From assembly GCF_032854445.1 (NCBI RefSeq), contig NC_088300.1, positions 10,540,001 to 10,604,000 of the forward strand: 64,000 nucleotides of DNA, given 5' to 3'. The notes under the pieces were generated by a model. It had not been told where the DNA came from and ran no database searches. It worked only from the letters and a program-made list of their open reading frames with translations. Every line of letters begins with the position of its first letter. Within the stretch, counting starts at the first letter, position 1. The position numbers were made by a program, and so were the translations under genes. Source of the stretch: Liolophura sinensis (lineage: Eukaryota; Mollusca; Polyplacophora; Chitonida; Chitonidae). Below are positions 1 to 64,000 of the stretch, piece by piece.

Positions 1-115
1 GGCTCTGCTCGGTTTCCACCCACCATAATGCTGGCCGCCGTCGTATACGTGAAATAATCTTGAGTACCGGTACGGTGTAAAACACAAACAAATAAACAAA
101 TAAATAAATTTAACT
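1..115 (+). mobile_element. tRNA-derived SINE, 3' part cut by the window edge
   Basis: Carries the family's 3' body: the 'ccaccataatgctggcc' block, the 'gtgaaat..cttgagtac' block and an AAATAAATAAA tail. The tRNA-like head lies outside the window or is missing. It matches the full-length copies at 40460 and 47390. Confidence 0.85.
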
Positions 116-1312
116 CAGTTCATTTATAGAGTACTTTTAAATGTGGATATCCAAGATACAATCCTGGTGTGACCTACAAAAAATCAAGATCCTTCAACTG
201 TGACAGTGATACCAAAACCAAACTGGTTCCAAGAAGCATGGGACTCAGAGCCTTTGAACATGGGTGTGTCTTAGGAGAGGGAACAATTTAAATGCACAGA
301 AATGTAATGAACAGTGCTCATACTAGCAGAAGCTGGATGTATAGGGGACAAGTGAGGCAGCAACAAATACCACTTTGGTATCACTTATTCTGAGTTTGAT
401 CCAAGGTCTCTCGACTTCAAGGCAGACACTCTAATGCAGAAGGATGACGAGCTTAAGAGAGGTAAATTTGTGAATTCATATTTCTGAATGTTGATATTTT
501 CATTTTGTTCCTGTCCTTAACCTAACAGATGCCTATAGAGAGTAATTCTCTGCCCAGGTCAAGCGATTCACAGCTATTAATTGGCCATAGGCCAGCACTG
601 TAACCGAACACTAGATCCAGGTACATGTACATGAGTTTGACTTACATGTACGTTCTGGATTATACATATAACAGTCTAACAATCCATGTTTGAATTGTGA
701 AACAGCACAAGGAGAATGCATTTATCTCCTATGTTGGTGGATTAGGCCTACTATATTCTTGTTTTTGTGAACGTCATCGACAGTTGGCCTACATACACGA
801 CAGAGTTTTGTGCCCCATCCTGGCCACATTCACACAACACAATCTGCAAACGTCAGCCGAACCTCTACACAATGACTCAGATCGATAACATCATACACTA
901 AGAGATTTATTCAACTGTTACCCAGACTCATCGAGTTGAATGTGACAGCTTGCAGTGTCACAGTCCATCAGAAAAATTAGAGCATCTTCTCTCAGCACAG
1001 ATGTCTGAAGACTAAAGTATTAATTCTTATCCAGATCTTACGATTTATAAATTCATCCCATGATGGAACCGCTCTAGCCATTGCTTATTGCATTCTTTTG
1101 GTCTTTGTACAACAATAGTTCAACGTTTTCACACTTAAAACATAAAACAAAACTTAGTTCTGTCTCCAGACAACAAGTGCATCTTCTCTCGATGATGTCG
1201 TCATGTCACAACTTGTTCATTATTATCTCCCTTGGGTGAGACCTTCTCTTGTGCTCGGGGGTATTCGGGACATATCAGACGGTTGCACATAATCTGTTGC
1301 TTTTACAGAAAC
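116..1312. other. upstream region of the C19orf47-like gene, no gene seen
   Basis: AT-rich sequence with only short chance open frames. It should hold the promoter and any 5' untranslated exon of the gene starting at 1313, but I see no convincing TATA box or initiator. Confidence 0.4.
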
Positions 1313-4300
1313 ATGCCTGTAAGTAGAGAACACGCAACAGCTATGGAGTCCTCAGGTAAGTTGGTATCGATTTGGTTGATCAGAAAACCGTTTTGTTACC
1401 TGTATGACGTCGAGATATTTCTTTGAAAGTGTAACCAATATAATGTCACATACAGGACTTTAAATGTGAGTCAGTTTTATGTTATAAAAGCCAGTTAGGG
1501 TGAAGAAAAAACGTTTGTTGTCAAGTAGTGGAAACAACAACAACACAAGCAGTGTAGTTCCACTCACTATATTGATAGATTCGATCATTGGTTCAGGAGC
1601 AGGAGATGATAAATAACATGGGGCTTATATGGGGTAATGCTGATTTCTACTACACTACAACGCACTAAGTCCATCTCATGGTGGCTCATTCTCCGGCTGT
1701 AATATACGTGGGAAGGTCCTCCAGCAACCTGTGGCTGGTTGTGGATTTCGCGTTAGCTTTGCCCCGTGTCCTCACACCATGATGTTTGCCGCTGTCATAG
1801 AAGTGAAATATACTTGAGTATGGCATATAACATCAATCAAATAAGTAAACATGTAAATACCAGTATTCTTATTACAGTACTTTTCTGGAAAGGATTTCTT
1901 ACCTGAAAGGTTTAAATTTAATTTTTTTAACAGTAAAATATTGTTAAAGGATTATCTCGCCTGGGGTAAATCTGCCTTGTTTACTCCTCTAGTAGTGTCA
2001 CAACTAGTTCGACAATGTTAAATGTACTACCTCCGTATTTTGTATTTCTGACATTCAGTTGGTCTGTAGACATTTAACTGATGACACAGGCTTTTCTGAA
2101 CGCAAAACTTTTTGGCTGATAAAGCCTAAATCTGTCTCTGTAATCAACCTAGTACCGTCTTTGACATATAACCTGCATCCTGTCAGCCAGAAATATTCGT
2201 AAATATCCACATTTTAGTACACTTTGGAGTTGTTTACAAGAAGACTTGCCCCCTCAAAGTGAAACATAAATTTTGAAATGTTAAATAAACTGGACTTAAA
2301 CACTAGACAGTGCTGAAGGGAAGTAACTGTGGGAAATTGTGTTCAGTACACGACTTTTGTCTTTTAAAGTCATTATTGCTGTTGTCTTTGTTCGATGGTG
2401 TTATTCTGCATACATGGTGTTATCATTTTAATGGAAAAATATAAAACCTGAAAATTTAGAGTGAGGCACCACAGGTGTCAGAATTCTGAAATTTCAACTC
2501 TTCCACATCTACCGGGCTAAAATGAAGAACTGGCAAGATAATTTCTCTTCTGTTATGCCAACTTAAAACTTATACATTTTCCTAGCTAAGTCTGACTTTT
2601 GATGTACTCACTTCTCGAAGTTGCGCACTCACAAAAGGATTGGAGGCTGGTTAAATGTCAACCGACAAGGCTATGTCAGAATGTTAAATAAGGAGGGAGA
2701 TCATTTAGCTCTCTGAATTATCTCCCCACATGACCCTAGAGAGTGCTGATGAGCAGCAATGACATCACGTCAAAACTATGAATATTATTATTAAAACCCC
2801 TCTGAAAGTTATGTGAGACCTGTCCTGATGACCATGTGGACTGGTACAGTCATGTAAAATGCTTAATAGTTACGAATAAATTTCCTAGCTACTAATGATG
2901 AAGAAAAAATCTATAGATTTTGTATATGCTGGAGAATCTTCATGTATATACAGTGGAATTAGTGTTAGTATTACAACATATTCAATTCATTAACGGTCAT
3001 CTTTTGATTTTCATGACTTCAGTAATCCAATCAGAATTGATGTTGGAAAGTCATAATTCTTCTTATGAAATGCCTGTAACAACTCTGATCATGAAGCTTA
3101 CAGGTTGATAATGAACAGTTTCTTCTGCAGACATGTCCACCACATCTTACTGGATCAAGTTCTTCAAGACAGCTGGGGTTCCTGTTGGAGATGCAGCTAA
3201 CTACGCTGTTGCGTTTGCTGACAACAGGATACAGAAGGAGATGTTGATGGACCTGACTAAGGAGTACCTGAATGACATGGGCATTACCCGCCTGGGGGAT
3301 GTCATTGCCATCCTCAAGCATGCCAAGTCCGTCCATGTCCAGGTGAAAAACTAGTGTAATATCTATTAGCTTTAGTGAACATTTACAAAATAGGAGGTTC
3401 ACTATAGGGTAACCTTTGTAGTAGTTCGGTAATGGTCATATATATCAACCATACATCACTACTCACTGTCACAGAAACAAGATGGAAACAACTAAGCACC
3501 AATACTTGCAACCTGATGCTGGCAATTATAATTGTAACAAGACAGATAGTTAAAAGAGGGATCATAGTGACACTTTAAAATCCCCATTGCCAAAATATGA
3601 AGCATATAACAAAAGGCTAGTTTATGAATCATTCATAAGAGACAGTTGCATATTTCTGTCTGTCTGCTTCATAGCTGGTACCTGTGTTGATTAATACAAC
3701 TATTTAGTCACTGTTGCAATAACTTTCAAATCAACAGCATACTTTTCGGTCATCAGCATTTTTGGAATTCAATAATAACACTGAGTGAAGTTCTATACAG
3801 TTTGCTTCTGTTTTTAATTTTTTTGAAATTACCTTGGCCAGTCACCCAGATTATTCATTGAGGTCTCCTTTCATGCAGGATGCTCGGGAGAAAATTTTAC
3901 ATGAATCTCGCTCCTCTCCACTTTCCCATGGCATACTGGCCGTGTCATCTGTGAGGGAGGCGGCTAAAGCCTCACCTACATCCAGCCCCACCCCAGGAAG
4001 GAAAGGTAGATCCACAGGTAAATAATCAGATCCTCTAGGAAGAACTCTTCTGACTTTGAAAATTGAAATCTTCTGAAAATTACTAGTGTGAGTAATAAAC
4101 CAACAAAAACATCATCATTACATAACTGGATCAGAGTGGAGTAGATCACAAAATGTTAGGAAATGATTTTTGGCTTTTTGTATTAATTGTTGTGTTGAAG
4201 GTGTGATCCACATGAAATCCTTCTTTCTGTATATGATGGGAAAATGTTTTCCTTGAGAACTGCTCACGTTTGCGTGTTTTTGTTACGTGAAAAGAAAAAA

Positions 4301-7300
4301 GAAAATTTATAAACTAGATTTAAATTTATCAACTAGATTTAAGGATAAAGAGGTACATGTCAAGGTCTAACTCAAATATTCACGTACCTGGAGTTTGGCT
4401 ATTTTTCAGGTTTTTGAAAATTTATTACGACGATAATCACATATAAATCTCAGCAATGATAACATTAAACTGTATGTTGTTCATTTTTATTTGTGGACAC
4501 TTTATCATGTTTGTGGCTAACCACCCACAATGATTCAGTGGTATGAAGGCATGTTGTGTACAGGTACATGTAGTACTAATTGCCCCCTGTTGTAGCTGCC
4601 AGTAGGATTGTGGACCACTATATAGGGAATGATCCTCAGGCCGCTCCTATGAACCAGCCCTCTCCTCCTACTGTTGTCAAGAAAGGTACAGGTGGACTCA
4701 TTTTACATCTTTTTTGAATATAATGTAGTACATTTCTGATAAATTGCAGAATTTTTTAAATGCTGGTGTCAAATGATCAAAAATGTTGGTATAGAAAACA
4801 GCTTATGTTCAAGTTTGTGATAATAAACTGACTTGGAGTTATGGTTGCATTGATTGTGAAATTTCAATATAATGGTAGCAACAAGACAAACATTCACTGA
4901 AAAATAATCCATACTGCTTTTGTGAAGTGCAAAAATCCCCAAAGTATTCTGATTGGCACATGCTAGACTTGAATTGCTTTTCATTTCACATTACTTTCTT
5001 TCAAATTTTAAAATGTTATTTATCACTGCATACTAAAATCCACCAAAGGAAACAGAAATGATACTTTAATTGTCAACCCTAGTACACCATTACATTTTAC
5101 TTGTCTTTGGCCGAAATTTGTTTTGCGTCTTTGAGCTCCAACCCATTGGTAAAAACTCCACAAAAATCTGAGAAAGTCTGTCCCTTGTTGCTAACCAGTC
5201 ATAGTGAACGCATATTCCCAGATGAGTCATTCTGGAATTGTCGCTCATGATGAGAAAACAGACAAGTTTTAGAAGTCAGTGGACAAGATGGTCAGCATGC
5301 CAGTGCGGCACATGGACCCAGGAGTCTCTCACCAATACGGTCGCTGAGAGTTCAATTCCAGCTTATGCTGGCAACCTCTCAGACTGTAAAAGGGAAGGTC
5401 TGCCCACAACCAGTGGATGTTCGAGCTGGGCTCACATGCTGCCCACAGTCGTTTAAGTGAAATATCCTTGAGTACGACGTAAAACACCAATCAAATAAAT
5501 AAAATGTATCACGTTCCATTATATCTCCTGGAGTCAACCAAACAAATGGCTTAACATTACAGTAGGGATAAGGTTGGGGTTCCCCTCCCCCTGTTAATGG
5601 TTAATGGTTCCCCCTGATAATGAGAGGTTGTGCCCCTGTTAATGGCAGGGTTTCTCCATGTTAATGGTAGGTTGTGCCCGTGTTAATGGCAAGGTTTCTC
5701 CATGTTAATGGTAGGTTGTCCCTCTGTTAATGGCAGGTTTTCTGCATGTTAATGGTAAATTGTCCATCTGTTAATGGCAGAGGTTCCATCTTTTAATGAC
5801 AGAGTTGTCCTTGTTAATGGTAGGTTTCCCGTGTTAATGGTAGGTTGTCCCCTGTTAATTGCAGGGTTTCCTCATGTTAATGACAGGATTTCCTCCTGTT
5901 AATGACAAGGTTTCCTCCTGTTAATGGTAATGTTTCCCCTGTTAACGGTAAGTCTCGCCCTCCTGTTATTGGTGTTGTTTCCCCTTGTTAATGGTAGTTT
6001 TCCCTGTTAATTGTAGTTTTCCCTGTAAATGTAGTGTTTTGCCCATATTTGGACAGCAGCCAGTATAGGAGTCATCCGTCTGAACCCAGCCAGGCAGCAG
6101 GAGGTCCCTGTCCCCAAAGTGCGCAGAGTTTTTCCAGAGCATGAGGGCAAGTACAAGATCTTCATGCCTGCAGGAACCACGGCTAAAACCAAGAAAATTC
6201 TGGAGCAGCAAAAACGACTATCAATTTCAGGTATTTGTAATTCTTTAATCATTTGAATAAAAGTTCAGGAAAATGATTAAAGAGCTACTAAAGTGTCAAG
6301 ACTTGTACGTCCTAAAAACAAGGTAAAATGACATGGATCGAGATAGTTAGCATTGCTTTCTTAAATTGTAAAAAAAATGCATTGTATTAAAGCCACTGTT
6401 GTTAATTGAACACTTGACATTACCCATTACTGATGTATAGCCACAAATGATGTCTTACTTTCAAATGCGCATGACGTCATTCCTGCATAACTCAACATCA
6501 TATCTGCCTAATCCATTGTCACATAAGGAATATTATCACTTCACAGCAGGAAAATTTTGCTTTTGATGATTCTTCACTGATAGGTGTGAAGTTGTGTTCG
6601 TTATCGAAAATGATTTTGAAACGTGGTGCTAGCTATATTCCATGGCTAAATTTATATTGGACAGTATTGCTTGTCTGATGGTAGGTGCAGTATGCACATG
6701 TTTTGGGCTAATTACATTTGCCTAAGTGGAAGTCGTCTGTGTTCGCCCTGACTCTGTTGTATCTCCATATTTCTGTTTCCTTTCAGAGACTCGACTCGGT
6801 GTGAAGAGTTCGGTGTTTGAGCGCCTAGGACAAGACTCGGGCACAGGGGATGGGATATCCGGGCTTGTCAAGGTTACAGGGTTGGATAAGGTAAAGCTAA
6901 GGACAATAGATGATTCCATGGTGATGGTAAGTGAGGTTTTTAATAAATGAGCACTCTGGTGTACAGGTCTGCCAGCAACCTGTGGATGGTTGTGGGTCCC
7001 CTTGGGCTTTGACAGGTTTCTCCAACTATAATTTTGGCCGCCGTGTTAAGGTGAAATATTCTTTAGTATGTTGTGGTCTGTAACTGGTGTGTAGCTGACT
7101 TAGCTCTGTGAGTCATTTGAGTAGAGCATGGATCATAAATGTTGACAGCAACCTGTGGATGGTCGTGGGTTTTCCCCGGGCTCTGCTCGGTTTCCTCCCA
7201 CCATAATGCTGGTCGCCGTCGTATAAGTGAAATATTCCTGAGTACGGCGTAAAACACCAATCAAATAAATAAATAAATAAATGTTGAAATACTCAGAAAA

Positions 7301-10108
7301 TTAACCTCAAGCAGTAAACAGCTTTGACTACATAGTTATGTGCATGACCAAATGATGCTTTTGGTAGCTCTTTTATTTTTGTTTATTGCTCAGTATTTTT
7401 ATCCACAGGATGTATCTTCTGTATTTAGACGTCTGGGTGGTAAGACAACTATAAAACGTGCAGCAACATCAACGTCACAAGATCTGCTTGATGATGATGA
7501 TGATACCTTGTGCCAGAATGATCCCCCCTTACAGTACGCAGGTGTGCTCAAAGCGTCTCCGAAGAAAACAAAGACAGCTGTACAAACTGAGACAACAAAA
7601 TTTAAAGTTACACTGAAAAATCCTCTGCAGGACAGATTGGGTAGGTATTAAGATTTTATGCATGTGTATGTAAGGTGTCTTCTGCAGTTTTGCTTATCTG
7701 ATGAGGATATAGGTATGTGACACGTGGGAAAGTTTCTCAGTTTTCTGAACTCTGAATTACTCCACCCATAAAAACGACTGTCTTTGTACAGGTAAAAAAT
7801 CTTGTGTATGGCATTAAAGAATAGTCGGATAAGTAAATAATCAAAATAAGAGTGTTTATCTCAGGATTATTTTTCTTTAACTATACCTGTTTAACTGCGC
7901 ACGGTATTCATGGCTTTATATAAGAATGCAAATCTATACTTATTTATTTATTTACTTATTTGATTGGTGTTTTACACCGTATTCAAGAATATTTCACTTA
8001 TATGACGGCAGCCAGCATTATGGTGGGTGGAAACCGGGCAGAGCCCGTGGGAAACAAACGACCATCCGCAGTTTGCCGACAGACCTTCCCACTTACGGCC
8101 GAAGAGGAAGCCAGCATGAGCTGGACTTGAACTCACAGCGACAGCATTGGTGAGAGGCTCCTGGATCATTACGCTGTGGTAGCGCGCTAACCAACTGAGC
8201 CATGGAGGACCCCACAAATCTATACAATGTACAGTGTATGTGTAAGTAAGCTTTTCAGTAGGATGATTTGAATAGTACATTCATGGCCTTCAACATTATG
8301 TGACTTCGGTATTAAACTCTCAACATTTTTGAACATAACTGTTAGAAGATTTCATACATCTGTATGGCAAGCTTTATGTTGCACAGGTAAAGTGGTGGTG
8401 AGTGACAAGTGTGATGGCAGCCTGGCCTCTGATACAGTGACGAGTGGTAGCAAAAGTGTGAAGCATCGGTTAGGAGGTGTGGTGTCCGCACCAGCAAGCA
8501 GCACCACCAGCGGGATGGTGTCCTCCAGCAAGTCGGTGTCTGTCATCAAAGTTAACAAAACCACACTGAACACCAGGCCATTCCCAGGGAAGGGCAAGGC
8601 AGTCAGCCTAAAATCAGGTTTGTGTTTGTTTATGCAGGTGTCCCCAGACTACTCACAGTGCTGTTGTGATGCAGTGGTCCTGTGTGATGCCTTCTCACTG
8701 TATAACTTCATACCTTCAGGGCTCACTCTGACACCTTTCATGGGACATCTTTCGCAGACAACATCTGTTTAGTAGGACCATGTGACTGAAGATATGTCCA
8801 GAGAGACTTAGTTAAGATTAACCTCAAACAGGGTGGAACCTGTACCGATAATCAAGGGTAAAATGCTTTGAAAAAGAACATTTAATATCATGAAGGTGAT
8901 GTGATGTTCAATGTCTGCCTTCCATACACATGACATACACATCCAGCTCTCTCTGCATGTAAAAATCTGTGTTCATGTGGAAAATTTGGCTTACTTAGCC
9001 AGTGCTAATGGCGTACTCTATCCAGTGTGGTTTCCTGCATCCAGGAAATTTACCATCATTGTATGAGATTATTATTGAGTATAATGTTGTATATCAGTCA
9101 AGCGAAAGTTTGTTGCTCTGAGTGACAGTAGTGCACTGGTGACCTTAAAACTATGGTCTGTTCCTTCAAACTGTAGACCACCCAGATAAAAGGGTCTGCT
9201 GTCAAGTACACACCCTCAGTGTCTCTTGTCAAGTACACAACCTCAGTCTCTCTTGTCAAGTACACAGCCTCAGTCTCCATTGTCAAGTACACAACCTCAG
9301 TCTCTGTTGTCAAGTACACAACCTCAGTTTCTGTTGTCAAGTACAAAACCTCAGTCGCTGTTGTCAAGTACACAACCCCAGTTTCTGTTGTCAAGTACAC
9401 AACCTCAGTCTCTGTTGTCAAGTACACAATCTATCTCTCTTTTCATGTACACAACCTCAGTCTCTGTTGTCAAGTACACAACCTCAGTCTCTGCTGTCAA
9501 GTACACAAGCTCAGTCTCTGTTGTCAAGTACACAACTTGTCTCTGTTTTCATGTACACTACCTCAGTCTCTGTTGTCAAGTACACAACCTCAGTCTCTGT
9601 TGTCAAGTACACAATCTCAGTCTCTGTTGTCAAGTACACAACCTCAGTCTCTGTTGTCAAGTACACAACCTCAGTCTCTGTTGTCAAGTACACAACCTCA
9701 GTCTCTGTTATCAAGTACACAACCCCAGTCTCTGTTGTCAAGTACACAACCTCAGTCTCTGTTGTCAAGTACACAACCTCAGTCTCTGCTGTCAAGTACA
9801 CAACTTCAGTCTCTGTTATCAAGTACACAACCCCAGTCTCTGTTGTCAAGTACACAACCTCAGTCTCTGCTGTCATGTACACAACCTCAGTCTCTGTTGT
9901 TCAAGGCACATCTGCTAATATACTTCACTTTCCACAAGCCTAAACATTGTTTTGTCTTCTTGCAGGTGGAGTCAAAGCGCGGCTGGGCGGTCATTCCGAA
10001 GTCAGCTCTAGTCAAGAAATCTCATCCACGGCAGGGAAGAAAACCTCATTGGCTGGAAAAGAGGCCAAGTCCAAGGGTGTATTTGGACGGCTAGGACAGC
10101 AGGTTTGA
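1313..10108 (+). CDS. C19orf47-like: C19orf47-like SAM-domain protein, 9 exons
   Basis: Coding exons: 1313-1355, 3131-3342, 3879-4017, 4596-4685, 6057-6230, 6787-6926, 7409-7640, 8387-8617, 9966-10108. All introns are GT-AG and the phases join without a break, giving about 467 aa (the human protein is about 420). Exon 2 encodes a sterile alpha motif (about residues 16-85: [32 protein letters not shown]). Exon 5 holds the family block [19 protein letters not shown] and exon 7 the block LQYAGVLK. Exons 6-9 repeat a short motif, VF-x-RLG or a close variant, five times. ATG 1313 is used because it is in frame with exon 2; the in-frame ATG at 1343 is equally possible. SAM domains usually mediate protein-protein contacts; the function of this family is unknown. 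The last exon ends two codons after CAGCAG at TGA 10106-10108. 'cag|gttt' there could be a weak donor instead, which would mean an unseen further exon. Homology is assigned from remembered human sequence. Confidence 0.88.
1696..1850 (+). mobile_element. SINE, degenerate copy in intron 1 of the C19orf47-like gene
   Basis: Shows 'gtgggaaggtcctccagcaa', 'aagtgaaatatacttgagta' and a 'caatcaaataagtaaa' tail, all clearly diverged from the family. No head remains. Confidence 0.75.
5283..5505 (+). mobile_element. tRNA-derived SINE, nearly full length
   Basis: The head keeps the 'gacccaggagtctctcacca' block and a B-box-like 'gagttcaattcc'. The body ends 'gtaaaacaccaatcaaataa'. It lies in intron 4 of the C19orf47-like gene. 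Confidence 0.8.
5585..6035 (+). repeat. degenerate minisatellite, about 20-bp unit (ctgttaatggcaggtttcc)
   Basis: Around 20 imperfect units built on 'tgttaatggnaggtt' run almost to the acceptor of exon 5 of the C19orf47-like gene, so the array sits where the branch point and pyrimidine tract should be. Confidence 0.85.
6960..7076 (+). mobile_element. SINE fragment (3' half)
   Basis: Contains 'gccagcaacctgtggatggt', 'ttttggccgccgt' and 'gtgaaatattctttagta'. It is truncated at both ends and lies in intron 6 of the C19orf47-like gene. Confidence 0.75.
7140..7285 (+). mobile_element. SINE fragment (3' half with AAAT tail)
   Basis: Contains 'cagcaacctgtggatggtcg', 'ccaccataatgctgg' and 'gtaaaacaccaatcaaataa', followed by an (AAAT)n tail. 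It lies about 60 bp after another fragment in the same intron, so two insertions landed side by side. Confidence 0.85.
7940..8214 (-). mobile_element. full-length tRNA-derived SINE with target-site duplication
   Basis: Read on the minus strand it begins at the tRNA-like head (CCATGGCTCAGTTGGTTAG, A box), passes a B box, then the conserved body, and ends in an (AAAT)n tail. The 11-bp direct repeat CAAATCTATAC flanks it at 7929-7939 and 8215-8225, which supports retrotransposition into intron 7 of the C19orf47-like gene. Confidence 0.92.
9200..9905 (+). repeat. 27-bp minisatellite, about 26 copies
   Basis: Unit 'gtctctgttgtcaagtacac' plus 'aacctca'. The 27-bp period is a multiple of three, so several frames on both strands stay open (up to 291 codons). 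These are by-products. The array lies in intron 8 of the C19orf47-like gene and ends about 60 bp before the acceptor of exon 9. Confidence 0.95.
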
Positions 10109-10440
10109 TCAAACAATTACAGACATTTGGCTTAAATGGACACCAAATTGATTAAAGAGGGTCAACCGAAACAGATATGGGACTTCAGTGGACAGCAAGT
10201 GTGATCACATAGGGTCAACCAAAACAGACATGTGGCTTCAATGGACAGCTAGTGTGATCACATAGGGTCAACCGAAACAGACATGTGGCTTCAATGGACA
10301 GCAAGTGTGATCACATAGGGTCAACCGAAACAGACATGTGGCTTCAATGGACAGCAAGTGTGATCACTTAGGCTCAACCGAAACAGACATGTAGCTTCAA
10401 TGGACAGCAAGTTTGACCAAATCAGGTCAATGATTACAGG
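10093..10440 (+). repeat. 53-bp tandem repeat starting in the end of the last C19orf47-like exon
   Basis: Units start 'tggacagcaagtgtgatcac' and recur every 53 bp (10189, 10242 and on, about six in all). The first, shorter copy is the gene's own exon end, 'aggacagcaggtttgatcaa', followed by 'acagacatttggctt'. The array is thus an amplification of the exon 9 end and its downstream flank. Confidence 0.85.
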
Positions 10441-11026
10441 CTTGTGACATCAGTAGACAGCAAAAGTTAACATGTCATGATAGGCAGAGTTTACTGTCAT
10501 GTTAGCATGATATGCATGAAGGCCAGGTGGTGTTGTCTTGGTGGCTGAGGTTATTCTGTACCTGAATCACTGGTCATGGATGTGAATTTACAGAGTCATG
10601 TATCAAAGTACAAGATCAATCAACTGTGTTAGTAGGATAGAGCTGTCAGTGATTGTACATGTGCAGGTACACCATGTAGCTGTGAACACATAGCCAGCTG
10701 AGGCCATTACTGGAGATATGTTTATTGGGTGTAACTCAAATGGCCATCCACAACAGAGCTCTACTTTAAAGTTTTTATTGAGATTTTAAGTTTTTTTCCC
10801 TTTTTTAAAATTTTCTCTCTGTGCTATTTTTTTTTATCCTTATCATTTTCATCAGTCAGAATATAAAAAGAAACTCAACCCAGGGTAGTTTGGGTTATGC
10901 CCAACAAAGAATTTTTGAAGGTTGTGTGAACAGGTTGAGCAATCATTAAGGAAATAGGAATGTGTCAGGAGTTTGTACAGTGTACATCATGAGTCACATG
11001 TGGAGTTAGCCAGAATGACGAAAAGT

Positions 11027-11195
11027 ATGAACTCAGAAGTTTATGGCATGTATGGTCTTGATTCCATATGTACAGGCTCACTTGGAACTCAGAAGTTTAT
11101 GGCATGTATGGTCTTGATTCCATATGTACAGGCTCACGTGGAACTCAGAAGTTTATGGCATGTATGGTCTTGATTCCATATGTACAGGCTCACTG
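11027..11195 (+). repeat. 56-bp tandem repeat, 3 copies
   Basis: 'ctcagaagtttatggcatgt' recurs at exact 56-bp spacing with almost no divergence, which suggests a recent expansion. Confidence 0.92.
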
Positions 11196-11865
11196 GGAAT
11201 CAGAATACCTTCATCATGGAAGTAAATTTATATGACGAACTGTTATATATTTAAATATTGAGAAGAAATTTGCTGGTCATGTACATGTAGGCATTTACAC
11301 CTTTGTTGAAGAGCTGTGCTGTTTTCCCCTGTGCAATAAGGCAGTGTCAGTTCACTTGATCATTAGTTCCAGGTGAGAGCTATTAGCCATATAGGGAGTA
11401 GCCTGGACCATATAACTTCCTTGTAAATAGAGTGGCTGGAAATTTTCTGCCTGTATTGCTGAGTGAATATTTATATGTTTCTTTGGCACGGAACATTCAC
11501 TGTGAGATTGAATGGAACTTTTATTTTTCAAAAGTTGAAGACCTGACCAAAACATGAATGTACATGTATTTTAGTGTTCCAAAGGGATTCACCAGCACTC
11601 TACAAAGGGAATTAAATCTTGTCCCTCTTGGCATTGTACATTGTAGTGCGCTCCACTAACTGTAATAATAATACCTGACCAGCAACACAAACTCAATATC
11701 TGCTCCACTTTGATGAAGGTATTTGTGTTGTTACCTTATGCTCAGAACATAGAGTAAAAGCAGATATGTATGTATCAGAGGATTGGATAGAATAGTGTAT
11801 ATGTATGTCTTGAGAAGAAAAAAATACAAATACAGATAAAGTGTCAAGGTGGCCATGGTTGGTTT

Positions 11866-12009
11866 CAACATGCTATGGTGTTCATGCAACATGCTATGGT
11901 GTTCATGCAACATGCCATGGTGTTCATGCAACATGCCATGGTGTTCATGCAACATGCCATGGTGTTCATGCAACATGCCATGGTGTTCATGCAACATGCC
12001 ATGGTGTTG
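11866..12009 (+). repeat. 21-bp minisatellite, about 7 copies
   Basis: Unit 'catggtgttcatgcaacatg' plus c. The seven-codon period keeps frames open on both strands (MVFMQHA and MLHEHHG repeats). I do not regard these as genes. Confidence 0.93.
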
Positions 12010-14387
12010 AATGTAGGACCCTTTGTGAAGATGGCTTCGCCGGCTGATGACCCATTGATAAGGGCAGCTTCATTAACTTATTGTTTTATATGCAAAAGTC
12101 AGATTTTTACTGAATTTCAGCGATGAAAACAAAATGTTTTCTTGGTACATACATGTATGTCCATTACTTTGTGTAGAAACTGATGACATGCGTGTATATG
12201 TAACTCTTGTCCAGCAATGTTCTCCCGTCTTCCAAATCTACCTAAATATATCACATTTTTCACGTCAAGGTTACCAGTGTTTCTTGAAAATTTTGCTCAC
12301 AATAGTTTCCAGTGGAATGTTTGGAATGCCATTTGAAATCTTTTAACATTGAACTGAGCCTAGTCAGAAGGCTTTTATACAGTAAAGGAAATTAAACATT
12401 CAATAGAATAGGATAGAGGTCATTATGAAAAAAGCTCTGCAATTATGAGAGTGTAGCGAAGTAACTGATTTGCTCATTTTGGTCAAAGACCACAGCCTGT
12501 TATCTCCTGATTGGTCAGTGAATTTTGCCAGACTGTCAATTCAGTGTATGCCACGCATGGCACATGTTTTCATGGCTCCTCACGTCTTCACTGGAAGTAA
12601 AAAGTACTTTGGAACAGAAACCTGTGATTGGTAAAAAACACAATTTAAAGTTAATCTCTCAAAGTAAGATGAGACATCTGTTATTAGCAAACTCCTAGTC
12701 TTGCAGTGATGTCACAGCTGCTCTGAGCCAATCATTAGCCCACTCTTTGGTCACATTTAACCCACATGAGATAGGCACTGAAGACAATTTTAGCATACAA
12801 AAAATGAAGAATGGGTAAGAAATTCTTTCTGAATAAAAGTAATTAGAATATGTGTAGCCTTCAACTGTAATAGTTTTGGTGTCCAGTAGTTCTCTAAACT
12901 TTAGGAGTCGGCAAAAATCAGCATTCATCTCCATGTTGTTTATCACTTCCTGCTCCTTGCCAGAAACCCGGGTTCTCTGAATTGCTTAAGGTGATTACCC
13001 AGAAGAATGCATAGCTTGAGATTTTGTCAAGGCCAACTGTATTCTTCGGTTTACAGACTGGATGACATTCATGTGACTGTTCTGTGACTAGTCAGCGCTT
13101 GGCATGGCAGGTAAAACACTTCACGGCCTTATTAGTTATAAAGCGCAGACTGTCTGAATTACCTGTATTAGGTCAGAGAGTACTGTGGTACTCACTGTTG
13201 TAATGAAGAGTAACAGGCCTATACATATATCTTATAATGTTATAATGAATACTGCTGAATACACAATGTTATTAAAAATTTTGTTGGCACTTTTTTTCTA
13301 TCCATTTTTTTTTTCATGTTCTTTTCAAAAATTGTTATGACTATCCTTGTACATTACGTGTTCTCTGTCATCTTGTATTGGTTTTACCACCTCTAGATAT
13401 TTATTTCCCAGTTTATCACTGCAGTATTGTTAGAATTGGTTCCATGTTTACAGGGCTGTGTACTGTACATTTTATTGATGTGCTCTAGTTTTGTCAAATT
13501 TTAACGTTTTTTTTCCTGAGGTTTGCACAGAAAAGTTTTAGATGGCATAATTGTGTCAAATGAGTCAAGAGTTGCTCCACCTGAGCTGATTTTCATGAAA
13601 GCGACAGATTTCTGGATTATCACCATTGTCATCGTGAAAGCCTTCTATTTTTTGTGTTTTCACATTTCAAAAAGTTAAATTATATCACTATTCACAACAC
13701 TTAAGACTATTGTAGTTAGAAGGTCTTTTTTAATGAAAATGTAGAAAGATATCATGCAGTGTAGCCCAACATGTCTCCATGTTCATTCTGATGTGATATG
13801 CATGTAATTTGCCATTGAAGTCATTACATGTGTATGAAAGTGAAGGCATGGAGGACTAAGTTGTGTAATTCATGAGTAAAATATTAGTGTGAGGCTGCCA
13901 CTGACTATCAAGATTACATGTTTTAATTTATCTGGTACCTTCTTCGGTTTTCCATTTTCATTTGGCGTTAACAGAGCTCTTTTCTACACAATTTGACATA
14001 GGAATTCTACTATTAGCTCAGAACTGTATCCCCAACTTTTGGTTAATTTGGGTGTTAGGCTACATTTTGTTTTCAGTGATAGTAGAGGAGACTTGTGTTC
14101 TGCATGGAACCAACTTTTTAGTTGTTTAACCGTGTTAAGTAAGAAGTGTGCATATGTTTAGGTGCTATTGTAAATGAACAATGTATGTGAATTAAAGTAC
14201 ATAGAACAAAGTGTTGGCATTTAAGAATCAGTAGGTTCATTATCATGGTCATTTTTTGTTTCATTAAAAGGTGAACTGTTTATTTCTATTCTAGCTTCAG
14301 TTGGATGAATGCACAAGATACATGTAGGCCTATGGATTAAATCCCAATCTCAAGCAGGGAATTTGCTGGATTCCCCTGTTGACTCTG

Positions 14388-14925
14388 GTCTTGGTGACAG
14401 TAACTAGGGGACATGGCTCTGCTCTTGGTGACAGTAACTGAGGGACACATCTCTGCTCTTGGTGACAGTAACTGGGGGGCACGGCTCTGCTCTTGGTGAC
14501 AGTAACTGGGGGACACATCTCTGCTCTTGGTGACAGTAACTGGGGGACACGGCTCTGCTCTTGGTGACAGTAACTGGGGGACACATCTCTGCTGTTGGTG
14601 ACAGTAACTGGGGGACACGGCTCTGCTCTTGGTGACAGTAACTGGGGGACACATCTCTGCTCTTGGTGACAGTAACTGGGGGACACATCTCTGCTCTTGG
14701 TGACAGTAACTGGGGGACACGGCTCTGCTCTTGGTGACAGTAACTGGGTGACACAGCTCAGCTCTTGGTAACTGGGTGACACGGCTCAGCTCTTGGTGAC
14801 AGTAACTGGGTGACACGGCTCAGCTCTTGGTGACAGTAACTGGGGGACATCGCTCTGCTCTTGGTGACGGTAACTGGGGGACACCACTCTGCTCTTGGTG
14901 ACAGTAACTGAGGGACACCTCTCAC
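14388..14925 (+). repeat. 34-bp minisatellite, about 16 copies
   Basis: Unit 'tctgctcttggtgacagtaa' plus 'ctgggggacacggc', spaced at 34 bp (14393, 14427, 14461 and on). A 'cggc' versus 'catc' variant alternates along the array. One unit near 14765 lacks the gtgacagtaa part. Confidence 0.94.
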
Positions 14926-15440
14926 GAGGCTGTTCACATAGTCTTACATGAAGTTTGTCTTCCACCTTTATCAAATTTGTATGGAGCTCAGATTGAGTGA
15001 AAATGTGTGCCTCACAGACAGAAAAGGTAGCCTGTTGCTTGGCATGAAGCTAACTTTTGCGGTATAAGTGAAAATCTCGAGTGTGGAGTTAAATCCTCAG
15101 CGGCCCAGCTTAGTACTCTTCAGTTTGATTAACCACCAGACGATCAACCAATCAATGAACCAGGGAAGGCCCTTTGCCAAAGAATGAACAGGTCAAGCTA
15201 TCTTTTTTATGCAAGTGTGTTACTAATACAGCGAATATAGACGAAAGTGAAATGTAACGCACTTTGCCGTGAAATGATAGTCTGTAACAGTAGATACAAT
15301 TATGGTGTACATCATGTGTGTGTATGCCAATGTGGCTAATGGGAGGGAACTCGTCCAAAATACCAATGAGTGTTATTCCCCCTGTTTCACGAAATGCAGC
15401 ATTGCCACTAGGTAGCGCTGTTGACAGGGGGGTTTCCAAC

Positions 15441-18400
15441 ATGGCCACATTGGGAAATCCCGGGTGTCTGCTTGTGCGGATAGCAAGTAGGAAAACAGGA
15501 GGCATTCGTTCAGTACGGTGTATTTCGGAGGTAAGAACAATCGGATTAGTAATGTCAGCCTTACTGCAATTGATTTAATCTGTTGTCATCAAACAAAACC
15601 ATAGAAATCGAGGGATACATGCACCGGGTGCTTGAAAGTTAGAAGATTGACGTTTGTGACGGAAAGGCCATGTTACCAGTTCTCAGCAGAATGATTCGTA
15701 ATGAGGACTACATTGTAATGAGATTATTGGGGCAAATGCGGCATGTTAAAGTGAGTGAGCAAAATGCAATTGCTTGGAAGGGCAATATTTAGTCGCGGAA
15801 TGTAACTGAAATCAACCAACACGAAGTGTTGGGAGACTTACGGGGAATACCTGCTTCTGATGTTTCGGATCGACGCTATGCCACATTTACCTCATCTTCG
15901 CACGCGCTAAATCTTCTCTAGCATAAATCGATGTCAATCGAGTGGTCCCCAAAATCAACTTACCAGTTCTGTGTCTTGCTGAACCAAAAGCGATCCATGA
16001 CAACCGCACAAATTCACAAAATAAATACATTTTCAAACGCTACACCCACCGTGCCCGAAAGCCGTCAGTATCCACTTTGATGATTTGCGAGAATGAACGA
16101 GACTGAAAAGCCATTTGATCAAAGGGGGAGTGTATCCGTGCAAAATAAACGACTAGATTTGTCAAGTGTTGCTATAATGTTTGTCATAGGTACTATCTCC
16201 CTTGAATGATCATGTTTTTGTTTTTGTTTTGTGTTTTGGCTCACTGCGATCACATGATTTGTGTGTATGATTATCAGAAAGAGATGGGGCGAACAGTGAG
16301 TGTAGTGTACGAAAATGTATTTATTTTGTGAATTTGTGATGGATTGTGATGGATTGTTTTTGGTTTGACGAGACTCGGGGACCACTCAGTTGACATCGAT
16401 TTACGCTAGAGAAGATTTACTGCACATATGAAGATGCGATAAATGTGGCTTACCGTTGATGCAACAGATTAGAAGCAGTTATTCCCCGTAACTCTCCCAA
16501 CACTAATATTTCAGAAAACAATTGATTACTAACCTCTCCGACCTATTCAGTTACTCCTTTACAATGCTTAGGGTTCTAGACCACCAGACTGCATGATAAA
16601 AACCTGAGCTGTCAATCATCCCAAAGGTAAACATCCATTTACCTTGGGATTTTATCTCAAGGATTGTAAAGGCGTAACTGGATGTGCTGAAGAGGTTAGT
16701 AATCAGTTGTTTTCAGAAATTTTACAAAGCATACTGATGAATGGGAGCAATCCATTACAGCATGAGCTCCGTCCAAAGATAAAGAAGAGGGGAAAACAGT
16801 CATCCAGGGCTAGTACATATCTGTGTCAGTCATAAGACATTTATGTGAGATGTATGGTGGCTATTGTATTTGTTTAGCGGCTTGTGAAGGGGCAGGCAAG
16901 CAGGACAAATATGAGAGGTAAGGGAGCTACAGTAGATAAAGTATGTATTATCTGGACTAGTAATAAATTTATGACATTAAGTCGTACTGAGTAAACGGCA
17001 TGACTGAAGCAAATCAGTGAATTACTAGTAGCCTACCTGTTATCATGCTGTGACGTAAGCTGATTGCTCCACCATATATTATATAACACTATGTTTATGT
17101 ACAACTTGACACAGAGCCTGACCCATGAGAAAGCATTCTGACAGCTGTTTGCTGACTCAACTTGCAACTAAACTGGGTTGTTTTGCCTGTCAGGAATTTT
17201 TCACAACAAAGAAACTGCCAAAATATTCATACTTAAACAGCCGTTTATGTAATATTGTCAGTGAGTATTTTTCATAATGAGCTGGTGGGGACATTTTTTT
17301 TCATTTTATATCTGAGCAAGATATTATGGTATGATGAACCTAAATTCTGATATGTACATGTAGTGGTGATCGGCCCAGCTACAGTACAGGTATCCTCGTA
17401 ACATGTTTGCAGAAGTTTGGGCTTGCGGAATCTGTGAAAACACAGTGCCATTTATTTATTTATTTGATTGTAGTTTAACGCCATTCCCAAGAACTCATAC
17501 ATGTACATGTATGTTGCCTGTCATTATTATTGGTGGAGGAACTGGAGTGCCTGAAGAAAACCACCAACCTTTGGCAATTTACTGGCAAACATTCCCAGAT
17601 GTTTTAAAAATACAAATACATGTATATGCATATCATAGGCCTATTGTTGGAAAACAGGTGGTCTTCATCGTTTGTAAGTCTTCACAAACAGCCACACAAG
17701 TAGCTGTCCAAGGGTGCTTTGGAACCGACATAGAAATGTTAAGCAACTTTAACCACCACACCGTGGCCCACTCCCAGTCACTTTTTAATACATACATGTA
17801 TAACACCTGCAAGAACCAATGATTTTTCAGCTTAATACAATATGAATAATTTTACGTAATCATTGTTGAAGGTCAGTCATTGATAGGTGCTTGTTGAGTC
17901 GGTTATCTTCATGCTCATATTTGTGGTCATAGTGTCTGTGAAACAAGTCATTTGTCTGTTATTAATTAGGGAGTAACAAAATACATAGGAGGAGACAGTG
18001 ACAACCTGCTACAGAGGCAAATGTTTATGTAAATAGTCCTGATATATGTGCCTGTATACTATTGGTTACATGGTTACTCAGTGGTAGGATACAGAAATAT
18101 ATGGTGTCAGTAATCCTCATCTGACACCGAGTTTAATAGGAAGGTTATTGACACCATATATTTATGTAGCCTATCACTGAGCAACCACGTAACAAATTTA
18201 TCCTGTAGAAGACCCATCAGTTCAGTACAAAAGACTGTAGGTAGTTTAATTTATAGCCGAACGAATGGAGATAACCTACTCAGCAGACACATTTGACGTC
18301 GTCTGCAGGATTTGAGAATATACACGTCCACCACCTGACCATTGACCATTGTCCAATGAAAAGTGGAATATTTTGTCTGATGTGGGACAAAGTAACCTAC

Positions 18401-21400
18401 TGGATAAAGATTTCTAGCTCTGAGTTATCTGCCACTATGACGTCCTTTGGACTAAGAATGGAACGCTTTGTCATGATGCTGGATAGAAATGGGAGGAATC
18501 CATTGTCATGATGCTGGATAGAAATGGGAGGAATCCATTGTCGTGATGCTGGATAGAAATGGAAGGAATCCATTGTCGTGATGCTGGATAGAAATGGAAG
18601 GAATCCATTGTCGTGATGCTGGATAGAAATGGGAGGAATCCATTGTCATGATGCTGGATAGAAATGGGAGGAATCCATTGTCGTGATGCTGGATAGAAAT
18701 GGGAGGAATCCATTGTCATGATGCTGGATAGAAATGGGAGGGATCCATTGTCGTGATGCTGGATAGAAATGGGAGGAATCCATTGTCATGATGCTGGATA
18801 GAAATGGGAGGGATCCATTGTCGTGATGCTGGATAGAAATGGGAGGAATCCATTGTCGTGATGCTGGATAGAAATGGGAGGAATCCATTGTCGTGATGCT
18901 GGATAGAAATGGGAGGAATCCATTGTGGTGATACAGGATAGAAATGGGAGGAATCCATTGTCATGATGCTGGATAGAAATGGGAGGAATCCATTGTCATG
19001 ATGCTGGATAGAAATGGGAGGGATCCATTGTCGTGATGCTGGATAGAAATGGGAGGAATCCATTGTCGTGATGCTGGATAGAAATGGGAGGAATCCATTG
19101 TGGTGATACAGGATAGAAATGGGAGGAATCCATTGTTGTGATGCTGGATAGAAATGGGGGGAATCCATTGTGGTGATACAGGATAGAAATTAAGCCCATA
19201 TAAACATTGGATCAATCAGTCCTGTAGAATAGGTGTAATCGTTGATGCATGTAATCTGTCATTCGGGTACCTCCAGCAGTAAACATAATACCTGGCTGTA
19301 CCGACGTTTGTGAAGTAGTTTATAGTATAACAATCATCACAGCATATGCCAAGGTAAGTAATGTTGTACTGGTGTATTTTTGAATAATGGTATACTATCA
19401 TTTTCTTATATGACAGGCTCGTATCAGAAGTGGATTCGTTGGAATGGTAGGATGGTATGTATATTTGCAACTTTCATCGATGCTGTCACGTGTATAAAGG
19501 AAGTTTTGAAATTCCAGTTATGTACATGTATATGTGATAATTGTGTCAGCTATTTATGTTCTTAACATGTAAAATCTTCCCAGAAAAGGTTCAGGAGGAA
19601 GAATACACTGACATTGTACAATGTTTGCCTCAATCTTGTACTTCCTCATTGGTTTTCTAGATAATCAACTTCTTAAAAATGTGCAGTAAAATTTAATGTG
19701 GTTCGAAACTATTAAAGAATTTGTTTCTTCAAAACATGTTTATTTATTGCTTAGTCTACTAGAACAATACGTCCAGCTCAGAACTCAGTCTAACTTTGAG
19801 TTTCACATCTATATTAAAGGATACATGAAAGGCTTTGGTTTTATTTCTTAATGTGCAGGTTATCATGTGTAATAACATATAACACTACAAACAAATTTAT
19901 CAGCTTTCACTTTGGGGAGGTAAAACAGCTTCAAAGTACTGTTTTCTTAATGCCCCAGCAGTTAGTCCAACATGTAAATAGCTTGCTGCGATGACGTCAA
20001 GAATGATCCCTATTTAAAAAGAACTCTGTGGGGAACAGACCGAATCAGGTGTAGGGTGCGGAGCGGACACTGAGCTGGCCCGAATAAGCCATGCAGTGTC
20101 TGTGTACATGTCATCTTACCCACACTGTAACAAAACGGTTCAGCGGGCTCGGGGCACTTCAGGGGCACATGTTCACCGCGTTCCGAGCAAGATGAACGAT
20201 GACGTTATTTCTGAAAAAATCTGACCATTGACGGAATATGCATAATATAGAGGGGTAATTAACAGGTATAAAAATACCCCCAAAATGAAATTTTTGGGCA
20301 TAATTTTCTAAGAAATTTTCCTACAAACATTGTCTTTGTCATATTTGTTTTAGAGTTCCTTTTCATGTATCCTCACCAGGTTTATCCAGATACTCACATA
20401 AATTTGTACTTGTATTGTTATTTATTTACTTGGTGATATTTTTTGTGTAGGACACCTTTGATACGAATGAATAAACTGAGTGAGGAGACAGGTATGTTTG
20501 AGCTGACACCTTAACTCTTTTCTTCCACAGAGCATTCTTTTTCTTTTGGTTCAAGCCTACAGTGTTAAATCCGAAAACATCTGGCTGAATGTGTCAAAAC
20601 AAATTAGCTAACTGCTTGGGATATAAAGAAGAGCACTAGAAATAAATTGTATCGACCTACATCTACATTGTAGTACTCCATATCTGGCAAACCAATCAAG
20701 GTATAATTGACGACTGCATGAAGATTGGGATAATGTAAGAAACAAGAATAATGTAGTGTGTTTGAATGTTGTGAGAAAATTTGCCTGATTTGGTATTTTT
20801 GTCAGGACTGTGCACTGGGAACCAAGGTAACATTTTGTTGTCATCCACAAACCTGATTCTTGCTGCATAGTTTTGAGGTTGTGAATAAGTGCTGTGCGTT
20901 TTCAGGGTGTGAGATTCTGGCCAAGGCTGAGTTTTGTAATGGAGGTGGGTCTGTCAAGGACAGAGCGGCCTGGTTCCTGATCAACAGTGCTCAGAAGAAA
21001 GGTAGGCAGCGGTCAAATTTTGGTCACTTGGGGTAAAGGGCAATCATGTTGTTTTGTCAAGGAAATAGAATTCAGTAAAAACATCCAGGAGGCTGCTTCG
21101 ACCAGTTTCATGATAACTTGAAAAACCTCAGTTCTGTTTCCATTTATATTTGTATGTAAAGACATTTTTGAAGTGAATACATTTAATAAAATCAATCCAT
21201 TATGTTCAAAAGACATAAACTCCTTTTCATATGTTGATGTAGGAAATTGTGTGAAAATGTGTAGATACAAATATTTCAGTGCTTACATTTTGGAAAACAT
21301 TGATGTCTTTAATATGTTATTGCTCAACTTTTTTGTCATTAATGGTATGTATCTTTGTAAAAAAGCAAAAGTTGCCTGAAAGGCATTGTGGAAATCAGTT

Positions 21401-24400
21401 TTTGTGGTCAGGTAAGTTAATGAAATGTTGTCATCAATCTTTATATTTACTCTGAAAGTCCTATATTGTCAATTTAGGTGTGTTGAAGCCAGGAGGTACA
21501 GTTGTGGAGGGCACTGCTGGAAATACTGGCATCGGATTGGCTCACATCTGCCTGGCACTGGGCTATAAATGTGTTATCTACATGCCAAATAACCAATCAA
21601 AGGTAACTGTACAAGTCATATATGTATGTGTGTTTATCTTGTTTGAAACACTGGTCTCACAATGATTCTTTGCGAGATGGGCTAAGGTTTTCAGAGTAAC
21701 AGCAGAGACCACTAGTCTGCTCTGTTTTCATTATTCTTGTTCAGACTCTTCTCTTTTTCTTGTCTTCATGTGCCCATGTTGCATTTTGCTATTGTCTGTA
21801 ATTACAGAGATGCTTATTGAAAACACTAGCTTTCAGTTAATACTTTTGAGGGATATGACATTTGAGCATTCATTCATTTTCATTTCCAGGAGAAGATAGA
21901 GGTTTTGGAGACGCTGGGTGCAGAAGTGCGACCAGTCCCGGTGGTTCCCTGGACTGATCCAGATAACTACAACCATCAGGCAGGTAACCCTAGTTTGTAC
22001 AATACACCTCACAGGATGGGTAATGACTGTTATAACTACAACTGCCAGGCAGGTAGCCCTAGTCTGTACAGTGCACATCACAGGATGGGTAATGACTGTT
22101 ATGACTACAACTGTCAGGGAAGTAGCTCTAGTTTGTACAATACACCTCACAGGAGAGGTAATGACTGTTATACCTACAAATGTCAGGCAGGTAGCCCTTG
22201 TCTGTACAGTACACCTCACATGATAGGTAATGATTGTCATAACTACAACTGTCAGGCAGGTAGCCCAAGTCTGTACAGTACACCTAACAGGATGGGTAAT
22301 GACTGTTATAACTACAACTGTCAGGCAGGTAGCCCTTGTCTGTACAGTACACCTCACAGGATGGGTAATGACTGTTATAACTACAACTGTCAGGCAGGTA
22401 GCCCTCGTCTGCACAGTACACCTCATTTGATAAGAAATAACTGTGTAACTACAACCATCAGGCAGGTAGCCCTTGTCTGTACAATGCACCTCACATGACA
22501 GGTAATGACGGTTATAACTACAACTGTCAGGTAGGTAGCCCTTGTCTGTACAGTGCACATCACAGGATGGGTAATGACTGTTATAACTACAAACATCAGG
22601 CAGGTAGCCCTAGTCTGTACAGTACACCTCACATGACAGGTCATGACTGTCATAACTACAACCATCAGGCAGGTAGCCCTTGTCTGTACAGTACACTTCA
22701 CATGATAGGTAATGACTATCATAACAACAACTGTCAGGCAGGTAGCCCTCGTCTGTACAATGTACCTCACATGACAGGTAATGGCTGCTATAACTACAAC
22801 TGTCAGGCAGGTAGCCCTTGTCTGTGCAATGTACATCACAGGAGGGGTATGACTGTTATAACTACAACTGTCAGACAGGTAGCCCTAGTCTGTACAATGC
22901 ACATCACAGGATGGGTAATGACTGTTATAACTACAACTGTCAGGCAGGTAGCCCTTGTCTGTGCAGTGCACATCACAGGATGGGTAATGACTGTTATAAC
23001 TACAACTGTCAGGCAGGTAGCCCTAGTTTGTACAGTACACCTTACATGATAGGTAGTGACTGTCATAACTACAACTGTCAGGCTGGTAGCCCAAGTCTGC
23101 ACAGTACACCTCACATGATAGGTCATGACTGTTATAACTACAACTGTCAGACAGGTAGCCCTAGTCTGTGCAATGTACATCACAGGAGGGGTAATGAATG
23201 TCATAACTACAGCTGTCAGGCAGGTAGCCATAGTCTGCACAGTACACCTCACATGATAGGTCATGACTGTTATAACTACAACTGTCAGGCAGGTAGCCCT
23301 AGTCTGTACAATGCACCTCACATGACAGGTAATGGCTGCTATAACTACAACTGTCAGGCAGGTAGCCCTTGTCTGTACAATGCACCTCACATGACAGGTA
23401 ATGACTGTTATAACTACAAGTGTCAGGCAGGTAGCCCTAGTCTGTGCAATGCACATCACAGGATGGGTAATGGCTGTCATAACTACAACTGTCAGGCAGG
23501 TAGCTCTAGTCTGTGCAATACACTTTACACCTGTCCATTCAGACAAATAAATGAAAACAATACCATTGCAGATTGAATTAAACATTTGTTTGCACAGTTT
23601 CATGTACCATGTCTAACTTGATACATGTGCATAGGGACTTAATTTCATGCATATTTTTGTAGGCTCAGCGTTTTGCTGACAGTATAGAGAATGCTGTCTG
23701 GACAAACCAGTTTGACAACACTGCAAACAAGCAAGCTCACCTTGAAACCACAGGCCCTGAGATATGGCAGCAAACAGGTACATATAAGCTAGGGTAATCA
23801 AGGTATGAAAATATGGCAGTGAGCAGGTGCAGGTAAACTAGGGTAATCAAGATATGGAGATATGGTAGCAAATAGGTACATGTAAGCTAGGGTAATGAAG
23901 ATATCGAGATATGGCAGTGAACAGGTACATGTGAGCTAGGGTAATGAAGATATCGAGATATGGCAGCAAACAGGTACATGTAAGCTAGGGTAATCAAGAT
24001 AAAAAGATATGACATTAAACGGGTATAATAGGATGTTAAGATATGGTAGCAGACAGATGAGCTAGATGTCAAGATATGGCAGCACACAGGTGAGCTAGAT
24101 ATCGAGATATGGCAGCAAACAGGTACATGTAAGCAAGGGTAATCAAGATACAAAGATATGACATTAAACAGGTATAATAGGGTAATGTAGATGTTAAGAT
24201 ATGGCAGCAGACAGATGAGCTAGATGTCGAGATATGGCAGCACACAGGTGAGCTAGATATTGAGATATGGCAGCAAACAAGTAAGCCAGGGTAAGCAACA
24301 TCTAGATATTGAGTAAGCTGGGTAATTTAGATGTTGAGGTATATCAGTAAAGAAGTAAGCTAGGGTAATCTAGATGTTGAGATGTCAGAGTAAACAGGTA

Positions 24401-27400
24401 AGCTAGGGTAAGCAACATCTAGATGTCGAGTAAGCTGGGTAATTTAGATGTCGAGGTATATCAGTAAAGAAGTAAGCTAGGGTAATCTAGATGTTGAGAT
24501 ATGAGAGCAAACAGTAAGCAAGGGTAGGCAACATCTAGATGTCGAGTAAGCTGGGTAATTTAGATGTCGAGGTATATCAGTAAACATGTAAGCTAGGGTA
24601 ATCTAGATGTTGAGATATGAGAGTAAACAGGTAAGCTAGGGTAAGCAACATCTAGATGTCGAGTAAGCTGGGTAATTTAGATGTCAAGGTATATCAGTAA
24701 ACATGTAAGCTAGGGTAATCTAGATGTTGAGATATGAGAGCAAACAATAAGCTATGGTAAGCAACATCTAGATGTCGAGTAAGCTGGTTAATTTAGATGT
24801 CAAGGTATATCAGTAAACATGTAAGCTAGGGTAATCTAGATGTGAGAGCAAACAGTAAGCTAGAGTAGGCTAGATGTCGACACATGGCAGCAAACAGGTA
24901 AGGTAGGTTAGGCTAGAAGTCAAGATATGGAAGCGAACAGGTTAGCTAGGGTAGGCTGGGTAATCTACAAGTTGAAATATAGAGGGAAACAGGTAAGGTA
25001 GGGTAAGGTAGGGTAAGCTAGATGTCGAGATATGGCACCAGACAGGTAAGCCAAGGTAAGCTAGTCCTTCAAAACCAGAAGTAAAAATTTGGCAATATGA
25101 AAGTTTTGGTATCTCTTTCGATTTGGCATTTGTGGGTGTAGTGCTAACACCATTCAAAAAGTTGAAGATATTGGCATATGCTACCTTTTGAATTGATATG
25201 TTCTGACTTTCATACTAAAGAGTGAAAATCCATGAACAGTTTTATTTAAAAATGAATTGATTGTAATACTTTCCTTGCTGAATGCTTTGGTATTATGGGT
25301 GTTCGTTTACCAAGATAAATCACCTAGGTAAGACATCCTGTGATTTTAGTGCAGCACAGAAACAGTATCAAAGGTGAAATACAGGAAGATTTTTAGATAA
25401 AATGTTTTTTATTTTGTTTTACTTCAGGGGGGAAAGTGGATGCTGTGGTGTTTTCTACAGGCACTGGTGGGACTTTGGCAGGTAAAAATGTTAAACCAAA
25501 GGCTAAGACTTAAGACCATCACTCTCCTGGCAGTGCGGTTTTGAGTGATACACTGTATACCACTGAGCATTGCCCCTGAATTTGTCACATGTTGACTTGG
25601 CTAATAACATGATGAGTGTTGTCGGGCACCTGCTTGCCTCTGTGTGGAGAAGGAGTCCTCTGGGGAGTGTTTCTCAAAAGTGTCTTTAACTTTATGATGG
25701 TGTACGGTATTTACGACGGACTAACTTTTTTTACTATGTCGGTTTCTCAAAGCACATCTTAAATCTCTCCAGCGAGCATAACTTGTACGACTTATCAGCA
25801 ACCTAGTTTTGGACAAGAACTGGAAATTTTCAATGAAAAAAAGGTAAAAAATGTACACGCACAAAAGAGAGGCAAAAACATAAGCTTATGCCTGGGAATA
25901 CTTGTCTAGGGAATTTTCTGTAGCGGGTTATTGAAACATGCAGAATGTTTAGACAGGTGTTTATTGCGGAGTCTGTGGGTCACATTTCCCAGCATATTTG
26001 CACATTTTTCATTGTTACAACTGACCTGCAACTCCTCAGTGTGGGCACAAAATTTATGACCTCTTGAAGGCGTAAATTTGTGTTGAGAAACAGTGATGTA
26101 AATTTTACGACTTGAGACTGGCCTAAATCTACGACCGTCCTAAGTCCTTTTTGAGAAACAGACCCCTGATCTGCTGGGATTTCTCCACTCATCAATCAAA
26201 CCGTTCGGGTCTACTGTAAATGTAATGTCTGTGAAACACCAGTATAAAACATGTCAAATAACAGAAAGATATGTCAGATGACTTCATCTTACATTATAGG
26301 AGCCATTTTCAAATTTCAAAAAGGTAACAATAACCAGTGGTTAATGATACTGTTACATTTACACAGGTGTAGGCACTTACCTGAAGGAGAAGAATCCTAA
26401 AGTACAGGTGTTCCTGGCAGATCCTGAGGTGAGGAATGGTTTATTTAAATGTTTATTGTGAGGGTGAAGTCTTATGAATGGTGTATCTGACAGTTGATTG
26501 TGAGATGAAGTCTTAGCAATGGTGTATCTGAAGGTTGACTCTGAGGTGAGGTCTTAGGAAAGATGTATCTTAAGTTTGATTGTGAAGTGAGGTCTTACGA
26601 ATGGTGTATCTGACAGTTAATTGTGAGGTGAAGTCTTAGCAATGGTGTATCTGAAGGTTGACTCTGAGGTGAGGTCTTAGGAAAGATGTATCTTAAGTTT
26701 GATTGTGAAGTGAGGTCTTATGAATGGTGTATCTGACAGTTGATTGTGAGGTGAAGTCTTAGCAATGGTTTATCTGAAGGTTGACTCTGAGGTGAGGTCT
26801 TAGGAAAGATGTATCTTAAGTTTGATTGTGAAGTGAGGTCTTAGGAATGGTGTATCTGACAGTTGATTGTGAGGTGAAGTCTTAGCAGTGGTGTATATGA
26901 AGGTTGATTCTGAGGTGAGGTCTTAGGAAAGATGTATCTTAAGTTTGATTGTGAAGTGAGATCTTAGGAATGGTGTATCTGACAGTTGATTGTGAGGTGA
27001 AGTCTTAGCAGTGGTGTATATGAAGGTTGATTCTGAGGTGAGGTCTTAGGAAAGATGTATCTTAAGTTTGATTGTGAAGTGAGGTCTTATGAATGGTGTA
27101 TCTGACAGTTGATTGTGAGGTGAAGTCTTAGCAATGGTGTATCTGAAGGTTGACTCTGAGGTGAGGTCTTAGGAAAGATGTATCTTAAGTTTGATTGTGA
27201 AGTGAGGTCTTATGAATGGTGTATCTGACAGTTGATTGTGAGGTGAAGTCTTAGCAATGGTGTATCTGAAGGTTGACTCTGAGGTGAGGTCTTAGGAAAG
27301 ATGTATCTTAAGTTTGATTGTGAAGTGAGGTCTTATGAATGGTGTATCTGACAGTTGATTGTGAGGTGAAGTCTTAGCAATGGTTTATCTGAAGGTTGAC

Positions 27401-30400
27401 TCTGAGGTGAGGTCTTAGGAAAGATGTATCTTAAGTTTGATTGTGAGGTGAGGTCTTAAGAATGGTGTATGTAAAGTTGATTGTGAAGTGAGATCTTAGG
27501 AATGCTGTATGTAAAGTTGATTGTGAAGTGAGATCTTAGGAATGGTGTATGTAAAGTTGATTGTGAAGTGAGATCTTAAGAATGGTGTATGTAAAGTTGA
27601 TTGTGAAGTGAGATCTTAAGAATGGTGTATGTAAAGTTGATTGTGAAGTGAGATCTTAGGAATGGTGTATGTAAAGTTGATTGTGAAGAGAGATCTTAGG
27701 AATGGTGTATGTAAAGTTGATTGTGAAGTGAGATCTTAGGAATGGTGTATGTAAAGTTGATTGTGAAGTGAGATCTTAAGAATGGTGTATGTAAAGTTGA
27801 TTGTGAAGTGGGATCTTAAGAATGGTGTATGTAAAGTTGATTGTGAAGTGAGATCTTAAGAATGGTGTATGTAAAGTTGATTGTGAAGTGAGATCTTAGG
27901 AATGGTGTATGTAAAGTTGATTGTGAAGTGAGATCTTAGGAATGGTGTATGTAAAGTTGATTGTGAAGTGAGATCTTAGGAATGGTGTATGTAAAGTTGA
28001 TTGTGAAGTGAGATCTTAGGAATGGTGTATGTAAAGTTTGATATCAGATTATCACTCCTATTACATATATTATAATCTCATGTTGGATTTTAATGTTTGG
28101 TGCCCTGTGCACAGGTATTGTTCTTCATACCTACAGACTAAAGGCGAATGATTAGACTTAGGACATAGTACAGTTGCTAATTCTAATTACTTTGAGGTTT
28201 GTTGGTACCTCGAGCTAGCTTATAAGTTATCCATAGTCTGTATGTTTTCTGTGTAAATTTTCAAGGAAAGATTCATTTGATTATTAAATTAAAATCACTA
28301 CATGTTTCCAATATATTTTCAACTATTCAGTTTTCTTATAGGAAAAAAAAAGACCAGGTACTATTTTTAGCTCGCCTGTATGAAGTCAGGTGAGGTATTG
28401 TGAGAAGTGGGGAAAGTGGTGGTGTCAGTGTTGGTGTCCAGTTAAGCTTTCTTTTTCTTTTTGCTCCCGTATGATGGGCTCTTATACATGGGTTGAAGCT
28501 TGTGCTTTTTCTTTTAGCCCCTGTGATTGTATAATGGGCTGTCATTCATTGACTGAAGGTTACGCCTTTTGGTTTAGCTCTATAGGCTATGGTAAACAGA
28601 CATAATCGGATAGAAGGTTAAGCTTTTTTTCTGTAACTGTTGTATATTGGGCTATCATACAGGGATTGAAAGTTAGGGTTTTTTGTTTTGTTCCCTAGTA
28701 TAAGGTAGGGTGTGTAAAGGCACATTCTCAGATGGCAGGTTAAGCTTTTTTTTTAGCTCCTATATAATGGCAATTTTTTTTCTACAAGGGGCCTGCTGAT
28801 GGAAGATTGGACTGTTTTATTGGTTTTAGTTTTAAAGGCTTTGTGAATGTTTTTTAATGATATTAATTGATAGACTTTCTATTCAAATATTTACCAGTTA
28901 AATAAACTTCAGTTTATTTTCTCTAGAAATTAAGCCTCCATTCAGGGCAACAATTTCTTGTATACAAGGTTTCTGTGACTTCATTGCTTATGAGGTTTAT
29001 GGACTTTGCCACTTTTACCATTTTTGTCACAAGACAAATTTCATGTAGGACTACAATTTTCATGCACATGTCTACCTACATGTAGGAGAACAAGAAGGGT
29101 ATTGGGTTCATCTGGCAATTTTAAAACTTTCCTGTTTTGTGGACACACATTCAGGTTGACTTCATTCTGTGAACAGGGGATTTCTAGAAGCCTTTCTTGT
29201 AGGACCACAGTTTCTTGTGCACTCACTTATCTAGATAAGCTTTTTGTCCCTCTAGCTACTTGACCAGATTTGTAGAGTAAGGATTTGCTTTGGTGCATAC
29301 CAGTTTATCTGGTATACACGGTATCTGTAGAAAGCTTCCTACATCTGTACCAGCACTAAGAGCCTATGACACTGGCTGATGCATGTGCCTTCCTGTGCTG
29401 TGACTGTGTCTAAGTAGGAAGGTCTGCCAGCAACCTGCTGGTTTCCGCCCACCATAATGCTGGCTGCCGTCATATAATTGAAATATTCTTGAGTATGGCG
29501 TAAAACACCAATCAAACAAATAAATAAATAAATAACATTGACTGTTATCAGCTGAGTATTTGCTCAGCCAATCAGAGGGCTGCAGTGGGCACCCTTAGTG
29601 CATGGATAGCCAATCATGGGAAGCGATTTGCCTATGGTCAAAGACCACTCTAATGAGTTGGTACTCAAAACACCCCACAGTGAAGTTTTTTTTTACTAGG
29701 ATAGCTCAACATTTGCTCACCCAGCTCACAATTTGCATATCAAAGATAACTGGCTCAATTTTATGCACAAACTCCAAAAAAATGCCCATGATGTCTTTAC
29801 CACCACAACACTTTACAACTTTTTACATCTTTATTTCTGATTCCATTGTCTAATTGACTTCTAATGCAGGTGAGCTAGAGGGATTCTTTGAATGCCTTGT
29901 TTGGTTTTCAGTATACTGTAAGTAATGCGCCACAATTGCGAGGGAAATAGTTAGAAATCTTTTTTACTGGGTGTGGTATCTAATTTTGTGTTTATGTTTA
30001 AATTTTCAGGGAAGTGTATTGTACAATTGGTTCACATCTGGCAAACTAGAGAGGTCGGAGGGCAGCTCAATTACAGAGGGCATAGGTCAAGGTCGGGTTA
30101 CCAAAAATTTGGAGGGATCACCAGTAGATGGCGCTCTTCTGATGAAAGACACAGCTTCAGTAGAAATGGTGAGAGTTATGTTCCAAATATATATCAAGTT
30201 TAATTTAACGGCTCATATGGAATTGATGAAGATAATTTTTAAACTTTCCTAATGTTCAAAATGCACCTAAATAAGAGTCTGCAAATACAAAAAATCAGGA
30301 TGCATGGAATACGTTTGAAAATTTCAAAATATGTCTATAGACCTGTATATTAATAAAAGTACCTTACATTTTTGTCATGTAAATAAATGGCCATAATCTA

Positions 30401-33400
30401 CAAAGACAATATAATTACTGGTACGTTATCAAAATACATGTATGCTTTCATAGTTAAATGCCTGAAATCTGGTTCAACATGTAATGTTGATGAAGTAAGA
30501 TGGTGTAAGAATACCACTTGTCTGATCTGTTGTGATAACACTTCTCTTCTTGTCAGACATTTCGCTTGTTGCATGAGGAAGGGTTTCTGGTGGGGGCCTC
30601 CTCAGGTCTAAATGTGGCAGCTGCTCGAGACGTGGCGAAGATGATGGGGCCCGGTCACACCATTGTCACATGTTTGTGTGACACAGGACAGGTGAAACTC
30701 ACACACCTTCAAATTACTCATGTGATGATCATAGCATAAGAGTCATATTGTAGGAGCTGCCATCGTATATAAAGTGAAATATTCTTGAGTGCGGCTTAAA
30801 ACACGAGTGAAATAAATAAAAAAAGTAAATACTTATTGTAGGATATCAAAGAGATCATTCCTGCTTTCAGTCACATGCTTTACCTTTGAGATTCGGCATT
30901 CCTGATTTCAGTCACATGCTTTAGCTTTGAGATTCGGCATTCCTGCTTTCAGTCACAGGCTTTACCTTTGAGATTCAGCATTCCTGCTCTCAGTCACATG
31001 CTTTAGCTTTGAGATTCAGCATTCCTGCTCTCTGTCACATGCTTTAGCTTTGAGGTTCAGCATTCCTACTGTCAGTCACATGCTTTACCTTTGAGATTCA
31101 ACATTCCTGCTATCAGTCACATGCTTTAACTTTGAGATTCAGCATTCCTGCTTTCAGTCACATGCTTTACCTTTGAGATTCAGCATTCCTGCTTTCAGTC
31201 ACATGCTTTACCTTTGAGATTCAGCATTCCTGTTTCCAATCACATTCTTTAGCTTTGAGATTCAGCATTCCTGCTCTCAGTCACATGCTTTAGCTTTGAG
31301 ATTCAGCATTCCTGCTCTCTGTCACATGCTTTAGCTTTGAGATTCAGCATTCCTGCTATCAATCACATTCTTTACCTTTGAGATTCAGCATTCCTGCTAT
31401 CGGTCACATGCTTTAGCTTTGAGATTCAGCATTCCTGCTTTCAGTCACATGCTTTAGCTTTGAGATTCAGCATTCCTGCTTTCAGTCACAGGCTTTACCT
31501 TTGAGATTCAACATTCCTACTATCGGTCACATGCTTTAGCTTTGAGATTCAGCATTCCTGCTCTCAGTCACATGCTTTACCTTTGAGATTCAACATTCCT
31601 ACTATCAGTCACATGATTAAGCTTTGAGATTCAGCATTCCTGCTTTCAGTCACATGCTTTACCTTTGAGATTCAGTATTCCTGCTCTCTGCCACATGCTT
31701 TAGCTTTGAGATTCAGCATTCCTGCTTTCAGTCACAGGCTTTACCTTTGAGGTTCAACATTCCTGCTATCAGTTACATGCTTTACCTTTGAGGTTCAACA
31801 TTCCTGCTATCAGTCACATGCTTTACCTTTGAGATTCAACATTCCTACTATCAGTCACATGCTTTAGCTTTGAGATTCAGCATTCCTGCTATCAGTCACA
31901 TGCTTTAACTTTGAGATTCAGCATTCCTGCTTTCAGTCACATGCCTTAGCTTTGAGATTCAGCATTTCTGCTTTCAGTCACATGCTTTAGCTTTGAGATT
32001 CAGCATTCCTGCTTTCAGTCACAGGCTTTACCTTTGAGATTCAACATTCCTACTATCAGTCACATGCTTTACCTTTGAGATTCAACATTCCTACTATCAG
32101 TCACATGCTTTAGCTTTGAGATTCAGCATTCCTGCTATCAGTCACATGCTTTACCTTTGAGATTCAGCATTCCTACTGTCAGTCACATGCTTTACCTTTG
32201 AGATTCAACATTCCTGCTATCAGTCACATGCTTTAGCTTTGAGATTCAACATTCCTGCTATAAGTCACATGCTTTAGCTTTGAGATTCAGCATTCCTGCT
32301 CAGTCACATTCTTTAGCTTTGAGATTCAACATTCCTGCTATAAGTCACATGCTTTAGCTTTGAGATTCAGCATTCCTGCTCAGTCACATTCTTTAGCTTT
32401 GAGATTCAGCATTCCTGCTCTATGTCACATGCTTTAGCTTTGAGATTCAGCATTTCTGCTTTCAGTCACATGCTTTAGCTTTGAGATTCAGCATTCTTGC
32501 TTTCAGTCACAGACTTTACCTTTTAGATTCAACATTCCTGCTATAAGTCACATGCTTTAGCTTTGAGATTCAGCATTCCTGCTTTCAGTCACAGACTTTA
32601 CCTTTGAGATTCAACATTCCTGCTTTCAGTCACAGACTTTACCTTTTAGATTCAGCATTCCTGCTATCAGTCACATGCTTTAGCTTTGAGATTCAGCATT
32701 CCTGCTATCAGTCACATTCTTTAGCTTTGGGATTCAGCATTCCTACTATCAGTCACATGCTTTACCTTTGAGATTCAGCATTCACAGGAAGTTTTGACGA
32801 ATAAAACATCAGATAAATTAGTACTTGTATCCTATTTTTCACCAAATATCAAGTTTGAGGTAACTGATTAGCACAGTGTCAATATGCTGTGGCTGAGATG
32901 TGTGGGTACCTGTGTGTTGTTTAATATGATGTTGCAGTGTAATTTTGTTGTTTGTAGAATAGTTCATCAGAGAGTTGCTTAAGGTCATTGATTACCGGAC
33001 ACTCTTGAAAGTAATCAACAGCAATCATATAAGTGAAAAATTTCTGAGCGCAGCATAAGATAACAATCAAATAAATAAATAAATAATTTTATTGTTAAAT
33101 ATTCAGCGTTGGACATGAAATTCATTGTGTGTGAAAAACACCTTACAGTTTGACATCTGATTAAATTTTTTATGTTTTTCACAGAAAAAAGGACACAACT
33201 GAAAACATTGACATTTGTTGAGTCCAAAATTTTAACAGAAGTTCAACAGTTAAAAAACAGTGCTGATGTTAGGTAATAAATATTGCTAACATTTATGCAG
33301 CTTTAATTCCAAATGTTACAATAAAAACTGCTTTGAATTATAATTTTAGTAAAGTGTTGAGATTATAAATTTATCAATGTTTCAGTCATTTGCTTTTTTT

Positions 33401-36400
33401 TTCAGAAATACTATGCAAAGTTATTTAGCAAGGATTTCTTAGCCAGCAAAGGTAATTTAAACACAAGTGTAAAGTTTAATTTTGTCACCATAATATGGCT
33501 CAAATACCAAAGTGACATGTTCATCTCCTGATGAGGTGTATGAATGTGGTATGTGCCACATACTCATTGCTGTTCACTGTGCTTAACTCATTGGTGTTCA
33601 CTGTGGTATGTGCCATGTACTCATAGGTGTTCACTGTGGTATGTGCCACGTACTCATAGGTGTTCACTGTGGTATGTGCCACATACTCATTGCTGTTCAC
33701 TGTGGTATGTGCCATGTACTCATTGCTGTTCACTGTGATATGTGCCATGTACTCATTGCGGTTAACTGTGGTATGTGCCATGTACTCATTGGTGTTCACT
33801 GTGGTATGTGCCACGTACTCATTGGTGTTCACTGTGGTATGTGCCACATACTCATTGCTGTTCACTGTGGTATGTGCCATGTACTCATTGTTGTTCACTG
33901 TGGTATGTGCCACATACTCATTGCTGTTCACTGTGGTATGTGCCATGTACTCATTGCTGTTCACTGTGGTATGTGCCACATACTCATTGCTGTTCACTGT
34001 GGTATGTGCCATGTACTCATTGCTGTTCACTGTGGTATGTGCCACGTACTCATTGCTGTTCACTGTGGTATGTGCCACGTACTCATTGGTGTTCACTGTG
34101 GTATGTGCCACGTACTCATTGGTGTTCACTGTGGTATGTGCCATGTACTCATTGGTGTTCACTGTGGTATGTGCCACGTACTCATAAGTGTTCACTGTGG
34201 TATGTGCCACATACTCATTGCTGTTCACTGTGGTATGTGCCATGTACTCATTGCTGTTCACTGTGGTATGTGCCACGTACTCATTGCTGTTAACTGTGGT
34301 ATGTGCCATGTACTCATTGCTGTTCACTGTGGTATGTGCCACATACTCATTGCTGTTCACTGTGGTATGTGCCACGTACTCATTGGTGTTCACTGTGGTA
34401 TGTGCCACATACTCATTGGTGTTCACTGTGGTATGTGCCACATACTCATTGCTGTTCACTGTGGTATGTGCCACATACTCATTGGTGTTCACTGTGGTAT
34501 GTGCCACATACTCATTGCTGTTCACTGTGGTATGTGCCACATACTCATTGCTGTTCACTGTGGTATGTGCCACATACTCATTGCTGTTCACTGTGGTATG
34601 TGTCATGTACTCATTGCTGTTCACTGTGGTATGTGCCACATACTCATTGCTGTTCACTGTGGTATGTGCCATGTACTCATTGCTGTTCACTGTGGTATGT
34701 GCCACGTACTCATTGCTGTTCACTGTGGTATGTGCCACGTACTCATTGCTGTTCACTGTGGTATGTGCCACGTACTCATTGCTGTTCACTGTGGTATGTG
34801 CCACACACTCATTGGTGTTCACTGTGGTATGTGCCACGTACTCATTGGTGTTCACTGTGGTATGTGCCCCGTACTCATTGCTGTTCACTGTGGTATGTGC
34901 CACGTACTCATTGCTGTTCACTGTGGTATGTGCCACGTACTCATTGCGGTTAACTGTGGTATGAGCCACGTACTCATTGCTGTTAACTGTGGTATGTGCC
35001 AAGTACTCATTGCTGTTCACTGTGGTATGTGCCACGTACTCATTGCTGTTCACTGTGGTATGTGCCACGTACTCATTGCTGTTCACTGTGGTATGTGCCA
35101 CGTACTCATTGCGGTTAACTGTGGTATGTGCCACGTACTCATTGCTGTTAACTGTGGTATGTGCCACGTACTCATTGCTGTTAACTGTGGTATGTGCCAC
35201 GTACTCATTGCTGTTCACTGTGGTATGTGCCACATACTCATTGCTATTCACTGTGGTATGTTCCATGTACTCATTGCTGTTCACTGTGGTATGTGCCACG
35301 TACTCATTGCGGTTAACTGTGGTATGTGCCACGTACTCATTGCTGTTAACTGTGGTATGTGCCACGTACTCATTGCTGTTAACTGTGGTATGTGCCACGT
35401 ACTCATTGCTGTTCACTGTGGTATGTGCCACATACTCATTGCTGTTCACTGTGGTATGTTCCATGTACTCATTGCTGTTCACTGTGGTATGTGCCACTTA
35501 CTCATTACTGTTCACTGTGGTATGTGCCACGTACTCATTGGTGTTCACTGTGGTATGTGCCATGTACTCATTGCTGTTCACTGTGGTATGTGCCACGTAC
35601 TCATTGATGTTCACTGTGGTATGTGCCACGTACTCATTGCTGTTCACTGTGGTATGTGCCACGTTCTCATTGCTGTTAACTGTGGTATGTGCCACATACT
35701 CATTGGTGTTCACTGTGGTATGTGCCACATACTCATTGCTGTTCACTGTGGTATGTGCCATGTACTCATTGCTGTTCACTGTGGTATGTGCCATGTACTC
35801 ATTACTGTTCACTGTGGTATGTGCCACGTACTCATTACTGTTAACTGTGGTATGTGCCATGTACTCATTGCTGTTCACTGTGGTATGTGCCATGTACTCA
35901 TTGCTGTTCACTGTGGTATGTGCCACATACTCATTGCTGGCAAACTTTACTGTTCACTTTTGTATGAGATACTCATTACTGGTAAATTATGCTGTTCACT
36001 ATGGTATCTGATACTCGTTACTGGCAAGCTTTGCTGTTCACTATTTTATTAGATATTCATTACCGGCAATCTTTGTTGTTCACATTGGCACCGGTATTAG
36101 ACCCTCATTTCTGGCAAGCTTGCTGTTTATCCTCCGGCAATAAATCAGATTATGTTTTGCATGTGAGAGAAACCTTTTGTGGCTGCAAGACGTTCTTTAA
36201 TGTAGGCCCGTGGTTTAATGTGAGCTTCATGATATGAAAGAAAAAAACATCCTTCAGGAAAGCAAGAAGCACCACTCAAACGAAAAGAAGAAAAATCTGT
36301 TGGTGGTGCAATTAAATATCTCAAGTATATCTTATCTTAAGTATAAGGCTCATTTAGTCCAGTACAGGTATTTTCACATTTTTCGACCAATGTTTTAGTT

Positions 36401-36612
36401 GTATGAAAATTGCAGTGTCAAAATTTGGATGAAATTTGTTGTAGTCTTTCACCATGCTGATGATGAAGATTGTATTTGAGCCTACATGAAGCTTTTGTAA
36501 TTCTCACTGGTTGTGATATAAACACTGTGTGTGCAGTAGAACTGACCTATCCTGTCTTTTTTCAGGTCTGTTGGAGTGTGTACCAGAAGCCTACAGGAAG
36601 TCTCTACATTAA
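15441..36612 (+). CDS. cysteine synthase-like PLP enzyme (Mcy1/YGR012W type), 13 exons
   Basis: Exons: 15441-15530, 19417-19454, 20451-20491, 20906-21001, 21478-21602, 21890-21979, 23663-23777, 25428-25481, 26367-26428, 30010-30168, 30557-30691, 33406-33451, 36566-36612. Phases agree throughout and give about 365 aa. Fold type II PLP family marks: TPLIR (44-48), GGGSVKDR with the expected Schiff-base Lys about 74, EGTAGNTG (99-106), the phosphate-cup GTGGT (210-214), [15 protein letters not shown], and a C-terminal CDTGQKYY. No haem or CBS domain follows, so this is not cystathionine beta-synthase. In this family the enzyme makes cysteine from an acetylated serine and sulfide; the substrate in animals is uncertain. 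Exon 1 ([18 protein letters not shown]..) is basic with no acidic residue until its last codon, like a mitochondrial presequence. Exon 1 is the least certain exon. Exon 6 seems to need a GC donor. Confidence 0.9.
15825..16505. mobile_element. fold-back / TIR element, about 680 bp, in intron 1 of the synthase gene
   Basis: Left arm (15825 to about 16045) and right arm (about 16296-16505) are reverse complements over most of 210-220 bp: both carry 'agtgttgggaga' at the outer edge, 'taaatcttctctagc', 'gagtggtcccc' and 'aattcacaaaataaatacat'. The centre is unrelated and has no transposase. This looks like a non-autonomous DNA transposon. Confidence 0.75.
17452..17575 (-). mobile_element. old SINE-like fragment of a second subfamily
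   Basis: Begins 'tatttatttatttgattgta', then 'gtttaacgccattcccaaga', and has 'ggtggaggaactggagtgcc' in place of the usual body. Similar to the fragment near 55712. Weak match to the main family. Confidence 0.5.
18465..19190 (+). repeat. 35-bp minisatellite, about 20 copies
   Basis: Unit 'gtcatgatgctggatagaaa' plus 'tgggaggaatccatt' at exact 35-bp spacing. Variants (gtcatg/gtcgtg, ggatcc/gaatcc, ggtgatacagg) recur in blocks, showing multi-unit duplications. It lies in intron 1 of the synthase gene, about 230 bp before exon 2. Confidence 0.95.
21960..23540 (+). repeat. 69-bp minisatellite built from the exon 6 donor junction, about 23 copies
   Basis: The first unit is the genuine end of synthase exon 6 (GATAACTACAACCATCAG) with its donor 'gcaggtaac'. 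Every later unit repeats 'aactacaactgtcaggcagg' then about 50 bp of intron ('..tgtacagtacacctcac..ggtaatgactgttat'). The 69-bp period is 23 codons, so the exon 6 frame stays open to 22498. It fills intron 6 up to about 120 bp before exon 7. Confidence 0.95.
21977..21985 (+). other. probable GC splice donor of synthase exon 6
   Basis: Exon 7 (23663) opens in phase 0 with GCT CAG CGT, so exon 6 must end in phase 0, after CAT CAG at 21979. The following bases are gcaggt, a GC-type donor. The nearby GT donor (after 21983) would put exon 7 out of frame and hit a stop within five codons. Confidence 0.6.
23757..25055 (+). repeat. complex tandem array built from the exon 7 donor junction
   Basis: The first unit is the end of exon 7, 'gagatatggcagcaaacag', plus its donor 'gtacatataagctagggtaa'. 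Units of about 48 bp repeat 'gatatggcagcaaacaggta..aagctagggtaatcaagat'. From about 24290 a larger unit of about 120 bp takes over, with 'aagcaacatctagatgtcga'. Many units keep a 'caaacag|gta' decoy donor. Confidence 0.9.
25662..26166. mobile_element. MITE-like element with short terminal inverted repeats, about 505 bp
   Basis: Left end 'ggggagtgtttctcaaaag' matches the reverse complement of the right end 'ttttgagaaacagacccc', and patches inside also pair ('ttacgacggac' with 'acgaccgtcctaag'). No coding capacity. It lies in intron 8 of the synthase gene. Confidence 0.5.
26424..28036 (+). repeat. higher-order tandem array built from the exon 9 donor junction (123-bp then 40-bp units)
   Basis: It starts in the end of exon 9 (CCTGAG) with its donor 'gtgaggaatgg'. 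To about 27450 a 123-bp unit repeats about eight times and is itself three 41-bp subunits, each with 'tgtgaggtgaagtctta' or 'ctgaggtgaggtctta'. After that a homogeneous 40-bp unit 'gaagtgagatcttaggaatg' + 'gtgtatgtaaagttgattgt' runs about 14 times. Confidence 0.93.
28380..28790 (+). repeat. very degenerate tandem repeat (about 75-90-bp units)
   Basis: Four or five diverged copies share 'ttagctcctgtataatgggc', 'tgaaggttaagctttttt'. It lies in intron 9 of the synthase gene. Confidence 0.5.
29419..29535 (+). mobile_element. SINE fragment (3' half)
   Basis: Contains 'aaggtctgccagcaacctgc', 'ccaccataatgctggctgcc' and 'gtaaaacaccaatcaaacaa' with an (AAAT)n tail. It lies in intron 9 of the synthase gene. 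Confidence 0.85.
30755..30822 (+). mobile_element. SINE 3' end fragment
   Basis: Only 'gtgaaatattcttgagtgcg' and a diverged tail ending AAATAAATAAA remain. It lies just after exon 11 of the synthase gene. Confidence 0.7.
30845..32785 (+). repeat. 41-bp minisatellite, about 46 copies, filling intron 11 of the synthase gene
   Basis: Unit 'cagcattcctgctttcagtc' plus 'acatgctttacctttgagatt'. Two linked variant classes alternate: 'tagctttgagattcagc' and 'tacctttgagattcaac'. Unlike the arrays after exons 6, 7 and 9, I find no match to the exon 11 donor or the exon 12 acceptor. Confidence 0.95.
33018..33087 (+). mobile_element. SINE 3' end fragment, degenerate
   Basis: 'tataagtgaaaaatttctga', then 'taacaatcaaataaataaat'. 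It is badly diverged, in intron 11 of the synthase gene. Confidence 0.65.
33540..36115 (+). repeat. 33-bp minisatellite, about 72 copies, with a 42-bp ancestral tail
   Basis: Unit 'tactcattgctgttcactgt' plus 'ggtatgtgccacg' from 33540 to 35935, in intron 12 of the synthase gene. The 11-codon period has no stop in several frames, giving the window's longest open frames (814 codons on plus, 658 on minus), which are not genes. From about 35925 to 36115 the units become 42 bp ('tactcattactggcaagctt' plus 'tgctgttcactatggtatctga'). The 33-bp unit looks like this longer unit with an internal deletion between two CTG words. Confidence 0.95.
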
Positions 36613-36806
36613 CATCTAGGGATCTTATTACATGTCCTTAATTAGCAATCATCACTGTGATTCTGTGTGTGGTACGGTTGTACTGTAATGGATGAATGGG
36701 GATATATCATCAGTGGGTGCTAATGTGTTCTCCTTTTGTATACACAAACAAGGAATGCTGAATCAGTAAATATACGTGGTATTGTTAAGAATTGTTCAAA
36801 CTGAGA

Positions 36807-36812
36807 AATAAA
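36807..36812 (+). terminator. poly(A) signal of the synthase gene
   Basis: AATAAA about 195 bp after the stop codon, in AT-rich sequence. It is the first canonical signal after the stop. Confidence 0.6.
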
Positions 36813-38682
36813 TATACAATTGACTCTGGTAAGTTATGATGTCAACATTCAACTTGGTGCAGCAGTACTCTTGATGATATTTCTATGCAGGCATGTATTA
36901 ATCAGTGATGAGTCAAATATATCATAAAAACAAAATATAAAGTAATTGCTCTCACACCTGTCATTTTTGCCTGACAACGGCTAACTGGAACATTCAGTGG
37001 CAACATTTGTTGTATTTGTGAACTTCTGGTTAAAGTTATAAAGTGTTTTTAATTCAGGTGTATTGGTACATGTGTATAGATCAGGTCATATTTACAAAAT
37101 ATATATGATTGTGTAATTAACTCTTCATTGTCTTGAACACTCACTTTATGTATACATGTACAAGTAAACTTTTTCATCAACATAATTAAAGCTGTCCAGT
37201 TCTTCACTGTTGTTTTACTTGGATAGCTTCTCACGTAGAAGCGCACACAGACAGTATTAAAATTTTATATTCAGGGAAATATATTATGCAAAATGCCCTT
37301 ATATAGTCTTGTCTTTTCTTTGTTCCTCTGATTGGGTGAAATTTCACAGCTGTAATACAGCATTAGCAAGGTTGATTACCAGGTACATGTAAGCATTTGA
37401 TTGGTGCTTTATGCCCCTTCACAGGATAATTGACACTGATAGTAGGCCACGCCCACAATATCAGTTCTGTTAGTCTTGTTTTGGAGGTTATTATTTTGAC
37501 ACCTGTTTTCACCATGTCCTCAGTACACTAGAATGGGTAGAATGACATGATAGTCCAGCAAAAGTTCAGTTTTTTTCCTATACTTATCTACACTCGTGCA
37601 AGGTCTTGGGAATGAAACCCCACCAGTGAAACATTTTAGTAAGTTACTGTCGTTTGGCAACTGCAGTACCAATGTTACAGCGTTCCCAGCAATGAAATTC
37701 CGTTGCACTTTCAATAAATTTTCTACACTTGAGAACTGTATGGTGGAATGTTTGTCGAACAGGGCGCTGAACCTGGCTTATGACGAGTTATTCTCATTGC
37801 GGTATATGGTAAGATAAAGATCATCTAGAGGGTTAACGTTTCATTGGTCAGTTAGTTATGGCCATTATTCCAGTAACATCATTAGATTCAGGATGTGTCT
37901 CATTGATTCAGACAGTTGCAGAGTTCCAGCCTGGGTTGTACCTAATGTACCTAACACTTAACAACTTGCAGAATTTTGCTGAAAATGGCCCAATACTCAA
38001 ACATGTCCTGTAACTTGTTCTGGTGAAGCCTGGCACAAAGTTTCAATTGAGTATGTTGAACCTTTTGGATAAAGGTCTGGAGAACTGGTTCCTGGAAGAC
38101 AGATGAAGAAAGTGCAAGCCTATAGTCCCATCTGGTATTGGTAGGGACTGACAAATAACTTCATCACTACAGAACTGGGCATGGCTCTGTGGGAAGATGG
38201 ATGACTCCGATCAGGAAGCACACAAGGTACTGGTTCATTACTGTTTTGCTAAGTGCATGTCGCGTTAACTGCCACTAATTAACCTTATGAGCATTTGTGA
38301 AATAGGCCTCTAGTGACTGATACTGAAGCAGTGATTTGGAGTCACACGGAAACCTTAGCAACTTGCTTGGCAACAGAAAACCTACTGACTAATGTTAAAA
38401 CATCATTGGCCAGGGGCTGTACTAAAACATCACATCAATTTTCACAGTCTGTAATAAAAGACACCACATCATTGGTCAAGGGTTGTAATAAAACACACCA
38501 CATCAATGGTCAAGCCCTGTAATAAAACACACCACATCACTGGTCGAGGGTTGTAATAAAACACACCACATCATTGGTCAAGGGCTAAAATAAAACACAC
38601 CACCTTAATGGTCCAGCTAACCACACTAGCAGTCTACACTGAGAGAATGACTTAATTCACACACATCACATTTACTTTAAGG
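36813..38682. other. convergent spacer between the synthase and WDR74 genes
   Basis: No exon recognised. It holds the 3' flanks of both genes, short chance frames, and a small tandem array near its right end. I see no clear minus-strand AATAAA for WDR74 here. Confidence 0.4.
38370..38615 (+). repeat. 34-35-bp minisatellite, about 6 copies, next to the WDR74 stop
   Basis: Unit 'catcattggtcaagggctgt' plus 'aataaaacacacca'. It ends about 70 bp from the WDR74 stop codon, so it is probably in that gene's 3' UTR. Confidence 0.88.
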
Positions 38683-41600
38683 TCATACATGCTTTTTATT
38701 CCTCTTTTTGTTTGGTTTTGTTTTGTTTTCTGAGGAGTGAGGCCTTTTCACTGGTTCTTTCTGGTGTATGTTGACTTTTGTTTCTCTCTGAGTGATGTGT
38801 TTGTCAGCTTTATGTTTTAGCACAGTTTTAGTTTTGACGGCCTCCATTTTTGCCCACAGTTCATCTTCATTGTCTGAGTCCCCTTCATCCATGACATCTA
38901 CTTGCTTTTCCTTCACATCGGCTTTGTTTTCATCTGTCATCGTCGTGACATCAGGATTCCACTTGGAAGCAAACAGCAAACAATTCAGACGAGACTTGAG
39001 ATAAATCTGTGGACAAAAAGAAAGAGTGGAAAGTAAATGGCCAAAATCTTGCAATCCGAACCTGTCACAAAATCTGTTAAAACTTATGTTACAATGTTTG
39101 TTAACAGTTAATAGACTTCAATCTGTTGTACAAAGATTTAAGTAAATCCTGACTTGTAACAAGGATTCACGTAAATCCTGACTTGTAACAAGGATTCACA
39201 ACTGCTATGACAAAAAGTCAACTGCTTAGGCTTCGTTCTGTCTCGGCATCTCACTACATAAACAACCCATGTTACAAGAGAGAATATCAAAAATTCAACC
39301 AACCAGCCAACTGACAGACAAAACCACCTAAATGTGTAAAGCTACTGTGTCACAGCTGAAAACAGTAGATATCAGGTCATGATGAAATGTGAAACTGACA
39401 GATCACCTGGGGCAAATGACCTAAAGTTTGGCCCTGGGACTTGGAAAGTGTATCCCAGAAATTAGTAAGTTAGTTGTGGTTGTTACTGAGTGGGCGCAAG
39501 GGGAAAGCATTGAGGGTGGTCAGGGGACAATACTGACAGTTCAAGAATGTAGCAAACAAGTTCACACTTCAATGAGCAGTTAGTCTATGTTCCTACCACC
39601 AACAGTTCATGTTTTCCTCAGTTTAATTTATAATTATTTTAGTGCTTGCCCTTCGCGTCAGGTCGATTGTTTTATTATCGTTATTTTGTGTTAAATGCGA
39701 ATTTGGGAGAAAATCTTTGCAGATTAAGCGTGTCTACCAAGTGCCTTCATGCAAATGGAGTGTCATGTAAAATATACGTTTTTAAACTGCAGGGCCCTCT
39801 GTATACAAAGCTGTAGCAGAATTTAACATACCACGAATTAATACTTGCAAACTCGGCCAACCACCAGACAAGATGAAGATGTCAAACTACAATCAAAGCG
39901 ACATCTACACACATACGTTTGCACTGTGGCAGTTAAACATTTGTTGTTCATACTGGTGTAATTTGAATGACTGTCAATTCCTGCCCATATTTGGTAAACA
40001 TGAATACTTAATTTACTGAATACTTAATTTACTGAATACTTAATTTACTGAATACTTAATTCAGTCCCCTCGGATGAAATTGTAGTCATACATACTACAT
40101 TGTTCTGCATGTAGATACAAGCCACTTACAATCACACAAATCGAAATTTCCATGTGTTTTCATCTATTGATCATATGATTTTTGACGGCAAAATGCTAAA
40201 CAATAATCTTATTTGTTGCTGGCGACACATAAATCACGCCTGGGCAAAACTGTATACAGGAAATCATAAAAAATGCATTTTACTTTGATATAAAGCCAAT
40301 GATGATATTGTGCGAACTCCTAATGTGATAGCAACTCAAACTGCAAATCCTGTCTCCTGATATGCTGGACTTGCACACAGTGCTACTGAAAAGGGGTAAA
40401 AGTAAGGCATGGTAGTTTTCGGAAACCTCGTGTGAAATATGTTTTCTCTGTTAAATGGGGGCCTCCGTGGCTCAGTCGGTTAAAGCGCTAGCGCAGCGTA
40501 ATGACCCAGGAGTCTCTCACCAATGCGGTCGCTGTGAGTTCAAGTCCAGCTCATGCTGGCGGCCGTACGTGAGAAGGTCTGTCAGCAACCTGCGGATGGT
40601 CGTGGGTTTCCCCCAGGCTCTGCCCGGTTTCCACCCACCATAATGCTGGCCGCTGTCGTATAAGTGAAATATTCTTGAGTATGGCATAAAACACCAATCA
40701 AAAAAAAAAAAAAATCTCTGTTAAATGGGAGGTTTCCAATATAAAAATGTGGGAAAAGAAACTCTTCTGCATTAGGATGACAGTTCTGATTGTAAAGAAA
40801 CAAAATCTGTGTGTAACCTGACATACTGGACACGGGAAGCTGATGACAGATATTTCTTGGTGAAAATTCATTTTTAGCTGAAATATGTTTGTAAACACAT
40901 TCGCTGCATAATGAGGGCTCTCAGCAGACAACCGTTCACCAAGTAAGTGTGAGGTGACTTCCAGGTAGACCTAACCCGAATAATCGTTTCGTCTGCAGTG
41001 TACATTGTGCATGTACAGTCCTGGTTTGGCTTGGTGGAACTTTGAGACAGTGTTCAGAATTCAAAGGTTTGTAATAGACATTGCCTGTATTAATACTTTC
41101 CTTGATTTCATTCATGGGTGTATTTAGAGAGGTACATGTAAGCCAACAAGTCAGGAGACCTGCACACCTCACTGTCTGTGACTTGACCCCATGAGGATTA
41201 GCAGCCAGACCTGACAAGTGCCATGCAAGGTAATGAAACGGACAGGGGGCTAATCACTCTCTTCTGTCATCTTGCTACCAACTCAAATAGCGTGAAACTG
41301 AATGACAGTAATTCGTGCGAAACTTTAGGTCATTTACCATACCTTATGTAAGAGGTGTCCAGAATCAATATGGTGGATGCGGAGAAATCTGTCCAGGCCA
41401 CAGGAAGCCACCAAAGGCATTGTGGGATGGCACTGCAGGCTTCGGATACCGCCCGCAAAGCCCTTGTAACACTGGACCATTTGACCTGTGGGATAAAGAA
41501 ACAGAAAGATACTTAAAGATAATTAATTACAGAGCATTATATATTTCTGTGTGTACACAAATAAAGGCTAAACTGAAGCAATACTGTATAATTGCTGCTA

Positions 41601-44600
41601 ACATTTTTTAAGTGTAAAATAGTTTACACCCAGAAAAAGAAACATTTGTTTCAAGACGTCTCAATCTGAGCTCAGTGGTATGATGTCATAATATGTGTAC
41701 AGTAAACTTTTACATTTCTACATCATCAGACACGACGTCATACATGCACAGCTGTGAAGTATCCAGGTCAACTCAATACCCTAAGCTTGGTGTTGATTGG
41801 TCTAAAATGTATGACTTCTGCAAAAGGAGTAAAAGAGAATAGTAGCAAAAAGCTGCATGAAGTATGCCTCAATTTCTTCATTTTTTTGAGTAGAATAGAC
41901 TTTAACACCTTCGTTTTGCGTTTCAGTACCAAACAAGGTTCAGAGGTATTAGGTTACAAAACAAGCGCTGCTATGGCGGTGTTAAACCCTTAAACATGGG
42001 TGTCATGACAATGGCTGACATTTTTACCTTTTCTCAGGTCCATCATACCCATTTTTCCCTGTGTGTTGCCTACTATCACCTGTCTGAAAATAAAAACACA
42101 ACCATAGTGGACTTCATTCCTGTAACCTAATTTCCAGATAACCTGAAGGAATGAGTTCCCGATTACAGCGTGAATGCTCATTAAGCAGTTATATCAGGAG
42201 CACACCAACAACAACACTTATGGTGGGGAAATGGAAAAGCTATAAATTCATAGATACAGAATTATTTTGATGATTTTTGATGTCAAAATATGCAACATAA
42301 ATTTTTCTCCTTATTATCAGGTATGTTAATCAACTGTAAAAACATAAAAAATATTGAGGACCCACAGGATTAGACTGAATTTCAGCGGTTTCCCTCGTTG
42401 ACACTTACGTTCCCTGGGGTCGTATAGTCATGGCTGACAGTGGGTACTCGTCAAATGTCATCTCCATCACTGGTCGTCGCTGAGGTGAAGACGGATCGTA
42501 AATTCTGACCTGACAAACACATGGCCAAATGAGTAAGTACCTCACAAAAGTTGAAATAAATCTCTGTTGAGAGATTTGAAGGACGAACTATGCTAATCTA
42601 AAATTGTTTAAGACGGGTGGCCGCATTGTTAAATTTGAGAATTTGACAGTCAATTTAACTGACTTTTTCGACACACACTGACATGGAATGCAGCTTACAC
42701 ATAAGTTCATACCATTTGACAGGTACCTGAAAATCCACGTGACTCAAAGCTGCAGATGCACAAACCATGGCCATTGGAGACCTCACTGTCATGAGGAAAC
42801 CCATGCCTTTAGCAGAGGGAAAGGAATAAGCCATGAAGGACTTAAACAGTCTGACTCCTGCATCGACTGATCAGACAAATCTAAAACAATATTAAATATC
42901 CAAACATTGTCTGGTTTTATGTCATTGGAGAAACATTGGTATAAAACATTTTGCCTGATAGTTTTAGACAAACAGATGAAGTGGTTTGGAAATTACTCAG
43001 ACAAAACTACTTTTTTTTCCGAGTCAATAAAGCAGTACAGTGTAACATTTAATCTGCCTTGTTACTTGCTAAGAGATAATGTGACAGACAAACCTGGTGA
43101 TATCCCGTGCATGTGATCACTTTCTGAGAGTCGGGGATAAACTGGATTCCTAGCACCCACACCGGTGCACGAAGGTTCAGCCAGTCATTCCTGACCTACA
43201 CGACACAGAAAACATCACAACAAACTGTTCAGCGCTTCCCCTCTGTCCTTCAGCATTCAATAAATCCCCTTTATCTTGTCAGACAAACACGAAGTCAGGT
43301 ATCACAGGCCATAATCCATGATCAAGTGTGAAATCACAGAATCTGATTATGAGAATATCGCGTACATGCAATGTACATTAATATTCTTGAGCATGGAGTA
43401 AAACACCAATCAAATAAATAAATAAATTTAATGTACACTTAATCCACCTTCTGGTGTATGGTTTGTCCCTATTCTTGCTTTTTGACCTCCAAGCTTACAT
43501 ACACATGATCACAGTTGATCCAGCTCTACATGTACATGCAGGGTTAGATCCAGAAATTTGATTTTTTTAGAAATCTGACCAAAAACAGTCGGGGGTCTGA
43601 GGCGCCCAGCTCCTGGACTTTCTTAATGCTCTAAAATCCATTTTTCTCTATTTTAAGCTGTTTCTGTGCACACATTACGAAAGGAATATATTACTGGCAT
43701 TCACATTATAAAACAGTTTTTATAATCTGATTGATCAACTGGAGTTTTACTTCACAATACTTGAAACCATGGGAATACCTTTATACTATTTAATTATGCA
43801 AGTCAAAATAATCCATAGACCACAAATTGGTTAATTTATATCTTAACTTAGTTTAATAAAAAAAATTTTAAAGGCTTTGGAGAACAATTCCTCGAGTCCT
43901 TCTAGTGTATTGTTTGCACATAAATCCAAGACCATAAAAACAATTACCAGCCATTGATTTGTGTTGTGTTTTTTTTTATTCCTTGGTTCAACAGGTCTTA
44001 AATAAAACGGCAAAATAAATTAAAGACAATGTTTGGAGCCAATACACTGAGTCTTCTCAATTAAATTATCTCTCTGTACTGAAAATCCAGCATTACCGTT
44101 GTGTTTTTATACTCTGTAAATGTCGTTAACAATAAAAGCATCTAAAAAATGGCAAGCTAACATCAACAAGCCATGGCAAGGGAGGTAGCTCTTCACAAAC
44201 TTTTGCGATTTTGTTATAGTAAAGTTCATGCACTTTAACCCAATACTGGCTGTTAAAAAAGAGATTACAAATGCCAGCTGACTTCATGACAAAGACAAGA
44301 CGGCGTTTTTGGTAGAAAAGCTAATAATCGGCAAGAACTTGGTTGTGATAACTGGTTCCACATAACATCAAACACTTGTGCTTAACAGAAGCACATGTAC
44401 GCACAAGACGTGTTGCCAAGCAACACACCGGAACTGGTTGCACTGTGCATGTGTAAACCAAATTTTCAGGTAAACATGGTTGACACTTGAAATACAAAGA
44501 CATGTGAGAATGTTATGTGTTTTTTGATTTTGGTTCTCCATTGGTCCTGCTGTAGGCAGTAGTAAAAGACTAGGGGTACTGTTAAAGTACAGACTTCATA

Positions 44601-47600
44601 AAAGAGATTTAATGATTTTCGACAAAATCATTTGATTTTTTTCTACTTTTGATTTTTTAGAAAAGTCCGCCTGACGGACACAACAAGGCCCTGTATCCAA
44701 CCCTGACATGTATAATCACTCTGACGATACATGGGTTGTTCCCAAACTCACTAGCTCCTCAGAATAGTCCGGATGGAGCAGTCACAAGAACACTGTGATA
44801 GTATTGGCACAGAGTATTGTCAGAGAGGTAATTTACAAACTAAAATTGCTGTTCACAACCTATAAGAATGTCTCTGCTTAATTTGACTTCCATACACAGG
44901 TAGACCTTGAAATGACACAACCCTAGACAATGTTCAACCCTGTGCTTCAGTGTACATCTAGCTGTTTAATTCTATAAAGTTTCCTGTGCGACGGTACATA
45001 TGTTCTTGTTGCTGACTTAGAGAAGGAGATTTGTGATCTTCTGATGGACACACTGGTCTTTCATTTAAAGCTTACATTTTTAGCTTTGAAGATTGGTTGT
45101 TTGGCATTACTGAGATCCCATAACTTGAAGTCGTTTTCCTTTCCTCCCGTTGCTACCAGGTGTGGATTCTGCTCGCTGTGGCACATACAACACAGCTCTG
45201 CTCCAGCATCAATCTCCACCTACAGGAGAACAAAAACAACACCAGATCAGACCACAACGTGCAAACACACAGTCAACTTCATTATGTGAATTAGGACGGC
45301 CTCTGTGGTTGAGGTGGTTAGCGTGCCAGCACGGCGCAATGACGCAGGAGTCTCTCACCAATGCGGATGCTGTAAGTTCAAGCCCAAGTTCAAGCTGGGT
45401 TTCCTTCTGGCTGTATGTGGGAAGATCTGCCATGGGTTTCCCCTGGGCTCTGATCAGTTGGTACATGTAAGTGCAATATTCTTGAGTATGGCATAAAACA
45501 CCAATCAAATAAATAAATTATGTGACCTGTATGTGACTCCAGGTTGTTTGACTTATACATGGAGGTTAAGTGGTGAGAAAACTGGGCAAGGCCTTGGGAA
45601 ATCTACCGCATCCATCTTACTAGGCGCACACACGTCCATGTATGCATGGTAGTGGGCACTAAAATTGATATATAAACACACACCCATGTGTACAATACTG
45701 GATTCAATAAAGTTCCATACAAGATTTTCTGACAGCCTGAGTACTTACCACATCATCTGTATTTTCATGCCACACTTTAACAAGCCCTGATTCCACTGCT
45801 GTTAAATAATGCCTAAAACACAAAGACATCTGTCAGAGAGAATAGTTAAAATTCAAGTTGTTCTAGATGTATGTTTTTAATATTTATTTATTTATTTATT
45901 TATTTATGTGATTGGTGTTCTACACCGTACTCAAGAATATTTCACTTATATGACGGCAGCCAGCATTATGGTGGGAGGAAACCGTGCAGAGCACTTGGAA
46001 ACATACGACCATCCACAGGTTGCTGGCAGACCTTCCCATGTACTGTTTCTGTTCTTTTTTTAATACACTTTGTAACCATATACATGTTCTGTTATTCTTC
46101 AACATATTTGCATGTCTAAGACGTGTTTATTCACACATGTTCTGAAGATGTTATTCTGTACAGAATGATACAATTATACTGTTGTGAAGCCCTGAAATTG
46201 GCCAATCCAATCAATGTAGTTTTGTGTCCAGAATGAAATTATAAATGTGCATAAATTTCACTGAAAGTTGCTCTTTCATGTCTGAAAAGGTTGAAAAATT
46301 AGGGGACCAGAATTGTCCAAAACACTCTACTGGAGGTGAAGTTATATGTACAAAATGTAAAACTGGTATTACAATTTAAACCAGAAAACTTTACCTCTGT
46401 AATATGACCGCTTGCCTTAATGTAAATGTACTTGCACCACTGAGTGGACAAAGTGACAGTTCTCTGTGATATACTGTTCTCTTACCCATCTGGATTGGCT
46501 ACTTCTTAAATATCCTCATAGCAAACTTTGCTGACAGACTTACTTTTCATACTTTGACAGCCCACAGAACTTTCCGCTGCCACCGCTGCAAGTCTCAGTT
46601 TCATTCCATTCTCCACTGTCAATATTATAGCTGTGAACGAACTGACTTTTTGTGCCAAAGCATACCTGAAAATAAAACCATCATTGTATTATTTATTTGT
46701 TTATTTATTATTTGGTTTGAAAGTTTTACTTAAATATTTATATATTATAGGGTTTGAAAGTTTTGAAAGTAAAATATACATGCAGGAAAGTCCTAAGAAA
46801 AGAATGAACTCTATAGTTTATCAATTTGCTCGAAATGAAAAAAAAGCTGTGCAGAAAAACAATCAAAATCAAAAATTGATCAATTCAAGACAATTTAAAC
46901 AACAATTATTACCTCTGTTTGCTCATGATTTCCCCAACACATACAGCATATTTCATTGTTCTTATCCAACTTTTCCACAGTGTTGACATTGTTCCATGCA
47001 TTCTTTTCCACATGTACTCCTGCAAAATCGATGAAAGTTAGAGACCATGAGCAAAAGAATAAAATAAATTGCTTCAGATTATTTGCTACATGTTAAGATA
47101 GTTTCACTTTTTTGTCAATTAAGAAAAGTCACAAGAATTAAATACAAGATTCAATTTTCAGACATAACAGTTAAACTTAGACTAATGAATATTTTGCAGT
47201 AATTGAATAGAGCTATAAGAATCACAAACCAGAGACCTTAACCCCATGGTTAACTGTGAAACCAGTATGGTTAACTGTGAAACCCCCATGGTTAACTGTG
47301 AACCCCCCATGGTTAACCCATAAACCCGAGCCTAAGGGAGTTTGTAATACAAATGACACAGTCATAAGCACAGCTTTATTTCCATGTCAGGGGGCCTCGG
47401 TGGCTCAGTTGGTTAGCGTGCTAGTGCAGTGTAATGACCCAGGAGCCGCTCACCAATGCGGTCATTATGAGTTCAAGTCCAGCTCATGCTGGCTTCCTCT
47501 CCGGCCATATGTGGGAAGGTCTGTCAGCAACCTGCGGATGGTTGTGGGTTTCCCCTGGGCTCTGCCTGGTTTCCACCCACCATAATAAGTGAAAAATTGT

Positions 47601-49075
47601 TGAGTATGGCGTACAAAAACTGATCAAATAAATAAATCAAATTATTTCCATGTCTGAGACCTGTTTTATATTCTAGATTAGTTGTGCAGCAATGCCATCT
47701 GACTTTCAGACCGGCACTCAATGTCCAATCAACAAGCCTAACATGCGCCTAAAATGTAACAACGCTGCGAACCAAGCAGGAGAAACAACCATTTTGCATT
47801 TACCTTACGTAGGTATCAGAGATTTCTAGTTGGAAAGATGTAGTGTTCATTCGAGTGGCACAGCCACAAGAGTTACAATGTGAAACATGATCAAATGTAT
47901 AGTAGGATATGTCTTTGCACAGAGTTGTATTTTAGTCTGGTACTGTGCCTAAAATTGTTTTTCAGTGGCTGTGTAGAAGAGTCTGGGATAAAAAGAAAAC
48001 AGCTTGAAAAGCGTGAGATAATGCAAAAATGTGAGCGTGTTGGTGGGATATATCGTTGTGCTGTTTGTGGTAAGTGCTCAAAAAGAATGTATCACTACCA
48101 GTGACAGTAAAAGTTGTGGATGCAAAAATAGATTTTATTGGAAGAAATCGCACACTTGCAACTACAACACATCATAAAATGTTAGTGTAACTGTTGTGAC
48201 TATGCCACAGTTAGCCCTACATTTTTATAAGTATCTGAATATCTTTAGTCAGAATTTTCTGACTAGAACTTGCAGCAGATATTGTGATAATCCTGACAGC
48301 ATGCTGCAGTTCTAGTCAGAAATCGCTCAATTTAAAACGATTAAGTTTCAATGTGTAAAACGTGAGTGATGAAAGCAGTCCGCGCGAACACGATGGCACA
48401 TACCAGTGAAAGCGGGAATGAAGAAGAGATGTTGAAGACATTGTTTATGAAAATATTGTTCATCAAAATATTATTCAAAATGAATTTACGAGGCAAAAAT
48501 ATAACTGCTGACGAGGAAAGAATGATTGTAAGTGCTTGGATGTAGGTGAGACAAGAAGACAAGATGGGTAATTTAGCCTTAGCAATGTTGTTTTCATTGA
48601 AAACTCTTTAATTTTTTTTTAATGGAGAAACTTCCGACTAGAACTGCAGCATGCCGTCACGCTCATCACAATATCTGCTGGAAATTCTAGTCAGAAAATT
48701 CGGACAGGGATAGGCCTATATATTGTGACCACAGGATAGAGAATAAACGTAGTAAAGAGCTGTTTAAAATGCCACGATGTTGAAATATCAATCGTGCCAG
48801 TATTATTGCAAGAAAGTGTTTTTTTTAGAGTGGCGATACAGGGTGACTTTAACGCTCAGCAGACAGGATCTGGACCTTCCATAACCTTACTCTCTTGCCA
48901 CCAACATCACCACCATTACATAATTATAGGTAAATACGAGAAAACTTAGGCAACAAGATATCGGCACAATAAATATAGTCGTAACTTAGGAAATGCGTAA
49001 ATAATCAACTTTTTCACCTTTTAACAAGCCTGTTTCTGATCCGACGTACACATTGTGAAAACACGTGTTAGCCAT
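38683..49075 (-). CDS. WDR74: WDR74 (yeast Nsa1) WD40 ribosome-assembly protein, 10 exons
   Basis: Minus-strand exons in order: 49030-49075, 46913-47019, 46544-46665, 45749-45812, 45076-45219, 43094-43195, 42409-42509, 42028-42083, 41343-41485, 38683-39006. Phases join without a break, giving about 402 aa (human 385). Family blocks: start MANTCFHNVYVGSETG; ATGGKENDFKLWDL (exon 5); VRNDWLNLRAPVW and TCTGYHQ (exon 6); VRIYDPSSPQRRP and FDEYPLSAMT (exon 7); VIVGNTQGKMG (exon 8); LVASCGLDRFLRIH (exon 9); IYLKSRLNCLL, DELWAKMEA and a Lys/Arg-rich tail (exon 10). WDR74 is a seven-bladed WD40 nucleolar protein that associates with pre-60S particles and the AAA ATPase NVL; the basic tail would suit nucleolar targeting. 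Exon 1 needs a GC donor (cag|gcttgt). Four SINE copies lie in its introns. Confidence 0.94.
40002..40066 (+). repeat. 16-bp tandem repeat, 4 copies
   Basis: 'gaatacttaatttact' repeated exactly in intron 9 of WDR74. Confidence 0.93.
40460..40714 (+). mobile_element. full-length tRNA-derived SINE with 15-bp target-site duplication
   Basis: tRNA-like head with A box TGGCTCAGTCGG and B box GAGTTCAAGTCC, then the family body and a poly-A tail. The direct repeat TCTCTGTTAAATGGG flanks it (40445-40459 and 40715-40729). Little diverged, so a young insertion. It lies antisense in intron 9 of WDR74. Confidence 0.95.
43380..43430 (+). mobile_element. SINE 3' end fragment
   Basis: 'attcttgagcatggagtaaa' then 'acaccaatcaaataaataaa'. 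Body and head are absent. It lies in intron 5 of WDR74. Confidence 0.75.
43539..44705. mobile_element. candidate hAT-like DNA element, about 1.17 kb, no transposase seen
   Basis: Left end CAGGGTTAGATCCAGAAA and the reverse complement of the right end, CAGGGTTGGATACAGGG, form an imperfect terminal inverted repeat of CAGGG type. Next to it both ends have runs like 'ttgattttttag'. The interior is AT-rich without a long frame. I could not find a convincing 8-bp target-site duplication, so the family call is tentative. Confidence 0.5.
45295..45517 (+). mobile_element. full-length tRNA-derived SINE with 9-bp target-site duplication
   Basis: Head 'gcctctgtggttgaggtggt', block 'aggagtctctcaccaatgcg', B-box-like 'taagttcaagccc', then the body and an AAATAAAT tail. 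The direct repeat ATTATGTGA lies before (45281-45289) and after (45518-45526). It lies in intron 4 of WDR74. Confidence 0.88.
45880..46040 (-). mobile_element. SINE fragment (3' half), minus strand
   Basis: An (ATTT)n tract leads into 'gattggtgttctacaccgta', then 'ccagcattatggtgggagga' and 'aggttgctggcagaccttcc'. The head is missing. It lies in intron 3 of WDR74. Confidence 0.88.
47389..47641 (+). mobile_element. full-length tRNA-derived SINE with 13-bp target-site duplication
   Basis: Head 'gcctcggtggctcagttggt', B box 'gagttcaagtcc', body slightly shortened near 47580, and an AAATAAAT tail. The direct repeat TTATTTCCATGTC flanks it at 47376-47388 and 47642-47654. It lies in intron 1 of WDR74. 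Confidence 0.93.
48248..48704. mobile_element. MITE-like inverted-repeat element, about 457 bp
   Basis: The arms 48248-48325 and 48631-48704 are near-perfect reverse complements over about 75 bp (TTTTCTGACTAGAA, CAGCAGATATTGTGAT, GCATGCTGCAGTTCTAGTC). Each arm also contains its own smaller inverted repeat around TTCTAGTCAGAA. No transposase. It lies in intron 1 of WDR74. Confidence 0.75.
49023..49032 (-). other. probable GC splice donor of WDR74 exon 1
   Basis: On the minus strand exon 1 ends GAA ACA G at 49030 and is followed by gcttgt. Exon 2 starts GA GTA in the matching phase and restores the family sequence GSETG-V. No GT at or near this position gives the right phase, so a GC-AG intron, an assembly error or a rare allele is implied. 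Confidence 0.6.
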
Positions 49076-49530
49076 GTTTTGCACAATTTTTAACTTCTGC
49101 CACAGAAGAGCTACCTATGACGGAAATGACGTCGCCTCGACATTTTTATCAACAAACAAAATGAAAGTTTAATGCACAAAGTGTTTAACACGGGAGTTTA
49201 TCTGGAAGAAGTTACCATGAGGTGAGATAGTGCAGAAAATAGAATTGGAAAACAATTATCCAGTGGTTCAGTGAAATTAATGTGACATGAAGTCAAACAG
49301 TCAATCACAACGGGCGTGATGTACTTGCAAGTGGTTGACTGGCTGATGAAGTTACCATCAGCATGATCGGTGTCAGCTGTGCACTAGCTGGGTTTTGTTC
49401 CCCTTTATAAATAATTGGAAAACAGACGGTTTAAACAACTTTTAAGACAACTGACAAGAAAAGCTAAGTAAAGACTCCAGTCTGTGTAAGGAGATTGTGC
49501 CGTCAAATTTGCACACACCTTGTACACCAG

Positions 49531-50182
49531 CCCCAGGTGGCTACTTCAACTCCTCTCTTTATATTGGGCTGGCAGAGTAGCAATGCTAAACCATACACTG
49601 ATTCACAACATGTCGGATAAGTCCTTTCCAAACAATGCCTGTAGCCGAAAAGTGATGTCAACTTTGGCTCTTACCTCTCAGATCACTCGCACACGAAACA
49701 TCACAGGTATATTCCATGCTGTAATGGCACACCAGCCCAGTATTCACGACACTGAACGTCTCACAAATATTTCACTTTGTAATAACACACCAAACTCAAC
49801 TTCTCCTTACAGTCAACACTAAAGCAGCAACCTTTTGTCTTTGCCAGAGTTATGGATCTTGAAAAATTTATCATGGATGGCACCTGCGCGTTAAACTTGA
49901 AAAGATGAGCCTAGTGGTCGCCTTGTATAGAAATGATCTGCCGTGTTGTGAATACAGGGCTGGTGTACCATTACCTCATGGAAGATACCTGTGATGTTTC
50001 GTGTGTGAGCGATCTGAGAGGTAAGAGCCAAAGCTGACATCACTTTTGGACTGCCACTATTGTTTGGAAAGGACTTATTGGACATGGCGTGAATCAGTGT
50101 ATGGTTTAACATTGGTTCCCCCTGTTGCTACAATACTCCACCAGCCCAATTAAAGAGGGGAACTGAAGTACCTACCTGGGGA
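49531..50182. mobile_element. fold-back element with arms of about 230 bp
   Basis: Left arm 49531-49755 and right arm 49943-50182 are reverse complements: shared blocks include 'aaaccatacactgattcac', 'aagtcctttccaaacaat', 'tttggctcttacctctcaga' and 'cacacgaaacatcacaggta'. The middle (about 190 bp) is unpaired and non-coding. The sequence could form a large hairpin about 450 bp upstream of WDR74. Confidence 0.8.
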
Positions 50183-50723
50183 TACTCGTACAGCAGCTCT
50201 CGTGGTTCAAAACCGAGTGGGGCAATCTTAAGAGGGGCGATCCTGACAATGGCGTGTTGGTCAGCAACATTAGATAGGCCAAGATAGTGTCAGTGTACTG
50301 TGACTGGATGTGCTATCATGTGCAACCTGGAAACAAGCAGCAGGAACCTTATTAATGTTGATTTATTAACAGTGTTAACATATGTTAGATTGAAATCACC
50401 AGACATCAAGCCTGGAAATATACAGAAAGAAAAATATAAACACATTTTTGTTTTTGCAATATTCCACAAGATAATGCTGTGATTATTGTCAATATAGTAC
50501 TGAGGGATGGCCAGGAGCAAAACCCAACAACAGAGTACATTGCAATCACCGAAACAAATGTGTTATCAATTTCAAACCTATTCACCATTTTGACCCATAG
50601 ACAGGTGTGGCCCTATCTGTAGTATTCAATGATCTGTAAGGTCTTCCCTGGCAATCCTTACCCTCCAGTGTACAAATGGCCCCCTGTACAGACCAAGTTC
50701 TGTCAAAAGGCACGAAGCCACAG

Positions 50724-51045
50724 ATGCCACAAAATCAACAAGAGCGTGCCCTCGACATGCTCAATGCTGGCATGACCCTTAGAGATGTCACCAGAACTGG
50801 CCCTTAATATTTTGGCACGACAGTTAATGGCCTGCATGCCCTCTGACCACGTGTAAATGACCCATGACCAAGACTGCCATATTTTGCCCTCACACATGAG
50901 CGGGAAAGCATTCCGCAAGTCACAACTGACCATCTCATTAGGTCTATGAGTCTACGATGTGTAGCAGTGCAGCAGGCCAATGGCAGACATGCTGGGTACT
51001 GAAGTGTGGAATTTCCCAAACTGACCTCGTCCTATTCCCCTACCT
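50724..51045 (+). pseudogene. remnant of a Tc1/mariner-like transposase, N-terminal HTH part
   Basis: Translation from 50724 begins MPQNQQERALDMLNAGMTLR, typical of the first helix-turn-helix of mollusc Tc1-like transposases. A stop and frameshifts follow, but pieces of the expected next region remain in other frames ('NGLHAL', 'PRVND', 'VTTDHL'). No catalytic DDE part is recognisable. It is a dead fragment of about 320 bp. Confidence 0.5.
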
Positions 51046-52149
51046 GCCTCAGTGTTACCACCGGTTGTCTGTTTCCATCAGTGATGAAAATATATTGCTA
51101 AGAGTCCATTTTATGTTCAGACTGTGATTTTGCACGGCTTCAGATTAAATGATGACAAATACATATATAATTGTCTGTACACGTTGTAATATACCTGTCT
51201 TCAATATTAAACACAACCAATGCACATTGGTCTGTAAACTGCAATGTTATTTATAATTAACTGACACATGTAATATAGACCAGGCACATTAACTCGTTTC
51301 ATAAGCACAATAATTATGCTCCTTTTTTTGATCAGGCTGAAGGATAATCTCTGGGAACATATGTGTTTCATTGAACACTTTATCTGTATTGACAAGACGT
51401 ACCTTGTCAACACCCATCAAGGATATACATGTATGTGCATTTTGTATCACTGTGTATTCATTTAATGTCCACATTTATATGTATACTGCACACACATAGG
51501 CTACTGTACAGGTATGTACATGTAGTATTAGCACTATATGTACATGTGCGTGTGTATACCTCATCTACTATCTTGATCTAAGCCTTCTTGCAATCACCTA
51601 TATTGTATACATGACTGGATGTTTAATAACTGAATACAAATAGTTAATTACATGTAAGCATAGTGTCACTTAGTATTGATCTAAATTAAATACCTAGTTT
51701 CTACATGAGGTATGATATTTTACAAATTATCAACATTGTGGAAAAATTGCTGGACATATATCATGTGACCCAGATTTTAGTCTTGGTAATGATGTATTTA
51801 TACCTGCCTTTGTGTGACTTTGGTACTAGGTGGATGTGTAATTAACATTTTGACGTGTGGCTCTTGGACATCTATCAAAAGCTCACCTGGGTTTGAATGG
51901 GGATAATTTGTGCTGGAAGCAGTAACCTTGTGCTACTCTTGGAAATTTTCCTCTTGTTATGGGGCATTTGTTGATTTAGTACAGGTCTTCAGCACTGGAG
52001 GCTATAGTTAGAGTACATATTCACCTAGCTTTTCTGGTAAGCCTTACTCTGAGATTGCAAAGTGGCTGTCATGGAAGTCTACACTGGTAGCTGTTGAAGT
52101 CTGTCAGTTGTTAACAAGTAAACGATCTCATATTCTGATAACAGGTAAG

Positions 52150-52305
52150 ATTGTATTTATGTATTTATTTATTTGATTGGTGTTTACACCATACTCAAGA
52201 ATATTTCATTTATGCGACGGCAGCCAGCATTATTGTGGGAGGATACCAGGCAGAGCCCGGGGGAAACCCACGACCATCCGCAGGTTGCTGCAGACCTTGT
52301 CATGC
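52150..52305 (-). mobile_element. SINE fragment (3' half), minus strand
   Basis: A T-rich tail, 'tatttgattggtgtttacac', 'gcgacggcagccagcattat' and 'cacgaccatccgcaggttgc' match the family. The head is missing. Confidence 0.85.
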
Positions 52306-54644
52306 ATAGCCGGAGAAGAACATAGATAGTAGAGATGGTAGGGCTTTTATTAGCTATCTGTGTAGGTGGTAGGACTTTTAATAGCTATCTGTGTATATGG
52401 TAGGACTTTACATGTAACAGCTACTTGTATAGGCAGAGATTTTATTAGCTACCTGAATAGATGATAGGCAGGGGGTTAGCCAGAAATGTGAAAAAGGGTG
52501 TCCAAACATCCCTTTTTAAGGCCATTTTTTATAGCAGGGTGTCTAGATTTCATTTCTCCTATCTCTCCGATGTTGAAAGTGCTGAAAACAGGGTGTCCAA
52601 ATTGCAAAAGTTTTCAATTTTACTCGCCCAAGGATTGGTAGCTAGCTAGCACAATGATATCAGCTACCTGTATGAGAGTTACATTCTTAACAGCAGAGTA
52701 AAATGTGAGTCAAGTATAAATTGCTGTGCTATCCCACCTGGTTTAGTTTCCTAATTTTTATATATTTTATTTTATCTTCTTTATTTTCAACAGGATCGGT
52801 AGGTCAGTATGTCAGGCATTGTCATACATGTATCCAAAATAATGGTACATTTTTGTTGTCAGTAAGCATGACTGGTAGATTTTATATTAATATTGTTGAG
52901 ACCTGTATTAAATGAACTTTAAATTAAAGTGAAACTACAAGATTAGTTTCTTTGTAAGTTCAATATCAATGATGTAGGTGTTGTAATATCAGCTGAAATT
53001 TGCTTTCCATACTCTTGCTTTATGCCGTAATAAAAGTATAACAGGTTATTGATCTACTTTCATGTAAATGTAAATCAAAAGTTAGTAAATATCGGGGTTG
53101 GCAGGCAGCAGGCAGACTGGTAGACTCACAGAACGCGACTGCGTCACCCAGATAAGCTGATACACTAAATACTTGCACATGTTTGTAAAAGTCAAGGAGA
53201 TATATATATATATCTATACCACATATATAAAGGAATGGTTAATTTATTTATTATTTTGATTAATAAGGTAATTTCCCTTGCTCAACGATATTTGATTTCA
53301 GTATAAATATTATAGACAGGTGTAAGATTTCAACTCAACCCCTCATGATGGGTACCTGCCAGACAACCCGAACTAGAGCCCTGCATGGTTACATGTACAC
53401 CAGAGTCATAGCTGAACTAGTGCTCTCTACATTTGAGCATCATTGCTTTCGCCAAAAATATCTGTCAGCAAGGAAATTCTGGCATATTGAATGTTTCTAG
53501 TGCTAAAGGTTATTAACACAAGGTTTTGTTTCTTTAATATGTGTGTACTTGTACATAATGTATTTCTGGAGATGGATATCATTCTAAAGAGCAAGAGCTA
53601 TAACAAGACTTCATCAGTAGAATTAAGACATATTACCAATATTCTATTTCAACACAACAATAAACAGATTTTCACCCCATAGTTTCACTGACCAGTGTAC
53701 AAGACAGGGGTATACCTGTACAAGTCCTGTGATACGTCTACTAGCTGAAGTTATACTTATAATACCTTTGTAGCCGAATGTCTTCCTGTTTTTGAGTGTA
53801 TAGTCCCACAGAAACTGACATGAATCAGTCAGTAGCCAGTCAGGGCAGCTGCCCTGCACCTTAACGCCTTCATGTGGGCTTTGATGATGTACAGGGAAGG
53901 GCACAGGGTTTAAAAGTAGTTATAATTTACATACATTACATGTACATGTAAGAAATTATTACAAAATCCATTGCTCAACATTTGTGGCCAAATCGAGTCT
54001 GGAGGATTGGCTTGTGGTAGTTTTGTACACATATATTCATTTGCCTGTAAGATGCAGTACATGTGCAGTGAAGTTGTCTCAATAGATGTTGTAGTGTAGA
54101 TATATTTATCTGCTTTTGGACATTGTAGAAGACATTGGTATGTTTAATTTTTTTGATTTAAAACCTTAGCTTGTTAGCAGCCTACATTGAGAATTTTACT
54201 CTAGTTTAATTTAGGAAGAAATTTGTTCCAACTATTTGCTTTTAAAGAATCAATGGATGTCATAATGTGTGCATTTTATGAATTTGTGGGTTTTAATTTG
54301 CCAGAAGGTAGGGTTTAGAAAGATATACCATAGTTTTCTTACAACAGTACATGATTGAAATTATCATCTATATTCTGTCAGATCTGTCAGACAAAACTGC
54401 ACTGTGCCTATAGATAAATTTTTATATGTGGTGATTAAAGATGTGAATAAAAATGTCTGTAATTTTGTTTGGGGGTATGACTGACTACCCAAGCATATTT
54501 TTCTTCAGAAAGTGTGTGTTGAAATTCTGAAAGTTTTGCTTTAGGTTATCATGATTTTTGTATTCATCTATTATTATGCTGAACTGATAATTTGTTTATT
54601 TAATTTTCTGCTCTAGTGAAGATTTATTTATGGCCTATTTAAAT

Positions 54645-54838
54645 CTTCAATTAGCACTACAAGGATGTAAAGATGGATGTTTATACTGTCACTTAACCTG
54701 GCCGTCTTGTATTCTGATTATGACATACATCCTTGTAGCACTACAAGGATGTAAAGACGGATGTTTATTGACAACAGGAGCTTCATACTGTCACTTAACC
54801 TGGCCGTCTTATTTTCTGATTATGACATACATCCTTTT
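54645..54838 (+). repeat. about 100-bp direct duplication upstream of KLHDC3
   Basis: 'cactacaaggatgtaaagan' and 'tactgtcacttaacctggcc' to 'ctgattatgacatacatcct' occur twice. The second copy has 18 bp extra ('tgacaacaggagctt..'). Each copy begins AAGGATGTA and ends TACATCCTT, a short inverted repeat. Confidence 0.85.
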
Positions 54839-54962
54839 CTGGTGGATTGGTTAATTACTGAGTGACTACCTATGAAGGATGTCTTACATTGTTCAATGAT
54901 TTCCTGTTCCTCAGACTTGGTCCCCCCTGATTGGTTGTTTTAACCAGACCCATCTTACAGAG

Positions 54963-57900
54963 ATGCAGAGGTGGACAATACACCTGGAGGGTGGGCCCAG
55001 ACGTGTCAATCATGCTGCAGTTGCTATTGGTGACCGTATATACTCATTCGGGGGCTACTGTACAGGGGAGGATTTTGACACTACCCGGCCAATGGATGTC
55101 CATGTCCTTGACACAGGTCAGAGACCAAAGGTCACATCACATTTATTTTTACAGTTAAAAGCATGACATGATTTCTTTTCCAAGATGACAATGCTATATT
55201 CAGCAATTTATTTTAGTTGCAACATTTTATTCTGTGAATATTTAAAATCATGACATGATTATTTTTTGTTTGATGATAAGTCCACAAAAAGAAACCAGCA
55301 TCACTAACCAGTAAACGTTTCACGGAAATGTATATGTAAAATACATACATGTGCTTTGTAAGAAAAATAGACATGAATATGAAATGAAATCTCTGATTTT
55401 AAATGGATTGTTTGTTAGTTTATCTTTGCTTAATTGGTGTGTAATGAGTGAAATCTGTTTCTTGTACCATTAACTGTTAGTTGTAATTTCCAATTATTTG
55501 TATTTTGTCCTTCCCAGTATCGTTGCGCTGGTCCAAAGTTATGCCTCCTCCAAACCCAGATTACTTAAAGTTCGTCCCATACCAGAGATATGGTCATACA
55601 GCAGTGGCAGTGGGGGAGTGTGCGTACATCTGGGGAGGTCGCAATGACAACAAGGGTGCATGCAAAATACTCTTCTCCTTCAACACAGGTATAATGTGTG
55701 TCCTGGAAGTCTGATTATTTATCTAATTGGTGTTTAATGCCATACCCAAGAATATTTCACCTAAATCATGCTGTTAAGGTTTACTAATGGCGGAAAATGG
55801 ACAGGTAAAGGTAAACCACAGCCAATCACCAGGTACCTAGGAAATCTCCTTACTTACTTCAAGCCAACTCGAACAAGGTGATGTCCTGGCGAAAGCACTG
55901 TTAGCTGGCTTTTTGTCTGTGTTATCACCGACACTCAGCAAACTGTGACGTGATTGGTTTGTCAGTAAATTCGTCTTCATGCCTCATTTTACCATGCCAA
56001 GGGAGACAACAGTCTATTTTCTGAAATTCACACATTTAGGAGAATGGAAATAGAAAAATGATGTGCTTTTCAGAGGAAAAATAATTTCTAACTAATGCGT
56101 ATACTTTGAAAGTGTGAAAGATTTTTCAAAACTCATGTCTTCATGTCATAAATGATCACATTCCATAATTAGGCAGTTTGAGAAGAACATTTTTGAATGG
56201 AGATCTAAACTTGCCTCAGTGGAGAGCACCTTGTAGATCATAACTGTGTATGCAGAAGTTGAAGAATTTATTGTTTTCTGGGCCTTCCTATTACTGTTTC
56301 ATGCAGTCTTACACGGAGGTTGCTGGAGATGCGTGTAACCTACATGTATGTGACATATGTATTTAATATGCTACATGTACACGTATGGACAAGTTTGCGA
56401 TTGCAGTTTGGTCGGTGCTTTGGTTTTTTCTGGTTTACTCTACCCATTATATATTGACTTGTATTGCATAATAAGTAAATAATTCATGGATGTGAGTCAG
56501 AATGTGTCTTTAAGCATCAAACCAAACTAAGTTATCTGTGTGTAAATGGATGTGTGTGTGGCCAGAGTCAACTCTTGGCACATGATGTGAATGCTGAGAC
56601 ATCTATGCGCATTTCTGTTGCAGTGACCAATAGCTGGTCTCGCCCTGCTGTGACAGGCGACATCCCTGGGGCCAGGGATGGTCACTCAGCCTGTGTTATC
56701 AATGGGAAGATGTTTATATTTGGAGGATATGAGGAGGAGGTCAGTGTTAGGGCAGATAAAGGGTAGAATAGCTTATTGTCTCCAGGGCACAATCTCCCAC
56801 CTTAATGCTGGCCGTTGTCAAAATATTTAAATATTTTTGAACAGAATGTTGAAATTGTAAATGCTGTGACGTCACACAGTTATGAAATTGTAAATACTCT
56901 GATGTCACACAGTTTTGAAAATATACATACTGTGACATCACATAGTTTGGAAATTGTAGTTATGAAATTGTAAATGCTGTGACGTCACACAGTTATGAAA
57001 TTGTAAATACTCTGACGTCACACAGTTTTGAAATTATAAATACTGTGACATCACATAGTTTTGAAATTGTAAAAGCTGTGAAGTCACACCGTTTTGAAAT
57101 TGTAAATTGTGTTATGTCACACGGTTTTGAAATTGTGAATGCTGAGAGGTCTGACAGTTTTGAAATTGTAAATGCTGTGACGTTACATTTTTGAAATTAT
57201 AAATACAGTCACACAGTTTTGAAATTGTAAATGCTTTGACAGATTTGAAATTGTCAATGCAGTGTTGTCAGATAGTTTTGAAATGGTAAATGCAGTGACG
57301 TCACAAATTTTTAAAATTGTGAATGCTGTGACATCACACAGTTTTGAAATTGTAAATGCTGTTATGCACTTTTTAAATTATAGTTTCTGTCATGCAGTTT
57401 TGAAATAGTAAATGCAGTACTTGCACCTGTATTTACATAATATGTGGGATAATAGTAATGTGTGTTTTCTGTGTTTTCTCTACAGCTTAGTGCCAGAAAC
57501 TTTCAGCTACATTTTGACCTACATTTGGTCAGTAAACCAGTGATATTTAATCTCAGTATTTTGTCAGTAAAGTGTATGTCACATTTGGCATTTAAGCACC
57601 TTGTTACAATTTAAAAGAAATAACTACATGAAATTATCTTGCTGTTTTCAGATTGACAGGTTCACAAATGATGTGCACATGTTGGATTTCTCCACAATGA
57701 ATTGGGTGTACATAAACCGGAAGATGCTGAAGGTGGGCAGTGTTAGGTTACACACATTTGTGAACATGTCACGTTAATTACACATTCAGATGTACAGACA
57801 GACGAACAGGAGGATGGTGAAGGCAGGAAATGTTAGGTGTACACATCTGTGAACGTGTCCCATTAATTACACATTCAGATGTACAGACAGACGAACAGGA

Positions 57901-60796
57901 GGATGGTGAAGGCAGGAAATGTTAGGTATACACATCTGTGAACATGTCCCATTAATTACACATTCAGATGTACAGACAGACGAACAGGAGGATGGTGAAG
58001 GCAGGAAATGTTAGGTATACACATCTGTGAACATGTCCCATTAGTTACACATTCAGATGTACAGACAGACAATGAGCCCTGTTAGAAACATATGTTACTA
58101 GCTGTGGCTTGCTGAAGATTGTTTAAAATGCAGGTATTTTGCGTCATACTGTTGCTATTCCAGTAGATGTGGACAGTAATAACAGTTTAACCTATTGTAG
58201 AGGTTCTATCGGTACTTCAAAATCAGTGTGAACTTCAGCCTGGAAGGCTAAAAATAGTTTTGATCAGTAAATTTCATGTACATTTATACATGTACTGTAC
58301 TTCTCTCTACCTGGTGTACTAACATACACTTGTGTTCGGTAAAAACATTCTGAATGCAAAAATCAGAACTTCAGTTATTCATACAGTAGATCATTCATAC
58401 ATTGATGATTATTTTTTAACTAATCGCTCTTTATATGATTGCTATACAAATGGGTGAATAGTTTGTAAAAAAAATTTTGTGAAGTTATGTTAACTAGGAT
58501 ATGTTATAAAATTTCACATATTTTTTCACCTGGAAATTTTGGGTGATTTACTGTATATGCCTTGTAAAAATACAGGAATGTAGGAACCTTGGTTTTGTTG
58601 ATGCGTGAAGCATTTAATGGTAGCAATAATATGGAACACTGAAGGGAAGTAACTCATGAGTGGTTTGTTTCTGTTTCTATAGGGTGAGCCACCAAGAAGC
58701 CGGGACTTCCACACAGCTACCCCCATTGGTGACATCATGTACATATTTGGCGGGAGAAGCGATGAGGGAGGGCCTATTTTTACCAATAATGAGATGTATT
58801 TAAATTTATTGCATGCATTTGACACATCAACATTCACCTGGACAAAGCCTTCTAACAGCACAATCAGCCCTGTTGGACGGAGGAGCCATTCATCTTGTGA
58901 GTGTAAATCATTCCTGAGATCTTTAAATACCATAGACTGACTGACAGGTGTATATAATGGCCAGATGTTGTAATAGTCATTCCTGAAATCATTAAGTATC
59001 ATAGACTGGCTTACAGGTGTATATAATGGCCAGATGTTGTAATAGTCATTCCTGAAATCATTAAGTATCATAGACTGGCTTACAGGTGTATATAATGGCC
59101 AGATGTTGTAATAGTCATTCCTGAAATCATTAAGTTTCATAGACTGACTTACAGGTGTATATAATGGCCAGATGTTGTAATAGTCATTCCTGAAATCATT
59201 AAGTATCATAGACTGACTTACAGGTGTATATAATGGCCAGATGTTGTAATAGTCATTCCTGAGATCATTAAGTATCATAGACTGACTTACAGGTGTATAT
59301 AATGGCCAGATGTTGTAATAGTCATGCCTGAGATCATTAAGTATCATAGACTGGCTTACAAGTGTACATAATGGCCAGATGTTGTAATAGTCATTCCTGA
59401 AATCATTAAGTATCATAGACTGGCTTACAAGTGTATATAATGGCCAGATGTTGTAATAGTCATGCCTGAGATCATTAAGTATCATAGACTGGCTTACAAG
59501 TGTACATAATGGCCAGATGTTGTAATAGTCATTCCTGAAATCATTAAATTTCATAGACTGACTTACAAGTGTACATAATGGCCAGATGTTGTAATAGTCA
59601 TTCCTGAGATCATTAAGTTTCATAGACTGACTTACAGGTGTATATAATGGCCAGATGTTGTAATAGTCATTCCTGAAATCATTAAGTATCATAGACTGAC
59701 TTACAGGTGTATATAATGGCCAGATGTTGTAATAGTCATTCCTGAGATCATTAAGTTTCATAGACTGGCTTACAGGTATATAATATATATTCTATATATG
59801 GTCAGATGTACAGGTCAGATGTAATGGTCAGATGTACAATAACACCTGAAGTCTTTAAGCGTCATACACAAACTTTTTTCCTTTCAGTTGTACATAATGG
59901 TCAGATGTATATATTCGGGGGTTACAATGGTCTCCGTAACACACATTATAAAGATATCCACAGATATGACCCAGGTAAGTAAAGTCTTTCCAGTTTTGTT
60001 GTTTCATGTTCTACTGACAAAACCAGGTGTACAGGTAGCTGATCTGTGCTGGAAAGCTTCATGCCTTGATTTATTTGACTCTTCTTCTTACATACATGTA
60101 CATGCGTGTGATTGCAAGTTTATCAAGAAGATTTAATTCATTTATTTATTTGATTGGTGTTTTATTCCGTAGTCAAGAATATTTCACTTATATGACGGCG
60201 GCCAGCATTATGGTGGGAGGAAACCTGGCAGTGCCCGGTGGAAACCCACAACCTTTCACAGGTTGCTGGCAGACAAGAAGATTTAAGAATTGATTTTAAA
60301 ATGTAGATGTCCAGTTGTATGTGATGATGCTCATGCCAGCATTGACCTTGAGCAGGCATCATTATCCAGCATGCATAGAGCAGCAGTACATGTATGTGCC
60401 CATGCACACTAGATGTCTCCACTATATACAATGTATCAGGGACAGTAAATTGTTGGGCCAGCTATGTAAGCATTGTAGTGTTCAAAAAACCTGATGACTA
60501 AGCATTGGTAGTGATAGGAAGCTGTGCCATTGGTCCCTTACGAAGAAGAGGTGATTTATGTCATGCCTGGAAATGCAGCCTGTCTGTGTTGAAAACACAG
60601 ATCTCCTGAAAAGATCTGTCAGTCAGTGTGGATGCTGAGAAAACAGAACCGAGGAAACAACTGTGATATTCCCTGGTTTCTTTCCAGTTGAGAAAGTGTG
60701 GTCGGTTGTCAAGGTGAAGGGCTCTGGTCCGTGTGCTCGCAGGAGGCAGTGCTGTTGCGTTATCAAGTCCCGAGTGTTCCTGTTTGGAGGAACAAG
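54963..60796 (+). CDS. KLHDC3: KLHDC3 kelch-repeat protein, 7 exons, 3' end outside the window
   Basis: Exons: 54963-55116, 55518-55688, 56624-56739, 57652-57732, 58683-58896, 59888-59974, 60688-60796; all phases fit, about 310 codons. The start MQRWTIHLEGGPRRVNHAAV is near-identical to what I recall of human KLHDC3. Six kelch blades are marked by double glycines: SFGGYC, IWGGRN, IFGGYE, IFGGRS, IFGGYN and LFGGTR, with conserved GARDGHSAC (exon 3), GRRSHSS (exon 5) and RRRQCCC (exon 7). The protein is the substrate receptor of a CUL2-elongin ubiquitin ligase that recognises C-terminal glycine degrons. Exon 7 ends in phase 2 at a good gtatgt donor. The last 70 or so residues of the family, including the C-terminal part, do not appear before 64000. 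'cttacag|ag' immediately before the ATG suggests the coding start lies at the head of an exon following a non-coding one. Confidence 0.95.
55712..55845 (-). mobile_element. old SINE-like fragment of the second subfamily
   Basis: 'tttatctaattggtgtttaa' and 'ccatacccaagaatatttca' resemble the family tail; the following 'ggcggaaaatggacaggtaa' block differs from the main body but resembles the copy at 17452. It lies in intron 2 of KLHDC3. Confidence 0.5.
56850..57415 (+). repeat. 33-34-bp minisatellite with CRE-like octamers, about 14 copies
   Basis: Unit 'tgaaattgtaaatgctgtga' plus 'cgtcacacagttt', degenerate, in intron 3 of KLHDC3. Four units hold a perfect TGACGTCA palindrome (56867, 56980, 57013, 57296); others carry one-base variants such as TGACATCA and TGATGTCA. 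Confidence 0.9.
57720..58065 (+). repeat. 89-bp tandem repeat built from the KLHDC3 exon 4 donor junction
   Basis: The real exon end, 'aaccggaagatgctgaag', with 'gtgggcagtgttaggt', is the first unit. It recurs as 'aacaggaggatggtgaag' + 'gcaggaaatgttaggt' at 57814, 57903 and 57992, exactly 89 bp apart. The copied sites read 'aag|gcagga', so the GT of the true donor is GC in the copies. Confidence 0.92.
58890..59775 (+). repeat. 69-bp minisatellite built from the KLHDC3 exon 6 acceptor junction, about 13 copies
   Basis: Unit 'cattcctgaaatcattaagt' + 'atcatagactgacttacag' + 'gtgtatataatggccagatg' + 'ttgtaatagt'. It aligns end to end with the true acceptor region at 59845-59910: 'cctgaagtctttaagcgtca', then '..ctttcag', then exon 6 'ttgtacataatggtcagatg'. 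Every unit keeps a 'cttacag|gtgta' decoy acceptor. The 23-codon period leaves a 411-codon chance frame on the minus strand. Confidence 0.94.
60136..60276 (-). mobile_element. SINE fragment (3' half), minus strand
   Basis: 'tttatttgattggtgtttta', 'cttatatgacggcggccagc', 'attatggtgggaggaaacct' and 'acaggttgctggcagac' match the family. It lies in intron 6 of KLHDC3. Confidence 0.88.
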
Positions 60797-61287
60797 GTAT
60801 GTCTATAGTCTGCAAACCTGGGTCACGTAAAACCTCGTACACAAAACCTCATACTGTCTTGTGTTACTACACAACCAACGGAGAGTATTCTAACGAAAGA
60901 GTCAAAAAGTTCATGATACAACAACAACAACATTTTCATCTTCTCGCAATCAGATTCTCCCTCATTATGGAAACCATTACACAGTTATGACCCATGACCA
61001 AGAAAGGCATAGTGCCATTGGTTGTTAGGGATGTTGTTTAGTACTCACTGATATAGCTCATTGAGTTATACCACGGATTTATTCTCACTAAGACAACATC
61101 CAGATGGCACTATGCCTATCTTTGACATCAGATTAACAGAAGGTAGAAACTACTAAAGGCAATCTAGTTAAAGCCATCAGCCTGGAGACAAGTTGTGTGG
61201 TGCTGGAAATTGTATCTGATTTTGTCTGCAGAAGTTATGCCCCCTTGTACTGAAATCGTGCTACATGTTTCACAAAAGGAAATCACA

Positions 61288-61438
61288 TCCGTATGTGGGA
61301 TGGTCTGGCAGCAACTTGCAGACGGTCGTGGGTTTCCACCTGGGCTCTGCCCAGTTTCCTCCCACCATAATGCTAGCTGCCGTGGCATGAGTGAAATATT
61401 CTTGGGAACAGCATAAAACACCAATCAAATAAATAAAT
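61288..61438 (+). mobile_element. SINE fragment (3' half)
   Basis: 'cgtatgtgggatggtctggc', 'cccaccataatgctagctgc' and 'aaaacaccaatcaaataaat' match the family. It lies in intron 7 of KLHDC3. Confidence 0.87.
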
Positions 61439-62319
61439 ACCGGCATAGAAAAATTGAAGACCTTCTTCGTGTACAATCTTTCAACAGGCCCATTTTAGAT
61501 ATTTGATCAGTTGTTTGGAGACATGTCAGGTGTTATTTTTCTTACATGTCTGAATAAGGGACAAACTATTGTCTCGCTAAAATTCATTTGTCATCAGAGA
61601 TTATTTTCCAGTTCTACTTCTGGAGAAAGGTGAAAAAAAAAACAAAAGAAAAAAACTGTACTCTTCACATGTGCATTTGCTTGGCTCTATTAAGAGTAAG
61701 GCTATTTTGATAAAATTTCTGGTTTCCAGAAATTAGAATTGAAATGAAAAGTTTAAATGATATGGGATCAATTAGTTATTTTGGTTTACACAAGAATTAC
61801 CAGTTTCCAGTACATGTTCATATTAGGCAGATGTGGTCCCTATTTAGACTGGGGCTATTTTGATCAGTTTGATCTGGTTTCTATAACACCTGACTAGAGA
61901 TGGCAAGTTTAAATGATGTGAGCACTCAAAAAGTCCTGCATTTTGGTTCATATTGAGGTGTACAATCTACTAGGTTTCCATTTAAACTGCTTTTTACATG
62001 TACTCCATTTTGGGGATGTGATGGCATCAGGAGTTAACCGCTTCAGATGTGATTGCTGTTTTCATCAGATTTCTGGATATGATTTAGTGACATTTCTGGT
62101 TTCCGTGGCAACAACCAATTTTGAAAAAAAAACCAAAAAACAACACATAATTTAATCTGCGTTATTTAGGAAGAAGGGTGAAAACAGAAGCGCTTACGAT
62201 TATGCGGAAACACCAGTGTTGCCAGACTAGCATAGCCAATCATGTGACGTTATTTGCTGTTATTGTTACGTGATTGTTACAGTGGTATTTCTTCATAATC
62301 ATAAGTGCCCCAGACCTAA

Positions 62320-62440
62320 GTGGTCACTGGCAATTTTTTGTAAGTGGTCACTGGCAATTTTTCTGAGTGGTCACAGGCAGTTTTTTCTGAGTGGTCACAG
62401 GCAATTTTTTCTGAGTGGTCACAGGCAGTTTTTTCTGACA
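62320..62440 (+). repeat. 23-24-bp tandem repeat, 5 copies
   Basis: 'gagtggtcacaggcagtttt' plus 'ttct', with the first two units reading 'actggcaattttt'. Confidence 0.9.
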
Positions 62441-63387
62441 TGCTTGGTAAGTCAGCTTCTAGTAGGGAATTCTTTTGAGGCCTTGGGATGCTCTACCAGA
62501 AAGTGTCCTCTGGCTATAGAAATAACTGGACAAAAGAGAATACATGGCAGTATTTTTGATTGTCTCAATGTGTGTTATTTTGCTTACTTTGAACTGCAAT
62601 CTTAGCATTAAAAATAAGAAAAGATATACTTTTTAAACATTCTGTGGAATACTTTGTCAATGCATATATGCATTTGGGCTAGTGTTGCCCTTTATTTTAG
62701 CGATATGAACATAGTAAAAACCAAATGCTTCCTCAAGAAAATTCCAAATTTGATGTACTGGCTCACATGAGGATAAAGTGATAAAATAAAAAAAATTTAG
62801 GACTGCATCTATCAGATTTCTGGTTTCTAAAGTAACTGTCTGACAATAACACATTATAGTAAATAAGCTTAACACAGGCTCATGCACCTGTCAAACACAA
62901 ATGTTACTGGTGGCATTTAATAGTTAGCCAAGGTGTGATAATATCCTGTTCCAGCAGTTCCGCTATTCTCTGACTTGAGGATGTTGTGAGACACTGTAGT
63001 TAACAGTGGTACTGCCTCTTTAAAGGAGTGCTTGTATCCTGATCAGAAGACTCCACATTTTTCTGTTATAATTTCCCATCTTTGTGTGTAAGTCAGACTC
63101 ATTGTTACAGTCTATACTTTATAGAGACAGATTTGAGTGGAATTTAGTACACTACTTTTTATGAATACTGCATTTCATCTTTGAAGCCACACTTTTTACT
63201 CAATTCTGTGATGGATCCACATTATAGGACCATTTAAGAGTTTGATTAGTTCCTGACCAGAAACAAGTGTTGACATCAAAAGTATCATTTTGGGACCTTC
63301 ATTTGCTTCTGAAGGTGCATTTTTACTGGCCCAACTTGAGGTTAAATGCAGTGAACTCTCTTATTAAATGTGTTTGATGAAATCAGT

Positions 63388-63680
63388 GTGATACATACAC
63401 AGTGTGATATATGCATAATGAGATATGTACAGTGTGATTTGTGTGATACATGCATAATGAGATATGTACAGTGTGATTTGTGTGATACATGCATAATGAG
63501 ATATGTACAGTGTGATTCATGTGATACATGCATAATGAGATATGTACAGTGTGATTTGTGTGATACATACCCAGTGTGATACATACATAGTGTGATACAT
63601 ACACGCACACAGCAGGATATATACATACTGTGATACATACATAGTGTGATATCTACATAGTTTGATACATACTCATTGCT
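63388..63680 (+). repeat. 39-bp tandem repeat, 4 copies, then degenerate gtgatacatac units
   Basis: 'gtgatacatgcataatgaga' plus 'tatgtacagtgtgatttgt' at 39-bp spacing up to about 63565, followed by looser 'gtgatacatacatagt' units. Confidence 0.9.
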
Positions 63681-64000
63681 ATGCATACATAGTGTGATCC
63701 ATTTCATTTATGTGTAATGGACCTTGTCGTTAAACTGATCAGTCTGACCATCAAGGAAGTAACCCTTGGCCCCTGTTAAACCCCTTATCTTTATCTGTGA
63801 GGCCGTTTGGAGACCAAACACTAAGAATCACCATGGTTGTATACGGAATTGAGTAGTAAGTAAAGTTTTGGGTAGTCACTGATGCATGCAGGTATATGAC
63901 CTCTGCTGTTGTATTCTGTTGGGATTAAGAAAGTGTGCTTTGTTCAGTGGCTCTAAAGTTGACAAAATATGTAGCAAATTACAGATTTACAAATGCTATA

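Follow-up and report, generated by a model that had tools for sequence, protein, structure and literature searches.

What gives rise to intron minisatellites that begin as copies of the exon edges beside them? The first-pass annotation of this chiton (Liolophura sinensis) locus had claimed that arrays of this kind were born at five junctions in two genes and probably at one more in a third. We analyzed the arrays in the window (the whole stretch of 64,000 nucleotides under analysis) and in a sample of other regions of the same genome, as represented by one assembly that had been purged of haplotypic duplications.

Genes and exon-edge arrays in the window

The gene models were built by placing exons from splice signals and reading frame, and were checked against Pfam and PDB; Pfam was the sole protein check of the C19orf47-like model. 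The genes and the exons that concern us here are as follows.

Plus strand: C19orf47-like gene, with SAM_4 and DUF5577 (Pfam)
Plus strand: cysteine synthase gene, with PALP (Pfam, E 2.7e-73); top PDB chains 5jis and 5i7w (E 1.2e-104)
Plus strand: KLHDC3 gene; top PDB chain 9d1i (Kelch domain-containing protein 3, E 7.5e-122)
9966..10108, plus strand: final C19orf47-like coding exon found, ending in TGA (stop codon 10106-10108)
19416: further cysteine synthase exon
21890..21979, plus strand: cysteine synthase exon 6 (frame, homologue alignment with NY in common), source of the 69-bp array
23663..23777, plus strand: cysteine synthase exon 7 (frame; EIW..T common to the bacterial homologue)
26367..26428, plus strand: cysteine synthase exon 9 (frame, homologue alignment)
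57652..57732, plus strand: KLHDC3 exon 4 (frame, splice signals, PDB homologue)
59888..59974, plus strand: KLHDC3 exon 6, adjoining the acceptor array (NG and YIFGGYN common to human KLHDC3)

Synthase exon 6 ends in CAG followed by a GC donor (CAG/GCAGGT, 21977-21985). We assigned a GC-AG intron to this junction because the frame is kept only there, whereas the GT four bases on shifts the frame. An in-frame segment of 42 bp (57486-57527), bearing both an acceptor and a donor signal, lies within a KLHDC3 intron; it has no counterpart in the alignment with human KLHDC3 and may be an extra exon. This candidate was excluded from our exon counts, although it is still in the donor-strength listing. 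The minus strand carries a WD40-like exon at 41341-41486, presumably WDR74-like, with a Pfam E value of 2.6e-4, which is weaker than the cut-off. A local two-copy duplication (54652-54836) was found 0.1-0.3 kb ahead of the KLHDC3 start.

The arrays at exon edges were located as follows.

21963..23523, plus strand: 69-bp array, 22.7 copies; copy 1 is the final 17 bp of synthase exon 6 plus the donor
23759..25064, plus strand: 49-bp-based array with higher-order 117/233-bp forms; copy 1 is the final 19 bp of synthase exon 7 plus the donor
26407..28042, plus strand: 123-bp (3 x 41) array; TRF start 26451, gapped alignment reaching 22 bp into synthase exon 9
57715..58070, plus strand: 89-bp array, 4 copies; copy 1 is the final 18 bp of KLHDC3 exon 4 plus the donor
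58908..59782, plus strand: 69-bp KLHDC3 array, 12.7 copies, beginning 11 bp past donor 58896 and occupying most of the intron
59845..59908, plus strand: outermost copy of the KLHDC3 69-bp unit, with the authentic acceptor and 21 bp of the exon starting at 59888
10094..10430, plus strand: 53-bp array; TRF start 10119, gapped alignment reaching 15 bp into the C19orf47-like reading frame

The edges of these six arrays are five splice junctions (four donors and one acceptor) and one reading-frame end, in three genes. The periods were 69, 49, 123, 89, and 69 bp at the splice junctions and 53 bp at the C19orf47-like edge; the unit lengths of 53, 69, 89, and 123 bp given by the first-pass annotation thus agree with ours, but its 48 should be 49. 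Within the introns of the C19orf47-like, synthase, and KLHDC3 models, arrays made up 16%, 55%, and 36% of the bases, respectively. The earlier suggestion that the arrays extend introns is supported.

Alignment of arrays with exon edges

Our main test scored 18 arrays (period at least 20 and length at least 100 bp, smaller tandem repeats being excluded) against 56 exon edges, or 1008 pairs, using 70-bp segments and cheap long gaps; the null for each array consisted of 2757 positions in the window that were clear of arrays and exon edges. The six named cases took ranks 1-6, and every one exceeded all 2757 null positions. The z values were 28.9, 26.6, and 12.4 for synthase donors 21979, 23777, and 26428, respectively, 18.9 for KLHDC3 donor 57732, 12.2 for KLHDC3 acceptor 59888, and 16.3 for the C19orf47-like coding end 10108. 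In all six, the alignment continued across both sides of the exon edge. Donor 58896, 11 bp ahead of the KLHDC3 69-bp array, also exceeded the null with that array (z 11.0), as did an unrelated pair, array 56849 and acceptor 20906, whose z of 4.4 indicates the chance level of the test.

In another test (40-bp segments, costly gaps; 1044 pairs), four of the six cases took ranks 1-4, while 10108 came sixth (p 0.0007), below an unrelated pair, and 26428 gave p 0.0075; the first copy at each of these two edges has a small deletion. This scoring left 26428 doubtful and was set aside, and gap-tolerant alignment settled that case. With 30-bp segments, z was at least 8 at three of the five junctions, 3.8 at 57732, and 3.5 at 26428. 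The 40-bp and 30-bp tests thus clearly separate three or four cases, 26428 not among them. A pseudo-junction control (z of at least 6 in 3/50 junctions versus 2/400 points, and of at least 4 in 3/50 versus 7/400) was left out of account, since masking had been applied to its control points near arrays. Alignment therefore bears out the claim that the arrays at five junctions in two genes are tandem copies of the exon edge plus its splice site. The sixth case stood as an exon-edge copy; however, edge 10108 is a reading-frame end and not a proven splice junction.

Origin of the units

The exonic parts of the arrays encode residues common to homologues (NY, EIW..T, and ADP in the synthase; NG and YIFGGYN in KLHDC3). 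Since these residues are shared with distant homologues, the exonic parts are old, and copying went from exon to array. At 57715-57732, the part of KLHDC3 overlapped by the 89-bp array, the chiton protein has three residues more than the human protein near the exon end, which makes the direction less sure at 57732.

Among 306 unit comparisons the highest score was 15.0, compared with 14.5 for the highest shuffle, and it belonged to a pair made up of one junction and one non-junction array. When 401 bases of the synthase 69-bp array were searched against the chiton's own genome, the 6 matches obtained all fell within that array (very common words were skipped and one candidate region was scored), and a search of Rfam returned 0 matches. 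We saw no point in support of a single mobile repeat inserting at splice sites; the lack of a unit family, the match of every unit to its own exon, and the presence of the synthase unit at one locus only in the own-genome search make this reading all but untenable. The first-pass annotation was right that the units are unlike one another and are not one mobile repeat.

Repeats of other kinds also occur in the window. Two long inverted repeats (49581-50114 and 48248-48705), with arms of 172 nt (88%) and 90 nt (86%), are possibly fold-back elements. A dispersed SINE-like repeat with a 44-bp core is present in 9 places with at most 3 mismatches (e.g., 7229-7272 and 29480-29523), and we take it to resemble the MetaSINE of molluscs.

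Array placement compared with chance

Ten arrays sit in introns of the three genes. When each array was collapsed to one unit, the ancestral introns measured 129-2112 bp, and random placement of founders in them gave an expectation of 0.8-1.5 junction-spanning arrays of 10. By alignment, 5/10 arrays span a junction (P for 5 or more, 0.0002-0.003); by TRF limits alone, the count was 3/10 (P 0.03-0.14). Founders placed across the whole window gave an expectation of 0.54 of 18 arrays (P 0.0001). Because the window was chosen for its pattern, making these tests post hoc, a sample outside it was needed.

The sample was defined by exons in the same genome matching the kinesin profile PF00225 (132 matches) and the Cpn60_TCP1 profile PF00118 (50 matches). 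It consisted of 42 regions (274,738 bp) covering 156/182 profile matches, and TRF found 67 arrays in it, amounting to 16.7% of the sequence. By TRF limits, 9/67 arrays spanned an exon edge (6 donors and 3 acceptors). Those in L009, L027, L030, L035, L039, L041, and L046 had 10-93 exonic bp, and those in L033 and L034 had 6 and 7 bp. The idea of a constant exonic overlap of 17-21 bp was rejected on this range of 6 to 93 bp.

With the cut-off matched on both sides, the 67 arrays gave 9 cases against 4.6 expected at 5 or more exonic bp (P 0.034), 8 against 4.2 at 7 bp (P 0.049), and 7 against 3.5 at 10 bp (P 0.052). Use of the longest TRF periods, which favours chance, gave an expectation of 4.9 and a P of 0.044 for 9. 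When only the 46 arrays lying between matched exons were considered, the counts were 4-6 observed and 1.6-3.5 expected (P 0.02-0.21).

The nine junctions were assigned by eye from frame and splice signals. Some exon-match ends differ from the true exon ends, and exons beyond the two domains were uncounted; these errors act in opposite directions. Sixteen arrays lay within 60 bp of an exon match: the nine counted and seven excluded (two in L007, one in L021, two in L033, and one each in L038 and L044), of which all except the L033 array 1359-1434 were judged by eye. In an automatic test, 15/268 array-edge pairs exceeded every edge of other loci. Among these 15 are pairs in L021, L038, and L007 whose exon match runs past the end of the exon or whose array simply adjoins it, as well as one unexplained pair in L007 separated by 332 bp.

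Two sample arrays deserve description. The kinesin junction array in L041 contains, at 7809-7931, a longer copy of the exon, recognized as a translated stretch near the profile match; it appears to record duplications of differing extent at one junction. The array at 2711-3531 of L046, in a CCT gene, has a unit that is mostly exon plus a short intron stretch. Around this junction 99/100 bases match the unit consensus, and the array may therefore be young.

The pattern recurs outside the window in the same genome. Junction overlap thus exceeded random placement in both the window and the sample; however, the sample excess is about two-fold, mild, weakly supported, and not firmly shown.

AG/GT preference and intron gain

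The first-pass annotation had suggested a local duplication process favouring AG/GT. Among the window arrays outside the five splice junctions (the 53-bp array included), 1/13 contained AGGT against 2.15 expected, and among sample arrays away from junctions (periods above 120 excluded) the figures were 7/51 and 8.6. Since AGGT is not enriched away from junctions, the preference is unsupported; junction arrays carry AGGT because junctions do.

The arrays might alternatively record intron gain through tandem duplication of an AGGT segment, a model published for other genes. The Rogers model, potato RdRp, and ATP2A1 belong here, and they share with the chiton arrays local tandem duplication involving splice signals (PMC4974935). 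In 5/5 splice-junction arrays of the window, however, one junction only matches the unit, which supplies one of the two splice sites; the opposite site is unrelated and lies outside the array, 11-1967 bp away. None of the five junction arrays (0 of 5) lies in an intron with both splice sites from the duplicated unit. We consider intron gain by this route very improbable.

Fate of the splice-site copies

The earlier suggestion of selection for spare splice sites would have the copies maintained as spare or regulated sites, with the synthase 69-bp array possibly contributing in-frame repeats to the protein. Donor strengths were calculated with an approximate donor matrix. By this matrix, the sites that equalled or outscored the authentic donor numbered 30, 42, and 2 in synthase introns 21980-23662, 23778-25427, and 26429-30009, respectively, and 0 and 1 in KLHDC3 introns 57733-58682 and 58897-59887. 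The sequence CAGGCAGGT is retained in 18/23 units of one array, where the copies are putative donors. In the synthase 69-bp array, conservation of the junction columns was 0.973 compared with an average of 0.896, and 4/60 windows were as high. The array is also open in the exon's frame for its first seven copies (21980-22443; 23-residue repeats), and splicing from a donor further along would lengthen the protein by such repeats.

The other three arrays tested showed no clear preference at the site (54/81, 27/115, and 21/60 windows as high); the test left out the 49-bp array, and the last five copies of the 123-bp array were poorly phased. The copies in the 89-bp array have GC at the position where the authentic KLHDC3 donor has GT, and the copies in the KLHDC3 acceptor array are without 8 bp of the pyrimidine tract, the outermost copy (59845..59908) having 8 bp missing from the array consensus. 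By the same donor matrix, the non-junction array 33586 has 28 donor-like sites per kb compared with 11-46 per kb in junction arrays, so that some non-junction arrays are equally dense in such sites. These features argue against selection as a general cause, and we regard it as improbable. The human IFI6 (G1P3, 6-16) minisatellite has a donor in each repeat, and several of these donors are reported to be in use. The donor copies in the chiton arrays are putative ones.

Probable amplification of chance founders

The arrays are best explained, with a probability of about 0.7, as boundary minisatellites of the mirage kind, in which founders that fell across exon edges by chance were tolerated and amplified, no process targeted to splice sites being needed. 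Intron minisatellites are abundant in the stretches read and would often be born by local tandem duplication, and some founding duplications, as the alignments show, happened to span an exon edge. Because the outermost splice site would remain next to the exon, the mRNA could stay normal and the duplication could be tolerated. Slippage or unequal exchange may then have multiplied the intronic copies, lengthening the intron. In favour of this reading, six of the six named arrays align over their own exon edge, and the pattern recurs in 9/67 sample arrays. The 5/10 arrays found by alignment against 0.8-1.5 expected in the window, together with sample P values of 0.03-0.05, leave pure chance somewhat strained. 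Chance placement accounts for a large part of the pattern, though perhaps not for the whole of it, and a mild junction excess remains unexplained.

That excess is what would be expected if tandem duplication were favoured at exon-intron junctions through splicing, transcription, or the exon edges, rather than by AGGT as such. Counts above the founder null in both window and sample, and the involvement of donors (4 in the window, 6 in the sample) as well as acceptors (1 and 3), point in this direction. However, the window is post hoc and gives only 3/10 arrays by TRF limits (P 0.03-0.14), the sample shows roughly twice the expected number (with the 67 arrays, P 0.03-0.05; with the 46 between matched exons, P 0.02-0.21), and AGGT is not in excess elsewhere. 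We therefore judge such a preference unlikely and retain the amplification of chance founders as the preferred reading. A broader speculation, doubtful but worth stating, is that chiton exon edges, and perhaps likewise those of lancelets, could be hot spots of minisatellite birth, at which some process coupled to splicing or transcription generates junction-spanning duplications at least twice as often as chance, repeatedly lengthening introns and making in-frame protein repeats available where the unit is open and a multiple of three, as in the 69-bp synthase array.

Relation to lancelet mirages and significance

Mirages were reportedly first described by Canestro in 2002. Two later sources describe them as minisatellite-like tandem duplications of exon-intron boundaries in lancelet Adh3, troponin C, globins, and PGBD5; the unit differs by locus, 5' or 3' boundaries are involved, many copies keep AG/GT, and splicing is apparently left undisturbed (PMC3087553; PMC3902484). 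The chiton units similarly hold an exon end plus a splice site (at five window junctions and in 9/67 sample arrays), vary in sequence and length by locus, and affect both 5' and 3' boundaries. They differ in that the host is a mollusc and not a cephalochordate. Copy number is 4 to 23 in the chiton window, compared with the 3 and 6 units reported for one lancelet globin gene. In lancelets the repeats prompted a model of how new intron positions arise, whereas the chiton arrays lengthen existing introns. We found no report of boundary minisatellites in a mollusc in the accessible parts of the open-licence literature.

The chiton arrays belong to the known mirage type, described in lancelets, and place it in another phylum. 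Boundary minisatellites are thereby known from a mollusc as well as from lancelets, and in this one genome they occur in about ten genes. This suggests that such arrays arose convergently or are a general side product of high minisatellite turnover. An assembled, annotated genome allows direct counting of whether duplications prefer exon edges, and the same genome may serve to ask how the spliceosome finds the correct site when tens of nearly identical ones are present.
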